From positions 2,206,001 through 2,270,000 of the forward strand of contig JALDRJ010000002.1 of NCBI GenBank assembly GCA_031315865.1: a stretch of 64,000 nucleotides of DNA, read 5' to 3'. Both the position numbers and the translations under genes were made by a program. The number at the start of each line of letters is the position of its first letter. Position 1 is the stretch's first letter. The stretch is from Nitrospirales bacterium. GTDB taxonomy: Bacteria > Nitrospirota > Nitrospiria > Nitrospirales > UBA8639. The notes under the pieces were generated by a model. The model was not told where the DNA came from and did no database searches. It saw nothing but the letters and a program-made list of their open reading frames with translations. This document shows, piece by piece, positions 1 through 64,000 of the stretch.

Positions 1-429
1 GGTATGGGAGCCGGTTACTTTTCCGACGAGTGTCACGCGGGTGCCGGGAGGAACGGTCGCCGGATCAAGGAACGCTGTTTGACGGGCTATAAAGCGTCCC
101 TGAGAAAGCGTCCGATCGGTCGTGGGCTCTTGGTCGCTGGACAGGGGAAGCTCCAGGACGGTTAAGCGGGTATGGTCTTTTAATCGTTTTGCCGATAACA
201 CTTCCCCGCCGACCAGGATTAGGGTGCCGGCGTGCGTATCAGGTGATTCCTTGATCTGCAGGAAGGAAATCTCATGATTAATCTGGCCTTCTAAAGTTTG
301 CGGGACAATGGAACGAGGCGTGAACGAGCAAGCCGTGAGAAGCAGGCATACCAAAAGACTAAGCCACCAATTGTGGTGGCGCAATGTGTACGTCAGACGG
401 GGCCTCCATGTATCGGCTTGTGTGATCAT
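1..429 (-). CDS. Slp-family outer-membrane lipoprotein (3' end outside window)
   Basis: This is the first 143 codons of a gene that runs off the left edge. Translation from the ATG at 427-429 gives a signal region with the lipobox LTAC (Cys34), so the product should be a lipid-anchored envelope protein. After it come the Slp-like segments GTLILVGGEVLSAKR and TVPPGTRVTLVGKVTG, which suit the small beta-rich Slp (starvation-inducible lipoprotein) family; their biochemical role is unknown. The N-terminal stretch before the hydrophobic core is long (about 22 residues), so the true start could be internal, but there is no other ATG before the lipobox. A promoter-like pair (TTGAAT, 17 bp, TATCGT) lies so close that the mRNA would begin at or next to the ATG. 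Family assignment is moderately sure. Confidence 0.7.
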   Translation of the reverse strand, partial: MITQADTWRPRLTYTLRHHNWWLSLLVCLLLTACSFTPRSIVPQTLEGQINHEISFLQIKESPDTHAGTLILVGGEVLSAKRLKDHTRLTVLELPLSSDQEPTTDRTLSQGRFIARQTAFLDPATVPPGTRVTLVGKVTGSHT

Positions 430-435
430 AGCTAC

Positions 436-464
436 ACGATATCGCGTTTGTTATCGGAATTCAA
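436..464 (-). promoter_or_regulatory. Promoter for the Slp-type gene
   Basis: On the minus strand TTGAAT (459-464) and TATCGT (436-441) are separated by exactly 17 bp. Six bases follow before the ATG, so transcription would start at about the first codon, giving a leaderless or nearly leaderless message. The assignment rests on sequence match only. Confidence 0.45.
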
Positions 465-470
465 TCGATC

Positions 471-503
471 CCTTGGCGATATTCCGGCGATACTCGGGCG
501 ATA
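471..503 (-). promoter_or_regulatory. Three tandem 11-bp repeats, likely activator site
   Basis: On the minus strand three contiguous 11-mers read TATCGCCCGAG, TATCGCCGGAA and TATCGCCAAGG. They end 6 bp before the -35 hexamer of the Slp-type gene. One-helical-turn direct repeats next to a -35 are typical of OmpR/PhoB-type response regulator sites. That identity is inferred; no such regulator is encoded in the window. Confidence 0.5.
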
Positions 504-564
504 TCCTGGAATCCCTCTCGTTTGGATGAGAGTCAGATGCATCCAGGCTGATGGCAGTGCCCGT

Positions 565-1656
565 CTACGGAGCCGTTTCAGGACTCTTTGCAACCTGCTC
601 GACCAATTTCTGTATCCGGCCGTCCTCTCCGCCTAAGTCTAGGTATTTCCGGTAGAAGGTCAGGGCGCGTGCCGTGTCTTTCCGGTAAAATTCATAGAAC
701 GTCCCTAGGTTGTAATACGCTTCGATCAGAGTTGGATCTAATTCGATGGCTTTCGTGTACGCCTGTTCGGACTGTTCGAATTGTTTATTTTCCGCGTAGA
801 GCAATCCCAAGTTGAGTTGCGTTTCGGCGTGTGTCGGGTCGAGCTGTGTGGCGAGTTCGAATTGCTCGATGGCCAGTTGAGGTTGTCGTTGAACCTGATA
901 CAGCGACCCAAGGTCATAATGAATACGGGGGAGGTCTGGCTGGTATTGAATGGCTTTCTTGTAGGCGTCAATGGCGGTTGGAATCTCCGATTGCCGTTCA
1001 GCGAGCCGTCCGAGCAAATGCCAGCCCTTCGCATGTTGTGGATGAGCAGACGTAAGCTTCTTGGTTAGAGCCAGAGCTTCCTCGATCATGTTGTCCTGAT
1101 TATCGAGGTAGGCAAGACCGTACAACGCCTCCGCGTCAGAGGGTGCAACCGCCAAGACTGTTTCATAGCCTTTCTTGGCTTTTGCGAACTCCTGCGTGTG
1201 CTCATGAAGTTGAGCCAGGGTCAGCTGCGCTTGCCAATAGTTCGGGTGTACCTTCAACGCCGTGTGTAAGACTTTTCGGGCTTCGTCAAACTGTTGCTGA
1301 TGGATGAGAATGAGCCCCAGGTCATAATAAGCCTTGGCAAAGTTGGGGTTGAGGGCGATGGCTTGACGCAATGCTGACACTGCTTCCGCGGACTCTGGCG
1401 CTTGTCGAAACTGGAGAATGCCAAGCAGGTGATGAGCATCGGCAAAACGCGGGAATTGGGCAATAGCCTGTTTGAGCGTACGTTCGGCTTCGGCTATTTG
1501 CCCTTCTTGCGTCAGAGACAACGCCTGATTATACAGTTCTCGCGCTTCGTGAGCATAGGCCTCGATCGTGGGGGGCAGAAAAGTGGCAGTCAGGAATATG
1601 ATGCCGACCATGATCGTATTGGAAAGAAACCTCGATGTTACTGGGGGACGTCCCAT
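565..1656 (-). CDS. Exported TPR-repeat protein
   Basis: The 363-residue product starts at an ATG (1654-1656) preceded by GAGGTGG, a better start than the upstream TTG/ATG options in the same frame. An N-terminal hydrophobic segment (IMVGIIFLTATFLPP) is followed by about ten tetratricopeptide repeats, recognisable by the recurring A-x-x-x-L-G-x-x-x and P-x-x-A-E/K patterns, for example HAETQLNLGLLYAENKQ. TPR arrays mediate protein-protein contacts; here the location should be periplasmic. The C-terminal portion (RKYLDLGGEDGRIQKLVEQV) is clearly paralogous to the TPR gene inside the TonB operon at 58393-59451, where the equivalent is YEEFLKRGGTDERIEKLIEKV. That hints at a shared role in TonB- or envelope-linked assembly. 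The exact partner is unknown. Confidence 0.85.
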   Translation of the reverse strand: MGRPPVTSRFLSNTIMVGIIFLTATFLPPTIEAYAHEARELYNQALSLTQEGQIAEAERTLKQAIAQFPRFADAHHLLGILQFRQAPESAEAVSALRQAIALNPNFAKAYYDLGLILIHQQQFDEARKVLHTALKVHPNYWQAQLTLAQLHEHTQEFAKAKKGYETVLAVAPSDAEALYGLAYLDNQDNMIEEALALTKKLTSAHPQHAKGWHLLGRLAERQSEIPTAIDAYKKAIQYQPDLPRIHYDLGSLYQVQRQPQLAIEQFELATQLDPTHAETQLNLGLLYAENKQFEQSEQAYTKAIELDPTLIEAYYNLGTFYEFYRKDTARALTFYRKYLDLGGEDGRIQKLVEQVAKSPETAP

Positions 1657-1820
1657 GAAGACCACCTCATTCATGTTTGATAGCAATGATCCGAATGTCA
1701 GGAATGACCGGACAGGAAACGTATCAAAGAACAAACCCGATACGATTGATCTATCGGCCTTGTTACCAGGCCTGGATGCACGTACCTCGAATGTTCAATT
1801 ATAGAAAAGATCGACAAGGG

Positions 1821-1865
1821 AAAAAAGGAAAAGCCCCGGTCTCTGTCATGAAGAGCCCAGGGCTT
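1821..1865 (-). terminator. Rho-independent terminator for the 1900-2391 gene
   Basis: Read on the minus strand, AAGCCCTGG...CCGGGGCTT (1831-1865) forms an interrupted hairpin. It is followed by an interrupted run of T (A-rich on the plus strand at 1821-1830). It lies about 35 bp beyond the stop of the exported protein gene. Confidence 0.6.
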
Positions 1866-1899
1866 CTCGTGGTTGCGTGTCTTTGCAGTCTAGATGTTG

Positions 1900-2391
1900 C
1901 TATCGGAGTATGATTAATTGACCTTTCGGGTCTCCTGATTCAGGATTGCTGTAGTTCAAGACATTATTGGCCGTGACATAGGTCAGGTCACTTGTCGGGA
2001 TTCCGATATACTTGGTTTCACCTGGTTTCAGGTGGACTTTGGCTTCCATCGACCATGGTCCAGCATGAGAAGAATCCGCCGACAGATGGAACGTGTAGTC
2101 TTTTTGGAGTTTATTCGTCACTTTGATCAGGACCGGGCGACCGGCTCGTCCACCTGTCCCGGACCTCGTGAGATTCAACACGGATGTCGGGGGATACCAT
2201 CCATCACTGCCGGCAACGTTGGCGGCCGTCAAAGACAAATCAACATCTAATTCTGCAAAGGGTTGGCCGACGACTGAGCCTGTTTCCAGATCACCGATTT
2301 CCACGCCTCCTGATTGGAGAGCCAGGGCTGAAGGTACGCCTCCCAGGACAAGACAGAGTCCTAATCCCAAGCCAACGAAATAAGTCCGCAT
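1900..2391 (-). CDS. Exported beta-rich protein of unknown function
   Basis: The ATG at 2389-2391 has an excellent ribosome site (AAAGGAGG, 8 bp away), so the longer frame upstream is discarded. The product is 163 residues with a clear Sec signal (VGLGLGLCLVLGGVPSALA). The mature part is rich in beta-strand-type segments (RPVLIKVTNKLQKDYTFHLS, HLKPGETKYIGIPTSDL), resembling a cupredoxin-like or immunoglobulin-like fold. It has no Cys and no obvious type-1 copper ligand set, so I do not call it a copper protein. A copy of the 30-bp shared promoter block lies at 2675-2704, with a -10 TATACT at 2651-2656, implying a leader of about 250 nt. A terminator follows at 1821-1865. Function is unknown. 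Confidence 0.75.
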   Translation of the reverse strand: MRTYFVGLGLGLCLVLGGVPSALALQSGGVEIGDLETGSVVGQPFAELDVDLSLTAANVAGSDGWYPPTSVLNLTRSGTGGRAGRPVLIKVTNKLQKDYTFHLSADSSHAGPWSMEAKVHLKPGETKYIGIPTSDLTYVTANNVLNYSNPESGDPKGQLIILR

Positions 2392-2650
2392 TACGATCCT
2401 CCTTTGTTGGGAACAGAAAATAATTTGTAAAACGGTGTCGGTTGTACCCATGAAGGATCGGGATGAGGGAGGTAGGCGAACCATCCTTTCACCCCGATCG
2501 TTCCCCATGGAATTGGGAAAGAGTGTAGCAAAGAAGTTTTGGAAGGCCCTTCGCGACTCTTCACCCAAAATACGATATTCAATCTCTACGAATTGATCGG
2601 CTCCTTCGTTCAGTGGCCGATGATACCAGAATCTTTGAAAGAGATGAGGA

Positions 2651-2704
2651 AGTATAGGCTGCGTGGAAGTGATGGTCTACAGATGCTTGCTCACCAATGC
2701 TACA
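2651..2704 (-). promoter_or_regulatory. Shared 30-bp promoter block, copy D, with -10
   Basis: The 30-mer at 2675-2704 reads on the minus strand TGTAGCATTGGT, then GAGCAA, then GCATCTGTAGAC. Its end forms a -35-like TAGACC, and TATACT lies exactly 17 bp on (2651-2656). It is one of six well-aligned copies in the window and has the best -10. The downstream gene is the exported protein at 1900-2391. Confidence 0.6.
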
Positions 2705-2754
2705 CTTCTATCGTTTTTTGTGAGAAATGAGGTGGTGGGGTGGTTTGTTCAGAA

Positions 2755-2821
2755 CCCCCTGGCTCTTAAAAGCCGAGGGGGGATGGTTGGCTTGGAGGCC
2801 CCTTCACGAGCTGTGAAGGGG
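2755..2821. repeat. Two adjacent hairpins in an intergenic gap
   Basis: A 9-bp perfect inverted repeat (CCCCTTCAC/GTGAAGGGG, 2799-2807 and 2813-2821, loop GAGCT) follows a slightly bulged one (CCCCCTGGCT near 2755-2764 against AGCCGAGGGGG at 2771-2781). Neither has a clear T-run. They sit just downstream of the promoter block D and before the 3' end of the next minus gene, so they could end transcription from 3.2 kb. Confidence 0.45.
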
Positions 2822-2865
2822 CGGCGGTCTGAAGTCCTGAATGTTCGTTAGACCTGGGAGGAATG

Positions 2866-3189
2866 TCATTTCTCCGCTTTCTTGGATTTTGGCGTAGCAA
2901 AGCGAATGTCCTCGGCCAGAAATTTCCCTCCATCTTTTCTCACTTCAGCAACCAGGCGATCGCCGACTTGCGGGCGTGAGTCTTTCGTTTCTACGCCGTT
3001 CTGCTGAAAGCTGGTTTCCGATCCGATAAGGATGGAAACCGATTCGCCCTTGGGGGTCGTGACGACGATATGGTCAGCGGTCGACTCCGTGACCGTCCCG
3101 AGCACATGCTCGTGACCGCCATGAGCCCACAGTATACAGGGGGTCAATATGAGAAGGGTGAGAATTAGAATGGAAAACCAGCGTGTCAT
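2866..3189 (-). CDS. Small exported His-rich N-terminus protein, DUF5666-like
   Basis: The product is 107 residues with a signal peptide (WFSILILTLLILTPCILWA). The mature N-terminus HGGHEHVLGTV could bind a metal ion. The rest alternates short strands (VLGTVTESTADHIVVTTPKGE, VGDRLVAEVRKDGGKFLAEDI) in the manner of small OB/DUF5666-like domains often found in metal-stress loci. The start is supported by AAAGGAGCG upstream of the ATG. It lies 63 bp downstream of the cytochrome c gene on the same strand and may be cotranscribed with it. The family name is tentative and the function is not known. Confidence 0.7.
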   Translation of the reverse strand: MTRWFSILILTLLILTPCILWAHGGHEHVLGTVTESTADHIVVTTPKGESVSILIGSETSFQQNGVETKDSRPQVGDRLVAEVRKDGGKFLAEDIRFATPKSKKAEK

Positions 3190-3252
3190 GAGCGCTCCTT
3201 TCGTTCGTAAGACCTCACGGATGAGGGGGCGGATGAATATTTCGGATGAATA

Positions 3253-3849
3253 TTAATGATGATGGTCGTCGGTGGGTTCAAAGTCTTCTCCTGCCATAAA
3301 TCGATCGAATGCTTCTTCTTTCTCTCGTTCCGCCTGGGTCTTCGGATTATAGGTCTTCATCGTCTTGATTTCATCCGGCGTGATGTTCGGGAGGCGACGG
3401 ATAAAATGGACCAGCCCCCAACTGTCCAAGTCTTTGTCGGGATTCCCGTCTCCCCATGCGGGCATCCCGGTAAATCGAACGCCAAAATGAATCACGTAGA
3501 ACAATTCTCCGTCCGACATCGATTGAATGACTTCATCTCGCAGGTCCGGCACAGGGGGGTAAAAATTAGGCCCCATCGCCGTCTTCCCGCTTCCGTCATT
3601 CGCGTGACAGGTCGAGCAATGATCGGCAAAATGATGCAGGGCATCAGCGAGAACGTCGGGGCCGGATTGGACAGGATTGCTCGCGTTTCGATACTGGGAG
3701 GGAGTTGCCCAATGTCGTGCGAGTCTTGCCAGTGTCACTTCGAGTTCGGACGGTTTCCCTTTCGCGCTAAAGGCCCCAGGCAGCAACCACGAGGTCAGCA
3801 GGAGCAAGATGAGAATGCCGATACTTACCGAGATGATCCAAGTTTTCAA
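3253..3849 (-). CDS. Membrane-anchored mono-heme cytochrome c
   Basis: The heme c site CSTCH is at residues 78-82 of the 198-residue form. The sixth ligand is probably Met129 in FTGMPAW, the usual class I arrangement. A single N-terminal hydrophobic helix (WIISVSIGILILLLLTSWLL) should anchor it with the heme domain in the periplasm. The C-terminus is acidic and ends in three His. Start choice: GGGAGG stands 6 bp before a TTG (3847-3849), so I prefer this to the GTG at 3868-3870, which has no ribosome site. The GTG at 3850-3852 is a close alternative. It likely carries electrons between membrane complexes and a terminal oxidase, but no partner is encoded nearby. Confidence 0.88.
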   Translation of the reverse strand: MKTWIISVSIGILILLLLTSWLLPGAFSAKGKPSELEVTLARLARHWATPSQYRNASNPVQSGPDVLADALHHFADHCSTCHANDGSGKTAMGPNFYPPVPDLRDEVIQSMSDGELFYVIHFGVRFTGMPAWGDGNPDKDLDSWGLVHFIRRLPNITPDEIKTMKTYNPKTQAEREKEEAFDRFMAGEDFEPTDDHHH

Positions 3850-4414
3850 CACAATCCTCCCTAAAGCCACCTCAGCCTACCATAGCTCCTGCGCTTCGCC
3901 CAAATCACCAAATCAACCACTCCAACAAACCAAACGCTACACATTATACCGTGTGGCAGTGCTGAATTTTTTTTCAACCATGTTCCCTTCTGAACTCGAC
4001 CTGCATTTAAAGCGTTCCCTTGTCAACACAGTTTCAAGGCTCTCGGCATCTATTCTTAAGGATCGGCTTTTACAAAAAAAGGAAAGAAAGTTGACACTTA
4101 CCTCTCCCTTTGTATGGTTTCACCTGCACCTTTCCCCTATGCTAAAATCCGGATCAATCATGCTTCAGTTCTATCCATTGAATTTTCTTGATGAATTTTT
4201 TGAGATGTGAACTGGAATACACATTGCATTAATTTTTTGTTAAATCCTTGTTACAATCATATAAAGAATTGATAGTCTACTCTTCAATAGACTGACCTAT
4301 CGGCATCATCTATTCCTTGTTTCACAGCTATTCATCGTCACGAATTTTGATGAGTCACTGTGTGCCGGAACATGAAGGTGGTGTTGAGGAACCTTAAAAA
4401 AGGGGGCTACTATT
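3850..4414. other. AT-rich intergenic region
   Basis: This gap of about 560 bp separates divergent genes and is markedly more AT-rich than its surroundings from about 3950 to 4310, with T runs and A runs. No reading frame on either strand has both a ribosome site and a convincing composition. It probably holds the promoter of the 55-residue gene at 4415, but I could not settle on a -35/-10 pair. Confidence 0.5.
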
Positions 4415-4582
4415 ATGACGAACCCATTGGAAATCTCCGATGCATTCAGGACCATGTGCAAGGTGGCTGTAGAGGCAGGTCTGTCACGTAAGGAAATGGA
4501 GAATGCCGTTGACGCGGCCTGGCTGGTCAAAGCTGACTGGGAACGTCAGTTTGAGGGGCAGACCACCTATCAGTCTGTGTAA
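4415..4582 (+). CDS. Small soluble protein, 55 residues, unknown
   Basis: The frame starts at an ATG (4415) preceded by AGGGGG, about 9 bp away, and ends at 4580-4582. The product begins MTNPLEISDAFRTMCK and continues with a helical, charged composition (VEAGLSRKEMENAVD, AAWLVKADWERQFEG). It lacks a signal peptide or membrane segment. A strong intrinsic terminator starts 31 bp after the stop, so it forms its own transcription unit. Composition, ribosome site and terminator support a real gene. I do not recognise a family, though the spacing of Ala/Leu/Trp suggests a small helical bundle or DNA/protein-binding regulator. Confidence 0.65.
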   Translation: MTNPLEISDAFRTMCKVAVEAGLSRKEMENAVDAAWLVKADWERQFEGQTTYQSV

Positions 4583-4613
4583 GATTCCAAGAAGCCCCAA
4601 CCGTGCGATCGCA

Positions 4614-4646
4614 AAGGCGGATGAGTTATTCATCCGCCTTTTTTTA
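4614..4646 (+). terminator. Strong intrinsic terminator
   Basis: A perfect 11-bp stem AAGGCGGATGA/TCATCCGCCTT (4614-4624 and 4630-4640) with a 5-nt loop is followed directly by seven or more T. It ends the 55-residue gene. Confidence 0.9.
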
Positions 4647-4674
4647 TATTGTCTCTATCGATCCATGACCAAAT

Positions 4675-5631
4675 ATGACCTTTGATTATTTCAAGAGTCA
4701 ACACGGCCTTTCCCGTCTCATGTGCATGATGCTTGTCGTGGCCATGAGTGCATGTGTCGGAAAATTCGAAACGAAGCCGGATTTTACAGAAGCCTGTTTG
4801 ATCGATTGGAAAACACAGGCGACAATCGATGAGTCCGGCCTTCCTAGCGTATCCACCGGCCATAGAGTTCACGTATTGGTCTGGAATATTCATGACCGTC
4901 TTCTTGGAGAGTCCGCGATTGCCAAGGGAGGGCATACGGAAGGTGAAGTGGTGTGCATCGGCGAGATCGCCACACGGTATGATCTCGTCTTGTTTCAAGA
5001 AGCCTATGTCCGTCCCGCGCAGATTGCTCGCTATACCAATCACGCGTGGTCACATCATCCCGTGTTCGAGGAAGGTGGTGGCGGAGACTGGTGGCCGTTG
5101 CGGGCATTCTGTGAAATTTGTCTCACGCCTGGCCTGTTGATGTTAGCTAGGGAAGAGCCGGGCCCGGTCTACTCCGAACCCTATGAGGCCTTTGCGGGAT
5201 GGAATACGAAACGCAATAAGGCCGATGATTTTTTTTCCAAAGGGTTTCAGTTGGTGAATTTTGAAAAGTTTTGGGCACTGAATAGTCACATGGATTCAGG
5301 ACGAGGGCAGGCCAGCATCGACGCCCGAGTCCTGCAATTCCGACAAATCACAAATGCCTTGAAACGTCTTGTCCCTCAAGGCGCTCCCTTGTTAATCGGC
5401 ATGGATTCCAACCTTCGCTCCGAGCAAGAACCTCAAGACGGTAAGATTCTAGAGGAATTCCTCGAAGCGAACGGACTCACGCTGGTTCGTCATGTGGGGC
5501 CGGATCTGATCGCTGTTCGAAACCTCCAGGTTGAAAACCCTCAAGTTCTCCCGTTGAAAGGTGTACTGAGTGATCACAATGCGTTAACTGTGGTCATCGA
5601 TCCCGCCGTTTCGGGTGACCCCTCTCGATAA
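4675..5631 (+). CDS. Exported DNase I-fold (EEP) lipoprotein
   Basis: The 318-residue product has a lipoprotein signal (VVAMSAC, Cys27). The complete active-site pattern of the endonuclease/exonuclease/phosphatase superfamily follows: Asn71 in VWNIHD, Glu109 in LFQEA, His205 and Asp207 in NSHMDSG, Asp244 and Asn246 in IGMDSN, and Asp300-His301 in LSDHNAL. Members of this fold cut phosphodiester or phosphoester bonds (DNase, sphingomyelinase, inositol phosphatase). The substrate cannot be told from the sequence. Lipidation places it at the periplasmic face or outer surface, which suggests nutrient scavenging from nucleic acids or phospholipids. No clear ribosome site precedes the ATG at 4675, and an ATG at 4720 inside the signal region is an alternative start. 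Confidence 0.85.
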   Translation: MTFDYFKSQHGLSRLMCMMLVVAMSACVGKFETKPDFTEACLIDWKTQATIDESGLPSVSTGHRVHVLVWNIHDRLLGESAIAKGGHTEGEVVCIGEIATRYDLVLFQEAYVRPAQIARYTNHAWSHHPVFEEGGGGDWWPLRAFCEICLTPGLLMLAREEPGPVYSEPYEAFAGWNTKRNKADDFFSKGFQLVNFEKFWALNSHMDSGRGQASIDARVLQFRQITNALKRLVPQGAPLLIGMDSNLRSEQEPQDGKILEEFLEANGLTLVRHVGPDLIAVRNLQVENPQVLPLKGVLSDHNALTVVIDPAVSGDPSR

Positions 5632-5751
5632 CGCTTCACTTCGCGATCAACAGCTTGCCTCGTTCAAGGGTGAAGCATGTGCAGGTCTCAGAGTCGCTAT
5701 CGGAATACAGGGATTGTTGTTCAGCTGAGTGCGATCTCCCCCTGATGCATG

Positions 5752-7980
5752 TCACGACAAGAACAGATACCGAATAGAAAATCCTCCAAAGACATTGCGT
5801 CCAACAAATGGTAAAAAAGACGGACTCGTGCCTGGATTGAGACTCGATGTGAAATAATTCGCATCGAATATATTGTCCAGGCGCGAGAAGATTTCGAGTG
5901 ACCATTGACTGCCGATCATCGTATTGTAGCCTGCCTTCAGATTCGTCACGGTATAAGAAGGATTCTTTTGATCGTTCCCGGCTGCACCGGGTGCGGTGGA
6001 TTCTTGATTGGAGTCGTTAATAAAGTAGGCCGTTTGGTACAACCATTCGAAGCCTCCGTAGAATCCGGAAGAATGTTCGTAGGTTGTGTCGAAGACGATG
6101 CGATGTTCCGGAATGCCGGGAAGGCGACGGCCCGAGACATCCACCCCATTGACGATGTAGCGCCGGAATCGATAATCGGCGTAGGAATACGCCGTCTGGA
6201 GCGTGAGCCCAGGAATGGGGCGATAGGTAATGCCCAGTTCAAAACCATCATGATCAGATTTTCCCGCATTACGAAAACATTGCACGAAAAAACAGGGGCC
6301 CGGAGCGTTATAGGGAATCAACTCGTCACGAAAGCGTTGACGGTAAATGGCGAAATCATAGTACAGTTGGTTGCCGACTGTTCCTTTGATCCCAAATTCA
6401 TAGTTGGTGGAGCGTTGGGGTTTCAGTCCTGGGTTGAGTCCGGCGCCCGTCGGATCGTCGGGGTTGCGAAACTCTGTGCTCGTCGGGCTTTCGAATGCGG
6501 AGCTGATGGTCACGTAAAAATTTGCCCAATCCGCGGGCGTAAATCGAATGCTCCCCATGGGAGTCGTTTCAGCGAAGTTTCGACGTCCTGAACTGTCTCC
6601 CCCTACATTCGGAATATGATCCTTGACCTTAAAGCGTACCTGACTGTAACGCACGCCCGCCATCAATTCGATCATCTCAAAGGGATGAAATTCATCTTGC
6701 ACGTAAAATCCGTCCTGGCTCGTCCTGGCTTGATTGTAGACGCGCAGCGTGCCTTGCCGTCCCAGCACGTTATCGAAGTTCTTATTCACGCTGTTTTGAT
6801 CCTGATAGTCATAGCCGATGATCATACGGTTCGGGAGGCCAAAGATCGGCGTCGTGTTGGTATACTTGACGAACGAACCCCACTCGACACGGCGTAGAGT
6901 CAGAAAGCTCCCTGTAAAACAACAGAGCGGGTGATTCAAGTCCCGTGTGCCCAAGAACCCGGTAAGGCTGATTTCCTGATTTGGTGTCAATTGATTTCGG
7001 TACGTCAATGATGGTCGAAAGCGTTCATCTTTTCTCTTGGGATCGAAGGCTGAAAATGGTGTGGTTCGCGGGAACGTCGCGGGAGGCACGGCATTGAGCG
7101 TTTGCTGGGCTTGGCGAGGATTGGTTTCGGCTTCTGTCTTGGTGAGGCTTCCGGGGATATCGATATCCGGCCGACTATACGTGACGATGAGGGAAACATC
7201 AGATTGATCGTTGATGCGATATTTCAGCTTACCGAAAAAACGCTGGTTCCGGACCGTACTGTGATCGCGATATCCGTCAGAATCCAGGAAAGAGTAGCTC
7301 CCCATGTAACTCAAGCGGTCGTCGAGCAGAGCACCTGCGGCTTTGACCCGACTCTTAAAAAAATCATACGCGCCAAACGTGAAGCGCGTTTCGATGTATT
7401 GATTATCGTTCGATCCTTCCTCGATGACATAGTTAATGACGCCTGCCGAAGCATTGCCGTACAGCGCGGAGTTGGGGCCTCGCAACACCTCCACGCGCGA
7501 AATGGCATCCAACTCGATAGGCTCCAGGCGAGTCTGTCCGTCCGGTTCCGTGAGGGGAATGCCATCGATCAGAATACGGACTCCACGGGTGCCGAACGTC
7601 GCGCGTTGTCCGGTTCCCCTGATGGAAATCCGGACATCATCGGGACCAAAGCGCCGTTCGGCGTACACTCCAGGCACGATCCGAAGCGTTTCATCAACTC
7701 CCGTGGCCGGATTAGCTTGTAGGATCTGTTTTTGATTGATGACGCTCACGGCGCCCGGGACCTGTGTGACGGTTTTGGGCGTGCGTGTAGCCGTCACCAC
7801 CACGGGGTCAAGTGTTTCGACTTGAGGTTGATCCGTCTCGTGAAGTTCCTCTTCTTGGAATTCAGAGGGGAGAGAGGCGGAGTCGGCTGCCAAGCTTATG
7901 GTTGTAAGACCGATGAAAACAATGGATGCGAACAGTGAAATGATCATGCAAAAGCGCGAGTTCGTCAGTCGTTTGCGCAT
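5752..7980 (-). CDS. TonB-dependent outer-membrane receptor
   Basis: This is a receptor of about 742 residues with a signal peptide, a TonB box-like stretch (DPVVVTATRTP), a plug domain (VLIDGIPLTEPDG, VEVLRGPNSALYGNASAGVINY) and a C-terminal 22-strand barrel ending in an aromatic-rich strand (FGGFSIRYLFLS). The plug resembles the FecA/PqqU-like branch more than classical siderophore receptors; the ligand is not determined. AAGGAGG precedes both a TTG (7984-7986) and the ATG (7978-7980). I use the ATG. It is the last gene of a minus-strand operon: propeller protein, TlpA-like thioredoxin, small His/Cys protein, then this receptor. It has no STN domain, so it does not signal through FecR. It is related in layout to the receptor at 27256-29481, which also lies behind a copy of the shared promoter block. 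Confidence 0.93.
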   Translation of the reverse strand: MRKRLTNSRFCMIISLFASIVFIGLTTISLAADSASLPSEFQEEELHETDQPQVETLDPVVVTATRTPKTVTQVPGAVSVINQKQILQANPATGVDETLRIVPGVYAERRFGPDDVRISIRGTGQRATFGTRGVRILIDGIPLTEPDGQTRLEPIELDAISRVEVLRGPNSALYGNASAGVINYVIEEGSNDNQYIETRFTFGAYDFFKSRVKAAGALLDDRLSYMGSYSFLDSDGYRDHSTVRNQRFFGKLKYRINDQSDVSLIVTYSRPDIDIPGSLTKTEAETNPRQAQQTLNAVPPATFPRTTPFSAFDPKRKDERFRPSLTYRNQLTPNQEISLTGFLGTRDLNHPLCCFTGSFLTLRRVEWGSFVKYTNTTPIFGLPNRMIIGYDYQDQNSVNKNFDNVLGRQGTLRVYNQARTSQDGFYVQDEFHPFEMIELMAGVRYSQVRFKVKDHIPNVGGDSSGRRNFAETTPMGSIRFTPADWANFYVTISSAFESPTSTEFRNPDDPTGAGLNPGLKPQRSTNYEFGIKGTVGNQLYYDFAIYRQRFRDELIPYNAPGPCFFVQCFRNAGKSDHDGFELGITYRPIPGLTLQTAYSYADYRFRRYIVNGVDVSGRRLPGIPEHRIVFDTTYEHSSGFYGGFEWLYQTAYFINDSNQESTAPGAAGNDQKNPSYTVTNLKAGYNTMIGSQWSLEIFSRLDNIFDANYFTSSLNPGTSPSFLPFVGRNVFGGFSIRYLFLS

Positions 7981-8058
7981 GCGCAAATATCCTCCTTGTA
8001 CAACGAGACCGTGTGAAGAAGTTGAGTCGATGAATGATGTGTTGCGAGCGGTCAGGTA

Positions 8059-8370
8059 CTAAGCTGGAGGAGCTCGACCTTGGCGGAAGACGAGGGTATC
8101 GATGTCCGAAAAAGAGGCAGATAAAGGCGGGGCCAAGAAACGGGTCATGTGGATACTACGCGCAGAGACAAACACAATGAGGGCTGCCAGAGAACCAAAA
8201 CCAGCTTGACAGGCGAAGAAACAGAGAGAGAGGTGAGACGATTGCTGGTGACTGTGAGCGTGACCGGGTTCAGCGTGAGCCGTGGCGCAAAATGCGGTGA
8301 CGCTCATGAGCAGCAAGAGCCAGATCACGAACCCCCAAACTATGGTGGCGACGAACCGGTTCATTTTCAT
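8059..8370 (-). CDS. Small His/Cys membrane protein (DUF2946-like), copy 1
   Basis: This 103-residue product has two hydrophobic segments (near residues 8-32 and 59-72). Between them is a His cluster (His37, 39, 41, 46) followed by the motif LCFFACQAGF, with Cys50 and Cys54. The same arrangement (His cluster, C-x3-C with WAC/FAC, Gly, then a C-terminal R-x-PP tail) appears in two other small proteins at 54889 and 55997, so this is a local family. The start ATG overlaps the thioredoxin stop by four bases (ATGA), so translation is coupled. DUF2946-type proteins are often linked to copper loci. Metal binding is inferred from the His/Cys pattern. Confidence 0.75.
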   Translation of the reverse strand: MKMNRFVATIVWGFVIWLLLLMSVTAFCATAHAEPGHAHSHQQSSHLSLCFFACQAGFGSLAALIVFVSARSIHMTRFLAPPLSASFSDIDTLVFRQGRAPPA

Positions 8371-8915
8371 TGAGCAGGCTCACGAAGCAGACGTTGAATG
8401 AAGGCGATCATCGAGGGACTGTCCCAGTCACGGGGACCCATGGCTCGGCCGATCATGCGCCCATCTTTTCCGATCAAGACCGACAGTGGAAGTGCCCGAG
8501 CCATATACGCGTTCGAGACGGCTTGCGTTTCATCCAAGAGCACAGGAATGTCGACGTTGACCATGCTGAGGAACGCGCGAATGGCTTTTGCTTGGAGGTC
8601 GGACGTGATCGTCAGTAACTGGAAGTCTTCGTCGTGGAGTCGTTCTTGAAGCCGGCCGAGCGCCGGCATTTCGTCCTTACACGGACCACACCAGGTTGCC
8701 CAGAAATTTAATAGCACGAGGCGGCCCTTCAACGATGCGGAACGAATGACAGTTCCTTGCAGGGTCTTGAGTTCAAAAGACGGCATTGGCGTCCCGGCCT
8801 GTTCACGAGAGATATGGAAATTCTCAAAGTCGGAAGAGGCTCGTGATTTCTCAACGCTCAATAGCGTCATCACCAATACACAGCACAAGATGATCCAGGC
8901 AGAGGGTAGTCGCAT
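8367..8915 (-). CDS. TlpA/ResA-like periplasmic thioredoxin
   Basis: The product has an N-terminal signal/anchor (AWIILCCVLVMTLLSV), then a redoxin domain with the active site NFWATWCGPCKDEMPAL and a cis-Pro region (ALPLSVLIGKDG). Such proteins reduce disulfides in the periplasm, for example in cytochrome c maturation or copper-site assembly. Two starts are possible, GTG at 8927 or ATG at 8915. Neither has a clear ribosome site and I use the ATG. It lies 24 bp after the propeller protein gene and overlaps the small His/Cys gene by 4 bp. Its most likely job is keeping the Cys residues of those neighbours (C-x-C-C and C-x3-C) reduced. Confidence 0.92.
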   Translation of the reverse strand: MRLPSAWIILCCVLVMTLLSVEKSRASSDFENFHISREQAGTPMPSFELKTLQGTVIRSASLKGRLVLLNFWATWCGPCKDEMPALGRLQERLHDEDFQLLTITSDLQAKAIRAFLSMVNVDIPVLLDETQAVSNAYMARALPLSVLIGKDGRMIGRAMGPRDWDSPSMIAFIQRLLREPAQ

Positions 8916-8939
8916 GAAGAGTGTCACGGGAAAAAAGGA

Positions 8940-10199
8940 TCAAGGAAGTGTCACGTTTTGAACGATCGTCACGTTATTGGGGAAGGCATGCTCGACCCAC
9001 GAGATGATGCCTTGCCCCTGTTGATTGACGGCAACGGCCGGGTGTTGGGCCTTGGCGTTGTTGAGCCGTTGAGGCGGGCTGAACGTTTGGCCGCGGTCGA
9101 GTGAAGACGAGAAATAGATCTCATGGCGTACGGGGGAAAGTTCTTCCCAGGCCACCAGCACCCGTCCAGAGCGATCGACGGCCATCTGTGGCGTATCAGG
9201 GAAAGTGCTGGTTGAAACATTGAGCTTTTTCCGGGGTGAGAAGGTGCGTCCTTGGTCATCGGACATGGCGAGATAGATGCCCGGGACATCGTCCGGGCCT
9301 TCCGTGTACCACGTCACGTATACCCGGCCCTTGCCATCCACGGCTAGGGAGGCGGGGCGGTGCGGACATCCAGGGAAATTCCATCGGTCATTTCCAACGA
9401 TGACTGGCGAAGAATAGGTCTTCCCGCCATCCGTGGATCGCGCGACGACGGTCTCGCGAAACGTGTCATCCAGTATTTGCCGCCAGGCGACATACACCGT
9501 GCCATCTGGGGCCGAGGCCAATGCGGTGCGACAACAGACGCAGGTGTTGCCTTCCAGCTGGAGATTTTTCGCAACACTCCCTCCTCGATCGAGAGAACGG
9601 GTGATGTAGGTCTTGGGCTGCCGTTTCCCCGTCCGTTCATCGATCCAAGCTAGATGCACCACCCCCTTCCGGTCCACGCACATGTTATCAAACGTATGAC
9701 TTGAGGGGGTCGTATCGTCATTGACGATAATGGGCATGGAGAAGGTCTGTCCCCGATCTTTCGACGTGCTCAGCCGGAGTGTGCTGGCGAATGGATTGTT
9801 CGATGGCGGCGATTGCGGTGACGTCCAGGAGAGATACACGTCGCCTGTGGGCCCTACCGCTAAACTCGGAGATTGATGAATCGCGGCCACGGGCGGGCCA
9901 TGTTGATTGACATGAACAGCCGAAGGCACAGTCGTGGCGCCGGCTGTTACCGCGACATAGAAGAGTTCGTGCCGTTCCTTACCCGCTTCATACCAGGCGA
10001 GATGGCGGTTGCCCTGCTCATCGATCTGAATCGCGGCGCCGGACACTTTCTTGGCTCCATGATTGATGGACAGTTGCGTCCCCAGTGTCGGTGTCTGCGG
10101 TGATTCCGCAGCGGCTTGCAAACAGAAGATGAGAGTCAGCCAGACAGGCATGAGGAACAACAACAGGCATGGCTTTCGGTGGAGCGGGAATAGCATCAT
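8940..10199 (-). CDS. Exported BNR/sialidase-fold beta-propeller with C-x-C-C motif
   Basis: The 419-residue protein has a signal peptide and several Asp-box/BNR-type repeats (STDGGKTYSSP, SDDQGRTFSPR, SLDRGQTFSPP), so a six-bladed propeller is expected. The catalytic Arg triad and Tyr/Glu of true sialidases are not evident, so I do not call it an enzyme. Its striking feature is NTCVCCRTALA (Cys220, 222, 223) and a fourth Cys in NFPGCP (Cys278). All four are conserved in the second propeller at 11213-12496. Such a cluster could bind copper or another thiophilic metal. The ATG at 10199 follows GAGGG. It is the first gene of the operon running to the receptor at 5752, with a shared promoter block 88 bp upstream. 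Confidence 0.85.
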   Translation of the reverse strand: MMLFPLHRKPCLLLFLMPVWLTLIFCLQAAAESPQTPTLGTQLSINHGAKKVSGAAIQIDEQGNRHLAWYEAGKERHELFYVAVTAGATTVPSAVHVNQHGPPVAAIHQSPSLAVGPTGDVYLSWTSPQSPPSNNPFASTLRLSTSKDRGQTFSMPIIVNDDTTPSSHTFDNMCVDRKGVVHLAWIDERTGKRQPKTYITRSLDRGGSVAKNLQLEGNTCVCCRTALASAPDGTVYVAWRQILDDTFRETVVARSTDGGKTYSSPVIVGNDRWNFPGCPHRPASLAVDGKGRVYVTWYTEGPDDVPGIYLAMSDDQGRTFSPRKKLNVSTSTFPDTPQMAVDRSGRVLVAWEELSPVRHEIYFSSSLDRGQTFSPPQRLNNAKAQHPAVAVNQQGQGIISWVEHAFPNNVTIVQNVTLP

Positions 10200-10262
10200 G
10201 AAGCCCTCAAAGGTAAGGTGTGGTATTGAGCCTTGAGAAATGAATGGTCTGAATGAAGATGA

Positions 10263-10316
10263 ACGTAAAAGAGAGTTGTGGCTCTAGTCAACCGATGCCT
10301 GCCAACAAGTGCTACG
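10263..10316 (-). promoter_or_regulatory. Shared 30-bp promoter block, copy A
   Basis: The 30-mer at 10287-10316 reads on the minus strand CGTAGCACTTGT, TGGCAG, GCATCGGTTGAC. Its end provides a good -35 (TTGACT). A weak -10 (TACGTT with an 18-bp gap, or TTACGT with 17) lies near 10262-10268. It precedes the propeller-thioredoxin-receptor operon. Confidence 0.6.
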
Positions 10317-10380
10317 TTTTGCCCCAATCTTCGTCATAGGGAGTAGGTGAATGCACGCGACAGCTTGAATGGGCTGGTGA

Positions 10381-10971
10381 TTATGTGAGCTGTGTAAAGG
10401 CGGTTTCTGCTTGTGTCGCAAAAAGCTCGATTCGTTCGGTTTCCCCTTCGATGTACGCCTGAAAATAGTTGTACGGAATGAGGATGATGACGGCCACGAA
10501 TATGCCGGCCGCCGTACAGATGAGGGCTTCGGCGACGCCACCGGTCACGGCTTGGGTCTGTCCCAGTCCCCCTGTAGCCATGATACCGAAAGAATCAATC
10601 ATGCCAATGATGGTCCCCAGCAGTCCGAGCAACGGTCCCAAGGTAATGATCGTATCCAGCACGGGGAGGCCGCGCTTCATCCTGCCGATTTCGCCCAGAC
10701 CCCGGCTCATCATGGCCTTGGCCGGGTCATCCTGTCGATGCATGATGCCCGTTCCCAGCACGGCAAGAACCGGATTCTGATGTTGTTCGGCCAGTGCCAG
10801 CGCGTCAGTCATCTTTCCCCGCCGGATCAGGTCCAACATGTGTTCGGGCTCTTTCCCGCCGCGGTTTGCCAGGAAAAACCATCCCCGTTCCAGGCTAATC
10901 ATGACCCCAATCGCAAAGGCCAGCATGATCGGGATCATCATCCACCCGCCCTTCATCAGAACCTGTAGCAT
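10381..10971 (-). CDS. exbB: ExbB/TolQ-type proton channel subunit, orphan
   Basis: The 196-residue form starts at the ATG of MLQVLMKGGWMM; a TTG five codons upstream is possible. It has the three-helix ExbB/TolQ/MotA layout: helix 1 in MMIPIMLAFAIGVMISLERG, then the cytoplasmic loop, then helices 2-3 in DTIITLGPLLGLLGTIIGMIDSFG and VAEALICTAAGIFVAVIILIPYNYF. It would energise TonB or a similar periplasmic partner using the proton gradient. It is closely similar to the ExbB at 56806-57465 over the channel region. Unlike that one it has no ExbD or TonB next to it, so it must share ExbD with another locus. The shared promoter block lies 100 bp upstream. Confidence 0.88.
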   Translation of the reverse strand: MLQVLMKGGWMMIPIMLAFAIGVMISLERGWFFLANRGGKEPEHMLDLIRRGKMTDALALAEQHQNPVLAVLGTGIMHRQDDPAKAMMSRGLGEIGRMKRGLPVLDTIITLGPLLGLLGTIIGMIDSFGIMATGGLGQTQAVTGGVAEALICTAAGIFVAVIILIPYNYFQAYIEGETERIELFATQAETAFTQLT

Positions 10972-11045
10972 TTCTTCGTGTAACAAGGTATCAACCTACA
11001 AACATGGGAAGCTGTAATGAACGCATCATCCGGCAGTCACCGTTA

Positions 11046-11100
11046 GTCATAAAGAATCGGCATGCGAAGTGTCTAGTGATCATTGCCCGCGAATGCTACA
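11046..11100 (-). promoter_or_regulatory. Shared 30-bp promoter block, copy E
   Basis: The 30-mer at 11071-11100 reads on the minus strand TGTAGCATTCGC, GGGCAA, TGATCACTAGAC. The -35-like TAGACA is followed 18 bp later by TATGAC (11046-11051). It precedes the orphan exbB. Confidence 0.55.
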
Positions 11101-11212
11101 TTTTGACGAGTGCTAGTGGGTCTGAGCGCGCATGCCTGTGCATGCCGCCTGGCTGTAGCGACCTTCCAGCTCAGGCGTTTCCTGAGCCAGATGGTGGCGG
11201 CGTCAGCCGTGA

Positions 11213-12496
11213 TTAGCGCGCAAGAGTTTCTGTGGGAATCCATGCCGTGTGAATGCCGTACTCTGGAGCTGCTCCCGTCCATGCCAACAGGAATCCTGAT
11301 GGCTCCGCGCTGAATTGCGGGAATCCGGAATCCCGGCCTCCACTCACTTTCGTCAGATAGTGAATGGGGCCTATTGTGCCGTCTGTAGACAGGACGCGTA
11401 GCGCCAGGCTGGGAGTGTTCGTGGCGTCATCGGGCGCGGTGATCCAGGTGATGACCGCTGACTGGTGCGTGTGCCAGACGACTCCAATACGGCCGAACGG
11501 GTCATGTTCATCCACGATGATAGGTGAGGTGAAACTCCGTCCTCCATCGTTTGAGACGGCCGCCTTCACTCGTGGATGGTCCCCTTCTTCGGTATACCAG
11601 GCTCCGATGACGTTCATGCCTTGCGCCGCCAGCATCGGTCCATTGACCGGGCATCCCGGGATTTCCCATCCATCGTCTCCCAACGGTTGAGGCGCTGACC
11701 ATCGGCCTGCCTGTAACCGCGCCGTGAAATTGTCGCGGACTTCTTTGTGTGTTCGACTGCGCCATGCGGCAATGGGGCCGGTTGTCGTGTTCGCGACGGA
11801 TGTCCCGCAGCAGGTACAGGTATTGTCATCGATGATCTGCTCGGGTCCAAAGTTCCCATGGCGATCCATCCGGCTGTAGCGCAAGGAAAAATTCCCGGAT
11901 GTCGCAGGGGAATGATGACCGTTCTTTTTGGAAGAATAGTCACGTCCGTCGAGCCAGATCACTCCCGCTTCTTCATCCACGGGAAAAATGGTGGCAAACC
12001 CATGCTCCGCCGCGATCCCGTCACGATGGGGGCGTTTGGGATCAGACCAGGTGACGCCGGCATCGGTCGAGATAGCGATGGCGATGTCATATTCATAAGT
12101 GCCGCCCCCCGGGTAGTTCACGAGCCAGTGCGCAACCCAGAATTTAGGGTTAATGACTCTGACTGATGGAAAGTCGGCCCAATTGATAAACCAGTTATCC
12201 CCGAGTGCAATTTCCCCTTGTCTTATCCACCGTCCATCGTTTCGCACGGCAAATTTCAGAATGTGACCGTTTGACCAGGGTTCGACCCAGCTCATCAAGG
12301 TTCCACCGTCGGGCATGGGCGTGAGCCGGGGAAGTCGGGCCCCTGCCTGAGCCGGGTTGTCGATGGGTTGTACCGGGAGAGTCGGACGTACGGTGGGTTG
12401 ACAGGCCGTGGCGAGCAAGAGCCAGGCAAGACTCAGCATGACCGTCAGACCATGGAGCCTGCTTGTATGTGATCGTGTCGGACAAAGATCGAACAT
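11213..12496 (-). CDS. BNR-type beta-propeller lipoprotein with C-x-C-C motif
   Basis: The product starts at ATG 12494-12496 (MFDLCPTRSH), giving about 427 residues. A lipobox ATAC (Cys32) marks it as a lipoprotein. The longer upstream frame runs through an intergenic hairpin repeat and is not credible. Propeller-type repeats are present (SNDGGRSFTSP, STDAGVTWSDP). The signature NTCTCCGTSVA (Cys227, 229, 230) and EIPGCP (Cys282) matches the first propeller (NTCVCC, NFPGCP), as does the following WYTEEGD/WYTEGPD. The two are therefore paralogs, one soluble or anchored by its signal and one lipidated. No enzyme active site is evident. A metal-binding or metallochaperone role is inferred. A shared promoter block lies at 12747-12776, leaving a 5' leader of about 220 nt that contains a hairpin repeat. 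Confidence 0.82.
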   Translation of the reverse strand: MFDLCPTRSHTSRLHGLTVMLSLAWLLLATACQPTVRPTLPVQPIDNPAQAGARLPRLTPMPDGGTLMSWVEPWSNGHILKFAVRNDGRWIRQGEIALGDNWFINWADFPSVRVINPKFWVAHWLVNYPGGGTYEYDIAIAISTDAGVTWSDPKRPHRDGIAAEHGFATIFPVDEEAGVIWLDGRDYSSKKNGHHSPATSGNFSLRYSRMDRHGNFGPEQIIDDNTCTCCGTSVANTTTGPIAAWRSRTHKEVRDNFTARLQAGRWSAPQPLGDDGWEIPGCPVNGPMLAAQGMNVIGAWYTEEGDHPRVKAAVSNDGGRSFTSPIIVDEHDPFGRIGVVWHTHQSAVITWITAPDDATNTPSLALRVLSTDGTIGPIHYLTKVSGGRDSGFPQFSAEPSGFLLAWTGAAPEYGIHTAWIPTETLAR

Positions 12497-12583
12497 GACT
12501 GCGCTTATGGAAGAGATGGACAAAGGCTTGATGGTTGTTCGCGCTCGTGACGTGGAAGGAATAGAGATTGAAGAGGAAAAAGT

Positions 12584-12629
12584 CCGAGTGAAGGCCAAGG
12601 AGGTTGCAAGTCCAAACACCTTCACTCGG
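12584..12629. repeat. Hairpin repeat, copy 1
   Basis: The perfect 11-bp stem CCGAGTGAAGG/CCTTCACTCGG (12584-12594 and 12619-12629) encloses a loop with the conserved core CCAAGGAGGTTGCAAGTCC. Two other copies at 53027 and 55364 keep the loop but have a different, still pairing, stem. It lies in the leader of the propeller lipoprotein gene. Confidence 0.75.
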
Positions 12630-12722
12630 GATTGGTCCAAGGGTTGGAGGCCGGTCCGTCCTTGGAGCACTGAAACAATGTCAAAGATATCAGGTACAGG
12701 GCGACAATGATGACACCTGCAC

Positions 12723-12776
12723 ACCATAGTTGATCGGAGCATTCCGGTCTACTGATCGCTGCTGACCGATGCTACA
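12723..12776 (-). promoter_or_regulatory. Shared 30-bp promoter block, copy C
   Basis: The 30-mer at 12747-12776 reads on the minus strand TGTAGCATCGGT, CAGCAG, CGATCAGTAGAC. TAGACC is followed after exactly 17 bp by TATGGT (12723-12728). Transcription would start near 12716 towards the propeller lipoprotein gene. Confidence 0.6.
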
Positions 12777-12909
12777 GACTGGCAGGATTTCTTAAATCGA
12801 CCGGTTGGGAAGTGCGGCAGATTCTTTTTTGAAAATCTCTCAACAAAAGATGTGTTGTGTAGTATTCGATAGCAACAGTCTCTAGACTCGAACGAACTTT
12901 CTTCACCAT
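12772..12909 (-). CDS. Possible 45-residue basic peptide
   Basis: An ATG at 12907-12909 is preceded by AAGGAGGGCAGT, a near-perfect ribosome site. The short frame (MVKKVRSSLETVAIEYY..., basic, one Cys) ends at 12772, overlapping the last bases of promoter block C. No signal peptide or known family is visible. The ribosome site is the only positive evidence. It may be a small real gene or a chance frame in a regulatory gap. Confidence 0.35.
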   Translation of the reverse strand: MVKKVRSSLETVAIEYYTTHLLLRDFQKRICRTSQPVDLRNPASL

Positions 12910-13044
12910 ACTGCCCTCCTTTTTGTCCTCAATATCGCCTGCGTTGACGAGACGTTCAGAAACTTCGACTGCCTGTGTGCGCTGGTTGCGTTTCGTCACC
13001 GTGCGGTGCATTGAGATTTCTGAATCACCATCTTGGAGAAACGT

Positions 13045-15276
13045 ATGTTCAAGAAGAAATGTCGACGAGTCCCGATGTCGTGGCGGCTGTTGTGCGCAGG
13101 AGTCATGGTTTTCCTCCTTTCTCTTCCCGCTTTTCCGGCGGAAGACGAACCGCAGCCAGATGAAGTTCACACGCTGCCGGAAGTGCTGATAGAAGGACAG
13201 CGGCTGAGGCTGACCGGGACAGGTTCACTGGGATTGACGGAGCCGAGTCAAGGCAGTTCACGATTAGGATTGACCGTGCGGGAGATCCCTGCCAGTATCG
13301 AAATCATTTCCCAACAGACGGTTCAGGAGCGGGGATTGCGGACGGTCTCAGAGGCCATGCAAGCCGCCATCGGCGTGACGGTCGGCGATCATCCTGTTTC
13401 CCCTGGTGCGTTTTCCATGCGGGGGTTTAGCGGAAATCAAATTCGTTTACTCTTCGATGGGCTCTCGCTCGGCCCGACTGGCTTCGTCACTCGTCCCCGC
13501 GATTCGTGGAATCTCGACCGCATCGAAATTCTCAAGGGGCCGGCTTCCGTGTTGTACGGAGAAGGGGCTGTGGCGGGAATGATCAACCTCGTTACCAAGC
13601 GACCGGATCGGAAGGTGGAAGGTAGTGAAGTTTCGGTCTCGTACGGGTCCTACAATACGGTGCGAGCCGGTCTTGGAAGTGGAGGAACCCTGGGCTCCAA
13701 GTCCTTACATTACCGCATCGATGGCAGCTATCAGAGCGCCGATAGTCTCATGGGGGTTCAACGAACGCCGTATGCGCTCTACAACTTGACCAGTGCCTTG
13801 TTATACGACGTGTCCTCGGACTTCCATGTGGAGTTGTCGTTCGACGTTGCCTACGATCAATCCAACCCGTATTGGGGAACGCCGTTGGTTCCCAAGTCAT
13901 TTTCCACTGATCAGGTCAACGGTGTGGTGGACACCGCAGACCATCGAACTATCGACCATCGCATGTTGCGAAAAAATTATAATGTGCAAGACGGCAACAT
14001 GAGCGCGTTGACGACATGGACAAAATTGAAGATGGCGTGGCAGCCGCTGGAATGGGTCAACGTGCGGAATCAAAGCTTTTACTACACGGCTTCCAGGGAA
14101 TGGAAAAATGCCGAGACCTACAGCTTCGATCCTGGTACCGAACTGATTGACCGGGACCGTTTCCTCGTGGAACACGATCAATGGGTCGTCGGTGACCGGT
14201 TTGAATTGCAGGTAAATCACCCGATTGGGGATTTTCAGAATCGCTTTGTCAGCGGCATCGAATTCAATCACATCAACTTTACCCGTCCCAGTTATTATGC
14301 CGGCAACGTGGACAGCGTTGATCCGTTCTCACCTGTCCAGGGGGTGTTTGATGGGGGTTCGACCGCCAAACAAATCGCCAGGGTGACCAATACGGCATTT
14401 TTCGCCGAGGATCAATTCAGTGTGCTCGAAACCCTGAAGATTGTGGCCGGGATACGGTACGATCTGATTCATTTGGAACGCAAACGATATAACACGCTCG
14501 GGGTGTTGAATCCGGCGACCAGTTTTACGGAGAATTTCGACCCGCTGACGTGGCGGGTCGGTGTCGTTTACGATGTCATACCGCAGATGACCCTGTATGG
14601 TCAGTATGCGACCGCAGCCGATCCCGTCGCGGGAAGTCTCTTCACGCTGAGTCCCGGCCAACGGTTCGACCTGGCGAGGGGAGAGCAGTGGGAGGTGGGT
14701 ATCAAGGGACAGTTCTGGGATGACCGCATTCAATGGACGGTCGCTTATTTCGATATCCGCCGCAAGCACATCCTGACGCAGGTTTCGCAGAATGAGTCCG
14801 TGAACGTCGGGAAGCAATCGTCCAAAGGGGTTGAGATTGACCTGGCCGCGAAGGTGACGGATGCGTGGCGGGTTCAGGGAAATGTGACGTTTCTCTCGGC
14901 CAAGTTTGACAAGTTTTCGCAATTATCAGGCGGAAACCTGGTTTCACGCAATGGCCATCGTCCTCCTGAAGTGCCGCAGACCGTGGCCAATCTATGGTCC
15001 GTCTATCGATTGCCGGTTACTGTTCCGGTCGATGTGGGCGCGGCCTGGCGTTATGTCGGTGACCGGTATAACGATACTGCGAATACGATACGTCTGAGGT
15101 CGTATATGACCGTGGATGCGTGGCTCTCTGTGGCGTACAAGCAATTCTGGATGACATTTCGAACCCGGAATCTGTTCGACCAGACGTATGCCATCTGGGG
15201 GTCGCAATTTTATCCCGAGCAAGTGTTGATCGGGGCGCCGAGGACCTATGAGCTGAGTGTGACTGCCCGCTTTTGA
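13045..15276 (+). CDS. TonB-dependent siderophore-type receptor
   Basis: The ATG at 13045 follows GGAG by 6 bp, giving 743 residues. The protein has a signal peptide (LLCAGVMVFLLSLPAFPAE), a TonB-box-like region (TLPEVLIEGQR) and a plug with IPASIEIISQQTVQERG, MRGFSGNQIRLLFDG and IEILKGPASVLYGEGAVAGMINLVT, typical of the FhuA/FoxA-like siderophore receptor branch. The barrel ends in ...YELSVTARF, with the terminal Phe required for outer-membrane insertion. It lies alone on the plus strand, divergent from the propeller lipoprotein gene, with no STN domain. Substrate is presumed to be a ferric siderophore but is not known. Confidence 0.93.
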   Translation: MFKKKCRRVPMSWRLLCAGVMVFLLSLPAFPAEDEPQPDEVHTLPEVLIEGQRLRLTGTGSLGLTEPSQGSSRLGLTVREIPASIEIISQQTVQERGLRTVSEAMQAAIGVTVGDHPVSPGAFSMRGFSGNQIRLLFDGLSLGPTGFVTRPRDSWNLDRIEILKGPASVLYGEGAVAGMINLVTKRPDRKVEGSEVSVSYGSYNTVRAGLGSGGTLGSKSLHYRIDGSYQSADSLMGVQRTPYALYNLTSALLYDVSSDFHVELSFDVAYDQSNPYWGTPLVPKSFSTDQVNGVVDTADHRTIDHRMLRKNYNVQDGNMSALTTWTKLKMAWQPLEWVNVRNQSFYYTASREWKNAETYSFDPGTELIDRDRFLVEHDQWVVGDRFELQVNHPIGDFQNRFVSGIEFNHINFTRPSYYAGNVDSVDPFSPVQGVFDGGSTAKQIARVTNTAFFAEDQFSVLETLKIVAGIRYDLIHLERKRYNTLGVLNPATSFTENFDPLTWRVGVVYDVIPQMTLYGQYATAADPVAGSLFTLSPGQRFDLARGEQWEVGIKGQFWDDRIQWTVAYFDIRRKHILTQVSQNESVNVGKQSSKGVEIDLAAKVTDAWRVQGNVTFLSAKFDKFSQLSGGNLVSRNGHRPPEVPQTVANLWSVYRLPVTVPVDVGAAWRYVGDRYNDTANTIRLRSYMTVDAWLSVAYKQFWMTFRTRNLFDQTYAIWGSQFYPEQVLIGAPRTYELSVTARF

Positions 15277-15408
15277 GAACACTCGCGGGGCGGTTCAAAA
15301 AAGCCGCCGCCTACTCCGCCGAAGTGGCGACGAAGGCCGGGAGTGGCGTTCCCGGCAGACAGGGCGACCCGGCATGTGGCCGATTCGCGAGAGTTCAGGG
15401 TTTAGGGG
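15277..15408. other. GC-rich spacer between convergent genes
   Basis: The first 30 bases contain a short imperfect hairpin (GGCGGTT against AAGCCGCC near 15290-15308) that could end transcription from either side. From here to about 21200 the GC content is clearly higher than in the surrounding sequence, marking the left edge of the RND operon. Confidence 0.4.
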
Positions 15409-16578
15409 CTAGGATTGTGGCGAGACGACCTGCACCTCGATCCCGTCCACCGGGACGTCGATGCCGGAAAGCACGATCCGGTCACCTGCCTGGAGTCCTC
15501 CCCGGACCAGGATGCGATCCGGCTCCTGTTTGAGCACATCGAGTTGGCGAACCGCGACCCGGTTGTCGTGATCGACGATCATCACTTCATTGCTCGTGGT
15601 ATTGATCGCAGAAGGAGGCAGGATAAAGATGCCAGGCCGTTCCCGCCCTTCGATGTTCGCCTGCACGAACGTGCCGGGCAGTAGCGGCGGTTGATTGTCA
15701 TGCGCGGCGAACGGGTTCGGGACGCGCGCGACCAGGAATAGCTGCCCGGTGGTCGGCTCCAGCGCGCTTTCGGCGCGAATGATGCGGCCCTCCCATCGGG
15801 CCGTGGTTCCACCCACCATGGCGCTCAAGGTGACCGTGGGCATGGCCCGGCTTTGGTCTGAGCGTTGGCCTGAGGGTCGGTAGGACGAGGATACGTCGAT
15901 AAACGACAATTCGTCCATGGAGACCGGCAGGCGCACCTCCGCGCTGTCGGTCGCGTACAGTCGCGCCACGGTTTCTCCGGGCACGATGTATTGCCCGACA
16001 TCCACAAGCTTGGTTCGAATGCGTCCGTCGAACGGCGCTGTGAGGACGCAGCGAGAGCGTTGTAATGTCGCCTTGGCCAGTTCGGCTTTGGCGGCGGCGA
16101 CCTTGGCGCGCATTTCCGCGAGCTGTGGTTTCCGGAGAGCCAGAGGCGTTGGTGTTCCCTCGCCCAGCGCGTGCCATTCGTTAAGGGCCTGATCGCCTTG
16201 AGCTTCTTCTTGCGCCAATTGCCGCCGGGCTTCAGCCAACCGACTCTTGGCTTCGATCATCGCCAGTTGATAATCGCGGGGATCGACCATAATCAGCATG
16301 TCCCCTCGACTGAAAAACCCGCCAGCCGCGAAGGACGGGTGAACGCGGGTGACTTTTCCGGCAACCTCCGTGACGAGATCGATTTCGGTGCGCGGCATGG
16401 CGATGCCTTGCGATTTGACCGTCAGGCGCACCGTCTGCGGTTGTGCTTCGAGGACTTCGACGTGTGGGATCGTGGGCTGCTGTATGTCCGGCTCCGGCTG
16501 AGAACGATTGGCCAGGACCGCCAGGGACGTGACGACGCCGATGAGTAGCACACCGATGGGTAATACGGTTCGAATCAT
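15409..16578 (-). CDS. RND efflux periplasmic adaptor (membrane fusion protein)
   Basis: The 389-residue protein has an N-terminal membrane anchor (VLPIGVLLIGVVTSLAVLA) and the classic adaptor order. A beta-barrel/lipoyl half (GKVTRVHPSFAAGGFFSRGDMLIMVD) leads into a coiled-coil hairpin (YQLAMIEAKSRLAEARRQLAQ... and LAEMRAKVAAAKAELAKATL). The second lipoyl half (LTAPFDGRIRTKLVDVGQYIVPGE) and the membrane-proximal domain (VLVRGGLQAGDRIVLSG) follow. It bridges the inner-membrane RND pump to the outer-membrane channel. Its start overlaps the stop of the TolC-like gene by four bases, so the genes are translationally coupled; it is the last gene of the operon. Confidence 0.95.
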   Translation of the reverse strand: MIRTVLPIGVLLIGVVTSLAVLANRSQPEPDIQQPTIPHVEVLEAQPQTVRLTVKSQGIAMPRTEIDLVTEVAGKVTRVHPSFAAGGFFSRGDMLIMVDPRDYQLAMIEAKSRLAEARRQLAQEEAQGDQALNEWHALGEGTPTPLALRKPQLAEMRAKVAAAKAELAKATLQRSRCVLTAPFDGRIRTKLVDVGQYIVPGETVARLYATDSAEVRLPVSMDELSFIDVSSSYRPSGQRSDQSRAMPTVTLSAMVGGTTARWEGRIIRAESALEPTTGQLFLVARVPNPFAAHDNQPPLLPGTFVQANIEGRERPGIFILPPSAINTTSNEVMIVDHDNRVAVRQLDVLKQEPDRILVRGGLQAGDRIVLSGIDVPVDGIEVQVVSPQS

Positions 16579-17960
16579 ACGGCGCCTCCCAACGCGAGAT
16601 GCAAGTCGATGCGATTGTTGAGCAGACGCCGTTTCACCGTCAAGTGTGCGCTTTGAGCCTCCAATGTTCCGCGGAAACTATCGAGCAGCGTGAGGATGGT
16701 GGTGAACCCGTGGCGGTAGGCATAGACGGACAGACGCTGGTTGGCTTCGGCGTGCCGCACGGCTTCGGCCAGCGCCCGTTCCCTCGCGCTCAAGCGTTCT
16801 TCCGTGGCCAACGATTGCTCGACTTCCTGGAACGCTTCGAGCGCCGTTTGATGAAAATCCTCCAGCGCTTCCGTGACGGCGGCCTCTTGCCGTGCAATGT
16901 TCCCCTCCAGGCGGTCTCCCGCGAAGATCGGCTGCAGCAGCCCGGCGCCCACGTTCCACACGAGCGCCTCCGGGCGAATCACGTCTTTGAGCGAGGTGCT
17001 GCGAACGCCGCCCCAAGCGGTCAGCGTAATATTGGGAAGCAGGGCCAGGTTTGCGTTGAGCAACCGTTGGTCTTGCGCTTGCAACCGCCGCATGGCCGCG
17101 ATGATGTCGGGACGCCGTTCCAGGAGTTCCGCAGGGACACCGGCCGGCAGCGTCGGCGGCAGTGGGGGCAATGGCTCGCCGGGGCTCAATTCACCGGCTG
17201 GGTACCGGCCAAGCAAGACCTCCAAGTGGCGAGAGGTTACCTGCACCAGGTTTTTCGTCTCGGCGAGTTGGGCTTCCGCATTCGCCAGATCGGTCAGCGC
17301 CAGGCTCAAGTCCAGGCCCTGGGCCAGGCCCCGGGTGAATCGTCCACGCACCAGTTCCACCAGCATGCGCCGGTCCGAGACCGACTGCCGGGCGACGGCT
17401 TCCTGCTGTCCCGCTTCGAGTAATGCAAACCAGGATTGCGCAGTTCGCGCGGCGAGCGACAGCGCCGCTCCGTTCAGGTCTGTGCTGACGGCTTGCGCCT
17501 CGAATGACGCGGCGTCACGCGCGGCACGAATCCGCCCCCAGATGTCCAGTTCCCATGAAAGACTGAACAGGGCCCCCAAGAGACTCCGTTCTTTTCGATC
17601 CTCATCCACCACAAACGTTCCCTGTCGGCCCCGTTGCACATCGGTGAGGGCATTGATGTGCGGCAGGCGCGGCGCTCCGGCTATGCGCACCGCCGCCTGA
17701 GCGATCTCCACGCGGGCCGCTGCGGCTTTCAGGTCGTGATTCGTCGTCAACGCTTCCTGCACCAGGGTCTTGAGCTTCGGGAGTTGAAACGTGTCGACCC
17801 AGTGTTCGGCTATCTGGTGGGCGGCGGTCGCCGAATCTGCCGTCCAACGCACTGGCAGTTCACCGATGATGGATTCGCCATCCCGGTCCGGCGCCGTCAT
17901 GCAGCCGGCAAGCAAGGTGATCACCAGCGTAAGCGTAAAAACACCCGTTCTTATCTTCAT
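16575..17960 (-). CDS. TolC/NodT-type outer-membrane efflux lipoprotein
   Basis: The 461-residue product carries a lipobox (TLLAGC). The two tandem outer-membrane efflux domains follow, visible as long heptad-rich helices (IAEHWVDTFQLPKLKTLVQEALTTNHDLKAAAARVEIAQAAVRIAGAPRLP split over both halves). The middle marker LLERRPDIIAAMRRLQAQ is typical of the NodT/OprM branch. It forms the outer-membrane exit duct of the tripartite pump. It overlaps both neighbours by 4 bp. As throughout this operon, third positions are GC-rich compared with the genes on either side. Confidence 0.95.
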   Translation of the reverse strand: MKIRTGVFTLTLVITLLAGCMTAPDRDGESIIGELPVRWTADSATAAHQIAEHWVDTFQLPKLKTLVQEALTTNHDLKAAAARVEIAQAAVRIAGAPRLPHINALTDVQRGRQGTFVVDEDRKERSLLGALFSLSWELDIWGRIRAARDAASFEAQAVSTDLNGAALSLAARTAQSWFALLEAGQQEAVARQSVSDRRMLVELVRGRFTRGLAQGLDLSLALTDLANAEAQLAETKNLVQVTSRHLEVLLGRYPAGELSPGEPLPPLPPTLPAGVPAELLERRPDIIAAMRRLQAQDQRLLNANLALLPNITLTAWGGVRSTSLKDVIRPEALVWNVGAGLLQPIFAGDRLEGNIARQEAAVTEALEDFHQTALEAFQEVEQSLATEERLSARERALAEAVRHAEANQRLSVYAYRHGFTTILTLLDSFRGTLEAQSAHLTVKRRLLNNRIDLHLALGGAV

Positions 17961-20900
17961 GTTCCCTGTGAGCGTGATGTGGCCATATCGGTCTTGAACA
18001 ACGTGGCAGATTCATCCAGCGGCTGGATATGTTCCAGGAGCAAGGCGGTCACCGGCACGATGAACAGGGTTGCGAGCATACCACCCAACAGACCGCTGGC
18101 AAACGCGACGGCCATGGGCACGAGAAACTGTGCCTGCGCGCTGGTCTCGAACAGCATGGGAACGAGTCCCGCGAAGGTCGTGAGGAACGTGAGCAGAATC
18201 GGACGAAAACGGACTTGGCACGCCTCGCGTATACAGGTGTGCAGCGGCAGGTCCGGCTTGTCGCGCTGACGCCTCCGCACATCATGGAGCAGGACCAGGC
18301 TATCGTTGATGACGACACCGCTCGCGCCGATCATGCCCACCAGCGATTCCATCGAGAGGGACAGGCCCAGGACCAGGTGCGTCGCGATCCCGCCGACCCA
18401 CGCGAGAGGAACGGCCAGAAGAAAGAGCAGGGGCAGGCGATAGGTGCGAAATGAGACGGCCAGGATCGCATAGATCAGCACCATGGCAAAGACGGTGTTC
18501 CGGCCGAGAGTCCGCAACGCCGCTTCCTGTTCCTCCCGTGCCGGTCCGACGCCGATACGCAGGCCGGGGTTGTTCCGGGTGAGTTCGTCGATCAAGCCGG
18601 ATTCCATGGAGGTATAGATGGCATGGGCATCCCCCAGGTCGGGATTCAGCCGCGCCCGAACCCAGACCAGCTCTTGGCGGTTTTCACGGGTCACGCTCTC
18701 GGCTTGCGGGAGCCATTGCCATGTCGCCAGCGATTCCAATGGCGCCTGACCGCCGGTCGGCAACAGGATCGGCAATTGCCGAAAGTCATCGAGCTGCTGC
18801 CGTTCGCTGAGCGGCAGGCGCACCATCACCTTCACTTGTTCCCGCCGCCGGTAAAAGCGCTGGACCTCTTCGCCCAGGTAGGCTTGCCGGACTTGATCGG
18901 CCACCTCTTCAAGCCGCAGACTTAAGCGTTCCGCTTCAGGCCGGAGTTTCAGGCTGAGCTGCGGCCGGCCTTGAATGTGGGAATGCTTGGCATCGAACAC
19001 GCCGGGCAGGGCGGTAAGATGACGGAGCATCTTGTCCACGGCGGATTGCACGGTCTCACTGTTTGTCGCGCTGACCCGCCACTCCAGATCATGGTACGTG
19101 TCGCCTTCCTTGTACTGGAAGTCCAGCGTGGCCTTTCCGATATCGCCGATGTTTTCCCGCCATTCCCTCGCCAGCGCCGCCACGGAAAACCGCTGGCGCG
19201 CGCCGGGCGCCAATTCAACCCAGAAGCCTGCCCAATCTTCGTAGATCATGCTTTCGATGCCAGAAACGGGGCTGCTCGCCCCGGTGGCCTGGCGGGATTC
19301 CAGCGAGTCCCGCAATTGGCTGTAGGCCTGTTCAACCTGTTTCGACAAGGTCTGGACGGCCGAATACGGCGTGCCGGGAGGGACGTTCAGGAACAGGGCA
19401 ATGGTATCCTTCGGCACGTCGGCTTGAATGGTGAGCCGGAGATGGCCGCCCGCGACCAGCGCTGCCGAGATCATCATAACCGCGGCGCAGCTGGTCAACA
19501 ACAGAAACGGTTGACGGAACGCTCGATCCAGGAACGGCAGATACGCACGATGGATCAGAGTATTGAGGCCGCGGGTCGCCCATTGGCGCAGTGCCTCGAC
19601 CCCGCGGGATGATTCGCGTACGGCATGCGTGAGATGCGCGGGCAATATGCAGAGGGCTTCGATGAGTGACAATCCCAGGGCCAGCACCACGACACTGCAA
19701 ATGGGCCCCAGAAGCGATTCCGCCCAGCCGGTGAGGAAGAGGCCCGGAAGAAAGGCAAGCATCGTGGTCACGACCGCCAGCGTCACCGGTTTCGCAACCT
19801 CTCTGAGTCCGCGGATCGTCGCGGTGTTCATGTCCGCACGGATTGGCCGTGGGGAGGCGGAATCCGTCCATGCGGCTGCGGCGGCCTCCTGATGGCGGTT
19901 AATGCTCTCGCTCACGATAATCGTGTCATCTACTAAAATCCCCAAGGCTAACACGAAGCCGAAGAGGCTCAGCATATTAAGGGAAATGCCGAGCAGCCAC
20001 ATACCGCCCAACGTGCCTACCAGAGCGGTGATGACGCCCGTGGCCACCCAGAACGCCAGATGCCGGCTCAAGAACACGGTCAGAACCAGAAAGATCAGGA
20101 CAAAGCCCATCAGGCCGTTTTCCAGGAGCGTGCCTACCCGCTCGTCGAAGGCCTGGGAGTCATCGTACCAGGTAATCAAGCGCAGGCCGTCCGGTAGCTG
20201 GGAGTCCATGTTCCGGACATAGTCTTTGATCCGCCTGGCCACTTCGACCGCATCGTCTTTGGCGAACACCTCCCACCCCTGGCAGGGCATGCCGTTGTGG
20301 TGCCAGATAAAATCCCGTTCGGCCAGGCCGTCGCGGATGGCGGCGATATCCCGGAGAGGCACACGCGATCCGTCAGATGCCGTCAACAGTACCTGTTCCC
20401 CAAACGTGTCGGCGGTGAGGGCCTGGCCCTGCGTCCGCAAGACGATATCCCCGGCCTTGGATTTAATCCGGCCGCCCGGAAGATCCAGCGAGCTTTGGCG
20501 CAGGGTTTCGGCGATCTCTTTGAGGGTCAGTTTGGAGCGGCGAAGACGTTCCTGGGGAATCTCGATGGCGAGTTCATAGGGCACGTATCCGTAGTTGTTC
20601 GCGAGATTCACGCCGGGGATGCGTGACAGATCGGCCTGGATATCTTCTCCCAACCGGCTGAGGTGGATCTGATCAGTCCGGCCGTACAGCGCGACCCAGA
20701 TCACGCCGTCATCGCCCTGCCGGCGTCCCTCCCGCACATCAATACGGTCTATGCCGCCGGGAAGCTTGGGGATGTTCTGAATCCGGGCGTGAATGGCGGC
20801 GATCAGCGGTTGCAGCGCTTGGGTTCTGGTCGCATAGACGATGATGGAGCAGGCATCCTCCTGCCGCCAGGTCTGTCCGGCTTTGGTGTTGATGCGGTGG

Positions 20901-21130
20901 ATGCCCTCGAGGTCATAGATGGCCTCTTCGATGGGGATACAGACCCGTTCCGCGATTTCCTCCGGTGTGGCCCCGGGATAGTAGGCCTTGATGTCGATCT
21001 GTTGCGGGCTAAAATGGGGAAACACTTCCTTCTCGACCGAGGAAAGTCCAGCGAATCCCGCCAGGAGGATCAAGCCCATGAGGACGTTGGCCGCGACGGA
21101 ATTTTTAGCGAACCAGGCGAGCATATGCAT
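17957..21130 (-). CDS. RND-family efflux pump, inner-membrane transporter
   Basis: The start is taken at the ATG of MHMLAWFAKNSVAANVL (21128-21130) because the preceding frame lacks a signal-like beginning. That gives about 1057 residues, normal for the family. Twelve membrane helices are expected, with two large periplasmic loops. Recognisable RND features are NSVAANVLMGLILLAG at helix 1, the GFVLALGILVDDTIIVSESINRH block of helix 4 with the paired Asp used for proton relay, and the matching GMIGASGVVINDSLVLLHD in the second half. It belongs to the multidrug/hydrophobe (HAE-like) branch rather than the heavy-metal CusA branch. The substrate is not determined. It is the first gene of the operon. 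Confidence 0.95.
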   Translation of the reverse strand: MHMLAWFAKNSVAANVLMGLILLAGFAGLSSVEKEVFPHFSPQQIDIKAYYPGATPEEIAERVCIPIEEAIYDLEGIHRINTKAGQTWRQEDACSIIVYATRTQALQPLIAAIHARIQNIPKLPGGIDRIDVREGRRQGDDGVIWVALYGRTDQIHLSRLGEDIQADLSRIPGVNLANNYGYVPYELAIEIPQERLRRSKLTLKEIAETLRQSSLDLPGGRIKSKAGDIVLRTQGQALTADTFGEQVLLTASDGSRVPLRDIAAIRDGLAERDFIWHHNGMPCQGWEVFAKDDAVEVARRIKDYVRNMDSQLPDGLRLITWYDDSQAFDERVGTLLENGLMGFVLIFLVLTVFLSRHLAFWVATGVITALVGTLGGMWLLGISLNMLSLFGFVLALGILVDDTIIVSESINRHQEAAAAAWTDSASPRPIRADMNTATIRGLREVAKPVTLAVVTTMLAFLPGLFLTGWAESLLGPICSVVVLALGLSLIEALCILPAHLTHAVRESSRGVEALRQWATRGLNTLIHRAYLPFLDRAFRQPFLLLTSCAAVMMISAALVAGGHLRLTIQADVPKDTIALFLNVPPGTPYSAVQTLSKQVEQAYSQLRDSLESRQATGASSPVSGIESMIYEDWAGFWVELAPGARQRFSVAALAREWRENIGDIGKATLDFQYKEGDTYHDLEWRVSATNSETVQSAVDKMLRHLTALPGVFDAKHSHIQGRPQLSLKLRPEAERLSLRLEEVADQVRQAYLGEEVQRFYRRREQVKVMVRLPLSERQQLDDFRQLPILLPTGGQAPLESLATWQWLPQAESVTRENRQELVWVRARLNPDLGDAHAIYTSMESGLIDELTRNNPGLRIGVGPAREEQEAALRTLGRNTVFAMVLIYAILAVSFRTYRLPLLFLLAVPLAWVGGIATHLVLGLSLSMESLVGMIGASGVVINDSLVLLHDVRRRQRDKPDLPLHTCIREACQVRFRPILLTFLTTFAGLVPMLFETSAQAQFLVPMAVAFASGLLGGMLATLFIVPVTALLLEHIQPLDESATLFKTDMATSRSQGT

Positions 21131-21464
21131 CGGGATGACATTCCCATACCAGGAAACACGGTTGCGTGCGAACCTGTACCATCTCACAGGCCCTCGCGCC
21201 GGTCAATCAATGAACGGTCATGTCTATGGATGCATACGTGTGCAACAATCAGAAGCCCAACTTCAAGCGTACGGATCCTCCTGCATTTTGTTGCTCTTAT
21301 CGTTCTGTGCGATGGCTTTCGACTACTTCAGTTTGCCGTTGACGAATCTATTCACGAACAGAGAAGCTGGCATCTTTAGTTTTGTCAGATAGGTTTTGGT
21401 AGAAACGATAGATAGTAGAGAGCCATGGATTTGAGGAATATGTCGGCATATGAAATGCGATGTC
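21131..21464. other. Intergenic gap upstream of the RND operon
   Basis: A degenerate relative of the shared promoter block may lie at 21222-21247 (minus strand TGTTGCA, 7 bp, GCATCCATAGAC), four bases shorter than the six good copies and without a convincing -10. I see nothing else definite here. Confidence 0.3.
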
Positions 21465-22691
21465 CTACGTAAATTTCGAAACGGCAAACAAGGCTTTTTC
21501 TTCATGACGTCGGCCTCTTTCTCGTCCACGCCGGTTCTGTCGCCAGCGGATCAACCCGGTGATAAACAGGGCGCCGGGGACGAGGCCAAGACACAGGATC
21601 ATGAATCGTCCCGGCCATCCGAAGGCTTCGCCGCTGTGGAGGGGAAAGAGCCAATGCATGAACGTTTGGCCAGTCGTATAGTGTGCGGGGTCATGGGTGT
21701 GGAGAACCTGCCCGCTATACTGGTCGATCCATAGGGCCCTTGCGGGGAGAATATCGGTCCGCTCCAATGGGGCCTTTTTGACGATTTTATAGACTCCGTT
21801 CGCTCCCTGCGGAAAAAATATCCACTGAAACCGTCCATCCGGAAACGTCTCGTCGGCGATGGCTGCCACTTCATCGAAGCCGATGGGGCGTTGTTCGTGA
21901 GACGGGGCCGATGTGAGGTGCGGTGTCGTTCCGGTCGTCGAAAATATCCCGATCAGCGCTTTCACGTAGTCGGGAAACACCAGGTAGAGGCCTGAAAACA
22001 GCGCGATCATCAAGAGGACTGACGCATAGAAGCCAACGGTTTTGTGAAGGTCATAGAGAAAGCGCTGGTGGCTCCCGCCGCGTTTGATCGTGAAGGCTGA
22101 CGAGATATGTGTTGAAGCCGGCCACCACAAGACAATCCCCGAAGCGAGCAATACCATCAGTGCGAGGGCGATGATTCCGACCAAGGTTGCGCCTTGCGCG
22201 CCGAGCGCGAGGGTGTAATGCAGGCGCAGAATAAAATCGAACAAAGAACCGCGCCATGGCCGTTCCATATCGAACTGTAACCGTTTACCCGTAACCAGCG
22301 CGGTGTATGGGTCAATGAAGACCTGGTGCCACTCGAGTTGCTTCGGGTCGGGCGCGGGTCGGCTGTAGGTGACCACGAAGCCGGAATCCGGAAAACGCGG
22401 GTAGACGAGCGCGTAGGGCTGGCCGTCGGCAGGGATCACCGACCGGGCGGCCGCGACGATATCGTCAAGGGAACGCAACGCCTTTTCTTGATCGGCGTGG
22501 GCAGAGACCTGGATCAGGGCAGGATGCATCCAGACATCCAGCTCCGGCCAGAATGCCAGGAGACTCCCGGTCAAGCCGATGATCGTGAAGACCAGTCCGG
22601 CCGAAATTCCCAGAACGGCGTGCAGCGTTCTCCAACAATGGCGATGCCGCCTTCTGGCTAACCGGCTCTCGGTTGTTGCTTTGTCCCGCAT
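21465..22691 (-). CDS. PepSY-associated membrane protein of iron uptake
   Basis: The 408-residue product has four to five membrane helices. Helix 1 is VLGISAGLVFTIIGLTGSLLAFWPELD, and others include TLVGIIALALMVLLASGIVLWWP, SVLLMIALFSGLYLVFPDYV and FMILCLGLVPGALFITGLIRWR. It also has the conserved loop LHYTLALGAQG and the HKTVGFYASV segment of PepSY_TM proteins (PiuB/FegB-like). Such proteins sit with TonB receptors for siderophores and are thought to reduce or release iron at the inner membrane. The gene lies 26 bp beyond the receptor stop and closes the fecI-fecR-receptor operon. Confidence 0.9.
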   Translation of the reverse strand: MRDKATTESRLARRRHRHCWRTLHAVLGISAGLVFTIIGLTGSLLAFWPELDVWMHPALIQVSAHADQEKALRSLDDIVAAARSVIPADGQPYALVYPRFPDSGFVVTYSRPAPDPKQLEWHQVFIDPYTALVTGKRLQFDMERPWRGSLFDFILRLHYTLALGAQGATLVGIIALALMVLLASGIVLWWPASTHISSAFTIKRGGSHQRFLYDLHKTVGFYASVLLMIALFSGLYLVFPDYVKALIGIFSTTGTTPHLTSAPSHEQRPIGFDEVAAIADETFPDGRFQWIFFPQGANGVYKIVKKAPLERTDILPARALWIDQYSGQVLHTHDPAHYTTGQTFMHWLFPLHSGEAFGWPGRFMILCLGLVPGALFITGLIRWRQNRRGRERGRRHEEKALFAVSKFT

Positions 22692-22717
22692 TGGGTTCGT
22701 GCACTGTGCCCTTCGCC

Positions 22718-25219
22718 TCAGTACTCGACGCGGATCGAGCCCAGGAACGTGCGTGGCGCACCGGGCGTGGTCGAAAATCGATCGCCGATCGTGGATTCGT
22801 AGTAGGTCTTGTCGAACAGGTTGTAGACGTTCAACTGGAACGCCATCCGGGCTTTGTAGAACGGAAACTGATACCGGACCAACGTATCAACTCGTCCGTA
22901 GCCGGGGAGTTGAAACGTGTTGGCCGTGTCCCCCTCGCGTTCCGACGCCAGATAGACGCCCGCTCCCAGGCTTAAGCCTTCCAGCGGGGTCTTTGGCAGG
23001 CCGTCGTACTTGGCCCAGAAACTTCCGATGTGCTTGGCGGCATTGAACAACCGGTTGCCTTTATCCTGTCCCTTGGTAATTTCAACATCCGTGTAGGCAT
23101 AGGTGGCGATGAGGCTCACTGAGTCGGTGAGCCGGCCCGCCAGGTCGATTTCCACGCCCTGGCTTCTGGCTTCGCCGATAGCACGGGCGAATCCGGTCAC
23201 CCCAATTGGCACGGGCGTGTTTTGTCTGGTGAGATGATAGAAGACCACTGAGGAGGTCAACCGTTGCTCGAAGAACTCCGTTTTGAAACCGGCCTCATAT
23301 TGTTTGGCGATCTGCGGGTCTAAGACTTTCCCGCTAGGCGAGACGCCGGTATTCGCGGCTCCCAGCGATTCTGAGTAGTTTCCGAAGAGCGAGAGCCAGG
23401 TCCAGGGCTGATAGAGTACGCCGACGCGGGGACTAAACCGGTCATTGTTGACATCGTTTCGGGCAGCTTTGGCTGTTGTGAGCGATGCTTGAGGGATGCC
23501 ACGCACAAAACCAACGCCGAATGTGGCCCAATCATAGCGGCCGCCACCCAGGATATGCAGCTTGTCCCAGAGCGTGATCTGATCCTGAAAATAGACCCCC
23601 GTCCAATCATTGCGCTGATCAATAAAGGTGTTAAACGCCGTATTGACATTCGCTACGCCAACGCCGTGAGCAGGGTTAAAGATATTGATCGGGCCGACTG
23701 GGGTATTCAGTGCGCGTACTGTTACCGTCTGATCGTAAATATCCCACCCGATCAGGACGCGATGTTTGATGGCTCCGGTGGAAAACTTGCCGGTGAGATC
23801 TACCGTGCCGTAGTAATAAGTGCCTTTGGCATCCCCACCATTGAAATCGCGGCTCATTTCGCCGGTGGTGAGATCGAGGGCATTCCCTGCGGTAAGTCTG
23901 TCTCGGCTATTGCGGTCCATCTTGACGAAGCGGCCACGGATGCTCCAGTCCTCGGTGAATTGATGGCTGGCGCTGATGCCCAGATGATACAACTGTGTCC
24001 GACTTTCGTCTGTGGACGGTTCGCCTAGAAATCGCGAGATGGGAATCTTGGCCGGCCGGTCGCCGATGGCTGGAATGCCAGTCCAGTCATTGACCGTCTT
24101 TTCATCCGAATAAAAATAGTCCACATCGATGAGGGTACGCTCGGTGAGACGCCACCGCATGGATGGAGCTAAGAGCGTTCGATCGGTAAACACATAATCC
24201 CGGAACGACTGACTGTCTAAATTTTCAAAATTAAACCGGTATTGCAAAGTCCCATTCGACGTGAGCGGGCCGGTAGCGTCTCCGGTCGTACGATATTCCT
24301 CGTAAGAGCCTAACTGCTGCTGCAGACTGTAATAGGGGGTGGCCTGCGGACGCTTGAGCACCATGTTGATCATGCCGCCCGGCGGGATGCGGCCGTAGAG
24401 ATTGGCCGACGCCCCCTTGAGCACCTCGACACGTTCAACGAGAGCAGTAGAAAGACGACTGGCGGGAAATCGAAACCCGTCCAGATAATTGGCGAATTGC
24501 GTGTTGAACCCGCGAATGATGAACTCTTCGGAAAAACCGCCCTGGGTGTTTCCTTGGAGTACGCCGCTGACATTCTTGATGGCATCGCCCAGTTGAATGG
24601 CCTGCTGATCTTTCAGCGTTTCCGGCGTCACGACCTGGATGGATAATGGCGTTTCCATGATCGGCGTATCCAGCTTTGTCGCAGTGGTGGCATTGGGTGC
24701 GGTGTAGGAGTCGCGTATCAGCCGGAACCCCGGCACCAGCACTTCAGGCAAGGTCTCGACAGGCGTATCGTCCACTGACCGACGCGGCGTTCGAGCCTCG
24801 GCTTCCGAATCGGCCGTGGTCAGCGGTGTTGGAGGAAGAAGTCCTTGTTTGATCGTGACGGTGCCCGAAGGCGTGATGTCATACGTCAACCCTGACCTTT
24901 TGAGCAGCCGTTCAAGGGCTTGATCGGCTGAATAGGTGCCGGTCAGTGCAGGAGCCTTCCGGTCACGGCTGACGTCGCTGCTGTACAGGATGGGAAGCCC
25001 GCTTTGCTTCCCGAATGCCTGCAATGCGCTCGATAAGGACTGGGCCGGAATGTCGAAGATCATCGGCCGGTTCGGCATATCTTGCTCTGCGGCCTGAACG
25101 AGCGCCTTGCTCTGATCCCAATGCAGGCCACTGCAGACGACCAAAAGAATCAGTATCGAACGTGTCGCGGCCTGAGCAAGAAAGGAATGGCTGACGGAGC
25201 GTGAGTGAAAAGTCTGCAT
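22718..25219 (-). CDS. TonB-dependent siderophore receptor with STN signalling domain
   Basis: The start at 25217-25219 (MQTFHSRSVSHSF) is chosen because the upstream frame lacks a signal. After the signal peptide comes an STN domain (FDIPAQSLSSALQAFGKQSGLPILYSSDVS ... ALERLLKRSGLTYDI) of about 75 residues. A TonB box region (ETLPEVLVPGF), the plug (IIRGFNTQFANYLDGFR, VEVLKGASANLYGRIPPGG) and the barrel ending in FLGSIRVEY follow. STN domains contact the FecR anti-sigma factor, so ligand binding is reported to the ECF sigma factor encoded upstream. The whole (about 833 residues) fits ferric siderophore receptors such as FpvA/FoxA. The substrate is not known. Confidence 0.95.
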   Translation of the reverse strand: MQTFHSRSVSHSFLAQAATRSILILLVVCSGLHWDQSKALVQAAEQDMPNRPMIFDIPAQSLSSALQAFGKQSGLPILYSSDVSRDRKAPALTGTYSADQALERLLKRSGLTYDITPSGTVTIKQGLLPPTPLTTADSEAEARTPRRSVDDTPVETLPEVLVPGFRLIRDSYTAPNATTATKLDTPIMETPLSIQVVTPETLKDQQAIQLGDAIKNVSGVLQGNTQGGFSEEFIIRGFNTQFANYLDGFRFPASRLSTALVERVEVLKGASANLYGRIPPGGMINMVLKRPQATPYYSLQQQLGSYEEYRTTGDATGPLTSNGTLQYRFNFENLDSQSFRDYVFTDRTLLAPSMRWRLTERTLIDVDYFYSDEKTVNDWTGIPAIGDRPAKIPISRFLGEPSTDESRTQLYHLGISASHQFTEDWSIRGRFVKMDRNSRDRLTAGNALDLTTGEMSRDFNGGDAKGTYYYGTVDLTGKFSTGAIKHRVLIGWDIYDQTVTVRALNTPVGPINIFNPAHGVGVANVNTAFNTFIDQRNDWTGVYFQDQITLWDKLHILGGGRYDWATFGVGFVRGIPQASLTTAKAARNDVNNDRFSPRVGVLYQPWTWLSLFGNYSESLGAANTGVSPSGKVLDPQIAKQYEAGFKTEFFEQRLTSSVVFYHLTRQNTPVPIGVTGFARAIGEARSQGVEIDLAGRLTDSVSLIATYAYTDVEITKGQDKGNRLFNAAKHIGSFWAKYDGLPKTPLEGLSLGAGVYLASEREGDTANTFQLPGYGRVDTLVRYQFPFYKARMAFQLNVYNLFDKTYYESTIGDRFSTTPGAPRTFLGSIRVEY

Positions 25220-25397
25220 GAACCCTGTCTCCATGAAGATGAATAAATATAATCTCGCGGGGCATGCGATGGCGCAGCCGCATGAATCAACTGCAGTTAG
25301 ACGGATGAGGATCAAAAAACCACATGAAGAATATTCTTGGCGAGGGGGAAATGCCCGCTAACGAAAAGGTGATGAAGATCGTCCCGTGATGGCGTAT

Positions 25398-26402
25398 TCA
25401 GTGAAGGAAGACGAAGTAGGGGGTGAGGCGGACGATTTCAGCCGGCGTGGTTTCGTCGATCGCGGTCACGGCATTCTCGAGCGCATTCAGTCGGAAGATG
25501 CCGTTCACCCGATGTCTGGCGAGCGTGCGGTTCAGCAAGACGATGGTTCCCTGCCGATGCCGGTTGATGGAGGTAATGGCTTCGCCGAGCGGTGTCTGGT
25601 CGAAGATAAGATAGCCTTCTCGCCAGGCGGTAAGCACGTCGAGCTTGGCATTGGGCACGGTGTGCAATCCATGAGTCGGGTCGTACGCGCCCACCATGTC
25701 CTTGGTGAACCTGGATCTTTGTTGCAGGAGAGGGTACGTGACCTCGACCTCACCTTCCAGTACCGCTATCTGCGTACCGACTCTGTCGCGGTTGACGAGA
25801 AATTCCGTCCCGATGGCTTCGGTCGTGCCCTGGCCGCTTCTGACGAGTAGCGGTCGCCGGGAGTCGGGCTTGACGGTGAAGTAGGCTTCTCCGCCCACGA
25901 GTTCGATGTTTCGGCGAGTTGAGGTGTACCGGACGTTGAGGGCCGTTTGGCTGTTCAACTCGACCAGGGTTCCATCGGGCAGCGAGACCGTCCGGCGTTC
26001 CCCCACACCTGTCGTATAATCGGCCATCCAATGCGGATACGTGGCGAGACCCAAGGCCACAAACACGCCGATCATGATCGTGGCTGCTACCGCCAGCCAT
26101 CGTCCGGCGGCCGTCTGCGGGCGTCTTGGTGTTGCCGGAGGAGAAAGTGGGCGCATGGTTTTGCCTCGCTCTCTTTTCAAGGGAGTCGCGCCGCGAAAGG
26201 GGCCTTCCTCTAATGAGTCTATTCCTCGCCAAAGATTATTGACTTCCTTCCAGGCTTGCTCATGCGCCTGACTTTGCCCCTGCCATCGTTCAAATTCATG
26301 TTGATCTTCCGCTGTCGATTCGCCGGAGGTTAGACGGATTTGCCAGTCGATGGCTTCCTGACGCAACCTGTTGGGTTTGTCGTTGGGGGCAGATGGGTGC
26401 AT
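25398..26402 (-). CDS. fecR: FecR-type anti-sigma factor
   Basis: The ATG at 26400-26402 is preceded by GAAGGA. The 334-residue protein has the N-terminal DUF4880 helix (AIDWQIRLTSGESTAEDQHEFERW) that binds the sigma factor. One membrane helix (GRWLAVAATIMIGVFVALGLA) and the periplasmic FecR domain (GERRTVSLPDGTLVELNSQTALNV, ELVGGEAYFTV) follow. The C-terminal part resembles an STN-like fold that receives the receptor signal. It sits between fecI and the receptor, so the three genes form one cell-surface signalling unit. Confidence 0.93.
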   Translation of the reverse strand: MHPSAPNDKPNRLRQEAIDWQIRLTSGESTAEDQHEFERWQGQSQAHEQAWKEVNNLWRGIDSLEEGPFRGATPLKRERGKTMRPLSPPATPRRPQTAAGRWLAVAATIMIGVFVALGLATYPHWMADYTTGVGERRTVSLPDGTLVELNSQTALNVRYTSTRRNIELVGGEAYFTVKPDSRRPLLVRSGQGTTEAIGTEFLVNRDRVGTQIAVLEGEVEVTYPLLQQRSRFTKDMVGAYDPTHGLHTVPNAKLDVLTAWREGYLIFDQTPLGEAITSINRHRQGTIVLLNRTLARHRVNGIFRLNALENAVTAIDETTPAEIVRLTPYFVFLH

Positions 26403-26520
26403 GAGTCCTTCGCGTGAAACGCTTTGTCCTAAGAGAGCCCTCGCTATCTTAGACGGATAACGGATCGAAAACCACAATTTCTTGAACAGAGAGAAGAAGC
26501 GGGGAAGGGGTGAGTGTCCT

Positions 26521-27072
26521 TTACATGCTGTCAACACGGGCTAAACAATGCGAGAGCGCGCGCTTGAGGTTTTCTTCGACGGTCCGTTTTGAAACCGCAA
26601 GCCGCTCGGCGATCTCCCGATGCTTCAATCCCTGTATACGGTTCAGATAAAATATTCTTTGGCAGAGGGGCGATAATTCTCCCAGGGCCTCATTGATCTG
26701 CCGGAGTTGTTCCTTGGCGAGCGCGATGGTTTCCGGCGTCCTGATGTCCACGCGCGGCAGGTGTTGGAGTTCGACTTCCTGCAGCGCCTGGACATGACAG
26801 GCATGGGTTCGGTAATGATCTTTGGCGAGGTTGATTGCGATCTGAAATAGGTAAGTTTTGAGGTGACGGATAGTCCGGAGATCCTTGTGTCTCAGGAGCC
26901 GTACGAACGCTTCCTGCGCGATATCCGTGGCAAGATGCGGAGACTTCACGTGCTGCGTCACAAAATGGACTAATTCCTCATGACAGTCAGCATGCAGGGC
27001 TCTGAGGCAGCTCTGCTCTGTCTCGCGGGTACACTCACCCAACGCTGGGACCGGCAACTGAGTATGAAGCAT
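26521..27072 (-). CDS. fecI: FecI-type ECF sigma factor
   Basis: The 183-residue product has a sigma-70 region 2 (ELVHFVTQHVKSPHLATDIAQEAFVRLLRH, TYLFQIAINLAKDHYR). Region 4 contains a helix-turn-helix (LSPLCQRIFYLNRIQGLKHREIAERLAVSKRTVEENLKRAL, read in two parts). It lacks further domains, as expected for the FecI group that controls iron-siderophore receptor genes. It heads the minus-strand fecI-fecR-receptor-PepSY unit. I could not define its own promoter. A weak look-alike of the shared block upstream (27143-27190) has an insertion and was rejected. Confidence 0.95.
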   Translation of the reverse strand: MLHTQLPVPALGECTRETEQSCLRALHADCHEELVHFVTQHVKSPHLATDIAQEAFVRLLRHKDLRTIRHLKTYLFQIAINLAKDHYRTHACHVQALQEVELQHLPRVDIRTPETIALAKEQLRQINEALGELSPLCQRIFYLNRIQGLKHREIAERLAVSKRTVEENLKRALSHCLARVDSM

Positions 27073-27255
27073 GATCCGGATCTGGCAATTCCTGAGTACT
27101 AAACAGACACCGTTCAGGTTATAGCAGCAATCATTTCTTCCCTACCACCGATCGACACACCTATTGCTCATGTCTGCTACAACAATGATGAAAAGTTGGA
27201 GAACAGCCAAGAGAAAGGGGCCAGGCGGAAACGTCTGTTCTACGAACGGTGATGC

Positions 27256-29481
27256 TCAATTAAACTTCCATTCGATGCCGCCAAATCCGCTGATGCCCTG
27301 CCCCGGGTTAAAATACCGGCCCAACGAGTCGTTCACGACGACCGCGCCGGCGTACGTTTGGTCGCTCAGGTTCCGGCCTTCGGCGAAGAACGACAGGCTC
27401 TTGTTGTAGGTGTACCCCGCGCGAAGGTTGACGATGAAGTAAGCGGGGTTCTTGGTGGTATTCAACGAATCGACGTAAAAGCCGGCCAGCGACCATTCAA
27501 AGTTCGGGGCAATCCACAATCCTGCCGGATGGTCATATCGCACTTCGCCCGTCAGGTAATGTTCCGGCGCGCCGGGAACGCGATTCCCGTCCTTGGCGAC
27601 GATGGCTCCCCCTCCAAAAACGTCGTCCGTGAATTTGAAGAGTGACCAGGTATAGGCCGATCGCACGGTGATCGTATCAGTTTGATGTTTCGGCCCGGGT
27701 GCCAGCAGCCCATGGGCGACGATGATACTGCCGCCGGCTTCCACACCGGTGTGCCTTGTACTCTTGGCATTCTGGTAGGTGCTTTGATTGTTGATATTGG
27801 AGGCGATGATTTCCTTTTGCATTTCCAAGTTGAACACGGTGATATCCCATGAGAGACGGCGATCGGCGGTGATCCCGCGTGTTCCCAGTTCAAATTGCCA
27901 GGCCCGTTGCGCATCGAGGGAGAGGAACGCGCTGGTTGGTGTGGAGCCGTCCGGGTTGACGGAAGAGGTAAGCTCGAGATTGATCGGCGGTTCGTACCCA
28001 CGGCTGACATTTCCGTAGATTTGTGAGGTTTCGGTCGTTTGATAGGAAAATCCGATTTTCGGGGTGATGGCATTGAATTGACGGAGATCGGTCCGGCTGC
28101 TGGTCAGGTTGCCTGAAAACGGGCTGAAGAGCTGGTTTCGGCCTTGTCGAATGCTGTAGTCCCACCGGCCTCCGGCGATGAAAATGAACTCCTCCGTGAC
28201 ATTGAACTGGTTTTCCAGGTACGTGCCAAAATTGGTCGTTTCGAGGCTGAGATTTTGGGTTTTTGTCCCGCGATCCCCGAGATTGTTCACGAAACGGCGC
28301 TGGTTGGTATCTGCGTATCTTGGCTGATGGCCGATGATGAACAGATTGTCATGACCAAAAATCGGGTTGGCGTTGCTGTACCGGATTTCTCCCCCCACAT
28401 TATAATTGTCCTGAACGATGGTCTGGAAAATGGGATGATCGATATATTGATAAGAATAATAGGGGATGATTTCAAAAAATTGATTGGCGCTGAACTCGTT
28501 CCGGTACGCGATTCCGGTCCGGATTAAGTTGTAATAGCGTCCGTATTTGCAAGCCTGATTGGGGCCGCAGGCAAAGGGACTGATCCCGCCCAGGGTGTTG
28601 GCCTGCTGGTTGTTGTCTTCTAGCTGCGCCTTCGTTAAGGACCCGGGTAGACGTTCCGCCACCACACCTCCCAGGATATAGGCTCGAACTTCCTGATGCG
28701 TGCCGATTTTCAAGCCGAAGTTGGCGTTGAGTCGTTGCCGGTCCTGTTGACTGTTATCCTGGAAACCGTCCTGATGGTTCCCCGACGCGCTGATGTAGTA
28801 ATCGGCGACCGCATCCATGTGGCCAATTTTAAAAGGCTGCGTTACGTATCCGCTGGAGACCTGCCCCATAATCAGCCCAAAACTCCCGCCTTGAAGTCTG
28901 ACCTGCATGCGTGACGCGTTGTACCCGGTTCGCGGGACGAAATTGATGGCCCCGCCTATCGTATTGGCGCCATAGCGTAGCGCATTGGCGCCTTTGTACA
29001 CCTCGATGCGTTCATACGCGAGAAGGTCGATGGATTCAAAATCCGAAAACCCGTCGGCATCGCCAAAGTAGATTCCATTGATGAGAATGTTGATGCCGCG
29101 GTGATGAAAGTTGTTGCGAAGGGACGTGCCGCGGATTTGAAATTGTCCTTCGTCGGCGCCAAACCGGGTCTGAAAGCGAACGCCGGGAACGAACTGTAAC
29201 ACGTCGTTCAGATTGAGGCCGCGGGATTGGTTGATTTCCTGTGCTTCGATCAACGCGACGCTTCCGGGACGGCGAGCCAGTTCTTCTTTCACGATATCGA
29301 TGTTTTCGATTCGTTTGCCTTCGATCAGGACGGGTGGCAGCATTTCGACCTCAGGGGCTTTCTGGTCCGTCGGCGGTTCGGCAAACGTCGTCGTGACCAT
29401 AGCCGACATGAAGGCCAAGCACAGGCAGAGCAGGAAAAAAGGACTGTACGGACTTCGACACACTTTCGCGATCATACTCAT
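27256..29481 (-). CDS. TonB-dependent receptor paired with an amidohydrolase
   Basis: The 741-residue product has a signal peptide (LCLCLAFMSAMVTTTFA), a TonB box-like MLPPVLIEGKR, a plug (LILINGIYFGDADGFSD-like block, IEVYKGANALRYGANTIGGAINFV) and a barrel ending in FGGIEWKFN. The ATG follows AAAGGG. The segment GSLTKAQLEDNNQQANTL matches GSLTKTEAETNPRQAQQTL in the receptor at 5752-7980. The two are therefore relatives of the FecA/PqqU-like type rather than siderophore receptors with STN. It lies 66 bp after the exported amidohydrolase gene on the same strand. This suggests the enzyme processes the ligand and the receptor imports it. Ligand unknown. Confidence 0.92.
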   Translation of the reverse strand: MSMIAKVCRSPYSPFFLLCLCLAFMSAMVTTTFAEPPTDQKAPEVEMLPPVLIEGKRIENIDIVKEELARRPGSVALIEAQEINQSRGLNLNDVLQFVPGVRFQTRFGADEGQFQIRGTSLRNNFHHRGINILINGIYFGDADGFSDFESIDLLAYERIEVYKGANALRYGANTIGGAINFVPRTGYNASRMQVRLQGGSFGLIMGQVSSGYVTQPFKIGHMDAVADYYISASGNHQDGFQDNSQQDRQRLNANFGLKIGTHQEVRAYILGGVVAERLPGSLTKAQLEDNNQQANTLGGISPFACGPNQACKYGRYYNLIRTGIAYRNEFSANQFFEIIPYYSYQYIDHPIFQTIVQDNYNVGGEIRYSNANPIFGHDNLFIIGHQPRYADTNQRRFVNNLGDRGTKTQNLSLETTNFGTYLENQFNVTEEFIFIAGGRWDYSIRQGRNQLFSPFSGNLTSSRTDLRQFNAITPKIGFSYQTTETSQIYGNVSRGYEPPINLELTSSVNPDGSTPTSAFLSLDAQRAWQFELGTRGITADRRLSWDITVFNLEMQKEIIASNINNQSTYQNAKSTRHTGVEAGGSIIVAHGLLAPGPKHQTDTITVRSAYTWSLFKFTDDVFGGGAIVAKDGNRVPGAPEHYLTGEVRYDHPAGLWIAPNFEWSLAGFYVDSLNTTKNPAYFIVNLRAGYTYNKSLSFFAEGRNLSDQTYAGAVVVNDSLGRYFNPGQGISGFGGIEWKFN

Positions 29482-29547
29482 TGACCCTTTCTTGTGAGAC
29501 AGACGATTCGTTCATGAAAACGAATCTATTCTGAGAACATTCATGTA

Positions 29548-30960
29548 TTAGTGCGCATGGACGTGTGGTTCGATCGACAATGGGACACCCTGCTTGACGC
29601 GAAGGGTGATCTGACGGACTTGCTGAAAGTCGCGGATCGGATCGCCGGCCAATACGAGAAAGCTGGCTTCATACCCTTCTTGCAGCTTGCCAATTTTTCG
29701 CCCGGGGAAGATGGCGTCGGCGGTGTTTTCACACCACAATTTCAGCAACGTGCGGTTATGAAAGACGCCTAGGTCCTGCAGGTGCAGGGCTTCGGCGAGG
29801 GAGGTCTCGGCGTGATCACTGCCGATGGCGATGTTGACGCCATGGCGGTGGAGCAATTGAAGATTATCGCGTTGAATCGTTTGGGCTGTTCGTTGAATCC
29901 TTGTCATATGGGCTTCCTGATGAGGCGTCCCGGCGTGGGGCTCATGTCCATGGGAGGACGTCTGGGCATGTGTATGGTGTCCAGCAGGGGGGAAAGCGCC
30001 GGCGACAGTCGTGCTCACGACCGTGACATTGTGCTGTCGCGCAAGGTCCGCATCCTGTTTTCGCAATACTGTTTCTTGAGCGAGGTCGACATGAGGAATG
30101 TACCAGCCCGGCACATGAGCGATTTCATCCACTCCGCCCAGCACGGCTTGACGAAAGTCCTCCGCTGTTTCCACGTGAGCGGAGACCCGTAGTCCGTGCT
30201 CGTGAGCGCGGGAGACGACTGACGAGATCAGCGACGGATGGAGTCCCCGGCGAAACTGTTGCTCTACTGCCTGGGTAGAGGACTCTCGATGAGATCCGTG
30301 ACCGACATAAATTTTCAGAAAGTCGGGTTTGCCCGATAGGATTTTGGGCCATGTGTGATCTAGATCCTGACGTGAGTCGATGACGAAATAGGCACGATCC
30401 TTAAACCATCCCCGTTTCTTTTTCCCGATTAGGGGTTCATAGCGATAGAGACGGAGAACCTCTTCGTAGAGTCGTATGGGGTGACTCTTGCTTGAGGTTA
30501 TTCCTGCATGGGCAAAGGCGACGTCGATGCTTCGGGGGCTATTGATCTTATGTTGAATCTGTTCAGAAAACTCCCGGATGTTATTCAGGTTTTTGACGTA
30601 GAATACGCCATGCTTAAGATAGGTTTGTATCGTCTGATCCAGATGCCAGGGTCCTTCAATATTATGTGTATGGGCTTCCCCGAATGGCGGCAGGACGAAT
30701 CGGCCTTGAAGATCGACAACCTCATCAATGGAGGAAGGCTGTGCCCTGGTCAGATGACCGGCCTCGACATAAAACGTCGTGTCCTTGAAGGCTTCTCCGT
30801 CGAACCATTTACCGTTGATGTACGCATAGGTCTTCTGAAAGGAAGGGAGAGAAGATTTCTCGAAATCCAGAGCTGTGGCGTGTACGGCGATGGTGATTGA
30901 CAGGAGCCCAACGAGTAGACCTGCCAAGGAGATTCGAGCCGCTAAATTCAACACTCCCAT
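29548..30960 (-). CDS. Exported metal-dependent amidohydrolase with His-rich insert
   Basis: The 470-residue protein has a signal peptide (ISLAGLLVGLLSITIAVHA). The amidohydrolase metal set follows: His97 and His99 in EAHTHN, a candidate carboxylated Lys216 in LKIYVGHG, His262 in SAHVET, His282 in IAHVPG and Asp382 in IGSDHAE. These bind one or two metals in a TIM barrel and hydrolyse amide or ester bonds. An unusual His-rich insert (residues 327-351, about eight His) and a His-rich tail (HVHAH) suggest metal storage or acquisition. It shares an operon with the receptor at 27256 and has a copy of the shared promoter block 32 bp upstream. Natural substrate unknown. Confidence 0.88.
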   Translation of the reverse strand: MGVLNLAARISLAGLLVGLLSITIAVHATALDFEKSSLPSFQKTYAYINGKWFDGEAFKDTTFYVEAGHLTRAQPSSIDEVVDLQGRFVLPPFGEAHTHNIEGPWHLDQTIQTYLKHGVFYVKNLNNIREFSEQIQHKINSPRSIDVAFAHAGITSSKSHPIRLYEEVLRLYRYEPLIGKKKRGWFKDRAYFVIDSRQDLDHTWPKILSGKPDFLKIYVGHGSHRESSTQAVEQQFRRGLHPSLISSVVSRAHEHGLRVSAHVETAEDFRQAVLGGVDEIAHVPGWYIPHVDLAQETVLRKQDADLARQHNVTVVSTTVAGAFPPAGHHTHAQTSSHGHEPHAGTPHQEAHMTRIQRTAQTIQRDNLQLLHRHGVNIAIGSDHAETSLAEALHLQDLGVFHNRTLLKLWCENTADAIFPGRKIGKLQEGYEASFLVLAGDPIRDFQQVRQITLRVKQGVPLSIEPHVHAH

Positions 30961-30991
30961 TTGATGTTTCGTAACATGGAAGTTTTGACCT

Positions 30992-31021
30992 GGACTACCG
31001 ATCGATGCACCAAAAGCTACA
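30992..31021 (-). promoter_or_regulatory. Shared 30-bp promoter block, copy F
   Basis: On the minus strand the block reads TGTAGCTTTTGG, TGCATC, GATCGGTAGTCC, the most diverged of the six good copies. A second TGTAGCATCCTG begins 10 bp further upstream, so the site may be double. The -10 (TTACGA or TACGAA after 17-18 bp) is weak. It precedes the amidohydrolase-receptor operon. Confidence 0.45.
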
Positions 31022-31081
31022 GGATGCTACAAGTCAGCTGAGAAATTATTTTAAAAGGACGGAAACGGGAGGGAGAGAGGG

Positions 31082-31972
31082 TTAAATAATGGAAGGAAGG
31101 GCCGCGGGCGAAACATCCACAGAGACAGAAGGCGTGTGCTGTCCACCGCCCACCATAAAGCCATTAATGGGACTAACGTCTCCGTAGTCACGGCCCCAGG
31201 CCAGCGTGATGTGCTCATCGCTGGGTATGCAGTTATTCGTGGGGTCAAAATCTATCCATCCAACGTTGGGGCACCAGGTCGAAATCCAGGCATGCGACGC
31301 ATCAGCGCCGACGAGTTTTTCTTGCCCTTCCGGTGGATGCGTCAACAGGTAGCCGCTGATGTATCGTGCGGATAGGCCCAAGCTGCGGAGTGCGGCGATT
31401 TCCAAATGGGCGAAGTCCTGGCAGACGCCTTTTCGTGAGGTCAGCACTTCCTGAACGGGTGTTGAGACTTCCGTGACGCCGCCTTCGTACGTGAATTCCT
31501 GAAAAATTCGACTGGTCAACTCCATGACGCCGGCCAGCATGGGACGCCCAGGAGGAAAACACTCCTGGACAAAATCATACGTGGCATCGTCAATCGTTAC
31601 GTAGGGAGAGTCGTACAAAAATTGCTGTGCGTCCCATATCGTCGAATCCGTCGTCCCTTGTAGCTGTTGAGCCACCTGATCCCACGGAGGGCTTTGATCC
31701 AGGTGAATGGGGTCTGGCTTTTGGACATCCACTAACGTTTGGGCTTCGACGACGAAGGCCGTATGGGGAGTCTGAATGGTCAGATGCGTCATCGGATTGC
31801 CGAAATAGTCTTGACCGTCCGACCGTACGGTGGGTAGGGGGGTGAAGTCCATGGCTGATTGCAGGCCATGTTGTCGAGGATGAGACCGCAGGGCTAAACG
31901 CAGGACATGATGGGAAATCGCCACCGGCTGGGTGTACGCAAAGGTCGTGCGATGCGTGACTCGATACATCAT
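31082..31972 (-). CDS. Bacterial transglutaminase-like cysteine protease-fold protein
   Basis: The 296-residue protein has an N-terminal bacterial transglutaminase-like domain (YRVTHRTTFAYTQPVAISHHVLRLALR). The catalytic core has Cys184 in KGVCQDFAHLE, His227 in DASHAWI and Asp in WIDFDPTNN (241-243). Such proteins are predicted to hydrolyse or transfer peptides rather than cross-link proteins. The start overlaps the stop of the ATP-grasp/alpha-E gene by 4 bp. Together with that gene and the larger transglutaminase at 34636 it makes one operon. Genomic surveys of amidoligases have proposed this combination to synthesise or modify peptides. The real substrate is not established. Confidence 0.92.
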   Translation of the reverse strand: MMYRVTHRTTFAYTQPVAISHHVLRLALRSHPRQHGLQSAMDFTPLPTVRSDGQDYFGNPMTHLTIQTPHTAFVVEAQTLVDVQKPDPIHLDQSPPWDQVAQQLQGTTDSTIWDAQQFLYDSPYVTIDDATYDFVQECFPPGRPMLAGVMELTSRIFQEFTYEGGVTEVSTPVQEVLTSRKGVCQDFAHLEIAALRSLGLSARYISGYLLTHPPEGQEKLVGADASHAWISTWCPNVGWIDFDPTNNCIPSDEHITLAWGRDYGDVSPINGFMVGGGQHTPSVSVDVSPAALPSII

Positions 31973-34551
31973 GGGATACCCTCAAGCCATTGAGGTCCGG
32001 AAATCCGCTGCGCGAACGAATGACTAAAATAGGTATGTGCGACAATGTCCGACAGTTGATGAACGCCTGAATCGAACTGTTTCAGCAAGCGCACGAGTTT
32101 TCCTCTGGCTTTCGTGGTCGCGTTCAGGTCGGCTATCTGAATCATGTTGGTCAGGCGGATGTCCGTGCAAATCCTCACGATAATTTTTTTGGCCGGGCTG
32201 AACGATGCCGCCGTTTCCTCATGGGGCAATTCATTCATGTGCGTCTCCACGGTGAGCAACTGGAAGATGACGGACCGGGGGTTCGTTTCATCGGCCAAGA
32301 GCAGGTCCAGGACCGCGGCCAGGTTGGCTTCCGCCTTGTATCGGGTCCGGTAGGTGATCGAACTATCCGCCAATTCCAGGAGCAGATTCAGGGCTCCGGT
32401 ATTTTCAGGGTTTCCCCGCGTCGCCAGAGGTCGAATGAGTTTGGATAAATGTCGCACGCGTTCCAGGCGTCGTCCCATTTCCAAAAACCGCCATGCATAA
32501 CTGCGCGTCATGTTCTCCATGACCATCCCGTTGGCCGCCGCTAAATGTTGGATCATGCGGCTGAGAAGCCGGATGGCGTCATCGATGCTTTGACCTTTGG
32601 TTTGTGCCCAGACTTTCGGAACACTGGTTAGCTCAATCAAGATATTCCAGGTGTCCTGCGAGAGGCGATGCCGCAGCAGTTCAGCCGTGCGACGAACGTT
32701 ATGGAGTATTCGTGCCAAGCCATCTGGTGAATCAGGGTCGAACAAAATGGCCCGAAGTTCGGCTTCGACCATGTCGGTTCCACCGGCGACAGCCCGTTTC
32801 GCCCGGCGTGGAGACAGATGTTTTTGCATGACCAGGAGTGAAACGAGGCGAGAAAGCGTTTCCGGCTCATCGCTAAATCCGGCCTCACCGCTCATGCGCA
32901 AAAAGAGACTTCGCAAGAGCCGAATCGCGCCTTCCGCACGTTCAATGTACCGTCCGAGCCAGAACAAATTGTCTGCGGTCCGGCTGGGAAGGTCCCGGCC
33001 ACCCCGGCGGAGTAGAGGTACGGTCTTCTGGGGAGGAATGACAGCTTGATGATCCTGTATGCCATGTTCCCTGACCCATGTGTCTTTACTAAAATCTCCT
33101 GGTTCATGCCAATGGCCACGGGGGTCGGATTGAACCGATACCCGGGCTAACCCTCCCGGCATGACTGAATATCCGTTTGCCGTGGCGGTCAGGTACAGCC
33201 GGAGGGTCATCGGAACCGGTTGGAGTCGTTCGTGTGATCCCCAAAAGGGTGCGGTGGATGGCGAGACAATTTCCCGTCCGACATATTCATGCCCACGCCG
33301 TGATATCGCTTGAGCGAGAGCCGCTTGTTCCTGTGGACTGAGATCCGGGCCAAAAGAAGAAAGACGGCTGTGGCTGAGGTCCCGTTTGGGGGTCAAGACC
33401 CGGCGAATCATGAGCTGCTGCATGTTCTCAAGGACATAATTTCGCTCGGTGGCCTGTCCGCACCACCAGGTGGCAACACTGGGAATTTTGAGCCCTTCGC
33501 CGAAAAAGAATTGGCAGAGCGAGGGGAGAAAACTCAACAGCACTTCGCTGTCCACTAGTCCACTTCCAAGCGCATTCGCGATGGTCACATGCCCTGCTCG
33601 AACGGCTTGCAGCAGACCCGGAATGCCCAGGGTCGATTCAGTGGATAATTCAAGGGGATCACAGAGGTCGGAGTAGATTCGTCGTAAGACCAAGTCGACG
33701 GGCTTTAAGCCATCGACGGTCTTCAAGAATAGCCGGTCGTCACGAACAGTTAAATCCGAACCTTCGACGACAGGGTAGCCCAAATATCTCGATAGATAGG
33801 CATGTTCAAAGTAGGCGGCATTTTGTGGACCGGGTGACAGAACGACCGCGAGCGGATCTTCTCGATGGGAAAAGGCTAAAAAATGTTGACTGAAGGTATG
33901 AAAAAACGAGGAGAGCCGTTGGACTTGGGCTTCGTCAAAGAGAGTGGGCAAGGCTCTCGACACGATGATACGGTTTTCGAGGGCAAAGCCGACTCCGGTC
34001 GGAGCATCGGTCCGGTCTCGCAGAACCCACCATCGTCCATCGGGCGCGCGCGCGATATCAAAGGCCAGAAAATGGAGATAGGTCTGGCCGGGTACCGGGA
34101 TGTTATGGCAAGGCTGAAGAAACTGCGGATTGCCAAAGACCACGGCTGGCGGCAGCGTCCCATTTCTTAGCAACTGTTGAGGGCCGTATAAATCGCTTAA
34201 AATATGGTTTAGCAGTTGTGCGCGTTGAATAAGTCCCGCTTCCAGGTGTTGCCATTCTTCCTGGCTGATCAGCAGCGGGAGGAGGTCCAATTGCCACGGT
34301 CGAGCCGTGAGTTGACCGTCTTGACTGGCTACATACGTGACTCCGTCATCCCGCAGCATTCGTTCGGCGGTCTCGTGAGCCAACTGCCGATTGTTGGCGG
34401 TTAACCCCGAAAAGCCTTTTATGAAACCCTGCCAATGTGTTCGCAATGATCCATCCTGACTGACCAGTTCATCGAACGTATCCTGACGGGGAGGATAATA
34501 GGCCGGAGAAGTCCAAGAAGAATCTGACGAATCAGGAGAGAATGCAGCCAT
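31969..34551 (-). CDS. Circularly permuted ATP-grasp fused to alpha-E domain
   Basis: This is about 860 residues from ATG 34549-34551 (MAAFSPDSSDSSW). A start at 34635, directly after the upstream stop, is also possible. The N-terminal half is a circularly permuted ATP-grasp (HPF01 type, DUF404/407: DDGVTYVASQDGQ, WVLRDRTDAPTGVGFALENR, VEGSDLTVRDDRLFLKTVDGLKPVDLVLRR). From about residue 550 there is an alpha-E domain (LPSRTADNLFWLGRYIERAEGAIRLLRSL). The same two domains are separate genes on the other strand at 38232 and 39693. ATP-grasp enzymes ligate carboxylates to amines using ATP, so a peptide-bond ligase is predicted. The fused form suggests that the two domains work as one machine. Confidence 0.93.
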   Translation of the reverse strand: MAAFSPDSSDSSWTSPAYYPPRQDTFDELVSQDGSLRTHWQGFIKGFSGLTANNRQLAHETAERMLRDDGVTYVASQDGQLTARPWQLDLLPLLISQEEWQHLEAGLIQRAQLLNHILSDLYGPQQLLRNGTLPPAVVFGNPQFLQPCHNIPVPGQTYLHFLAFDIARAPDGRWWVLRDRTDAPTGVGFALENRIIVSRALPTLFDEAQVQRLSSFFHTFSQHFLAFSHREDPLAVVLSPGPQNAAYFEHAYLSRYLGYPVVEGSDLTVRDDRLFLKTVDGLKPVDLVLRRIYSDLCDPLELSTESTLGIPGLLQAVRAGHVTIANALGSGLVDSEVLLSFLPSLCQFFFGEGLKIPSVATWWCGQATERNYVLENMQQLMIRRVLTPKRDLSHSRLSSFGPDLSPQEQAALAQAISRRGHEYVGREIVSPSTAPFWGSHERLQPVPMTLRLYLTATANGYSVMPGGLARVSVQSDPRGHWHEPGDFSKDTWVREHGIQDHQAVIPPQKTVPLLRRGGRDLPSRTADNLFWLGRYIERAEGAIRLLRSLFLRMSGEAGFSDEPETLSRLVSLLVMQKHLSPRRAKRAVAGGTDMVEAELRAILFDPDSPDGLARILHNVRRTAELLRHRLSQDTWNILIELTSVPKVWAQTKGQSIDDAIRLLSRMIQHLAAANGMVMENMTRSYAWRFLEMGRRLERVRHLSKLIRPLATRGNPENTGALNLLLELADSSITYRTRYKAEANLAAVLDLLLADETNPRSVIFQLLTVETHMNELPHEETAASFSPAKKIIVRICTDIRLTNMIQIADLNATTKARGKLVRLLKQFDSGVHQLSDIVAHTYFSHSFAQRISGPQWLEGIP

Positions 34552-34635
34552 TAGCGTTCCCACGTGCGATGGAAGAAGAAGGACGCGACGGTGGAGGGAT
34601 GCGGTCTCATCGACGCTTGATCTCTGTGCGGACAA

Positions 34636-37600
34636 TCATCGCGGCCATCGAAGATCGAGGGTACAAGGAAATTCTGGATGAGAGATGTCGTTCGGTTCCA
34701 CATACGGACCGGCCGTGTGGCCAAAGGGCGTAAATCTGGCCAGCCGTCGGCTTTCCGCTTCATACGCATTGATTGGAAATTGTTCAAAGTTTCTTCCGCC
34801 TTGATGTGCGACATAGTAGGTGCATCCTGCGACGGCTCTGCGCGTCCACCGGTCGTAAATATCAAACGTGAGCGGCGCGTCCACGGTGATGTTCGGATGC
34901 AAGCTTTTGGAAGGTTGCCAAGCCCGGTACCGGACCCCGCCGACGGCTTCTCCCTGCCGGCCGGTCGGCGTCAACGGCACCCGTTGTCCATTGCAGGCTA
35001 CCATATACCGTGTGTCGGTCAAACCCGAAAGTTTAATCTGGAGACGTTCTACCGATGAATCGACATAGCGGACAGTTCCGCCCACGGCCCCTTCTTCTCC
35101 CATGACATGCCAGGGCTCAAGCGCTTGCCGGACCTCCATCACGAGGCTTTGATAGGAAATGGCCCCATACAATGGAAATCGAAACTCCAGATGAGGAGCG
35201 AACCATTCCTCCCGGATGTCATAGCCGGCCTGCTGCATGTCCTGTATGACATCACGAAGATCTTGTTCCAGGAAATGGGGCAACATGAATCGATCATGTA
35301 GTTGAGTCCCCCAGCGGACTAACGTGCCGGAGTCTGGGACACGCCAGAATCGAGCGATCAAGGCGAGCAGCAGCACTTGCTGCACTAAACTCATGCGCTC
35401 ATGCGGCGGCATTTCAAAAGCACGGAATTCCACTAATCCCAACCGGCCGGTCGGCCCGTCTGGGGAATAGAGCTTGTCGATGCAAATTTCCGTTCGATGG
35501 GTGTTGCCGGTGACATCAATGAGTAAGTTGCGAAAAATCCGGTCGACGAGCCAGGGCGGTGGCGGCGGATCGGTATGGGGAGTTGGGACCTGGGTAAACC
35601 CCAATTGGAGTTCGTAGAGTGAGTCATGCCGGGCTTCATCGATGCGCGGGGCTTGGCTCGTCGGGCCGATAAAGAGTCCCGAAAACACGTAGGAGAGAGA
35701 AGGGTGTCGCTGCCAGTAGGCGATGAGGCTTCGCAACAGATCTGGCCGCCGTAAAAATGGGCTGTCTGCCGGGGTTTTCCCACCCACCACCATATGATTC
35801 CCGCCGCCTGTCCCGGTATGCCGTCCATCCAACATGAACTTTTCCGTTCCCAGGCGACAGAGCCTGGCTTCTTCATAGATGCCGGTCGTGATGGCGACCA
35901 TGTCCACCCACGTGGAGGCCGGGTGGATGTTGATTTCCAGCACGCCCGGGTCGGGGGTCACTTTCAGCACGTTGATCCGGGGATCATAGGGAGGCGTATA
36001 GCCCTCGAGGTTGATGGGCTGCTTCAGTTCCGCAGCCGTGTCGTGGATGGCTGCCACAAGATCTAGATAATCTTCGACTGATTCGACCGGCGGCATGAAG
36101 ACCCAGAGGTGCCCGTTTCTGGACTCGACGGCTAAGGCCGCCCGGACCACGCGGGTCGCACCGGAGCCGGCCACTTGTCCATGGAGGCGTTGCGGTTGAT
36201 CCGTATGTGGGTCTCTTTCGTTTTGACCTCTCACGAACGGCTGACGTTGTGGATCAGGGTCCGGGAGCGGTCCGCGTGGTTCAAGAGGATCCACGGGAAT
36301 AATGTACGGGTAGTCTTCCGGCGCCACGACGGGGAGAGATGGAAGCGGCAAGCGAAATCCAATAGGAGAATCACCAGGTACCAGGAATAAATGTTGGCTT
36401 CGAGTCGACCACGGTTCACTCATCCACCGGCGTTGGCCGTCCCGAGCGTTCCATCTCTGTAAGGGCAGCACATATCCAGCCGGTGTTGTGATGCCTTGTT
36501 CGAAGGCTTTCGCCAGCCGCGCTCGCGCCAAGGGGTCTTCAAGGTTATTGGTCGCCGGGTCAAGAGCTTCCGGCAGCTTTCTTTCCTGTCCGATAAAGTG
36601 CCAGGGATCTTCATACACTGGATAAATGGTTTCACTGCCCACGGCTATGCGCTGAGCAATGCCTCTGATGAACTGTTGTGCGTCTTGGTGAGAGGCGTTC
36701 GTCTCAGGTGTATCTTCTGGAATCACCTGCTGGTTTGGCCAGAGCGGTGCTCCGTCTTCACGCCAGTACATGCTGTACGCCCATCGGGGCAATTGTTCTC
36801 CCGGATACCATTTGCCTTGACCAAAATGGAGCAGTGCGTCAGGGGCGAAGCGATCACGGAGCCGTTTGATCAGAGTCATGGCGGTCTGTTGTTTCGTCGG
36901 ACCGACCGCCTCGGTGTTCCATTCTGGAGAGTCGGGATAGTCGATCGCGATGAACGTCGGCTCGCCGCCGATCGTCACCCGGACATCATGGGCGTGTAAT
37001 TCTTGATCCACCTGCCGTCCAAATTGGTCAATCGCTCGCCATTGCTCTTCGGTGTATGGTTTGGTCACCCGGGGCGATTCAACGACGCGTGTCAGTGACA
37101 TTTCATGGGAAAACTCCGTCTGACACTGATCGATGATGCCGCTGATCGGCGCTGCGGTGAACGGGTGCGGCGTACAGGCCAAGGGAATGTGTCCTTCTCC
37201 AGCTAGCAACCCAGACGTCGGGTCAAATCCCACCCATCCGGCTCCCGGCAGATAGGCTTCCACCCAGGCATGCAAATCGGTGAAGTCCCGATCGGTTCCT
37301 GATGGGCCATCCAGCGACTTTACATCGGCTACGAGTTGAATGAGATATCCCGACACGAAGCGGCTCGCGATACCCAGGTGTCGGAAGATCTGGACGAGCA
37401 GCCAGCCGGTATCGCGGCACGATCCACGTCCAAGCCCCAGTGTTTCTTCTGGAGTTTGGACTCCAGGTTCCATGCGGACCACGTATTCGATGTGTTGTTG
37501 CAATTGCTTATTCAAATCCACCAGATACGGAATCGTGGGATCATCAGCGGGCGCCTTGTAACTGTGGAGCCATGCCTGTAGGCGAGGCCCTGGTGGTTCG

Positions 37601-37959
37601 ACATCCAGGTACGGAAGAAGGTCTCGCTTCACTAATGGCTCATACACAAAGGGCAGCGTTTCGGCATCGGGTTCAAGGAAGAAGTCAAACGGGTTGTAGA
37701 TAACCATGTCAGCCACGAGATCCACCTCGACATGAAATTCGCGAACCGGTTCAGGAAAGACGACCCGTGCCAGGTAATTGCCATGGGGGTCTTGCTGCCA
37801 ATTCAGGAAATAGCCATGCGGCTGGATGTTTAAGGCGTAGCTTAATATGGGGGTGCGGCTGTGAGGGGCCGGTCGCAACCGGATGACGTGCGGCTCCATA
37901 CGTACGAGGCGGTCATAACGATAATGGGTTTGGTGATTCAGCGCGATATGAAGAGCCAT
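34636..37959 (-). CDS. Transglutaminase-DUF2126 fusion protein
   Basis: This is a large protein of 1107 residues. The first 300 form a transglutaminase module with Cys181 in GSCRDTGWLL, His230 in DLHAWVEAY and Asp246 in VGFDPTSG. The rest is the DUF2126 region with conserved blocks (RVTIGGEPTFIAIDYPDSPEW, HTGTGGGNHMVVGG, TEICIDKLYSPDGPTGRLGLVEFRAFEMPPHE). DUF2126 resembles the glutamine synthetase/COOH-NH2 ligase fold, which supports a role in amide-bond formation. No signal peptide is visible, so it should act in the cytoplasm. It is the first gene of the minus-strand operon and diverges from the ATP-grasp gene at 38232. Confidence 0.93.
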   Translation of the reverse strand: MALHIALNHQTHYRYDRLVRMEPHVIRLRPAPHSRTPILSYALNIQPHGYFLNWQQDPHGNYLARVVFPEPVREFHVEVDLVADMVIYNPFDFFLEPDAETLPFVYEPLVKRDLLPYLDVEPPGPRLQAWLHSYKAPADDPTIPYLVDLNKQLQQHIEYVVRMEPGVQTPEETLGLGRGSCRDTGWLLVQIFRHLGIASRFVSGYLIQLVADVKSLDGPSGTDRDFTDLHAWVEAYLPGAGWVGFDPTSGLLAGEGHIPLACTPHPFTAAPISGIIDQCQTEFSHEMSLTRVVESPRVTKPYTEEQWRAIDQFGRQVDQELHAHDVRVTIGGEPTFIAIDYPDSPEWNTEAVGPTKQQTAMTLIKRLRDRFAPDALLHFGQGKWYPGEQLPRWAYSMYWREDGAPLWPNQQVIPEDTPETNASHQDAQQFIRGIAQRIAVGSETIYPVYEDPWHFIGQERKLPEALDPATNNLEDPLARARLAKAFEQGITTPAGYVLPLQRWNARDGQRRWMSEPWSTRSQHLFLVPGDSPIGFRLPLPSLPVVAPEDYPYIIPVDPLEPRGPLPDPDPQRQPFVRGQNERDPHTDQPQRLHGQVAGSGATRVVRAALAVESRNGHLWVFMPPVESVEDYLDLVAAIHDTAAELKQPINLEGYTPPYDPRINVLKVTPDPGVLEINIHPASTWVDMVAITTGIYEEARLCRLGTEKFMLDGRHTGTGGGNHMVVGGKTPADSPFLRRPDLLRSLIAYWQRHPSLSYVFSGLFIGPTSQAPRIDEARHDSLYELQLGFTQVPTPHTDPPPPPWLVDRIFRNLLIDVTGNTHRTEICIDKLYSPDGPTGRLGLVEFRAFEMPPHERMSLVQQVLLLALIARFWRVPDSGTLVRWGTQLHDRFMLPHFLEQDLRDVIQDMQQAGYDIREEWFAPHLEFRFPLYGAISYQSLVMEVRQALEPWHVMGEEGAVGGTVRYVDSSVERLQIKLSGLTDTRYMVACNGQRVPLTPTGRQGEAVGGVRYRAWQPSKSLHPNITVDAPLTFDIYDRWTRRAVAGCTYYVAHQGGRNFEQFPINAYEAESRRLARFTPFGHTAGPYVEPNDISHPEFPCTLDLRWPR

Positions 37960-38231
37960 GATGTCAATCCGTCGATCACGCGTACAGAGAAAATCAGCAA
38001 ATGTGAAACGAAATATTCAGGAACCAAGCCAGGCATCATAGCATCGGGACCAGAAACTTTCCTATATCTCTTACCAATCGCCATCCTTGCAATGAGCGAT
38101 CTAGGATAGATTGTTCCGCGGTCAGGAGGCTCGTCCAGATTGCCATAGACTTTCAGGAATATGCTACACTGCCTGCCTTGGACGTTCCCCTTGATTCTAT
38201 CTGTTCGAGCCTTCCCGAAAAGGGTTGAATC
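37960..38231. promoter_or_regulatory. Divergent promoter region between the two peptide-ligase operons
   Basis: The 272-bp gap must hold start sites for both operons. A plus-strand candidate is TTGCCA near 38140 with TATGCT or TACACT downstream, but the spacing (14 or 19 bp) is not ideal. No operator-like palindrome is obvious. Confidence 0.4.
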
Positions 38232-39689
38232 GTGAAACCATTATTTGATCATTATCAGATGAAATCCGGGTTTGATGAAATCTTCGAATCCAGTGGCCTT
38301 CCACGTCCGCATTACCGTCGGCTGGTCGAGCGATTAGGGAATTTTACCTCCAAGGATTTGGCGTTGAAACGAAAACAGGCCGAGCAAGCCTTCTTGCGGC
38401 AAGGCATCACGTTTACCGTCTACGGTGACCCACAACAGACGGAAAAAATCTTTCCGTTCGACCTGCTCCCTCGCATTATTCCCCATACCGAATGGCAGAT
38501 CATCGAAGAAGGGACTAAGCAACGGGTCAGGGCGTTGAACATGTTCCTCGTCGACCTCTACGGGGAGCAGCGAATCCTGGACGATCAGGTTGTTCCGCGA
38601 GAGCTCGTCGAGAGTTCCGAGCATTTTCAAAAGGACCTCGTGGGATTTTGCCCTCCGAAAGGAGTGTTCATCCATGTCTCCGGTATTGATCTGGTGCGAA
38701 ATCATGAAGGCCAGTATTATGTCTTAGAAGACAATCTTCGTACGCCGTCGGGTATTTCCTACGTATTGGAAAACCGTTTGGTGATGAAACACCTGTTTCC
38801 GAATCTGTTTGCCGATATGCACGTTCGTCCCGTGGATCACTATCCTACGCAACTGCTGGAAAATCTCAAAGGCCTGGCTCCGTTGGGTAAAGAAAACCCC
38901 ACGGTCGTGCTCCTGACGCCCGGGGTGTTTAACTCCGCGTATTTTGAGCATAGTTTTTTATCTCTCCAAATGGGCATTCAAATGGTCGAGGGGCGCGATC
39001 TGGTCGTGGAGTCCGACAAAGTGTTCATGAAAACCACTCAAGGGCTTGAACAAATTGACGTGATTTACCGTCGTGTGGATGACGCGTTTCTTGACCCTGA
39101 AGTTTTTCGTCAAGATTCAGTGCTTGGTGTTCCTGGTCTCGTTCGCGCGTATCGAGCCGGAAATGTGGCATTGGCTAATGGGATTGGTAATGGTATTGCC
39201 GACGACAAAGCCGTCTATACATTCGTGCCCAAGATGATCGACTATTATTTGAACGAGAAACCGATCCTCCACAATGTGCCGACATACCGGTGTGGCGTTC
39301 CCGAAGATCGGCGGTATGTGTTGGAACATCTCGGCGAATTGGTCGTCAAGGCGGTGGCCGAGTCTGGTGGATACGGCATGCTCATGGGGCCGAGTTCGAC
39401 GAAGAAGGAACAAACGGAATTCCGGAAAAAGATTCTGGCGAATCCTCGAGGGTATATTGCCCAGCCGGTCGTTACGTTGTCTCATCATCCCTGTCTGATC
39501 GATGGAGGGCAAACGCTTCGATTAATGGGCCGGCATGTCGATCTTCGACCATTCGTGCTTTGGGGGGAAGATATCACCCTCTCGTTGGGCGGGTTGACCC
39601 GCGTGGCCTTGAAGGAGGGGTCGCTCGTCGTGAACTCGTCACAAGGCGGAGGCAGCAAAGACACCTGGGTGCTCTATGGCGATGAGTGA
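38232..39689 (+). CDS. Circularly permuted ATP-grasp protein (stand-alone)
   Basis: Starts at GTG 38232 with AAAAGGG upstream. The 485-residue product matches the ATP-grasp half of the fusion at 31969-34551 over its length. Examples are FTVYGDPQQTEKIFPFDLLPRI, YYVLEDNLRTPSGISYVLENR and VVESDKVFMKTTQGLEQIDVIYRR, with the ATP-binding C-terminal block GSLVVNSSQGGGSKDTWVL. It is 4 bp from the alpha-E gene, so the pair is cotranscribed. The predicted activity is ATP-dependent carboxylate-amine ligation. Confidence 0.92.
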   Translation: MKPLFDHYQMKSGFDEIFESSGLPRPHYRRLVERLGNFTSKDLALKRKQAEQAFLRQGITFTVYGDPQQTEKIFPFDLLPRIIPHTEWQIIEEGTKQRVRALNMFLVDLYGEQRILDDQVVPRELVESSEHFQKDLVGFCPPKGVFIHVSGIDLVRNHEGQYYVLEDNLRTPSGISYVLENRLVMKHLFPNLFADMHVRPVDHYPTQLLENLKGLAPLGKENPTVVLLTPGVFNSAYFEHSFLSLQMGIQMVEGRDLVVESDKVFMKTTQGLEQIDVIYRRVDDAFLDPEVFRQDSVLGVPGLVRAYRAGNVALANGIGNGIADDKAVYTFVPKMIDYYLNEKPILHNVPTYRCGVPEDRRYVLEHLGELVVKAVAESGGYGMLMGPSSTKKEQTEFRKKILANPRGYIAQPVVTLSHHPCLIDGGQTLRLMGRHVDLRPFVLWGEDITLSLGGLTRVALKEGSLVVNSSQGGGSKDTWVLYGDE

Positions 39690-39692
39690 ATC

Positions 39693-40706
39693 ATGCTAAG
39701 CCGGACTGCAGAATCCTTTTTCTGGATTGGCCGTTACATCGAACGGGCTGAATATACCGCTCGATTCGTCAATGTGCATTACCATCTGCTCACGGAGATC
39801 GCGACTGGTGAAGACCAGGCAGATGTGTGGACCCGTTACTTGGAAGACACGGGCGAACTCTCGGTCTATCAAAAGCTCTATGACGAGGTTCGTACGAAAT
39901 CCGTCATGGAGTTCGTCACGCTGAATCGCGAGAATCCTGATTCGTTAACCAATCTCGTGGCGGCGGCACGCAACAATGCCCGGGGCATCCAAGATCAGCT
40001 GTCGAGCGAGGTCTGGCATTTCATGAACGATTTTTATTTTAGCCTCAAAGGCAAGACGGAGTGGGATCTCTGGGCCGACACCCATGCGTTACTCAATCAT
40101 GTACGGAATACGTGCTATACCCTGGATGGGGTCATGGGGGGAACGATGGTTCGGGATGAAGGATGGAATTTCTATCGACTGGGAAAGAATATTGAACGAG
40201 GCGGCCGGACTGCCCGGCTACTTGATATTCCCGTTTTGAGTGACCCGACGACGGAGCCGAAGCGAATTTCAGAATACCATCAGTGTCTTGCCGCGTTAAA
40301 ATCCGCCAGTGCGTTTGAAGCCTACCGGAAGTTTTATTCCGCTCAATTAGTGCCGAAGAAAATCGTGCGATTCTTACTGTTCCATAATCGCTTCCCTCGC
40401 TCCGTCCGCTTTACCACTACGCAAGCCAGTGAACTGGTCGAACTCCTTGCCGGTCATGCCAGACGCGCAGAAACACGGCAGACGATCCGTCTTGCTGGAG
40501 CGCTCGCCGCCGACTTAGAGTTCGGGAGCCTAGAAGAAGTCTATTCGACCGGACTGTCTAAATTTCTAGGGCAGGTGTTGGAGCAGCTCGACGAACTTTC
40601 CAATCTCGTCGCTCAAGCGTTTTTCCGAACGCCCGGGTATTCCGAAACCTCCTTGACGCTGGAAACACAATCCAAATCCCAAGTTTCACAGGTTCAGTAT
40701 CACTAG
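39693..40706 (+). CDS. Alpha-E domain protein (DUF403)
   Basis: This is an all-alpha protein of 337 residues, the stand-alone counterpart of the C-terminal half of the fusion at 31969. It begins MLSRTAESFFWIGRYIERAEYTARFVNV, compared with PSRTADNLFWLGRYIERAEGAIRLLR there. Alpha-E domains are known only by association with CP-ATP-grasp and transglutaminase genes; the biochemical role is not established. It starts 4 bp after the ATP-grasp stop, with GGCGATGAG upstream as a modest ribosome site. Confidence 0.9.
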   Translation: MLSRTAESFFWIGRYIERAEYTARFVNVHYHLLTEIATGEDQADVWTRYLEDTGELSVYQKLYDEVRTKSVMEFVTLNRENPDSLTNLVAAARNNARGIQDQLSSEVWHFMNDFYFSLKGKTEWDLWADTHALLNHVRNTCYTLDGVMGGTMVRDEGWNFYRLGKNIERGGRTARLLDIPVLSDPTTEPKRISEYHQCLAALKSASAFEAYRKFYSAQLVPKKIVRFLLFHNRFPRSVRFTTTQASELVELLAGHARRAETRQTIRLAGALAADLEFGSLEEVYSTGLSKFLGQVLEQLDELSNLVAQAFFRTPGYSETSLTLETQSKSQVSQVQYH

Positions 40707-41331
40707 GTGGATGCGTGCGTGCTGTTTAACCCCGGGGCAATGAGCAAGAGGTGGATAAAGAAACCTATGGCTACAGTTTACTGCGTAAAATTTCCCCACC
40801 ATTCGAAGTATAACTGTGGAAAAGTTCTTCAATTTCCATAAGACATGAGCGATCCATCTGTAAAAATTCTTCCCTTGACTCCAGGTCTTTCAATCTATTC
40901 TTCGCGTCCTGGCAAAGCCTATGGCCGTTTCAGTGATACCGAAACGATACCGCGCTTCCTTGTATGCCTTTGTGCTTCAAGACGTGAGCGGAACATGAAT
41001 GTTTGTTAGGACATTCTAGCGGGTATCCCCTTCCGCTTGTGAAGTCGTGTCTTACGCTGTGTGCGTTGTCTTGAATCGGGTGGAAGTGATTTGGTTTCGT
41101 TATAGCCCTTGTACTCATCCGTAGAGTTCCTTACTCCAAGACGTTCACTCACACACACTCTCTCTCAAGCCGTCGTTTCCCATGTAGCGTTTCCGGCCAC
41201 CGAGATTTCTGGCCAGCATATTGTATAGCCAATGATGGTTGTGTCAGGTGAGCGTTTTTGGGAAACGAGCATCGTGTGAATTCACTCAGTCAAAATTTTG
41301 AATCAGAGCTTGGCGTCGAACGGTCAAGGTA

Positions 41332-41350
41332 TTCACGGAAAAACCGTGAA
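41332..41350. promoter_or_regulatory. Palindromic operator candidate
   Basis: The perfect inverted repeat TTCACGG-AAAAA-CCGTGAA lies where the -35 of the next promoter should be, a typical repressor or activator position. The protein that might bind it is unknown. Confidence 0.45.
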
Positions 41351-41369
41351 ATTTGAAGGTATTGATTTA

Positions 41370-41378
41370 TGGTATAAT
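41370..41378 (+). promoter_or_regulatory. Extended -10 promoter of the sigma-54 regulator gene
   Basis: TGGTATAAT is a perfect extended -10 (TGnTATAAT). No strong -35 sits 17 bp upstream, as is usual for this class. Transcription would start near 41385. Confidence 0.45.
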
Positions 41379-41692
41379 TCTCTGTGAGCTCTTTTGGGTA
41401 GACTTATTATGTTCATATAACTATGCAGAATTTGTTGATGTAGTTATTGTTTTCGTAAGCCTTCATGTTGGGCTGTGATAACGTGTGGTGATAATTCTAA
41501 AATTCTTCCATGGTTTTTCAAGGTTGGCCCTGAATTTGCGAGTCCTGCATATAGGACGCAGTTTTTTATTTTTATAGTACGAGTTCCTACTCAAGCAATC
41601 TCATTCAATTGCAAGAGTGGGGTGCCTATAAGCGTGCCAAAATTTCATGGTTGGTATTTTTTGTCCTCATAACTGATAAAGGAACATTTGCT

Positions 41693-43288
41693 ATGAATCG
41701 TGATATAGGCATTAGCGTTGAAACTGATCGTCGGTCCTTTTACCGAAAGTTGCTTGAAGTGTCGAACATCCTGAATTCACAGCGCAACTCTGATAGTTTT
41801 TGGCACGCTATTACGAGCAACATCAAAGATGTCATTCCATGGGAGCGGGCGGGGATTACACTTTATGACCCTGATATCGATGCCTTTCGGTTTTACGCGG
41901 TGGAAACCAGTATGCCGATCGTGAAGCTTCACTGTGATGAGATCATTCCGAGAGTAGGCAGTGCAATCGGCTGGGTGTATGAGCATCGAATGATTCACGT
42001 CAGGCCCCATTTGCAGGCCGAACGCGTTTTTTTGGAGGACGACTTATATTATCAGGAAGGCTTGGGGCGCATGATTAATATTCCATTAATCGTGAGTAAT
42101 ATGTGTATAGGTTCGCTGAACATTGGTAGTGTGCAAACCGGTGATCCGGACGTTGAAGATCTGGAATTTCTCGCACAGGTGGCGACGCAGATTGCCTTCG
42201 CCATCGACCATGTAAAAGCGTACGAGGAAATTAGCCAGCTTCGTGAGCAGCTGGCACGAGAAAACGCCTACTTACTGGAGGAAATCAAGGGGCGGCACAA
42301 TTTTGGTGCGATGGTGGGAAAGAGCGAGAAGTTCAAGAAAACGCTGGAGCTTGCACAGGCCGTGGCGACCACATCAACGAGTGTTCTGATTATGGGAGAG
42401 ACGGGGACAGGAAAAGAAATGCTAGCCCGCTTCATTCACGAAAATAGTCTCCGACACCACAAGCCCTTCGTTCGGGTCAATTGCGCCTCTATTCCAGCCG
42501 GATTGGTTGAGAGCGAATTATTCGGTCACGAACGTGGTGCTTTCACTGGGGCTGATCACACTCGCCAGGGAAAGTTTGAATTGGCTCATGGGGGGACGTT
42601 GTTCTTGGATGAAATCGGGGAAATGCCGATCGATGCACAAGCCAAGCTTTTGCTTGTCCTGCAAGACGGCATGGTTGATCGCATCGGGAGCGCCAAGCCG
42701 TTAACGGTGGACGTTCGCATTATCGCCGCCACGAATAGTGATCTGTCGGAGGCTATCGCCCAAGGCCGGTTCCGTTCTGACTTGTATTATCGACTGCATG
42801 TATTTCCCATTACCACGCCTCCTCTCCGAGAGCGGCCACAGGACATTCCGATTCTTGCCCAGCATTTCATGGAAGAATATTGTCAGCAATTCAAGCGGAA
42901 GTGTCGAAGTATCGAGCCTGAGACGTTAGAGCGGTTGACTCAATACACCTGGCCCGGGAATATTCGTGAGTTCAAGAATATTATCGAGCGGGCGATGATT
43001 CTCTCGGACTCGCCAGTGTTGCGTATCGATGAGTCCTTGGTCAACGTCTCTCAGTCTAGTGCCTGTGATCCATTGCCGACAAACCTGAAAGAATTGGAGC
43101 GGGTGCGAATTCAAGAGGCATTAGAGCGAAGTGAGTGGCGGATAGAAGGTCGCTTTGGAGCCGCCAAGCAATTAGGGTTGAATCCCGGAACTCTCCGCAG
43201 TCGTTTGAAAAAACTGGGTATTTCTCGTCCCAAAGAAACGCTTTGTACGGAGTCTGTGCTCGGCCAGCATGCTGACCAATCTCAGTAG
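41693..43288 (+). CDS. GAF-AAA+ sigma-54-dependent activator next to nxrA
   Basis: The ATG at 41693 has AAAGGA 9 bp upstream; the frame begins earlier, but that part is not protein-like. The 531-residue protein has a GAF sensor (about residues 30-175) and a linker helix. The AAA+ domain has Walker A GETGTGKE (235-242), the sigma-54 contact loop GAFTGA (282-287), Walker B LFLDEIGE and the WPGNIREFKN region. A Fis-type helix-turn-helix closes it (GRFGAAKQLGLNPGTLRSRLKKLGI). Proteins of this NorR/FhlA-like layout activate RNA polymerase with sigma-54. The next gene is nxrA, and a -24/-12 promoter lies between them, so it is the likely activator of the nitrite oxidoreductase genes. The effector seen by the GAF domain is not known. 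Confidence 0.94.
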   Translation: MNRDIGISVETDRRSFYRKLLEVSNILNSQRNSDSFWHAITSNIKDVIPWERAGITLYDPDIDAFRFYAVETSMPIVKLHCDEIIPRVGSAIGWVYEHRMIHVRPHLQAERVFLEDDLYYQEGLGRMINIPLIVSNMCIGSLNIGSVQTGDPDVEDLEFLAQVATQIAFAIDHVKAYEEISQLREQLARENAYLLEEIKGRHNFGAMVGKSEKFKKTLELAQAVATTSTSVLIMGETGTGKEMLARFIHENSLRHHKPFVRVNCASIPAGLVESELFGHERGAFTGADHTRQGKFELAHGGTLFLDEIGEMPIDAQAKLLLVLQDGMVDRIGSAKPLTVDVRIIAATNSDLSEAIAQGRFRSDLYYRLHVFPITTPPLRERPQDIPILAQHFMEEYCQQFKRKCRSIEPETLERLTQYTWPGNIREFKNIIERAMILSDSPVLRIDESLVNVSQSSACDPLPTNLKELERVRIQEALERSEWRIEGRFGAAKQLGLNPGTLRSRLKKLGISRPKETLCTESVLGQHADQSQ

Positions 43289-43926
43289 CGGAGTCGGCTC
43301 GTTGACCGATGGGTTGAGCTTCTCTCGCTTTCAGTAGCCAGTGCAAAGTTGCGCCGAGTTATGGCGTCGCTGAGTCTGGGTTACGCCTTATCGAACCTCA
43401 CCTGTTCCCAATCCGGAAGGTAATTATTCCGTTGGTTATCATTCCTCCTTTCGCCCTCTTTCCGCAAGATTCATTGAAGGCCGAAGGTGGTTGCCTGAGG
43501 CCTCCTATCTGCTGTTGATGAATCATCTGTAACGCTGTTCCTTCTTTTGTCGGCATATTCTCTCCGCGCAAGAACCCTTGAAATGGCCTTGATGGTCTTG
43601 GAAATTTCAGAAATTTTCAAGGTTTTATCTATCGGCATGAACTGAAATCTTTTCACGTCACGCCAAGAAATTCATTAACTTTCAATAGCTTATTTCTAGT
43701 TGTTCGTTCCTGCTTTGTTGGGCATCTGGATTGCTATTAGTGTTTATTGCTGTCCGTTTTTGGATGTCTACGTTTGCGACCTGGTGTATTGAATAAATCG
43801 GTTTTTCATGCCGGTAGCGGCGGTAAGAAAGGAGGGGAAAGAGGAAAGGTTCTGTAGTCCTGTTATCCGTCTCTCGGATTTATTTTTTAATCCCTTACTC
43901 AATGTGACTTGTGAAAGGAGTTGTGT
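43289..43926. promoter_or_regulatory. Leader and regulatory region of nxrA
   Basis: A 638-bp gap with no gene on either strand. It contains the sigma-54 promoter candidate at 43720-43735, which leaves a 5' leader of about 180 nt. A purine-rich stretch lies at 43828-43852, and the ribosome site GAAAGGAG is at 43912-43919. Activator-binding sites should lie upstream of 43700 but I could not pick one with confidence. Confidence 0.55.
43720..43735 (+). promoter_or_regulatory. Sigma-54 (-24/-12) promoter of nxrA
   Basis: GGGCATCTGGATTGCT matches TGGCAYR-N4-TTGCW with GG (43721-43722) and GC (43733-43734) exactly 10 bp apart. It lies between the sigma-54 activator gene and nxrA, on the correct strand. 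Confidence 0.65.
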
Positions 43927-46900
43927 ATGAACTTTTTGTCACGGCGACAGTTTTTGAAAGTATCAGCGGGGACCGTAGCCGCTGTAGCTTTAGCGGACAA
44001 GGCCTTGGCCTTAACGGCGTTGCAGCCGGTGGTTGAAGTCGGCAACCCCCTGGGCTCGTACCCGGACCGGTCGTGGGAGCGGGTGTATCACGACCAGTAT
44101 CGGTATGACTCCTCGTTCACATGGTGCTGCTCGCCCAACGATACGCATGCGTGTCGGATTCGGGCTTTTGTCCGGAACGGGATTGTCATGCGGGTGGAAC
44201 AAAATTATGACCATCAAACGTACGAAGATTTGTACGGCAACCGTGGGACGTTCGCGCACAATCCCCGGATGTGTTTGAAGGGCTACACGATGCATCGGCG
44301 GGTGTATGGACCGTATCGGTTGAAGGGTCCCTTGATGCGCCGGGGGTGGAAAGCCTGGATGGATGCCGGGAGTCCTGAATTCAGCGAGGATGTCAGGGCG
44401 AAATATAAATTCACGGCACGATATTTGGACGACATGGTTCGTGTGTCTTGGGATACCGCGTTCACGTATGTGGCGAAAGCCATGGTTATCATCGCGAATC
44501 GGTATAGCGGTGAATCCGGAGCGCGACGTTTGCGCGAGCAGGGATACGCGCCTGAGCAAATTGAAATGATGAAAGGATCAGGGGTCCGTTGCATGAAGTT
44601 TCGCGCCGGTATGCCGGTCTTGGGCATTATCGGGAAAATGGGGGTCACACGGCTGAACGGAGGTTGCGGAGCTCTGCTCGATACCTATATCCGGAAAGTC
44701 AAGCCGCATCAGGCTCAAGGCGGACGATATTGGAACAACTATACCTGGCACGGAGATCAAGATCCTTCTCAGCCCTGGTGGAATGGGACGCAGAACTCGG
44801 ATGAAGACTTGAATGATATGCGTTTCTGTAAGTTCAACACGAGCTGGGGAAAAAACTTCGTAGAAAATAAAATGCCCGAGGCTCACTGGAAACTTGAAAG
44901 TATTGAGCGTGGTGGTCGAATTGCGGTGATCACCCCGGAATATAACCCCACGGCCTACCGGGCCGACTATTGGATTCCTATCCGTCCTGAATCCGATGGA
45001 TCATTCTTTTTGGGGGCCTGTAAAATTCTGTTAGACGAGAATATGTATGATAACGATTTCTGTAAAACGAGCACTGACATGCCGTTACTCGTTCGTACAG
45101 ACACTCTTCAATATTTAGACCCTCGGGATGTGATTAAAGATTATCAACTTCCTGATTTTTCCAATAGCTACTCTGGAAAAGTTCAGACATTACAGCCTCA
45201 TGATATCGCTCGATTGGGTGGATTGATGGTATGGGATCTTGAAAAAGGGCAAGCTGTTCCTATCCATCGGGAACTCGTCGGGTGGCATTTTAAGAGAAGC
45301 GGAATTGATCCGGCTCTCATGGGAACGTATCGGGTGAAACTGCTGAACGGGCGGGAAGTGGACGTGATGCCGATCTTCCAGTTGTATCAAGCCCACTTGC
45401 AGGATTACGACCTCGATACAGTTCATCAGATTTGTCGTTCTCCAAAAGACCTGATCGTGCGATGGGGGCGTGATATCGGGACGATTAAACCCGCGGCGAT
45501 TCACAATGGAGAAGGGGTTTGTCACTATTTCCATATGACTCAAAATGGACGCGCCGCTGCGTTGAGTTTGATCTTGACGGGAAATATCGGGAAATTCGGC
45601 TCTGGTTGCCATACCTGGTCCGGAAACTACAAGGCAGGAGTTTGGGCGGCCACTCCATGGTCAGGAGCCGGATTGTCCGTACATACCGGAGAAGACCCCT
45701 TTCACATCACCACAGATCCCAATGCGCATGGGAAAGAGATCATCACCAAGTCGTACTACTATGGTGAAGAACCAGGCTATTGGAATCACGGAGATACGGC
45801 GTTGATCGTGAACACGCCCAAGTATGGGCGGCGGGTGTTTACGGGGAAGACGCACATGCCGACTCCGAGCAAACTTCGTTGGGTTGTCAACGTGAACATC
45901 TTGAACAACTCGAAGCACCACTATGACATGGTGAAGAACGTGGATTCCCACATCGAAACCATCATGAACCAGGATGTGGAGATGACTTCGGACGTCAATC
46001 ACGCGGATGTGTCGTTTGCCGTCAATACTTGGATGGAGTTTACCTACCCAGAGATGACTGCCTGTGTATCGAATCCGTGGGTGCAAGTCTGGAAAGGTGG
46101 CATTCGTCCTTTATATGACACACGGAATGACCTGGATACGGTGGCCGGAGTGGCCGCGAAACTCGCGGAGATGACCGGTGACGAGCGGTTCCGGGATTAC
46201 TTCAAGTTTGTCTATGAAAATCGAGTGGATGTGTACACGCAGCGATTAATCGACGCTGGGACCACGACCTATGGGTATAGTGTCGATGCGATGTTGAAGT
46301 CGGAGAAGGGCTGGATGGTGATGTGCCGGACCTATCCGCGCGTTCCCTTTTGGGAAGAGACCAACGAGTCGAAGCCGCAGTGGACGAGAAGCGGACGTCT
46401 CGAAACATATCGAGTGGAACCGGAGGCCATCGAGTATGGCGAAAACTTTATCGTCCACCGAGAAGGGACGGAAGCGACGCCGTACTTGCCGAATTCAATC
46501 ATGTCCTCGAATCCCTATATTCGACCGGATGACTACGGGATCCCGATCACGGCGCAGCACCATGATGATAAGACGGTGCGGAATATCAAGTTGCCGTGGC
46601 AGGAGATCAAGCGGTACTCGAATCCGTTATGGGAGAAAGGGTATCAGTTCTATTGTGTGACGCCGAAGACGCGGCATCGGGTGCACAGTCAGTGGTCGGT
46701 CAACGACTGGGTGCAGATGTATGAGTCGAACTTCGGTGATGCCTACCGGATGGATAAACGGACACCGGGCGTCGGGGAGCATCAGTTGCACATCAACCCA
46801 GCAGCGGCGAAAGATCGGGGGATCAATGACGGGGACTATGTCTACGTCGATGGGAACCCGGTGGATCGGCCGTACCGGGGCTGGAAGCCCAGTGACCCGT

Positions 46901-47367
46901 ACTACAAGGTGGCGCGGTTGATGATTCGGGCGAAGTATAACCCGGCGTATCCGTACCATGTGACGATGGCGAAGCATGCGCCCTATGTGTCGACGGCGAA
47001 GTCGGTGAAGGGGCATGAGACGCGGCCGGATGGGCGGGCGATTGCGATGGATACGGGGTATCAGTCGAACTTCCGGTATGGGGCGCAACAGTCCTTTACG
47101 CGGAGTTGGTTGATGCCGATGCATCAGACAGATTCCTTGCCTGGTAAGAGTGCCAATAAGTGGAAGTTTAAATGGGGATTCGAAATCGATCACCATGCAG
47201 TGAACACGACACCCAAGGAATGTTTGATTCGTATCACCAAAGCCGAGGATGGAGGAATCGGCGGTCGCGGTCCATGGGAGCCAGTCCGTTCCGGGTTTAC
47301 GCCGGGGCAGGAAAATGAGTTCATGATCAAATGGCTCAAAGGCGACCATATTAAGATCAAGGTGTAA
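43927..47367 (+). CDS. nxrA: Nitrite oxidoreductase alpha (catalytic) subunit
   Basis: The ATG at 43927 follows GAAAGGAG, giving 1146 residues, the size expected for Nitrospira NxrA. It begins with a perfect Tat motif SRRQFLK (Arg6-Arg7), so the folded molybdoenzyme is exported to the periplasm. A [4Fe-4S] site near the N-terminus is suggested by TWCCSPNDTHAC (Cys67/68, His74, Cys76) with Cys116. Long stretches are typical of type II bis-MGD oxidoreductases (DMSO reductase/NarG family). Asp252 in GALLDTY occupies the place of the Mo-ligating Asp of NarG, by analogy. It oxidises nitrite to nitrate, passing electrons to NxrB. No NxrC or maturation chaperone gene is in the window. Third-position usage is patchy: much of 46500-47100 is strongly G-ending, unlike the middle of the gene. 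Confidence 0.97.
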   Translation: MNFLSRRQFLKVSAGTVAAVALADKALALTALQPVVEVGNPLGSYPDRSWERVYHDQYRYDSSFTWCCSPNDTHACRIRAFVRNGIVMRVEQNYDHQTYEDLYGNRGTFAHNPRMCLKGYTMHRRVYGPYRLKGPLMRRGWKAWMDAGSPEFSEDVRAKYKFTARYLDDMVRVSWDTAFTYVAKAMVIIANRYSGESGARRLREQGYAPEQIEMMKGSGVRCMKFRAGMPVLGIIGKMGVTRLNGGCGALLDTYIRKVKPHQAQGGRYWNNYTWHGDQDPSQPWWNGTQNSDEDLNDMRFCKFNTSWGKNFVENKMPEAHWKLESIERGGRIAVITPEYNPTAYRADYWIPIRPESDGSFFLGACKILLDENMYDNDFCKTSTDMPLLVRTDTLQYLDPRDVIKDYQLPDFSNSYSGKVQTLQPHDIARLGGLMVWDLEKGQAVPIHRELVGWHFKRSGIDPALMGTYRVKLLNGREVDVMPIFQLYQAHLQDYDLDTVHQICRSPKDLIVRWGRDIGTIKPAAIHNGEGVCHYFHMTQNGRAAALSLILTGNIGKFGSGCHTWSGNYKAGVWAATPWSGAGLSVHTGEDPFHITTDPNAHGKEIITKSYYYGEEPGYWNHGDTALIVNTPKYGRRVFTGKTHMPTPSKLRWVVNVNILNNSKHHYDMVKNVDSHIETIMNQDVEMTSDVNHADVSFAVNTWMEFTYPEMTACVSNPWVQVWKGGIRPLYDTRNDLDTVAGVAAKLAEMTGDERFRDYFKFVYENRVDVYTQRLIDAGTTTYGYSVDAMLKSEKGWMVMCRTYPRVPFWEETNESKPQWTRSGRLETYRVEPEAIEYGENFIVHREGTEATPYLPNSIMSSNPYIRPDDYGIPITAQHHDDKTVRNIKLPWQEIKRYSNPLWEKGYQFYCVTPKTRHRVHSQWSVNDWVQMYESNFGDAYRMDKRTPGVGEHQLHINPAAAKDRGINDGDYVYVDGNPVDRPYRGWKPSDPYYKVARLMIRAKYNPAYPYHVTMAKHAPYVSTAKSVKGHETRPDGRAIAMDTGYQSNFRYGAQQSFTRSWLMPMHQTDSLPGKSANKWKFKWGFEIDHHAVNTTPKECLIRITKAEDGGIGGRGPWEPVRSGFTPGQENEFMIKWLKGDHIKIKV

Positions 47368-47375
47368 GGACCCCA

Positions 47376-47447
47376 AAGGGGCCAGGGCCAATGTTTTTTC
47401 AATGCCGTCTGGGAAAGAACATGACACCCCTTCCTCCCTGGCCCCTT
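47376..47447 (+). terminator. Long-stem hairpin after nxrA
   Basis: AAGGGGCCAGGG (47376-47387) pairs perfectly with CCCTGGCCCCTT (47436-47447) over 12 bp, enclosing 48 nt that includes a run of T. It begins nine bases after the nxrA stop. It lacks a 3' T-run, so it may set mRNA stability or partial termination between nxrA and the downstream genes rather than act as a classical terminator. Confidence 0.5.
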
Positions 47448-47560
47448 CCTTACCATCAAGACGGTGATTGATGAATAGGTTTAGGGTTGAGTAAACCTGT
47501 ATTTGAACCAGTAAAAAAGCTCGAGTCTCGGATAACTTTAATTTCGAGAGAGTATAATCA

Positions 47561-48010
47561 TTGGTTAAACCGTATGTGTTTGTTGTTGACGATGAGGAGG
47601 TGATTCGGCGAGGCATTGTGCATCGTCTGACTCGTCACCATTTTCATGTGAAGGATTTTGACTCAGGAGAAGCCGTATTAAGTTTTTCGAAATTGTTGGA
47701 TCGGACCCCGGACGTGGTGGTGTTGGATTACAACATGCCGGGTCTCAATGGGCTGGAAACCTTAAAGGAGTTAAGGACAATGATGCCGGCGGTCACCGCC
47801 GTCATCTTGACGGCCTATCGGGGAGCGGTCGATGAAGATATGGCGAAGAAATTAGGGGTGTTCGAGATATTCACGAAAAGCGTGGAGCTCGAAGGCCTGG
47901 TCCCTCTCGTGAATGGTGCGATGGCCATACATAAGTTGCGTGGTCAAAAAGTCACATTTCCTACACATGACAGGCAGGTCATGGGTGAAGCCGGTCGCCA
48001 CGACGAGTGA
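47561..48010 (+). CDS. Single-domain response regulator between nxrA and nxrB
   Basis: A 149-residue receiver domain: acidic pair DD at residues 10-11, phospho-acceptor Asp56 in VVLDYNMPG, Thr in VILTAYR and Lys in IFTKSV. No DNA-binding domain follows, only a short basic/His tail, so it should act by protein-protein contact like CheY or Spo0F. The start is uncertain: the frame opens at TTG 47561 with no clear ribosome site, and TATAAT sits directly before it at 47553-47558. A GTG at 47576 is another option. Its position between the two nxr genes points to a signalling role in nitrite-oxidation control, perhaps through the adjacent AAA+ activator. No histidine kinase is encoded nearby. Confidence 0.9.
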   Translation: MVKPYVFVVDDEEVIRRGIVHRLTRHHFHVKDFDSGEAVLSFSKLLDRTPDVVVLDYNMPGLNGLETLKELRTMMPAVTAVILTAYRGAVDEDMAKKLGVFEIFTKSVELEGLVPLVNGAMAIHKLRGQKVTFPTHDRQVMGEAGRHDE

Positions 48011-48086
48011 TGGATGTTGTGATGGTTGCCGGTGAGCGACAGAAGACATTTTTGAGATTATTTTAACTAGCTGAACGGAGGGAACT

Positions 48087-49376
48087 ATGCCAGAGGTTTA
48101 TAATTGGCACCTAGGACGGAAGATGCTGTATCCGTATGAGGAGCGGCATCCGAAATGGCAATTTGCCTTTGTGTTTAATATTAATCGGTGTTTAGCCTGT
48201 CAAACGTGTTCGATGGCGGATAAGTCGACATGGTTGTTCTCGAAGGGGCAGGAGTACATGTGGTGGAACAACGTGGAGACGAAGCCGTATGGGGGGTATC
48301 CGCAGTTCTACGACGTGAAGATCACGCAGTTGATCGAGCAGGTGAACCCCGGGGGGCAGGTGTGGAACGTGCGGGTGGGGCGGAAGCACCATGCGCCGTA
48401 CGGGGTGTTCGAAGGGATGACGATCTTTGACGCGGGCGCCAAGATTGGGCAAGCGGCGATCGGGTATATTCCGACGGACCAGGAATGGCGGTTTGTGAAC
48501 ATCTATGAAGACACGGCGACGTCGATGCGAGCGATCGTGGAAGGCGTGGATAAGACGGGGTTTACGAAGGAAGAGCCGTGGAAGATGACGGGAAGCAGTT
48601 TGCCGGAGCATGAGACGTACTTCTTCTACCTGCAACGGATCTGTAACCACTGTACGTACCCGGGGTGTTTGGCGGCGTGTCCGCGCAAGGCGATCTACAA
48701 GCGGCCGGAAGACGGGATCGTGTTGATCGACCAGAACCGGTGCCGGGGGTATAAGAAGTGTGTGGAGCAGTGCCCGTTTAAGAAGCCGATGTACCGGGGG
48801 ACGACGCGGGTGACGGAGAAGTGTATTGCGTGTTATCCGCGGGTGGAGGGCAAAGACCCGTTGACCGGTGGCGAGCCGATGGAGACGCGGTGTATGGCGG
48901 CCTGTGTGGGGAAGATCCGGTTACAGAGCCTGGTGAAAGTAGGGGAAGATGGGCTGTGGGCGGAAGACCGGTGGAATCCGTTGTACTATGCCATTCGGGT
49001 GGAACAGGTGGCGTTGCCGCTGTACCCGCAATGGGGGACGGAGCCGAACGGGTACTATATCCCGCCCCGACAGGCGCCGCGAGGGTATACGCGGCAGATG
49101 TTTGGGCCAGGGGTGGATAATGCGATCGAGAAGTACCTGGTGCCGAGTCGGGAGTTGTTGGCGGTGCTGCAGTTGTGGCGGGCGAGCCAGCAGATCCTGT
49201 TCCGCTATGATGTGATTCCGGGTCCGAAAGTGTTTGAAACCATGATTCACGGGAAGAAGTTTGAGATGTACAATGACACCGTGTTGGGGTTCAACAAGTC
49301 GGGCAAGGAAGCGGTGCGGCAGCAGGTGGAGGAGCCGATCTACATCCGGCCGGCCGAACGGGTCAACTGGTTGTAG
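48087..49376 (+). CDS. nxrB: Nitrite oxidoreductase beta (iron-sulfur) subunit
   Basis: The 429-residue product starts at an ATG with GGAGGG upstream. Four cysteine groups match the NarH/NxrB type: C35LACQTC, C186NHC-x4-C-x3-C, C219-x5-C-x3-C and C246IAC, with further Cys at 269 and 273. These hold three [4Fe-4S] and one [3Fe-4S] cluster and pass electrons from the Mo site of NxrA. There is no signal peptide, as expected if it is exported folded together with NxrA by the Tat system. Codons end in G very strongly throughout, unlike its neighbours. It follows the response regulator by 76 bp. A weak GG-N10-GC element at 48024-48037 is a doubtful sigma-54 site. Confidence 0.97.
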   Translation: MPEVYNWHLGRKMLYPYEERHPKWQFAFVFNINRCLACQTCSMADKSTWLFSKGQEYMWWNNVETKPYGGYPQFYDVKITQLIEQVNPGGQVWNVRVGRKHHAPYGVFEGMTIFDAGAKIGQAAIGYIPTDQEWRFVNIYEDTATSMRAIVEGVDKTGFTKEEPWKMTGSSLPEHETYFFYLQRICNHCTYPGCLAACPRKAIYKRPEDGIVLIDQNRCRGYKKCVEQCPFKKPMYRGTTRVTEKCIACYPRVEGKDPLTGGEPMETRCMAACVGKIRLQSLVKVGEDGLWAEDRWNPLYYAIRVEQVALPLYPQWGTEPNGYYIPPRQAPRGYTRQMFGPGVDNAIEKYLVPSRELLAVLQLWRASQQILFRYDVIPGPKVFETMIHGKKFEMYNDTVLGFNKSGKEAVRQQVEEPIYIRPAERVNWL

Positions 49377-49415
49377 GAGCGCAGTCTGGGCCACGAGGGG
49401 CCAGAGCGGTAGCGA

Positions 49416-49446
49416 CACGGCCGAGGGGGGCAACCCTCTCGGCCGT
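49416..49446 (+). terminator. GC-rich hairpin after nxrB
   Basis: CACGGCCGAGGGG pairs with CCCTCTCGGCCGTG with one mismatch, loop GGCAA. It lies 40 bp after the nxrB stop. There is no T-run (CGTCGTTG follows), so termination would be weak or Rho-assisted. Confidence 0.55.
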
Positions 49447-49502
49447 GCGTCGTTGAAAAAGATTTATCGGCGCTCTTAGGTTCTTTGCACGAGGAGGATC
49501 GT

Positions 49503-49626
49503 ATGAATTGCGTACGGTGTCAGGGGCTAGATGATACCGCAATAGTTACTGGATTCTCATGATGAATGGAACGAAGGCTGGGCGATCGTATTGTATTGTC
49601 TCAATTGCGGGGAAATGCTGGACTAG
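49503..49626 (+). pseudogene. Small zinc-ribbon gene split by a frameshift
   Basis: An excellent ribosome site (GAGGAGG) precedes ATG 49503. The frame reads MNCVRCQGLDDTAIVTG and then stops at 49560. Just before the stop, in the +1 frame, it continues DSHDEWNEGWAIVLYCLNCGEMLD to a stop at 49624-49626. Together the two parts give C-x2-C ... C-x2-C, the shape of a small zinc-ribbon protein, common as short stand-alone genes in Nitrospira. A single inserted or lost base near 49545-49555 explains the break. It may instead be a programmed frameshift or a sequencing error. Confidence 0.6.
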
Positions 49627-49808
49627 CTGGTGTTAAATAATCGAAAAAATACATGTAACAATCCGACCTACTAATCGGACATACTTTAGAGCTGAGCAAT
49701 GTATCTCGCAATCTTGGCTCATGGATACCGTTCTCACTCAGATGAGTCTTCATGCCGTGAAAGCCCTGATGCCTCGGTATATGTTCATGAATAATCATTC
49801 CTCTTTTT
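49627..49808. other. AT-rich gap, nothing definite
   Basis: The gap between the broken zinc-ribbon gene and the convergent MarR-type gene holds no credible gene. I see only short AT-rich runs. Confidence 0.4.
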
Positions 49809-50372
49809 TCATCCCTCATATTGGTGTTCACGACAGAGTAATTGAATATCTTTTCGGCTCAAGGGTTCCTTGGTCAACCCGCAAACGTACCGATCATTCT
49901 GCAGTTCGTTGAATCGACAGGTATGACATGCTGCGAAGGATTTGCGGTTATTCTGGCGCTGTAGATTTCGTAGGGTGGCCAGGAGCATTTCCTGAAGATC
50001 GAACCTTCCTGCCTCACTGGTGACGCCTAACGCCGATGTCAGGCCTTTGGCTTGAAGGGACTGTTCGACGAGTGTTCGGCCCCATGCCGTCGGTGACAGG
50101 TGCACGACCCGCTTGTCTTCCCGGTCTTGATGTTTGTGCAGCAATTGTCTTTTTTCTAAGACCTTGAGCGATTGGGATACCGTTCCTTTCGTGAGTCCAA
50201 GGTATTCTCCGACCGCCTGCGGAGTGTCCGAATAACGATTGCAGTGTGCCAGGTATGTCAAGGCCTCAAGTTGTACGGGTTGTAGGCCGTGTTTCAGGCC
50301 GAAGGCTCGCATCTCCATCCGTAAAAGGTTACACAATCGTTCTAAAATCGCGGAAACTTCTTTTGCTCTCAT
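49809..50372 (-). CDS. MarR-type regulator with C-terminal four-Cys cluster
   Basis: This 187-residue protein has a winged-helix MarR core (TPQAVGEYLGLTKGTVSQSLKVLEKRQLL, wing HQDREDKRVVHLSP). It is followed by an unusual C-terminal extension with Cys149, Cys152, Cys164 and Cys180 (C-x2-C-x11-C-x15-C). These could hold an iron-sulfur cluster or zinc, giving a redox or metal input. Its ATG lies six bases after a -10 TACAAT with a -35 TTGTCA 17 bp upstream, so the mRNA is predicted to be leaderless. It diverges from the glutaredoxin-like gene at 50482, and two palindromes lie in the shared promoter region, so it likely represses itself and that gene. Confidence 0.9.
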   Translation of the reverse strand: MRAKEVSAILERLCNLLRMEMRAFGLKHGLQPVQLEALTYLAHCNRYSDTPQAVGEYLGLTKGTVSQSLKVLEKRQLLHKHQDREDKRVVHLSPTAWGRTLVEQSLQAKGLTSALGVTSEAGRFDLQEMLLATLRNLQRQNNRKSFAACHTCRFNELQNDRYVCGLTKEPLSRKDIQLLCREHQYEG

Positions 50373-50378
50373 GCTTTA

Positions 50379-50407
50379 ATTGTATCGTCTCGATACAAGT
50401 TTGACAA
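50379..50407 (-). promoter_or_regulatory. Promoter of the MarR-type gene (leaderless)
   Basis: On the minus strand TTGTCA (50402-50407) and TACAAT (near 50379-50384) are 17 bp apart, and the ATG follows after six bases. The -35 overlaps the -35 of the plus-strand promoter (TTGACA at 50401). Confidence 0.65.
50380..50398. promoter_or_regulatory. Operator 1 of the MarR-type regulator
   Basis: The 19-bp perfect palindrome TTGTATCG-TCT-CGATACAA overlaps the -10 and spacer of the MarR gene promoter, a position suited to repression. Confidence 0.7.
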
Positions 50408-50429
50408 ATGTTGGCGCGTCTGGTAGTTT
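50401..50429 (+). promoter_or_regulatory. Promoter of the glutaredoxin-like gene
   Basis: TTGACA (50401-50406) and TAGTTT (50424-50429) are 17 bp apart. TGG just before the -10 gives an extended -10. The likely start is near 50436, inside operator 2. Confidence 0.6.
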
Positions 50430-50430
50430 T

Positions 50431-50449
50431 TGGTATCGAGTCAATACTA
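50431..50449. promoter_or_regulatory. Operator 2 of the MarR-type regulator
   Basis: TGGTATCG-AGT-CAATACTA is an imperfect palindrome closely matching operator 1 (both contain GTATCG). It covers the transcription start of the plus-strand gene. Confidence 0.65.
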
Positions 50450-50481
50450 AATGCTTTAACCTTCATCAAAGGAGAATCGCG

Positions 50482-50724
50482 ATGACCAAAGCCACGTTTT
50501 ATCATGCAGGATGTCCAGTCTGCGTCGAGGCTGAAGAAATGGTAGCTCATGCCATTGACCGCAGTCAGTACGATCTCGAAGTTGTTCATTTTGCACAGAG
50601 CCCTGATCGGATTCCCGAAGCCGAAAGTCTTGGAGTAAGGTCAGTACCGGCCCTGGTGTTGGATACACAGGTTTTTCATATCAATTTTGGCGCGTCCATG
50701 GTCGATGTGAAAAAGGTTTCCTGA
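50482..50724 (+). CDS. Small glutaredoxin/thioredoxin-like protein
   Basis: The ATG at 50482 follows AAAGGAG; the longer frame upstream runs through the operators and is not coding. The 80-residue product has a thioredoxin-fold start (MTKATFYHAGCPVCVEAEEM) with a CPVC motif and a later cis-Pro segment (GVRSVPALVLD). Proteins of this size shuttle thiols in the cytoplasm. It diverges from the Cys-rich MarR-type regulator, which probably controls it, suggesting a redox-response unit. Confidence 0.88.
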   Translation: MTKATFYHAGCPVCVEAEEMVAHAIDRSQYDLEVVHFAQSPDRIPEAESLGVRSVPALVLDTQVFHINFGASMVDVKKVS

Positions 50725-50842
50725 GATATCGGGTTGTGCGTTGAAACGGCGTCCGATGTTCTTCGTTGAATATTCATCAAATCCAGGAAGAGAGCCCAGG
50801 TCTTGACCTGATGTTGTATCCTGTAATGGAGGACGCAATACG

Positions 50843-51301
50843 ATGACCGCATTGAGAATCTATATGAAGAGAGGCGCCATCGCCGGCTTCTTGAGCTTGG
50901 CTGTTGCCTGTTCAAGTGTCGAAACTCCCAGTACCAGCACAACGGTTTCGTTGTATGACCGCCTTGGACAAAAACCTGCCATCACGGTTGTTGTGGACGA
51001 GTTTGTCGGAAATGTCGCCAAAGACAACCGAATCAATAGCCGATTTGCCACGACGGACATTTCACGACTAAAGGGCCATCTCGTGGATCAAGTATGTATG
51101 GCAACTGGAGGACCCTGTGACTACACAGGGAGAGATATGGTGATGACTCACCAGGGCATGCGCATCAGCAACGCGGATTTTAACGCCTTAGTGGAAGATC
51201 TCGTGCTTGCACTCAATACTTTGCAGGTCCCACGAGCGGAGCAAAAGGAATTGTTGGATCTTCTGGGTTCTATGAAACCAGATATCGTCGAGCTTCCATA
51301 G
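50843..51301 (+). CDS. Lipid-anchored truncated hemoglobin (group I)
   Basis: The 152-residue protein has a signal and lipobox (LAVAC, Cys23). It is followed by a truncated hemoglobin domain starting SLYDRLGQKPAITVVVDEFV. The proximal His103 is in MVMTHQGMRISNADF, and KGHLVDQVCMATGGPCDYTG is characteristic of group I. Such globins bind O2 or NO and can detoxify NO. Export as a lipoprotein is uncommon: here it would face the periplasm, where nitrite chemistry takes place. GGAGG precedes the ATG by 9 bp. It follows the thioredoxin-like gene on the same strand. Confidence 0.9.
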   Translation: MTALRIYMKRGAIAGFLSLAVACSSVETPSTSTTVSLYDRLGQKPAITVVVDEFVGNVAKDNRINSRFATTDISRLKGHLVDQVCMATGGPCDYTGRDMVMTHQGMRISNADFNALVEDLVLALNTLQVPRAEQKELLDLLGSMKPDIVELP

Positions 51302-51332
51302 AGAGGCTTTTGTTGATCCTTTGTACGAGAAG

Positions 51333-51488
51333 ATGTTCGGCGAGCCCTTCATGATGCGGGCCGCTGAAGGTCATGAGGTGTTATTGGACAGACTGATTCA
51401 CGGTTCTTTGACGTTTTTGGCAAAGCATGGCAACTTGTTTCTGCCCATTGCATGTCGAGCGTGTGGCGCGGGTACTCATTTCTGTTGA
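51333..51488 (+). CDS. Possible 51-residue protein with Cys-rich C-terminus
   Basis: A frame from ATG 51333 to TGA 51486-51488 reads MFGEPFMMRAAEGHEVLLD and so on, ending in PIACRACGAGTHFC, with three closely spaced Cys and one further Cys-rich end that could bind zinc. The ribosome site is poor (GAGAAG). It sits between the hemoglobin gene and a strong terminator, so it may be the last gene of that unit. Composition is plausible but I recognise no family. Confidence 0.45.
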   Translation: MFGEPFMMRAAEGHEVLLDRLIHGSLTFLAKHGNLFLPIACRACGAGTHFC

Positions 51489-51505
51489 GATATCTTGCTT
51501 GGATT

Positions 51506-51549
51506 GGCTCCTTATAGGAACGCTCCTATAAGGAGCCTTGTCTTTTTTT
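51506..51549 (+). terminator. Very strong intrinsic terminator
   Basis: A perfect 14-bp stem GGCTCCTTATAGGA/TCCTATAAGGAGCC with an ACGC loop is followed by a T-rich tract ending in seven T. It closes the redox/hemoglobin unit. Confidence 0.93.
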
Positions 51550-51639
51550 ATTCAGAAATTTCGGCATGATCTTCGCTAAGAATGCTTTGATATGCAGAAT
51601 GTGGATTTATATTTTTTTATCATGAACAAGGAGTCGATG

Positions 51640-52509
51640 ATGTCCAATGAAACACTAACCGTGATCGGTAAGATCGTTTCCGCATGGCGGTACCCCGTAA
51701 AGTCGATGATGGGTTCAGAACTCTCCACCGTGAAGGTGACGGAGCGAGGGGTGAGCGGTGATCGTGCTTACGCTATCCTCGACCGTTCAGAAGGGAAAAT
51801 CGCGACAGCAAAAAATCCGAAAAAATGGCCCACGCTTTTCGCCTTTTCCGCGAACCTATCAGAGTCGGCAGGGCAGTCGGGAACGAAGCCACAGGTTCAG
51901 ATGACCTTGCCTGATGGAACGGTTTTGAGTAGTGAATCTGACGATATTGATGCCAGGCTGTCGAAGGCTCTGGATCGTCAAGTGATGCTCGTGAAAGCCG
52001 AAAATGGCCGGATAGAAGGTGTGCAATCACCCCTTCCTTCCTCATGGTCCGCCGTATCCGAAGAATATTGGTCGGATGTGGAAGGTCCGGGTCAGCAGCA
52101 TACCGTCACGGATTTTAGGCTTCCCACGGGTACGTTTTTTGATGCAGCCATGGTGCATATGCTCACGACTGCGACGCTCGAACAGCTTCAAAACGGTTAT
52201 TCTGACGGACTATTTGCTCTGCAACGTTTCCGTCCCAATCTTGTCGTGGAGACCAAGGAAGAGAGAGCGGGATTTGTCGAAAATTCCTGGATCGGACAAA
52301 CGCTTCATATTGGCCATGCCGTGCGATTACGGGTGACTGGCCCATGTCCGCGCTGTGTCATGACGACCCTGGCTCAGGGAGATCTTCCCAAAGATCCCGA
52401 CATCTTGCGCACGGCGCTCAGACTCAACCAAGGCAATGTTGGTGTCTATGCCACCGTCCTGCAGGAGGGCGTGATTCAGGCAGGTGATGAAGTCAGACTT
52501 GCTGTCTGA
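51640..52509 (+). CDS. MOSC-domain protein (YcbX-like)
   Basis: The start is taken at the second of two ATGs (51640), 6 bp after AAGGAG; 51637 is equally possible. The 289-residue protein has a MOSC N-terminal beta-barrel (IVSAWRYPVKSMMGSELSTVKVTERGVSGDRAYAILD). The MOSC domain has the conserved Cys in GPCPRCVMTTLAQGDLPKDPDIL and GNVGVYATVLQEG. MOSC proteins carry or transfer sulfur and act with molybdenum-cofactor enzymes such as YiiM/YcbX or mARC. In this organism that could involve the Mo enzyme NxrA or detoxification; the partner is not known. It has its own unit after a strong terminator. Confidence 0.9.
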   Translation: MSNETLTVIGKIVSAWRYPVKSMMGSELSTVKVTERGVSGDRAYAILDRSEGKIATAKNPKKWPTLFAFSANLSESAGQSGTKPQVQMTLPDGTVLSSESDDIDARLSKALDRQVMLVKAENGRIEGVQSPLPSSWSAVSEEYWSDVEGPGQQHTVTDFRLPTGTFFDAAMVHMLTTATLEQLQNGYSDGLFALQRFRPNLVVETKEERAGFVENSWIGQTLHIGHAVRLRVTGPCPRCVMTTLAQGDLPKDPDILRTALRLNQGNVGVYATVLQEGVIQAGDEVRLAV

Positions 52510-52630
52510 TGAAAATTTTTCCTGTACGCTGCCCTGTCGTGATTCCGGCCTGCCTCTATTGACGCTGGGGCTAGAGCGCTGAGCGCGAGATTCTGTGCAG
52601 CCATCCCTGAATTCTGCTGCTTTGCTCTCG

Positions 52631-52960
52631 TCATGGTGAGGGTGTTGCCGAGTAGATGGGATGACGGTTGCCAGGAATAGTTTGGGGTGGTTGGGCGGCT
52701 TTTTCTCGTGTAGAATGGGTTGGGTCGGGTATTTTGATCCATTGCTCGGAGGTCGTGATACACAGGTATTCTAATTGCTTAAGGTTTAATGTCGAGACGC
52801 GGTGCCAATGTCCCTGACGATCCCGAATTTTCACTTGTCGAGCAAGAAGTTCTTGGAGGAGCGATTGCTGAAGATTCATCACTTGTTGCCTCCGTGGTTG
52901 GGTCATCAGCGCTAGCGAATCCAAGTAGGCCTTAGCGGGTGGGAGCAATCCATTGTGCAT
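52631..52960 (-). CDS. Hypothetical 109-residue protein
   Basis: A frame with protein-like composition (MHNGLLPPAKAYLDSLALM, QQSLLQELLARQVKIRDRQG, LNLKQLEYLCITTSEQWIK). It lacks a signal peptide or membrane helix and has no strong ribosome site. The C-terminal 30 residues (Pro-rich) look less protein-like. No family recognised. It lies just left of a repeat region. Confidence 0.45.
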   Translation of the reverse strand: MHNGLLPPAKAYLDSLALMTQPRRQQVMNLQQSLLQELLARQVKIRDRQGHWHRVSTLNLKQLEYLCITTSEQWIKIPDPTHSTREKAAQPPQTIPGNRHPIYSATPSP

Positions 52961-53026
52961 AATCTCACATCTCGAATGTGCGGAAGTTCTTTGAAGCGGT
53001 CATAGCCATAAATAAACGGGAGAGGG

Positions 53027-53235
53027 CCAGGGTGAAGGCCAAGGAGGTTGCAAGTCCTAATGCCTTCACCCTGGAAAATCCAAGGTCAGGAGGAAGAGCC
53101 CACCTTGGATGTCACAAACAGTACCTAGATGCCTTGTCCCGTCAGGTCATACGATCAATACCCACGCGATGCTCCCGTCACGTGGGCGCTCCCACCTTGG
53201 ATGTCATGAACAACAGAGCCGGTGCGTTGACTAGG
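53027..53235. repeat. Intergenic repeat element, copy 2
   Basis: It begins with a perfect 13-bp hairpin CCAGGGTGAAGGC/GCCTTCACCCTGG (53027-53039 and 53062-53074) around the conserved loop core AAGGAGGTTGCAAGTCC. It continues with further repeated pieces, including two copies of CCCACCTTGGATGTCA (53099 and 53191) and GATGCCTTGTCC. The same order recurs at 55364-55550, and the hairpin alone at 12584. Confidence 0.75.
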
Positions 53236-53287
53236 ACTATGTTGGAATGGCCCATAGAAAAGAAGCCCTCTGGGAAGAGCGTGAATA

Positions 53288-53836
53288 TTAATGCGAATGT
53301 CCTCGTTTTTCGAAATACTCGTCATAGCGATGGACATAGTCCTTGGCGTCGCCAAGCGGCAGGTGACAGCCCCGACATGCGGTATAATCCACGTCTAACC
53401 GGTCTCCATTGGGTTTGAATGCAGAGAATATCCAATCTCCATTTTTTAGCCCATCAGGAGCATGCATGCCCCATCCCTGGCCTTTCTGCATGACAAAGAT
53501 TTTGGCCAGACCATCTTTCATCAAATTCCCCTGCGTATCCTTCTCGAATTCGCCATTGGCGCCTTTCTTGGCGTTGAAGATTGCCATGACCAGGATTGAA
53601 CCATTCGCGAAGGGTTCTCCATGGTGGGCCTCGGCGCCGGTGGTATTGATGTACAGATCGCGCACGGCATCTGGCTTTTGAATGCCTTTCAAAAAGATTG
53701 GGAAGGACGTATAGTTCGTTGGAAAGGTCAGTTCTCCATCCTGAGGCATCCCTTCTGATTGTACCGCTGGTGTCATCGACATTGAGGTGCATCCAATGAA
53801 TACCAACATCATGCTCATTGCAACAAACTTTCGCAT
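53288..53836 (-). CDS. Cytochrome P460-family lipoprotein
   Basis: The 182-residue product has a lipobox (VFIGC, Cys16) and a beta-rich middle (FPTNYTSFPIFLKGIQKPDAVRDLYINTTGAEAHHGEPFANGSILVMA..., read in parts). A C-terminal heme c site follows, CRGCH at 154-158, in TACRGCHLPLGDAKDYVHRYDEYF. This order is that of the cytochrome P460/c'-beta family, which binds NO or oxidises hydroxylamine in nitrogen-cycle bacteria. The ATG follows AAAGGAGG. With a periplasmic lipid anchor it may detoxify NO or related intermediates made during nitrite turnover. The Lys-heme cross-link typical of true P460 cannot be judged. Confidence 0.88.
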   Translation of the reverse strand: MRKFVAMSMMLVFIGCTSMSMTPAVQSEGMPQDGELTFPTNYTSFPIFLKGIQKPDAVRDLYINTTGAEAHHGEPFANGSILVMAIFNAKKGANGEFEKDTQGNLMKDGLAKIFVMQKGQGWGMHAPDGLKNGDWIFSAFKPNGDRLDVDYTACRGCHLPLGDAKDYVHRYDEYFEKRGHSH

Positions 53837-54012
53837 ACCCTAAGACCTCCTTTTATTTCGTAATAAAAATGCAAGAGTGCAGGTGGCATCCGTAACGATG
53901 TCCGTCCTCAGCACACTCAACGTTCGGTTCACCATACTGCGTATCTTTATTGGCTGTCTACTTACGTATACATACATATGCAACGGTTTTGGACATATCA
54001 TCGGCTCCGTCA
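53837..54012. other. Gap between two minus-strand genes
   Basis: Contains the promoter region of the cytochrome P460 gene. I could not assign hexamers with confidence. Confidence 0.35.
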
Positions 54013-54765
54013 TCAGGGATAGGCCGTTGGAACGTAAAAATTCAATGGATTCATCGCGTGATAACTGACATTCGAATGTACGCCTGCCTCGGGATTGACA
54101 TAGCCCCCGACATATCCCGTCTCATGTCGAATGACGAATTCCTGGGGACTCAGATGATTGTTATGTTGACGCACAAGTCTCTGGTACAGAAGTTTTCCGG
54201 CTTCAATGCGGAGGATTTTGTCGTCGGTCTCATATGCGATCTTCGTCGGATAAGGGCGGCACGCATCAACGGCGGCATTGAGAATCCGGTGGATGTGCAG
54301 GAACGTGTTGAGCGCGAGTTGGGCGAGGCGCTGCTGTTCACGTGGTTGCTGCTTAATGAAGTCGGGACGTGACAGTCCCTTGGGGGCAGAGTCTTGAAAA
54401 ATAATTCCATGTCGTGAGTCGAAGGCGATGGCTCCGTTCGCGATGCGACCGTTGGTGAGATCGGCCATGCTCAAGTAATGGACATAGTCCTTGTGTCTTG
54501 CATCTTCTGAGTTGCGGGGAACGTATTGTCCCGGGACTCTTTTCAATACTAAATCCCGATGTCGTGCGACTTGAATATGGATCGAGGCACGCTCCCCTTT
54601 CCCTTTGCACATCATCGGACTGAACGGCTTGGCGGCCAGACGGAGCGGAAGCACATGGTCAGCGTGCACGGCGGCGGGTAGCCCGTTGATGACCAGGAGG
54701 CCCACCGCGATGACGAGGATGGCCTGTCTGCAGGTTGAACGTAGTTTGCCAGAGGTGAACGGCAT
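54013..54765 (-). CDS. Exported protein of unknown function
   Basis: The start ATG (54763-54765) follows GAGGAG. The 250-residue product has a signal peptide (AILVIAVGLLVINGLPAAVHA). The mature part contains PMMCKGKGERASIHIQVARHRDLVLKRVP, LAQLALNTFLHIHRILNAAVDACRPYP and a Gly/Asn/Tyr-rich end. I recognise no family. Two Cys (in MMCKG and DACRPY) may form a disulfide. It lies between the cytochrome P460 gene and the small His/Cys gene, so an envelope redox role is possible. Confidence 0.7.
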   Translation of the reverse strand: MPFTSGKLRSTCRQAILVIAVGLLVINGLPAAVHADHVLPLRLAAKPFSPMMCKGKGERASIHIQVARHRDLVLKRVPGQYVPRNSEDARHKDYVHYLSMADLTNGRIANGAIAFDSRHGIIFQDSAPKGLSRPDFIKQQPREQQRLAQLALNTFLHIHRILNAAVDACRPYPTKIAYETDDKILRIEAGKLLYQRLVRQHNNHLSPQEFVIRHETGYVGGYVNPEAGVHSNVSYHAMNPLNFYVPTAYP

Positions 54766-54888
54766 AATGATGCTCCTCTTTTGTGACGCAAATAACCAGG
54801 AAATCGTGGAGCGAAGGCGAAGAAGTCTTCGCCTCGCATCCATCATGTCTGGACATGACAGAAAGGATGATCGGGACTTTGTTTGGAG

Positions 54889-55218
54889 TTACGAGAAGAG
54901 AGCAGAGGGAGGACTGCGGGAATTGACTGTTCGATCGATAGTATGAGGTATTTGATGGCTCAGGGCGCTGACGAGTGGCGAAACCTGGTCGGCACATTGG
55001 GCAATGTAGAATTGTGGAGATTGAATGGTCGAGCCAGCCTTGCAGGCCCAGTCGCACCAGGATTGTGTATGGGTTTGGTGAGAGTGGTGATCACTCAAGC
55101 CATGGTAGGCGATGGAGCTTGTCAGAACGGTACTGACCAGAAAAAAACATAGAGAAACCGTCAACGCCAGGAAACATGACGCTTTGTGTATTCTTCGATT
55201 CTGTCGGAAAAAGCTCAT
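54889..55218 (-). CDS. Small His/Cys membrane protein, copy 2
   Basis: This 109-residue protein has one N-terminal helix (CFLALTVSLCFFLVSTVLTSS). A His cluster (HHSHQTH, residues 44-50) is followed by SWCDWACKAGS (Cys55, Cys59) and a C-terminal NSRSPPSALF tail. It matches the proteins at 8059 and 55997 in this order of elements. A shared promoter block lies 72 bp upstream. Metal or redox function is inferred only. The start ATG has no good ribosome site. Confidence 0.68.
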   Translation of the reverse strand: MSFFRQNRRIHKASCFLALTVSLCFFLVSTVLTSSIAYHGLSDHHSHQTHTQSWCDWACKAGSTIQSPQFYIAQCADQVSPLVSALSHQIPHTIDRTVNSRSPPSALFS

Positions 55219-55265
55219 GATAATCTGCGTTCGGACTGCCCGTGCTTATTACATCGTTTTTTGTA

Positions 55266-55319
55266 AGCTTAGCGGAGATTGGCGTTGTGGTCTACTGACG
55301 CCTGCCAAACGATGCAACA
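55266..55319 (-). promoter_or_regulatory. Shared 30-bp promoter block, copy B
   Basis: The 30-mer at 55290-55319 reads on the minus strand TGTTGCATCGTT, TGGCAG, GCGTCAGTAGAC. TAGACC is followed after 17 bp by TAAGCT (55266-55271). It precedes the second small His/Cys gene. Confidence 0.6.
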
Positions 55320-55363
55320 GATAATGCTTTGGGAGAGGTTGCCAAAGGAACGTAGAAATGATT

Positions 55364-55550
55364 CAGGGTGAAGGCCAAGGAGGTTGCCAGTCCCAATGCC
55401 TCCACCCTGGTATGTCTAAGGCCATATGACTAGTCGACTTCTGATGTCACGAACGGCGGCGTCGATGCCTTGTCCTGACAGGTCACATGATCAAGACCCA
55501 TGCGACGGACCTGACGCGTTGACTAGTCCCACTTTGGATGTCACGATTCG
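55364..55550. repeat. Intergenic repeat element, copy 3
   Basis: The hairpin CAGGGTGAAGGC/GCCTCCACCCTG (one mismatch; 55364-55410) has the conserved loop core (AAGGAGGTTGC, CAGTCC). It is followed by the same downstream pieces as copy 2: GATGTCACGAAC, GATGCCTTGTCC, GACCCATGCGA, GCGTTGACTAG and CCCACTTTGGATGTCAC. No gene is seen from 55320 to 55620 apart from this element. Confidence 0.75.
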
Positions 55551-55620
55551 TTCAAGTGTTTTGGTCAACGCCCGTCCATTGACGGGCGATCGAGCTTAGA
55601 GAGCTTGCGAGGGTCGCTAT

Positions 55621-55827
55621 CTAACGTGAACCTGCGAATGCAGGTTCCCAGTGCTCTTTACGGTTGTCTTGAACCAGTGTATTCACCGACGCTCGAAAAA
55701 TTCGAAGGCTGCCTTTGCCGATCTTTGTCGCTTCCAGCCGTCCTTCATCGACCCACCGATAAATTGTCCAGCGGCTGACGTTAAGGGCTTGCGCGGCTTC
55801 GCCAACCCGTAAGAGTTGTTTGTCCAT
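55621..55827 (-). CDS. Excisionase/MerR-type helix-turn-helix protein
   Basis: A 68-residue HTH_17-type protein (LLRVGEAAQALNVSRWTIYRWVDEGRLEATKIGKGSLRI), the form used by excisionases and small DNA-binding regulators. The ATG follows GAGGAG. The last residues (EPAFAGSR) come from a repeat that forms a palindrome at 55628-55647, so the original C-terminus may have been changed. No integrase is nearby. It could be a remnant of a mobile element or a stand-alone regulator. Confidence 0.7.
   Translation of the reverse strand: MDKQLLRVGEAAQALNVSRWTIYRWVDEGRLEATKIGKGSLRIFRASVNTLVQDNRKEHWEPAFAGSR
55628..55647. repeat. REP-like palindrome
   Basis: GAACCTGC-GAAT-GCAGGTTC is a perfect 8-bp palindrome inside the 3' end of the excisionase-like gene. 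It resembles the hairpins of bacterial REP elements, which often encode PAFAG-type tails when read through. Confidence 0.5.
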
Positions 55828-55996
55828 ATTCTCGAATCTCCTCTCCGAAAATCATAAGGAAGGAATGTTGGCTGCATCACATTGCTTGGATTTCTTGAAG
55901 ATCAACAGGCCTTCAAGTTCCACGAGACGCTAGACCCACCGACTCTTCAAAGAAAAAGATCAGGAGCCAGTCATACAACCGTCATGTGACACGTGA
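55828..55996. other. Short gap, nothing definite
   Basis: No gene or clear regulatory element seen. Confidence 0.3.
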
Positions 55997-56344
55997 CTAC
56001 AAAGAAAAGATCGTTTGAGGCGGTCCACGAGACCGGATAGAACGGACGGGCTGATGAAAGGAAGTCAGAGTCGCATACGAGACCTGAGCGATAACGAGTA
56101 GATCGGGTTTGATTTCTGAGCCGTCAACAATTTGCCCAGTGGATGTCTGAAAACCCACTTGGCAGGCCCATACGCAGAGCGTCTGATGACTGGCGTCGTG
56201 TTGAGTTTGGTGCGGGCTTTCGTGAGAAGAGCCCGGAGGGGCGAACATGCAAAACGATGCAGCCCCGATGAGAAAGAGATATAGGGATGAAAGAAGCAGA
56301 CCTCCAATCCCTAGGAACCGAATATGTGAAGAACGTTTTATCAC
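55997..56344 (-). CDS. Small His/Cys membrane protein, copy 3
   Basis: 115 residues: an N-terminal helix (FLGIGGLLLSSLYLFLIGAASF) and a His-rich run (HESPHQTQHDASHQTLCVWACQVGF) with Cys57 and Cys61 in C-x3-C. A short hydrophobic part and a tail SRGPPQTIFSL follow. It is the last gene of the TonB-ExbB-ExbD operon, 9 bp after exbD. Its association with a complete TonB system, while copy 1 sits with a receptor, supports a role in TonB-linked import, perhaps of a metal. Confidence 0.72.
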   Translation of the reverse strand: MIKRSSHIRFLGIGGLLLSSLYLFLIGAASFCMFAPPGSSHESPHQTQHDASHQTLCVWACQVGFQTSTGQIVDGSEIKPDLLVIAQVSYATLTSFHQPVRSIRSRGPPQTIFSL

Positions 56345-56353
56345 GACAACATG

Positions 56354-56770
56354 TTACTCGTCTGGAGTGTTTTCGGGCTTCGTGGCGATCGCCATGTTGG
56401 GAATGCCACTCAACCGGACCCTGTCCATGACCTTGACGACCACTCCATGATCCACGTGCTCATCGGCGTTGATGACCACTGACGGGTCCGAATCTTTTGG
56501 GCGTGCCTGTTGGAGCTGGTCGCCTAGCTGGTCAAGCGTAATCGCTTTTTTATTGAAAAACAAGTCCCCCTGATCCGTGATCGTTAACGAGATCTGTTCT
56601 TTGACATTGTCGGTCGTCGAACCGGCTTCTGGCAGGTTGACCGGCATGCCACGTTGCATCGTCATGGAGAGCGTCGCAATCATGAAAAAGACGAGAAGAA
56701 AAAACATCGTATCGATCATAGGAATGATTTCGATTCGAGCTTTCTTTTTGGCCGCCGCTGGAAATTTCAT
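56354..56770 (-). CDS. exbD: ExbD-type TonB-system subunit
   Basis: 138 residues: a short N-terminal cytoplasmic part, one membrane helix (EIIPMIDTMFFLLVFFMIATLSM) with the functional Asp in MIDTMFFLL, and a periplasmic domain (VNLPEAGS, LTITDQGDLFFNKKAITLDQL, VVINADEHVDHGVVVKVMDRVRLSGIPNMAIAT). It works with ExbB to use the proton gradient for TonB movement. It starts 35 bp after the exbB stop. Confidence 0.94.
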   Translation of the reverse strand: MKFPAAAKKKARIEIIPMIDTMFFLLVFFMIATLSMTMQRGMPVNLPEAGSTTDNVKEQISLTITDQGDLFFNKKAITLDQLGDQLQQARPKDSDPSVVINADEHVDHGVVVKVMDRVRLSGIPNMAIATKPENTPDE

Positions 56771-56805
56771 CGTGAGAGCCGATTGCCAGAACTATCGCCG
56801 CCTGT

Positions 56806-57465
56806 TCATGGGGCTTGATGCTGAATTGGTGCTTGGTGTTCGACCGACGCATATGTCGATTGATGATGAGGGTGACGTACCTGCGCGGCGAGAGCGGATT
56901 CGAGCTGCGTCGCATATTGTTCGATACGTTCGGTCATTTGTTCAACTTTCGCATGAAAATAGTTGTAGGGAATTAAGGTCGTGACGGCCACGAATATGCC
57001 CGCCGCCGTACAGATCAAGGCCTCTGCAATCCCTCCGGTCACGGCATGAGGCTGGCCTAATCCGGACTCAGCCATGATCCCGAATGAATCGATCATCCCG
57101 ACGATTGTCCCCAGTAATCCTAAGAGGGGGCCAAGGGTAATGATCGTATCCAGGACCGATAGGCCTCGTTTCAAACGGGCCAGCTCAGCCAGTCCTGCGG
57201 CTTCCATGGCTTTGTCAGGAAGCTCTTCCCGGTTCATGATGCCGGCTGCGAGGACACGCAGAAGCGGTTGAGCGTGCTGGTCCGCAAGGGCAAGCGCATC
57301 CGTAAACTTACCTTTTTCGGACAAGGCCACCATTTGGCTGGCTTCCTGAGTTTTTCCCGTACCTCGAAATTGCAACAACCGTTCAAACACGATAGTCATC
57401 CCGATGACAGAGCACGCAAGGATCGGGAGCATCATCCAGCCACCTGCCATTAGCATTTGCATCAT
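56806..57465 (-). CDS. exbB: ExbB-type TonB-system subunit
   Basis: 220 residues from ATG 57463-57465. The channel helices are GGWMMLPILACSVIGMTIVFERLL, DTIITLGPLLGLLGTIVGMIDSFG and VAEALICTAAGIFVAVTTLIPYNYF (first residue differs). It is very close to the orphan ExbB at 10381. A His-rich tail (HPHHQSTYASVEHQ) is extra. It lies between tonB and exbD, forming the complete proton-driven motor. Confidence 0.93.
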   Translation of the reverse strand: MMQMLMAGGWMMLPILACSVIGMTIVFERLLQFRGTGKTQEASQMVALSEKGKFTDALALADQHAQPLLRVLAAGIMNREELPDKAMEAAGLAELARLKRGLSVLDTIITLGPLLGLLGTIVGMIDSFGIMAESGLGQPHAVTGGIAEALICTAAGIFVAVTTLIPYNYFHAKVEQMTERIEQYATQLESALAAQVRHPHHQSTYASVEHQAPIQHQAP

Positions 57466-57481
57466 AGGTTCTTGGTCTTTC

Positions 57482-58396
57482 TCAACGTTGAAGTCCGAAT
57501 TTGAGTGGCACCTGCAAGTATTTTTCCACCGGGAAGTTTCCGTCCATGGCAGGAGCAAAACGCCACTGCCGGATGGCTTCCATGGCCGCATCGTCCAACA
57601 CTTGATGTCCGCTACTTTTTTGAATCGTGACGTGATCTGGTATTCCATCCGTTCGCACGAGGATTTTGACGAGGACCGTGCCTTCCCATCCTTGCTCTTT
57701 CGCTAAGCGGGGGTAGACCGGACGAACTGAATGGCGAACGCGGATTTTGGCTAATCCGTTCCCACCGGATACCGGTGGAGTAGCCACCAGACGTCTTGAG
57801 CGAGTGGCTTGTGTCGTTGATGGCGCCGTATGGATTGCTTGAACGTGTGAAGATAACGCACGGGTCTGGGTTATTTTCGAGGCTTTCGTAGTCAGCATAG
57901 GTGAAGCTGAGGGAAGCGCTGCCTCAGTTGCGGTCGAACGTTTCACCATCTTGGTCGCGTGTTGAGCGAATAACGCATCCGCGGCCTTGGTATCTTTCAG
58001 CACTCGTGGTTTGTGAGATAGCTGCCGGTGGTCTTCTGCCGGAGGCGTCGGCTTGAATGCGACAGCAGGAGTGGTCATAAGTGGCTGAGCCTGACTCAGC
58101 GCGGGTGGCGAGGGAGTTGAAACGGGCTGTGAGGCGGTAGCACGAGAAGGCTGGCGCATAGGAGGTGGAGCGACCGGTTCTTGCGCGTCTTCGCTAGATG
58201 GAAGGGAGTCAGCCGGAACCTCAGCCGGCACAAGGGTCACCTGGACCAACTGAACGGTTTCCACTGGAGGCTCTGCCTGGTACCACATTTGAAGCCCCGC
58301 CAAGAGCCCTGCATGCAGGGTCAGAGAAGCCACCACGCAGAACAGCACCTTCCGCGATGTGAGGTCCGGTGGCATGAGGACTGTTGTTGTGCTCAT
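57482..58396 (-). CDS. tonB: TonB energy transducer
   Basis: 304 residues: an N-terminal helix with the Ser-His core (VASLTLHAGLLAGLQMW), a Pro-rich spacer (about residues 60-200) and a C-terminal TonB domain. The latter contains RPVYPRLAKEQGWEGTVLVKILV, IQKSSGHQVLDDAAMEAIRQWRFAP and ends VPLKFGLQR. It should span the periplasm and touch receptor TonB boxes. Its start overlaps the TPR gene stop by 4 bp. Together with exbB, exbD, the second TonB-like gene and the TPR gene it forms one operon. Confidence 0.95.
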   Translation of the reverse strand: MSTTTVLMPPDLTSRKVLFCVVASLTLHAGLLAGLQMWYQAEPPVETVQLVQVTLVPAEVPADSLPSSEDAQEPVAPPPMRQPSRATASQPVSTPSPPALSQAQPLMTTPAVAFKPTPPAEDHRQLSHKPRVLKDTKAADALFAQHATKMVKRSTATEAALPSASPMLTTKASKITQTRALSSHVQAIHTAPSTTQATRSRRLVATPPVSGGNGLAKIRVRHSVRPVYPRLAKEQGWEGTVLVKILVRTDGIPDHVTIQKSSGHQVLDDAAMEAIRQWRFAPAMDGNFPVEKYLQVPLKFGLQR

Positions 58397-59451
58397 GATT
58401 TGACTTTTTCGATCAATTTTTCAATGCGTTCATCCGTCCCGCCACGCTTCAAAAATTCTTCATATTGCCGCAAGGCTTTTTCCGTGTCCTTCTGGTGAAA
58501 TTCATAAAAGACCCCAAGATTGTAATAGGCGTCGAGTAAATTCGGGTCCAATGAAATCGCTGTTTGATACGCCGTTTCGGCTTCTTCGAATCGTTTGAGG
58601 GACGCCAGCACGACACCTAAATTGAGATGGGCCTCTGGATTTTGAGGCGTCAGTTCAATGACTTTGGTGAAGTGTTCCGCGGCCTGCTGGCTGTTTCCTT
58701 GTTCCTGGTACAGAAATCCCAGGGCATAATGAGGCGCCAATGCGTTCCCGTCTATCGCGATGGCTTGTTCGTAGGCCTCGATCGCGGCGTTCTTCTGTTG
58801 CTGTCGCTCGGCGATTTCTCCTTGTAGCAGCCATCCGTCGAGGTGGTTCGGCTTGATTTTGTGTAATTGTCTCAGAAAATCTTGAGCTTGTGCCGACTCT
58901 CCGAGTCGATTCTGCCAGTAGGCGAGTTTGTACAGAATCTCCGGTTGACGAGGCTGGAGTTCCAAGGTTCGTGAGAGGGCGTGGATGGCTTTTTGAGGCT
59001 CCTGGGTCTGTTCATAAAGATGAGCTAATGCGAGCTGGGCTTCGTGAAAACGCGGGTATAATTCGAGCGCTTTCTTATAGGCTTGTTCCGCCTCCACCGT
59101 CTTTTGCTGATGGAGGAGAACCGTGCCGAGGTCCAAATGTGCACGTGCGAAGTTTGGATAATAGGAAACCGCTTGCTGCAAAGCTTCGATGGCTTTCTCT
59201 GGCTGCTTGAGCTCGGTGAAGTAGACGAGGCCGAGTAAATGGTGTGCCTCCGCGAAATGCGGGTATGCGCGAATCGCCGCCTGAAGAGATTGTACCGCCT
59301 GTTCGTACTGACCCTGTTGCATGAGTTTGTGCGCCTGATTAAAGCGGTTCAGTGCTTCGTCTGCGAACGTGGTGACGGGCGACAGGAGACAAATCAGGCA
59401 TGCGAGAATCCCAAAGCGTCGAAGCAGGGAAACAGATGGATGCATAATCAT
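58393..59451 (-). CDS. Exported TPR-repeat protein of the TonB operon
   Basis: 352 residues: a signal segment (RRFGILACLICLLSPVTTFA) and about nine tetratricopeptide repeats (for example ALNRFNQAHKLMQQGQYEQAV, KAIEALQQAVSYYPNFARAHLDLG). It is paralogous to the TPR protein at 565-1656, with the same C-terminal block (EEFLKRGGTDERIEKLIEKV). Position between two TonB genes suggests that it scaffolds TonB complexes or receptors in the periplasm. Function not proved. Confidence 0.9.
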   Translation of the reverse strand: MIMHPSVSLLRRFGILACLICLLSPVTTFADEALNRFNQAHKLMQQGQYEQAVQSLQAAIRAYPHFAEAHHLLGLVYFTELKQPEKAIEALQQAVSYYPNFARAHLDLGTVLLHQQKTVEAEQAYKKALELYPRFHEAQLALAHLYEQTQEPQKAIHALSRTLELQPRQPEILYKLAYWQNRLGESAQAQDFLRQLHKIKPNHLDGWLLQGEIAERQQQKNAAIEAYEQAIAIDGNALAPHYALGFLYQEQGNSQQAAEHFTKVIELTPQNPEAHLNLGVVLASLKRFEEAETAYQTAISLDPNLLDAYYNLGVFYEFHQKDTEKALRQYEEFLKRGGTDERIEKLIEKVKS

Positions 59452-59482
59452 GTGAACGGTACCCTTGGCAGAGAGCGGTGAA

Positions 59483-60073
59483 TTAATGAGATTGTTTCAA
59501 GTCAAAATGTATCGGGATGTCGACCACGCTGCTCACGGCGAATTCGCCATTTTTCCCCGGTAGAAATTCCCACTGTTTCACGGTTTGTACGGCGCTATCG
59601 TCTAACGAAGAATGTCCGGAGCTTTTCTGGATTGTCGTCGTTAAGACTTTACCATGATCATCGATGGTCACGCGAAGTACGATCGTGCCTTCCCACCCCT
59701 GTTCCCTGGCAAAGCGTGGATAGGGGGGGCGCGGGGCGTGGATCGGTTTCACTGACGTGCGAACGCCTCTGATTTTTCCGGCCGGATCCATGACTGGTCG
59801 AGATGATCGAAGGTTCGGGCGTTGGATGCGTAGGGTGCGAGGAAGCGCAAGCGAGGGGTGGTCCAGAAATGAATGGAGCGAATCGATCTCCGGTGCGGGA
59901 AAATGGATTTGCCGCGGCTCACGTTTGATGGCGGTTCCTGGAACTTCGAACACATCCAGCATTTCAACGTCCTCATCTGCGGAATGTTGCGCCCGTGTTT
60001 GAGGGGCTTCCTGCCCTAAAAGGAAAAGAACGGCTGTAGCTATAACTGCGAGAATAAAGAGGTGTCGAGGCAT
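59483..60073 (-). CDS. Second TonB-like protein, short form
   Basis: 196 residues with an N-terminal helix (LFILAVIATAVLFLLGQ) and a short linker. A TonB C-terminal domain follows (RPPYPRFAREQGWEGTIVLRVTIDDHGKVLTTTIQKSSGHSSLDDSAVQTVKQWEFLP, read in parts). It is nearly identical in layout to TonB1 over this domain. The Ser-His motif of true TonB helices is absent, so it may not couple to ExbBD in the normal way. A clear promoter lies upstream. It heads the operon. Confidence 0.9.
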   Translation of the reverse strand: MPRHLFILAVIATAVLFLLGQEAPQTRAQHSADEDVEMLDVFEVPGTAIKREPRQIHFPAPEIDSLHSFLDHPSLALPRTLRIQRPNLRSSRPVMDPAGKIRGVRTSVKPIHAPRPPYPRFAREQGWEGTIVLRVTIDDHGKVLTTTIQKSSGHSSLDDSAVQTVKQWEFLPGKNGEFAVSSVVDIPIHFDLKQSH

Positions 60074-60147
60074 GGCAGTATAGAATTTCGAGAAGCTGCC
60101 AGCGATGGTAACGTCTTAACGTGCCCGGTAGCCATACGATAATTTCA

Positions 60148-60177
60148 ATGTTAGGAAAGGCTCTACGGAAGTGTCAA
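60148..60177 (-). promoter_or_regulatory. Promoter of the TonB operon
   Basis: On the minus strand TTGACA (60172-60177) and TAACAT (60148-60153) are 18 bp apart. The likely start is near 60141, leaving a leader of about 68 nt before the second TonB-like gene. This operon does not carry the shared 30-bp block. Confidence 0.6.
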
Positions 60178-60220
60178 GAACAATGCTGAGCGGTCTCGAT
60201 GCATACCGGAACGGAGTGCG

Positions 60221-60252
60221 ACACGGGACGAGTCGTCCGATTCGTCCCGTGT
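60221..60252. terminator. Hairpin between convergent/tandem units
   Basis: ACACGGGACGA/TCGTCCCGTGT forms a perfect 11-bp stem with a 10-nt loop, 14 bp beyond the PEP-CTERM gene stop. There is no T-run, so it is only a possible terminator. Confidence 0.5.
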
Positions 60253-60265
60253 CATGCCCATAGTC

Positions 60266-60940
60266 TTACCCTTCCGCCTGTTGTTTTTTACGTCGAAGAT
60301 ACCAAAGACCGGCAAATCCCATTCCAAAGAGTCCGAATGTCGAAGGTTCAGGAACGGGGGCGTGGTGATCGTGTTGAGATGGATGCACGTTCAGGTTCGT
60401 AAACGCGAGGCGTGCCGTGCCGGTGGTTGGACGTGGGTTTTCAAAGGTTGCCGAAAAGCGTGAGACGCCGCTCCAGGCGTTTGGGTCGAAATTGAACAGT
60501 CCGGTGCTGGTCACTTGAGCCTGTGGGCCGGCCATACTTCCCACATATGGAGTAAAGTATGTATTGATGTCTCCAAGCTCCAAGACTTCGAGGCTTTTGA
60601 CATCGAATGGGGTGGTTGAGGTTGGGCCACCGAATGTAAAGTTCACGCCTTCCGAATCTCCAGCAATCACAATTCCATTCCCGAAGAGATGAAAGTGGCT
60701 TTCTGAGTCGAGGTTTTGGATAGCCGTGGCGAACGCATTATGCTCCGTATATTGAAAAATACGCGCTGCGTTAACCGCGCTCTGCTCTAGAATCGTTCCA
60801 GGTCCGGCTCCCGGGTTGGCAAAGTCAGTGTTGAACGTGATGTTGTGACTCATTGCCGGAGAGGAAGTCAGCAGAATGAGGGCTGAAATGAAGAGAGTCA
60901 GTCTTACCGATGGTGCCTGGTGACAACGACCCAACGTCAT
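60266..60940 (-). CDS. PEP-CTERM sorting-signal exported protein
   Basis: The 224-residue product starts at ATG 60938-60940, 6 bp after AAAGGAG. It has a signal peptide (LTLFISALILLTSSPAMS), an all-beta extracellular part (NITFNTDFANPGAGPGTILEQ, GVSRFSATFENPRP) and the C-terminal PEP-CTERM signal: VPEPSTF, then a hydrophobic helix (GLFGMGFAGLWYL) and basic RRKKQQ. Such proteins are processed by an exosortase and displayed on the surface or in exopolysaccharide. A short His stretch (HPSQHDHHAP) precedes the signal. A relative of the shared promoter block is at 61036-61065. Confidence 0.9.
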   Translation of the reverse strand: MTLGRCHQAPSVRLTLFISALILLTSSPAMSHNITFNTDFANPGAGPGTILEQSAVNAARIFQYTEHNAFATAIQNLDSESHFHLFGNGIVIAGDSEGVNFTFGGPTSTTPFDVKSLEVLELGDINTYFTPYVGSMAGPQAQVTSTGLFNFDPNAWSGVSRFSATFENPRPTTGTARLAFTNLNVHPSQHDHHAPVPEPSTFGLFGMGFAGLWYLRRKKQQAEG

Positions 60941-61035
60941 GATGTTCTCCTTTCCTGTCAAGGTTCGTACTGTATGTAAAAACGTGATTTCATTGATGGT
61001 TATGATAGGGCGAGATGTTGGGTTTTTCTACGTAT

Positions 61036-61065
61036 GAATAGCAATATTTGCCAACCGATACTACA
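61036..61065 (-). promoter_or_regulatory. Partial relative of the shared promoter block
   Basis: On the minus strand the first 17 bases (TGTAGTATCGGTTGGCA) match the block well. The rest diverges and no clear -10 follows. It is 95 bp from the PEP-CTERM start codon. Weak candidate only. Confidence 0.3.
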
Positions 61066-61291
61066 GTGGTCATTTATCGCGAAGTCTGTGAGCCATCGTC
61101 TGCTATACGAACCAGGGGATAGAATTCCCGATATTGTCTACCAATGCAAATCAACTATTTGTAACGTAATTCTCAGGATTCAAGGCTCATACGAACTCTT
61201 CCGATGTGATTCTTGGATTACGGAAGTCCTCGTTGAATCACCATCCAGACATGCGCTCTGGGTCTTCATAAATCTGAATGGGAGGATGATG

Positions 61292-61885
61292 ATGTTCAGT
61301 TCATTGAGTGAGGCAGGAGGGACGGAAAAAGACGTCTATGTCATCGCGCGTTTGAATGATCGTGTTCAGCCGCTAGATCGTGGAAATCTCTATGAAGATC
61401 CACTTGACGAGGTCTTGAAGCAAGCCCGTGTCGGATCGGTGACTGGGGGAGGCACGCAACTCGGAGAGGATAATGAAGTAGTATTCTGTGATATCGAAAT
61501 CCAAGTTACGGCATCATTAGATGACGCGACCCCGCTTATTTGTTCGACGCTTGAGAGCCTGGGAGCCCCCATCGGTTCAAAGCTGATTCTTGAATCTGAA
61601 GATCGTGAGGTTGAACTTGGTAAAACGGAGGGACTGGCCGTGTATTTAAATGGAGTGGATCTTCCGGATCATGTGTATCAAGAATGCGACTTTGACACGG
61701 TGTCTGATGAATTTACCCGGCTCTTAGGAGAAGAAGGAAAGATTCATAGCTATTGGCAAGGGCCAAAAGAGACCGCGCTGTACATGTATGGGCCTTCATT
61801 TCAAGAGATGAAACAGCGACTTGATGAGTTCCTGGTCTCGTATCCCCTATGTCAGCAGGCACGGGTCGAGCAAATTGCGGGATAA
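61292..61885 (+). CDS. Soluble protein of unknown function
   Basis: The third of three ATGs (61292) is 6 bp after GGGAGG and gives 197 residues; the longer frame upstream is not convincing. The product (KDVYVIARLNDRVQPLDRGN, YEDPLDEVLKQARVGSVTGGGTQLGEDNEVVFCDIEI, LYMYGPSFQEMKQRLDEFL; read in parts) has no signal peptide and is acidic. I recognise no family. It has a two-part look, with similar halves of alternating strand and helix. It sits alone on the plus strand. Confidence 0.7.
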   Translation: MFSSLSEAGGTEKDVYVIARLNDRVQPLDRGNLYEDPLDEVLKQARVGSVTGGGTQLGEDNEVVFCDIEIQVTASLDDATPLICSTLESLGAPIGSKLILESEDREVELGKTEGLAVYLNGVDLPDHVYQECDFDTVSDEFTRLLGEEGKIHSYWQGPKETALYMYGPSFQEMKQRLDEFLVSYPLCQQARVEQIAG

Positions 61886-61935
61886 TGAATTCGAGGTAAG
61901 AGCGAGCACATTCAAAAAACCTGTTCCCATCTTTC

Positions 61936-62346
61936 ATGCTTTCATGTGGTGAGGAATCAGTCGCGGTGAAGGCTTTCGTTGTCGTACTCCTTGACGTTGC
62001 CATTCTTTTTCTTGTTGGCCTTCTAGCCGGTGGTCTGCTTTGGCAAAATGAGGTTATTCCCGCTTGGGCGATTCCCTGTTTTCTCCTGCCGGCTTCCTTA
62101 TTTGTTGATTATTCCACTCGGCAAGAAACGCATTCATGGAAAATTCTGAAAATTTCGACATCACTTAGTGTGTTCGCTTGTATGCTGATCATTTATTTCG
62201 CCGGTGAATCAGAGGAAAACGTTCTTCTCGCGCTTGGAGTTATCTGTTTTGTCCCATTCGTGTTCGCACCTGAAATCCTCATGGTTCTGCTGGGAAAGGC
62301 CATTCTTGAATTAGAAGATTTGTGGAAGAAAAAAGTGCGACAATAA
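61936..62346 (+). CDS. Small integral membrane protein, unknown
   Basis: 136 residues with about four membrane helices (VKAFVVVLLDVAILFLVGLLAGGLLW, WAIPCFLLPASLFVDY, ISTSLSVFACMLIIYFAG, VLLALGVICFVPFVFAPEILMVLLG; read in parts) and a basic C-terminus (LWKKKVRQ). The start may be the GTG near 61966 instead of the ATG 61936. It is 50 bp after the previous gene and about 107 bp before secA. No family recognised. Confidence 0.68.
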   Translation: MLSCGEESVAVKAFVVVLLDVAILFLVGLLAGGLLWQNEVIPAWAIPCFLLPASLFVDYSTRQETHSWKILKISTSLSVFACMLIIYFAGESEENVLLALGVICFVPFVFAPEILMVLLGKAILELEDLWKKKVRQ

Positions 62347-62453
62347 GCATGAAATAGGCCTTTCCTCATTCTTCTTTTGATTCCTGCCACTGTTCAGGTA
62401 TACTAGAATTCTAAGCAAGTGTTTTTCATATCTTCTTAAGTAAATCCCTTAAC

Positions 62454-64000
62454 ATGTTCATTCAACTCCTCAATATCCTGTTTGGAAGTAAGAACGACCG
62501 AGAACTCAAGGCTCTCAAGCCTGCCGTAGACAAGATTAATGAGCTCGAGGCTTCGCTGACTCCTCTGTCGGATGAAGCCCTGGCCGATTACACGCAAAAA
62601 TTTAAAAAACAACTCGAAGCGGGCGAGACGCTCGACGATATTCTTCCGGAGGCTTTTGCCGTCTGCCGGGAAATGTCTAAACGTCGCCTTGGCATGCGTC
62701 ATTTTGACGTACAGCTGTTGGGGGGGATGATCCTCCACAAAGGGCGAATCGCTGAAATGAGAACCGGTGAAGGGAAAACGCTGGTTGCGACTTTGCCTGT
62801 CTATCTTAATGCGTTAGCTGGGAAGGGTGCGCACCTCGTCACGGTGAACGATTATTTGGCGAAACGTGACGCGCAGTGGATGGGACCGCTGTATCATAGC
62901 TTGGGCCTGTCTCTCGGCATCATACAGCACGATGCCTCGTTTCTTTTCGATCCGGCCTATGACGCCGCGGATAAGCGCCTGCAATATTTACGGCCCTGTT
63001 CAAGGCAAGAAGCGTATCAAGCGGACATTACCTACGGCACCAACAACGAATACGGGTTTGATTATCTGAGAGATAACCTGACGGTCACGGATTTGAGTCA
63101 GTATGTGCAACGGAAGCCGTTCTTTGCCATCGTGGACGAAGTCGACAGTATTTTAATCGATGAAGCCCGCACGCCGTTGATCATCTCAGGTCCCGCCGAA
63201 GCCAGCACGGATATGTACTACCGGATCAATAGCGTGATCCCGAAATTGCAGAAAGAAACTGATTACACCGTCGAGGAAAAAACCAAGACCGTGATGCTGA
63301 CGGATGATGGGAATGCGAAGGTTGAGACACAGCTCGGAGTCGATAATCTGTATGACATGAAGCATTTGAGTCTCGTGCATCATGTCATCAAGGCGCTTCA
63401 AGCACACGTGCTGTACAAGCGTGATGTGGATTATGTCGTCAAAGATGGCGAAGTCGTCATCGTCGATGAATTTACCGGACGCCTGATGCCTGGACGCCGG
63501 TGGAGTGATGGTCTGCATCAAGCCGTTGAGGCCAAAGAGGGCGTCAAGATCGCGAACGAGAACCAGACGCTCGCCTCCGTGACGTTTCAAAACTTTTTCC
63601 GAATGTATGAAAAGTTGTCCGGGATGACGGGGACGGCCGACACGGAAGCCGCGGAATTCGCCAAGATTTATAACCTGGACGTGAACGTGATTCCTACGAA
63701 CCGTCCCATGGTCCGTAAGGATTATCCGGATGTGGTGTTCCGGACCGAGAAAGAAAAATTTCATGCCATCGCCGATGAAATCAAGGAATATCACGATCGG
63801 GGGCAACCCGTGCTTGTCGGAACGATTTCGATCGAAAAGTCGGAACGTCTATCAACGCTCCTGAAACATCGCGGGATTCAGCACCATGTGTTGAATGCCA
63901 AGTTTCATGAAAAAGAGGCGGAGATCATCGCCCTGGCCGGCCAAAAAGGCGCGGTAACGCTGGCGACCAATATGGCAGGCCGCGGGACGGATATTTTGTT
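62454..64000 (+). CDS. secA: SecA preprotein translocase ATPase (5' part)
   Basis: The gene runs off the right edge after 515 codons. It shows the SecA nucleotide-binding domain 1 start ([23 protein letters not shown]), Walker A in MRTGEGKTL, the [15 protein letters not shown] block, [22 protein letters not shown] (Walker B), [27 protein letters not shown] and the [12 protein letters not shown] motif. NBD2 begins TNRPM and continues [14 protein letters not shown]. SecA drives secretion of signal-peptide proteins through SecYEG. Start: ATG 62454, with no strong ribosome site. Confidence 0.98.

Follow-up and report, generated by a model that had tools for sequence, protein, structure and literature searches.

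Close to the -35, operators of TorR and OmpR carry direct repeats of 10 bp in several copies, an arrangement shared by the promoter element described here, which differs from them in sequence. Our candidate regulator, F002, resembles BldC of Streptomyces (PDB 6AMA, 6AMK) in being a lone MerR-type winged helix of 68 aa with no effector domain; BldC binds head-to-tail on a variable number of 9-bp direct repeats (PMC5859096). According to the accessible text of that paper, BldC sites vary in length and include an AT-rich part beside their 9-bp repeats, whereas those described here have 10-bp repeats in three or four copies, phased to the -35; such head-to-tail repeats would fit the oligomer mode predicted for F002. 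Excisionases of phages and ICEs (Pukovnik Xis, RdfS) belong to the same HTH_17/excise fold class, and RdfS is reported to form a head-to-tail oligomer and to activate promoters (PMC11963761, accessible text); unlike them, F002 is located in a chromosomal metal-uptake cluster. Euo of Chlamydiae, a transcription factor with multiple boxes, is likewise an excisionase-like winged helix, but it is a tandem wHTH protein with an AT-rich box, and the accessible text of PMC4989314 describes no decamer array.

A second group of known systems concerns translation. CruR (Bordetella) and CutF (Rhodobacter) are small proteins with a C-terminal RAPP-like or proline-rich motif and a Cys pair at a conserved distance; they are reported to sense copper on the ribosome and to stand first in copper operons or in those with TonB receptor/PepSY_TM genes (PMC9426467, PMC9973294, both from accessible text). 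The leaders described here also have a Cys pair and a C-terminal RAPP-like motif at conserved spacing, the pair being CxxxC as in CutF and not the CXXC of CruR; unlike both, they also precede a transcription-factor gene and are combined with the decamer promoter.

Members of Nitrospira play a central part in nitrite oxidation and in complete ammonia oxidation, and they are genetically hard to manipulate. HTH_17 'excisionase' proteins are a common and mostly unannotated class. Whether comammox Nitrospira or ammonia-oxidising bacteria prevail is reported to depend on copper supply (PMC13374858, accessible text), in an article whose main text does not contain the word TonB. In the literature searched we found nothing on the control of such uptake in Nitrospira, no Nitrospira copper transcriptomes, and no paper on the decamer motif or the F002 regulator. 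What is gained here is an operator and a candidate for its regulator, along with a list of targets and a hypothesis about the sensor, and the HTH_17 class may become readable from its operator.

Sites in the window

The window, the whole 64,000-nucleotide stretch of Nitrospirales DNA that was analysed, had been described in an earlier note as carrying six copies of a 30-bp sequence, all on the minus strand, at the promoters of a regulon of envelope genes. The positions of all six 30-mers were verified in the window sequence, and five of the sites are strong: each ranked fifth in the window when left out of the matrix (22.8-33.3 bits), after only the other four, and on the full matrix they scored 35-40 bits, while the best score in thirty third-order Markov sequences was 17.9 bits. 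The sixth copy, 30992-31021, is degenerate; its leave-one-out score was -20 (rank 10,722), because one decamer is one base short, and this score does not support it as a full member.

Three sites had been overlooked: 12858 (+), 53956 (-) and 61036 (-). The first is strong (12858-12887, 24 bits), so the set is not exclusively minus-strand; it is divergent from site 12747 and lies 5' of the TonB receptor gene at 13033-15276. The matrix refined on relatives brought in the other two, at 53955-53985 (-, 25.7 bits) and, as a four-decamer site, at 61035-61065 (-, 21.5 bits). A scan of the whole genome, as the earlier note had proposed, found matches restricted to the window and none scattered elsewhere: with the R2 model (E<=10) there were seven, all inside it, and site 10287 was not among them.

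The gene families behind the sites (Table 1) bear out the regulon of envelope genes, and the motif recurs 5' of the same families in relatives. The propeller, TlpA, RAPP leader and TonB receptor genes follow site 10287 in series; F010 is the first gene behind 10 sites in the loci, and the F058 family stands behind a four-decamer site in locus L058 too. The longest open reading frame of the propeller lipoprotein probably starts too early: since the -10 at 12723-12728 falls within 11213-12742, the start at 12742 was rejected, and the real one would lie farther downstream. Overall, the earlier observation was confirmed and its interpretation partly supported, and neither of the two outcomes that the note had named as refuting it was seen.

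Table 1. Sites, genes behind them and candidate regulatory genes in the window.
Feature	Position	Strand	Details
Triple-decamer site	2675..2704	-	-35 TAGACC 2674-2679, -10 TATACT 2651-2656, spacer 17; own-genome R2 E 3.6e-6
Exported protein F010, target of site 2675	1900..2568	-	no Pfam match at 0.01
Triple-decamer site	10287..10316	-	-35 TTGACT, -10 TACGTT 10262-10267, spacer 18; 22.4 bits with refined matrix
BNR propeller with CxCC (NTCVCCRT), target	8940..10199	-	Pfam BNR_2; sequence
TlpA/redoxin-type thiol protein, target	8367..8927	-	
Putative arrest leader F241	8059..8370	-	CFFAC, 44 residues, RAPP; 73 nt 5' of TonB receptor 5752-7986
TonB-dependent receptor, target	5752..7986	-	
Triple-decamer site	11071..11100	-	-35 TAGACA, -10 TATGAC 11046-11051, spacer 18; 5' of exbB
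ExbB/MotA-type proton channel (exbB), target	10381..10986	-	
Triple-decamer site	12747..12776	-	-35 TAGACC, -10 TATGGT 12723-12728, spacer 17; 5' of propeller lipoprotein
Propeller lipoprotein, target	11213..12742 (longest ORF)	-	weak BNR matches under cut-off
Triple-decamer site, missed earlier	12858..12887	+	-35 TAGACT, -10-like CATACT 12907-12912, spacer 18
TonB-dependent siderophore-type receptor, target	13033..15276	+	
Degenerate copy, doubtful member	30992..31022	-	first decamer out of register, the other two 10 bp apart; 5' of amidohydrolase 29548-30960
Triple-decamer site, missed earlier	53956..53985	-	-35 TAGACA, -10 TATGGT 53931-53936, spacer 18; R2 E 0.24
Cytochrome P460-type protein F005, target of site 53956	53288..53836	-	Pfam 2.8e-16
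Triple-decamer site	55290..55319	-	-35 TAGACC, -10 TAAGCT 55266-55271, spacer 17; 5' of leader 54889-55218
Putative arrest leader F009	54889..55218	-	CDWAC, 41 residues, RSPP; first gene behind site 55290
Protein F007 without assigned family, target	54013..54846	-	43 nt past leader 54889-55218
Candidate regulator F002	55621..55827	-	68-aa HTH_17/excisionase-type winged helix, BldC-like
Putative arrest leader F012	55997..56344	-	CVWAC, 44 residues, RGPP close to the C terminus; separated by 169 nt from the F002 gene
Four-decamer site, weak	61025..61065	-	-35 TAGAAA 61025-61030, -10 TATCAT 61002-61007, spacer 17; R2 E 2.27
PEP-CTERM protein F058, target of site 61025-61065	60266..60961	-	

Repeat architecture and promoter phase

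The element is three head-to-tail decamers with a G-Y-A core every 10 bp. In the logo, built from 91 non-redundant sites after those 80% or more alike had been dropped (as for the set of 88 below), G-Y-A is near-invariant at positions 5-7, 15-17 and 25-27, and self-identity is maximal at a shift of 10 bp (0.44), with 14 bp as runner-up (0.33). A direct repeat had been proposed from the recurrence of GCAT 14 bases apart; the direct repeat stands, but a 14-bp period was ruled out by the greater self-identity at 10 bp, the real period of three or four decamers.

The site overlaps the -35, as had been claimed from its geometry: TAGACA lies inside the last decamer, and the -10 stands mostly 17-19 bp downstream. 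Among 216 distinct sites, counted after the removal of identical contexts, TANNNT followed TAGACA at 17 bp in 71, at 18 bp in 26 and at 19 bp in 12, and at any other spacer from 0 to 44 in just 0-6 sites each. The earlier claim of -10-like hexamers at 17-18 bp is borne out: TANNNT or TANNNC stands at that distance after TAGACN or TTGACN in six of the eight window sites; the two remaining have CATACT at 18 (12858) and TATCAT at 17 after the fourth decamer (61036). That fourth decamer is present in 22 sites, and the -35 and -10 move along with it, TA being found at spacer 17 past it in 17/22 and at 18 in four more. When sites were located with decamers 1-2 alone in 74 other loci, 51 of the 88 non-redundant sites had GTAGAC at decamer 3, and five had it at decamer 4.

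TAGACA is one base away from the consensus TTGACA, and the whole -35 is overlapped by the site, two points in favour of F002 binding the decamers as a repressor, with an oligomer over the -35 that switches uptake off under ample metal supply. A repressor would be expected to accept variable placement, however, and here the -10 keeps an almost constant spacing from the site across the 216 examples, and with an added decamer the -35 and -10 keep phase with the last one. Repression is unlikely in our judgement, even with BldC reported to repress whiI (accessible text of PMC5859096), and activation is the likely mode.

The conserved -10 also bears on a reading of the 30-mer as an alternative ECF/FecI-type sigma promoter, with TGTAGC as -35 and GTAGAC as -10. 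The 18 bp between these hexamers are near ECF promoter spacing, and a FecI-FecR pair lies at 25398-27072; yet the -10 is found 17-19 bp beyond TAGACA, outside the 30-mer, a position for which such a promoter was rejected. The middle decamer is moreover conserved, four-decamer variants would break the spacing, and the FecI family occurs in only 4 of the 41 loci searched, all of which make this reading highly improbable.

Distribution of the motif

The element is a real promoter switch common to many nitrite-oxidising Nitrospira and relatives. Over 763 kb the matrix gave 111 matches of at least 17 bits, which represent 104 distinct sequences, and none in reversed sequences, the training loci being the same as the loci scanned; a plain pattern matched 91 times in 78 genomes, against eight for the backwards pattern. 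The motif was also found in 66/74 further loci, part of them drawn from genomes also in the training set, with no match in the reversed control. Some fetched stretches overlap (L034/L035, L036/L037 and L049/L050), and the raw counts of 111 matches and of 75 RxPP genes (below) include a few duplicates. For the pattern matches in G016 and at G074:C1:770592, no matrix match reached 15 bits in the stretches fetched, and they are taken as chance or another element.

By our own gene calls, a start codon lies on the same strand within 500 nt of 100/111 matches, and no same-strand gene start does so for the other 11. This placement, the fixed promoter phase, and columns that are strongly conserved while the flanks diverge all speak against a mobile or selfish repeat spread with the gene cluster and devoid of regulatory role, a notion we find barely credible even though the sites gather near F002 and their distribution is patchy.

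The candidate regulator F002

F002 is very probably the regulator that reads the repeat. It matched Pfam HTH_17 (PF12728) at 45.6 bits (cutoff 27; 8.6e-12) and the excisionase-type TIGR01764 at 48.4 bits (cutoff 28.8), and fell below the cut-off of the BldC family NF033787 in NCBIfam (23.5 vs 77 bits). Its AF2 model (pLDDT 83.5) is a lone MerR-like wHTH of 68 aa with no dimerisation or effector domain, nearest in predicted fold to phage Xis (Z 9.6), with BldC chains at Z 8.5 and 8.3; when it is aligned with BldC, the Arg-Trp pairs of the two recognition helices coincide.

Among 295 Nitrospirota genomes, F002 was found in 71, the motif in 63 and both in 62, an association whose Fisher tests take no account of shared ancestry. 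In the 258 genomes first met in the phylum search (G078-G335), none of which was used to build the model, F002 occurred in 53 and the motif in 47, and all 47 motif genomes carry F002. There were at least 150 motif matches; among those listed, 143/150 lay on the F002 contig, 138 of them within 25 kb and the farthest at 53 kb, and 7/150 lay on contigs without F002. Two Candidatus Methylomirabilota genomes had one motif match each (E<=0.05), both on the F002 contig. Cultured Nitrospira with F002 include N. defluvii (FP929003). The link could also mean that F002 and the motif are just parts of one transferable gene cluster.

Such co-occurrence fits a linked gene as well as a regulator, and OmpR/PhoB-type regulators are known to bind direct repeats that overlap the -35 and measure some 10-11 bp, so another regulator of this kind might read the site and F002 be a mere cluster neighbour. 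F002 (25 members in 23/41 loci) is, however, the sole annotated DNA-binding neighbour family in more than four of the 41 loci; it goes with the motif in both families f1 and f3, despite their differing cluster gene content; and its fold class contains a direct-repeat binder. No receiver plus winged-helix response regulator was present in the annotated subset of neighbour families. We hold a different regulator to be quite improbable, and direct binding of F002 to the decamers very likely.

Leaders and proposed mechanism

Directly before many targets lies the gene of a small protein that carries CxxxC and, mostly at a distance of 41-44 residues, a C-terminal R[AGS]PP. Among 308 small called genes, 75 end in RxPP, and CxxxC stands at 41-44 residues in 62 of these but not in the other 13; the spacing is constant inside each family, one F020 member excepted. 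After removal of identical contexts, an RxPP ORF was found within 420 nt behind 38 of 103 sites, one four-decamer site entering in two registers, and behind 48 of 1,500 positions drawn at random from these loci. The F002 gene itself lies directly behind a leader in 13/25 cases and within three genes downstream in 21/25. In a scan of three leaders with Pfam PF11162 (DUF2946), an F017 member reached 20.3 bits (cutoff 23.7), and the F009 protein of the window and an F019 member were unmatched. The 'small His/Cys protein' of the earlier note (54889-55218) resembles the CruR/CutF arrest leaders, and the leaders probably arrest on the ribosome.

The best explanation of the whole, which we consider likely, is that F002 would read the decamer element as the operator of a regulon whose genes take up and handle metal at the outer membrane. 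F002 would bind with one subunit per decamer, head-to-tail on one helix face, like BldC on its 9-bp repeats. Three, sometimes four, subunits would line up, the last on the decamer containing the -35, where it may aid sigma-70 RNA polymerase in holding the non-consensus TAGACA. F002 has no recognisable sensor, so the signal would be carried by its amount: nascent-chain sensors, probably of copper, would set the level of this BldC-like activator, which in turn opens the envelope promoters.

Copper is a somewhat favoured signal, and iron or another metal is a possible one, given that the best profiles of two receptors are siderophore-type and PqqU; an OprC-type profile was absent among the best 25 families for each of these two. 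A two-tier circuit, in which ribosome-stalling sensors dose F002, a counted trimer or tetramer acts at the -35 and repeat number tunes the promoters, is offered tentatively, at rather less than even chances; if true, it would provide an operator code for HTH_17 proteins and a new coupling of translational metal sensing to transcription.

Exceptions among genomes

The motif is present and F002 absent in G069. Conversely, in the scan with the stricter filter, nine of the 71 F002 genomes (G009, G010, G077, G084, G093, G183, G200, G266 and G281) had no R2 match at E<=0.01. A weaker site lies beside F002 in G009, a four-decamer-like one in G093, and a 32.7-bit site in G266 (apparently L087, judging from coordinates). 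No site was found near F002 in G077 (18 kb), G084 (9.6 kb) or G010 (12 kb), and the F002 of G077 contains an internal stop. In G291, which has seven motif matches, the only F002 match is interrupted by an internal TGA.

A modular promoter element

The six 30-mers described in the earlier note were all present at their positions. In a leave-one-out test of the six-site matrix on both strands of the window, five of them scored 22.8-33.3 bits and each took fifth place, outranked by none but the four remaining strong sites, whereas the sixth (30992) scored -20. The full matrix gave these five sites 35-40 bits; the maxima of 30 length-matched third-order Markov sequences averaged 12.5 bits, the highest being 17.9. 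All five lie on the minus strand, as had been proposed for the whole set, but a further site was detected on the plus strand, and two more minus-strand sites were found with a matrix refined on relatives (Table). A scan of the organism's own 3.78 Mb genome, suggested in the same note, yielded six pattern matches with up to three mismatches, all within the window; the refined model (R2, E<=10) gave seven, none outside it.

In 78 related genomes the pattern matched 91 times across 32 genomes, mostly clustered within each genome, versus 8 times when read backwards. An iterated scan of 40 fetched stretches (loci) plus the window gave 111 matches scoring 17 bits or more, with 104 distinct sequences among them, versus none in reversed sequences, a background control rather than an independent test, because the matrix was trained on the same loci. 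The logo of 91 non-redundant sites, TGTWGYATSSRTNRGYANNCRTCNGTAGACA, comprises three decamers with G-Y-A at positions 5-7, 15-17 and 25-27, and self-identity among these sites was highest at a shift of 10, which replaces the period of 14 read earlier from the window.

TAGACA is the -35 of the element's promoter. Among 216 distinct sites, TANNNT followed it at a spacing of 17 bp (71 sites), 18 bp (26) or 19 bp (12), and each other spacing up to 44 was seen in only 0-6 sites. A fourth decamer was present in 22 sites, several of them related sequences; the -10 TA lay exactly 17 bp past it in 17 and at 18 bp in four more, and the four-decamer window site at 61036 reads TAGAAA, 17 bp, TATCAT. A search of 74 further loci with decamers 1-2 alone gave 88 non-redundant sites; 51 of them had the terminal GTAGAC at decamer 3 and five had it at decamer 4, and the -10 TA reappeared at 49-50. 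The array is therefore modular, with its last unit fixed to the promoter.

A weaker variant (18.7 bits), identical in two genomes (L063:7485-7515 and L064:7176-7206, both plus strand), lies upstream of a gene for a 136-138 aa protein (F062), off the contigs carrying the candidate regulator F002 in G058 and G061; it may be an outlying part of the regulon or an element unrelated to it. A related pattern match was seen at G074:C1:770592.

Features of the window
Feature	Position	Strand	Remarks
Site	12858-12887	+	24 bits, six-site matrix; back to back with 12747
Site	53955-53985	-	25.7 bits, refined matrix
Site	61035-61065	-	21.5 bits, refined matrix; four-decamer
F002 gene	55621-55827	-	68 aa, HTH_17
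Target: propeller-TlpA-leader-TonB receptor
Target: exbB
Target: propeller lipoprotein	11213-12742		Likely signal peptide begins far inside ORF
Putative 5' leader of propeller lipoprotein	12430-12746	-	~300 nt long, following the promoter
Target: TonB receptor
Target: P460 protein
Target: leader plus F007
Target: F010
Target: PEP-CTERM protein
RND-type efflux gene	17957-21187	-	Within 15409-25315; two genes behind
PepSY_TM protein	21465-22691	-	Within 15409-25315; next to receptor ORF
FecR	25398-26537	-	Within 25398-29481, with TonB receptor gene
FecI-type ECF sigma	26521-27072	-	Within 25398-29481
Block of genes	31082-52960

Target genes

A gene on the same strand started within 500 nt downstream of 100 of the 111 matches (our gene calls); 16 matches overlapped a called gene, several such genes resembling spurious short ORFs. 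The families following the sites, with names taken from Pfam, included small His/Cys proteins (F009, 13; F019, 12; F017, 9), F010 (10), cytochrome P460-type proteins (F005, 10), BNR propellers (F004, 9) and TonB receptors (F001, 5).

A candidate regulator accompanies the motif

All-against-all ORF comparison placed 25 members of F002, the candidate regulator, in 23 of the 41 loci. Full-length matches scored 88-134 bits, except that of G010 (63.6), and the few others were partial (40-66 bits). Among 78 genomes, F002 was found in 32, the motif in 31 and both in 27 (Fisher P 6e-12); among 295 genomes of the phylum the counts were 71, 63 and 62 (P 1e-52, shared ancestry ignored), with one motif genome lacking F002 and nine F002 genomes lacking an R2 match. 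Presence and absence alternate within genera, such as g12. The genomes first met in the phylum search (G078-G335, 258 by numbering), none of which was used for the model, carried F002 in 53 cases and the motif in 47, all 47 of the latter having F002. Among the 150 motif matches listed, 143 were on F002-bearing contigs, at up to 2 kb from F002 for 70 of them, up to 25 kb for 138 and 53 kb at most; the remaining seven lay on contigs without it. A site occurred within 400 nt after the F002 gene in 16/25 cases, and upstream of F002 in its own gene run in 6/25, which would allow autoregulation in some lineages. F002 and, on the same contig, a single motif match (E<=0.05) were also present in each of two genomes titled Candidatus Methylomirabilota, both possibly contaminated MAGs.

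Matches to F002 with one internal TGA occurred in G070, G190, G246, G260 and G291; only G291, which nevertheless has a strong motif, lacked another F002 match. In L155 (G077:C15) F002 has an internal TAA stop and the motif is absent from 18 kb. In G093, from another class of the phylum, a four-decamer-like site (L151:4988, minus strand; 11.1 bits, below model detection) lies immediately downstream of F002.

An AlphaFold2 model of F002 from a 25-row alignment (pLDDT 83.5) matched phage Xis 4j2n (Z 9.6, rmsd 1.3, 54 aligned) and BldC 6ama and 6amk (Z 8.5 and 8.3; 54 and 51 aligned), SoxR and other MerR-type domains ranking below BldC (Z 7.5 or less). BldC is described as a lone winged helix of 68 residues that binds head-to-tail to direct repeats of 9 bp, variable in number (PMC5859096), and its Arg30-Trp31 appear, in an alignment read by eye, to correspond to the invariant Arg24-Trp25 of F002. 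For an F002-type protein with the predicted BldC-like fold, a decamer array would be the expected target.

Putative arrest leaders and a proposed circuit

In the loci, 308 of the called genes encode proteins of 60-180 aa; 75 of these proteins, the small His/Cys ones among them, have a C-terminal R[AGS]PP, which is preceded 41-44 residues ahead by CxxxC in 62 of the 75 (41 in F009, 42 in F017, 44 in F012, and 44 in seven and 43 in one of F020); F019 differs, with CxxC at 82 in 8/11. An RxPP ORF followed within 420 nt at 38 of 103 sites; for 1,500 positions drawn at random from these loci the count was 48. Such a leader directly preceded the F002 gene in 13/25 cases (gaps of 169-248 nt with our start choices) and lay within three genes upstream in 21/25.

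CruR of Bordetella, a DUF2946 protein with predicted export, is described as sensing copper by its CXXC on the ribosome; arrest at RAPP is thereby relieved, and Rho then halts the TonB receptor operon (PMC9426467). CutF is described as a related CxxxC protein (PMC9426467, PMC9973294), and RAPP-type arrest motifs are treated in PMC12992588 and PMC10951233. The Pfam DUF2946 model scored below its cut-off, and the leaders are therefore likened to CruR and CutF, whose mode of action they putatively share, rather than filed as members.

In the proposed circuit, the leader would sense metal on the nascent chain and so set F002 synthesis, F002 would occupy three or four decamers, and its last subunit, inside the -35, would recruit sigma-70 polymerase. 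We infer the activating sign from the fixed phase of array and promoter, and the metal's identity from the leaders; iron is a further candidate, given the siderophore-type receptors. No description of the motif, the regulator or their coupling was found in the literature searched, which covered few subscription papers or bioRxiv preprints; each component has a known relative, and the combination and operator code appear new.

Neighbouring observations

The FecI-FecR-receptor segment adjoins the regulon, and its sigma family was found in 4/41 loci. The receptor ORF with its PepSY_TM neighbour has the bfrG-bp2921 arrangement. The genes of the 31082-52960 block lack homologues in the fetched regulon loci, which are short stretches, and the flanking genes have them; the region has the appearance of an insertion within or beside the cluster.

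Follow-up and report, generated by a model that had tools for sequence, protein, structure and literature searches.

We propose that the gene cluster described here, which lies in a 64,000-nucleotide stretch of a Nitrospirales genome (hereafter the window), is probably a copper-acquisition regulon of nitrite-oxidizing Nitrospirales, in which a propeller protein would handle Cu(I), a TlpA-type thioredoxin would act as its reductant and a short uORF would control a TonB-dependent receptor. Most nitrite-oxidizing Nitrospira relatives share the cluster, which pairs a cysteine-bearing propeller protein from an unstudied family with an outer-membrane receptor. The receptor gene lies behind a uORF that resembles a known copper-sensing ribosome brake, which makes the cluster a strong candidate for how these bacteria obtain copper, a task for which no system of theirs was known. 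Every gene of the cluster was confirmed at its coordinates, all on the minus strand (5752-12496, Table 1). The first-pass annotation had described an operon with tight spacing and 4-bp overlaps. This is accurate for PropA and TlpA, 12 nt apart, and for TlpA and the uORF, which share a 4-bp ATGA overlap, but not for the uORF and the receptor, separated by 78 nt when counted to the likely ATG at 7980. We prefer this start because it has AGGAGG upstream, while a TTG at 7986 is too near that site. The thioredoxin has WATWCGPC in a thioredoxin fold and matches Redoxin and AhpC-TSA above cut-off. The best NCBIfam match of the receptor is PqqU, far below that model's cut-off, and the receptor is only ~23-28% identical to the receptor found at the equivalent position in most Nitrospira, so that the ligand may vary.

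Table 1. Features of the cluster and of related units in the window
Feature	Coordinates	Strand	Basis or remark
Small secreted protein, no Pfam match; cupredoxin-like by eye only	1900..2568	-	3' of fourth promoter block
Fourth promoter block, 5' of ORF 1900-2568	2675..2703	-	sequence pattern
TonB-dependent receptor, PqqU-like by weak similarity	5752..7980	-	profile matches
CruR/CutF-like uORF, 103 aa: H-rich, CFFAC, RAPPA-stop	8059..8370	-	motif architecture
TlpA/ResA-type thioredoxin, WCGPC, GTG start	8367..8927	-	Redoxin and AhpC-TSA matches
PropA: exported seven-bladed BNR/Asp-box propeller	8940..10199	-	BNR matches, model pLDDT 90
Promoter block of PropA, GTAGCA-N17-GTTGAC	10287..10315	-	sequence pattern
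ExbB-type proton channel, ExbD not adjacent	10381..10986	-	MotA_ExbB E=7.5e-27
Promoter block of ExbB	11071..11099	-	sequence pattern
PropB: CxCC propeller, probable lipoprotein	11213..12496	-	homology to PropA, lipobox LLLATAC
PropB leader RNA	12578..12666	-	P1 about 12636-12666; P2 12578-12631, conserved loop GGACUUGCAACCUCC; then U-run
Promoter block of PropB, GTAGCA-N17-GTAGAC	12747..12775	-	sequence pattern
Third leader RNA copy (P2)	53022..53075	-	
277-aa protein, no known family	54013..54846	-	relative directly before PropA at locus L094 (another species)
Third CruR-like uORF, CDWAC ... RSPP	54889..55218	-	before 277-aa protein
Second leader RNA copy (P2)	55358..55411	-	140 nt ahead of third uORF
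Second CruR-like uORF, CVWAC ... RGPP	55997..56344	-	directly after ExbD
ExbD, ExbB, TonB, TPR and TonB-C proteins: candidate energizer set	56354..60073	-	

The small His/Cys protein between TlpA and the receptor had been taken for a structural or carrier component. We abandon that view: its CX3C-41/42-R[AG]PP-stop architecture points to a regulatory arrest-peptide uORF, and the protein bears all the sequence hallmarks of a nascent-chain copper sensor of the CruR/CutF type. In the window it is a secreted mini-protein with CFFAC (CX3C) followed by RAPPA-stop at its C-terminus. Around propeller genes at 80 Nitrospirales-type loci, 187 ORFs combine a Cys pair with an R[AGS]PP-like end, where shuffles predict 2.8. 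The Cys pair is CX3C in 185 of them, its distance to R[AG]PP is 41 or 42 residues in 171, the end is RAPP in 130 and RGPP in 48, and all except one lie on the PropA strand. Both Cys are invariant among the 70 that were aligned. The gene on the 5' side is TlpA in 64 cases (median overlap 4 bp), and the 155 next genes on the 3' side include 67 receptors, 29 outer-membrane beta-barrels, 16 TonB and nine propellers. The genome has a fourth such uORF 5' of a Met/His-rich outer-membrane-type protein. The uORF of the window scores 14.2 bits against Pfam DUF2946 (PF11162), below the gathering cut-off of 23.7. Among 70 relatives, 17 give a match with E no higher than 0.1 (best 5e-4), and most give none. 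We do not class it as a DUF2946 member, and keep the resemblance to CruR/CutF as a working one.

The closest described counterpart is CruR-CrtA(BfrG)-CrpH of Bordetella pertussis, where a small secreted uORF with a Cys pair and a C-terminal RAPP at fixed spacing also precedes a TonB-dependent receptor (PMC9426467, PMC12914433, PMC13038864), in some cases with TonB/ExbBD alongside. The earlier statement that no system with this set has been described thus holds for the full set but not for the uORF-receptor pair (PMC9426467, PMC12914433). CruR has CXXC-45-RAPP and mediates a Rho-dependent switch-off by copper (PMC9426467), its arrest has been reproduced in vitro (PMC12992588), and the receptor behind it imports copper for respiratory oxidases (PMC12914433). 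The Nitrospirales uORF differs in its CX3C and its spacing of 41-42, and in sitting third in its operon, behind PropA and TlpA, whereas CruR comes first. The Nitrospirales arrangement also adds the propeller, TlpA and several uORFs in series, lacks a direct PepSY_TM, and matches DUF2946 only below threshold. CutF of Rhodobacter capsulatus shares the CxxxC motif, a Sec signal, a proline-rich end and a position 5' of copper genes (PMC9973294), but it raises a multicopper oxidase with copper, while the gene that follows the Nitrospirales uORF is a receptor. Arrest peptides such as ApdA and ApdP likewise have R[AG]PP a few residues from the stop of a small secreted ORF (PMC10951233, PMC12992588). 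Those of the ApdA/ApdP type monitor protein localisation, whereas here a metal motif stands 41-42 residues upstream of R[AG]PP. As for Rho rut sites, the uORF-receptor gap is mildly C-rich in the window (24 C, 14 G) but not across the family (n=65; C 0.264, G 0.278). A possible anti-Shine-Dalgarno role of the RAPP codons was also considered: the first Pro codon of the motif is CCT in 89 of 182 uORFs, against a background of 14%, but these codons are predicted to pair with the ribosome site of the following gene hardly better than synonymous shuffles do (mean z -0.45).

PropA relatives are present in 29 of 60 Nitrospirales genomes, and the order propeller-TlpA-uORF-receptor recurs across the order, in N. 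moscoviensis, in relatives of N. defluvii and in others, canonical nitrite oxidizers included. The TonB link, the partnership with TlpA and the co-occurrence put forward in the first-pass annotation are supported, and the co-occurrence check that it suggested did not refute it: of 63 loci with room downstream, 47 have a called TlpA, 54 the small gene and 56 a receptor. It had also noted an ExbB without ExbD, and indeed no ExbD adjoins this gene. The window does hold a second ExbB-ExbD-TonB set, and a set of this type adjoins uORF and PropA at locus L094, in another species. The shared promoter block reported for three units was found on all of them and on a fourth. Its pattern is GTAGCA-N17-GTAGAC-like with GCA and ATC fixed within the spacer, and the 12-base core of the 29-bp block has exactly four perfect matches in the 3.78-Mb genome, all in the cluster. 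The block also occurs ahead of similar units at other Nitrospira loci. A sigma-54 reading was rejected, the spacing being, by eye, one base below the sigma-54 pattern.

PropA and PropB are homologues that share 34% identity across 190 aa (E=1e-18), and PropB, with a plausible lipobox, may well be the lipoprotein it was thought to be. Both carry CxCC and CP (in PropA C220-x-C222-C223 ... C278-P, plus H168), as previously noted, but it is not the case that they share little else: in an alignment of 18 divergent members the four Cys are invariant, and a W, D-x-R, two R and an H are also invariant or nearly so. In the PropA model, two adjacent blades carry the four Cys in equivalent inner loops, with the invariant His beside them on the preceding blade; over three adjacent blades, C220 and C278 occupy one equivalent position (W-19) and H168, C222 and H280 another (W-17). 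This arrangement favours a single predicted site. The PropB model, of medium confidence, has the same strand order.

Databases label these propellers automatically as "sialidase family protein". A role as sialidases or lectins in processing glycans for the TonB receptor would fit the BNR/Asp-box repeats and the sialidase-like fold matches. The top fold match, 5hx0, is a protein of unknown function. GH33 sialidases and PLL-type lectins do belong to the same Asp-box fold class. However, the alignment of 18 divergent members has no invariant Tyr or Glu to serve as the sialidase nucleophile, the sequence match to sialidases is confined to short Asp-box stretches, and the invariant features are four Cys in a metal gene neighbourhood. 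We give this reading almost no credence, and reject it on the absent catalytic residues and the metal gene neighbourhoods. The CxCC propellers form a separate family of seven-bladed, non-sialidase proteins, for which a sequence search found no solved structure of a CxCC relative.

All 12 of the 12 plasmid-borne propeller relatives examined, from Alpha- and Gammaproteobacteria and Bacteroidota, have copper or heavy-metal genes as neighbours, with a multicopper oxidase, CopC/CopD, Cu-ATPase, metal RND or similar within ~8 kb; a copper gene was present in one of six control windows on the same plasmids. Together with the uORF motifs, this upholds copper as the most likely metal. Zinc, iron or nickel in its place is improbable to us. 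CutF-like proteins have been reported near nickel/cobalt genes (PMC9973294), and a divergent uORF-like ORF in the genome of the window, with an RPPP end, precedes a ZnuA-type transporter. This ORF, however, lacks the second Cys of the motif, and the canonical CX3C uORFs and CxCC propellers accompany copper genes.

A rival reading is copper detoxification or repair, in which the propeller would sequester or oxidise excess periplasmic Cu(I) and a CutF-like uORF would raise downstream genes at high copper. Since the plasmid relatives sit in resistance islands, detoxification fits them as well as uptake does: those of Roseobacter and Bacteroidota stand beside multicopper oxidases, P-type ATPases and RND pumps, and CutF, also CX3C, turns on a multicopper oxidase (PMC9973294). 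In Nitrospirales, however, the partners are TonB receptors, TonB and ExbB/ExbD, pointing to import; no copper ATPase was seen adjoining the operon, and the CruR-receptor pair of known function imports copper and is turned off by it (PMC9426467, PMC12914433). We regard detoxification as unlikely. Somewhat less likely still is a role other than metal carrier, with the propeller acting as an enzyme that depends on copper or thiols, or as a redox-active disulfide protein that TlpA drives (in metal-complex reduction, for example). CxCC is unusual and possibly redox-active, TlpA directly follows PropA, a VKOR-thioredoxin gene precedes PropA in one genus, D-x-R, two further Arg and a Trp are invariant, and SELENBP1 offers the example of a copper-dependent propeller-type enzyme (PMC10362175). 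Against this, no other catalytic set is conserved family-wide, and plasmid copies occur without an adjacent TlpA.

Beyond the first-pass annotation, we observed further uORFs and a leader RNA. This two-hairpin element recurs ahead of propeller genes in about two dozen genomes. Rfam gave no gathering-level match in the window, and in 7900-13200 nothing relevant with E of 5 or less. It appears to be an undescribed element, with a putative regulatory function.

In the copper-acquisition regulon that we favour, the receptor, energized by ExbB/ExbD/TonB, would deliver a copper complex to the periplasm. CxCC and the C-P cysteine, together with H168, would let PropA and PropB bind Cu(I) at the propeller mouth and hand it on towards cuproenzymes, while TlpA would hold their thiols reduced. 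Expression would be set by the dedicated promoter block, by the uORF and, ahead of PropB and other units, by the leader RNA. When copper is scarce, the nascent uORF would stall at RAPP and the receptor would be made; copper bound to CX3C just outside the exit tunnel would relieve the arrest and turn the receptor off, as in Bordetella CruR. With the uORF placed inside the operon, behind PropA and TlpA, the propeller would be silenced by copper less than the receptor. Sequence fixes neither the direction nor the metal: among the sensor's relatives, some work in reverse, as CutF does in turning genes on with copper, or may bind other metals (PMC9973294). A more elaborate version, a three-layer copper regulon with four-Cys propellers capturing Cu(I) for TonB-coupled import, serial nascent-chain sensors and a new metal-responsive class of leader RNA, is in our opinion doubtful.

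Nitrite oxidizers depend on copper-using respiration. A 2026 survey finds PcoB/CopB, a proposed outer-membrane copper import of the same order, nearly confined to comammox Nitrospira and names no outer-membrane copper importer for canonical ones (PMC13374858); the TonB-system operon, by contrast, is widespread and occurs in canonical nitrite oxidizers too. It offers a concrete candidate for outer-membrane copper import in Nitrospirales such as N. moscoviensis and relatives of N. defluvii, and a function hypothesis for a widespread family whose database label is "sialidase". The uORFs would extend the range of putative copper-sensing arrest peptides into a phylum in which they escape the Pfam model. 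The compact new leader RNA adds a candidate regulatory element, and if it senses copper itself it would be the first RNA to do so: according to Roy et al. (PMC9426467), no riboswitch for copper or zinc is known.

The operon made of a CxCC propeller, a TlpA-type thioredoxin, a small ORF and a TonB receptor is conserved. The gene set that the first-pass annotation had claimed was recovered in full, with the propeller PropB, ExbB, the propeller PropA, the TlpA-type thioredoxin, a 103-aa small gene and the TonB receptor all lying within 5752-12775 (minus strand). PropA-type relatives are present in 29 of 60 related genomes, a few of them distant, and in the 80 loci retained in our named collection, which include N. 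moscoviensis, N. defluvii, Nitrospinota and one deltaproteobacterial bin. Among 63 loci with room downstream we counted TlpA in 47, the small ORF (uORF) in 54, the receptor in 56; 41 loci have all three. These numbers are too low because ORF picking was crude. TlpA precedes the uORF in 64 cases, typically with a 4-bp overlap, and the genes that follow a uORF (155 cases) include a receptor (67), an outer-membrane beta-barrel (29), TonB (16) or PropA itself (9). One Nitrospira locus (L132 2134-13346) has a row of five CruR-like uORFs, and each is flanked by TlpA, beta-barrel, lipoprotein or receptor genes. In one genus (L067, L069, L098) a VKOR-thioredoxin fusion gene with its own leader RNA copy stands directly before PropA.

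The small gene of the operon is most probably a regulator. It has a signal-like N-terminus, a His-rich stretch, CFFAC and a terminal RAPPA-stop, and its other Nitrospirales counterparts follow the same plan, with C-x-W-x-C and R-[AG]-P-P a few residues from the stop. Scanning the window together with the 80 named loci for this pattern yielded 187 such ORFs, whereas shuffled ORFs would give 2.8. Only one of the 187 is not on the same strand as the propeller operon. CX3C is present in 185, and the final motif is RAPP in 130 and RGPP in 48. The two motifs stand 41 or 42 residues apart in 171 ORFs and 44 apart in 11; it is this distance that is conserved, since the residues in between are free to vary, as would be expected of a sensor that has to protrude just beyond the ribosome tunnel. 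Bordetella CruR has CXXC, 45 residues and RAPP (PMC9426467), whereas the Nitrospirales uORFs mostly have CX3C, 41 or 42 residues, and RAPP or RGPP; CxxxC is also found in Rhodobacter CutF, which acts opposite in sense to CruR (PMC9973294). In Bordetella, copper relieves the arrest, leading to Rho-dependent termination ahead of the receptor gene (PMC9426467). This arrest has also been obtained in a pure translation system, and RAPP and RGPP are the motifs that support arrest in the broadest set of contexts (PMC12992588). The CruR homologues listed by Roy et al. belong to Proteobacteria and a few other phyla, with Nitrospirota unmentioned (PMC9426467), and the Pfam model misses most Nitrospirales uORFs. 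We are highly confident that the uORF is a nascent-chain sensor, and its metal is very likely copper. Besides the three uORFs in the window, its genome carries another before a Met/His-rich outer-membrane-type protein. The RAPP codons of 182 uORFs are strongly biased (first Pro CCT 49% versus 14% background; Ala GCT 44% versus 12%), for which stalling, mRNA pairing or ancestry may account. A divergent ORF (L261 3687-4031; G000:C2, about 3083.7 kb), His-rich, without the motif's second Cys and ending in RPPPVLFSFFS, precedes a beta-barrel and a ZnuA-type zinc transporter, and is possibly a zinc version.

Coordinates of features in the window
Feature	Position	Strand	Remarks
ORF	1900-2568		preceded by promoter block
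TonB receptor	5752-7980	minus	
uORF	8059-8370	minus	
TlpA	8367-8927	minus	
PropA	8940-10199	minus	
PropB	11213-12496	minus	probable lipoprotein
Leader RNA	12578-12666		before PropB
RND efflux pump operon	15409-21187		HlyD-type adaptor, outer membrane factor, permease; adjoins propeller cluster
Ordinary iron uptake locus	21465-27072		FecI-FecR-like, siderophore receptor, PepSY-type protein
TonB receptor and amidohydrolase pair	27256-30960		amidohydrolase relatives near PropA operon in L058, L156; receptor type follows uORF and promoter block in L125
Large molybdopterin oxidoreductase and iron-sulfur subunit	43921-49376		nitrite oxidoreductase kind, response regulator in between
Leader RNA	53022-53075		
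Cytochrome P460-family lipoprotein	53288-53836		adjoins a leader RNA copy; similar genes near element in L064, L214
Leader RNA	55358-55411		

PropB is preceded by a two-hairpin leader with a near-invariant loop, UUUGGACUUGCAACCUCCUUGG; the loop contains ACCUCCUU, identical in letters to the 16S rRNA 3' end (anti-Shine-Dalgarno). By sequence the element occurs in 17 of 197 genomes (none in the reversed control); a covariance model gives strong scores in 24 genomes, which belong to three genera, and weak ones in four more. All three copies of the window's genome lie inside the window. Each copy that shares a contig with a propeller gene is on its strand, and the genes behind the element include a CxCC propeller (about nine loci), the VKOR-type gene before PropA, a uORF and a PepSY_TM-like gene. 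In hairpin P2, 98.1% of cells are paired and four pairs show double changes, which is better than in slid controls; as the sequences are related, this support is moderate. P1 has two versions, unrelated in sequence. Rfam gave no match. A true cis-regulator is the favoured reading, and as many copies end in a U-run our guess is attenuation; the conserved loop is unusual for a terminator. In the promoter block, GTAGCA-N17-GTAGAC, the spacer contains GCA and ATC as fixed bases. The block's core is matched perfectly at four places genome-wide, all in the propeller cluster (before PropB, ExbB, PropA and the ORF at 1900-2568); one-mismatch matches are at background level. The block also stands ahead of uORFs or TlpA in Nitrospira loci L103, L109, L127 and L141.

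The PropA model is a seven-bladed propeller of high confidence (pLDDT 90; blades counted from the model's strand list); the model of PropB, of medium confidence, has the same strand order. Across 61 propeller sequences just four Cys stay invariant, along with H168. In repeat register, C220 and C278 each fall 19 residues before the strand-b Trp, in two neighbouring blades; 17 residues before it, in three neighbouring blades, are H168, C222 and H280 (the last in PropA-type propellers). Since the Cys/His-bearing loops lead into the innermost strand, they probably make up one site at the mouth of the channel. We rejected a sialidase identity for the family because neither a Tyr nor a Glu is invariant in the alignment. 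On plasmids of Roseobacteraceae, Methylomagnum and Bacteroidota we inspected twelve relatives, which are not twelve independent events because several Roseobacter islands are related. Each lies no more than about 8 kb from a multicopper oxidase, CopC/CopD, copper ATPase, metal RND pump or other metal gene of that sort, the weakest neighbourhood being that of Spirosoma (DUF326 and a heavy-metal domain); a copper gene was found in 1/6 control windows from the same plasmids. In 9/12 relatives the CxCC and C-P motifs were seen directly in the sequence. That the propeller itself binds Cu(I) is somewhat more likely than not. Our literature search, with most subscription journals outside its reach, found neither a copper riboswitch nor a copper link for sialidase-labelled propellers.

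The host is most likely a nitrite oxidizer, as its nearest relatives are Nitrospirales genomes and the window holds genes of the type-II DMSO-reductase/nitrite-oxidoreductase kind, which we take to be nxrAB by recognition of their sequence. We infer that the propeller would bind copper and TlpA would reduce the propeller; the receptor's ligand, the uORF's arrest and its direction, and the function of the leader RNA are likewise putative. The propeller/receptor cluster would probably serve uptake rather than defence.
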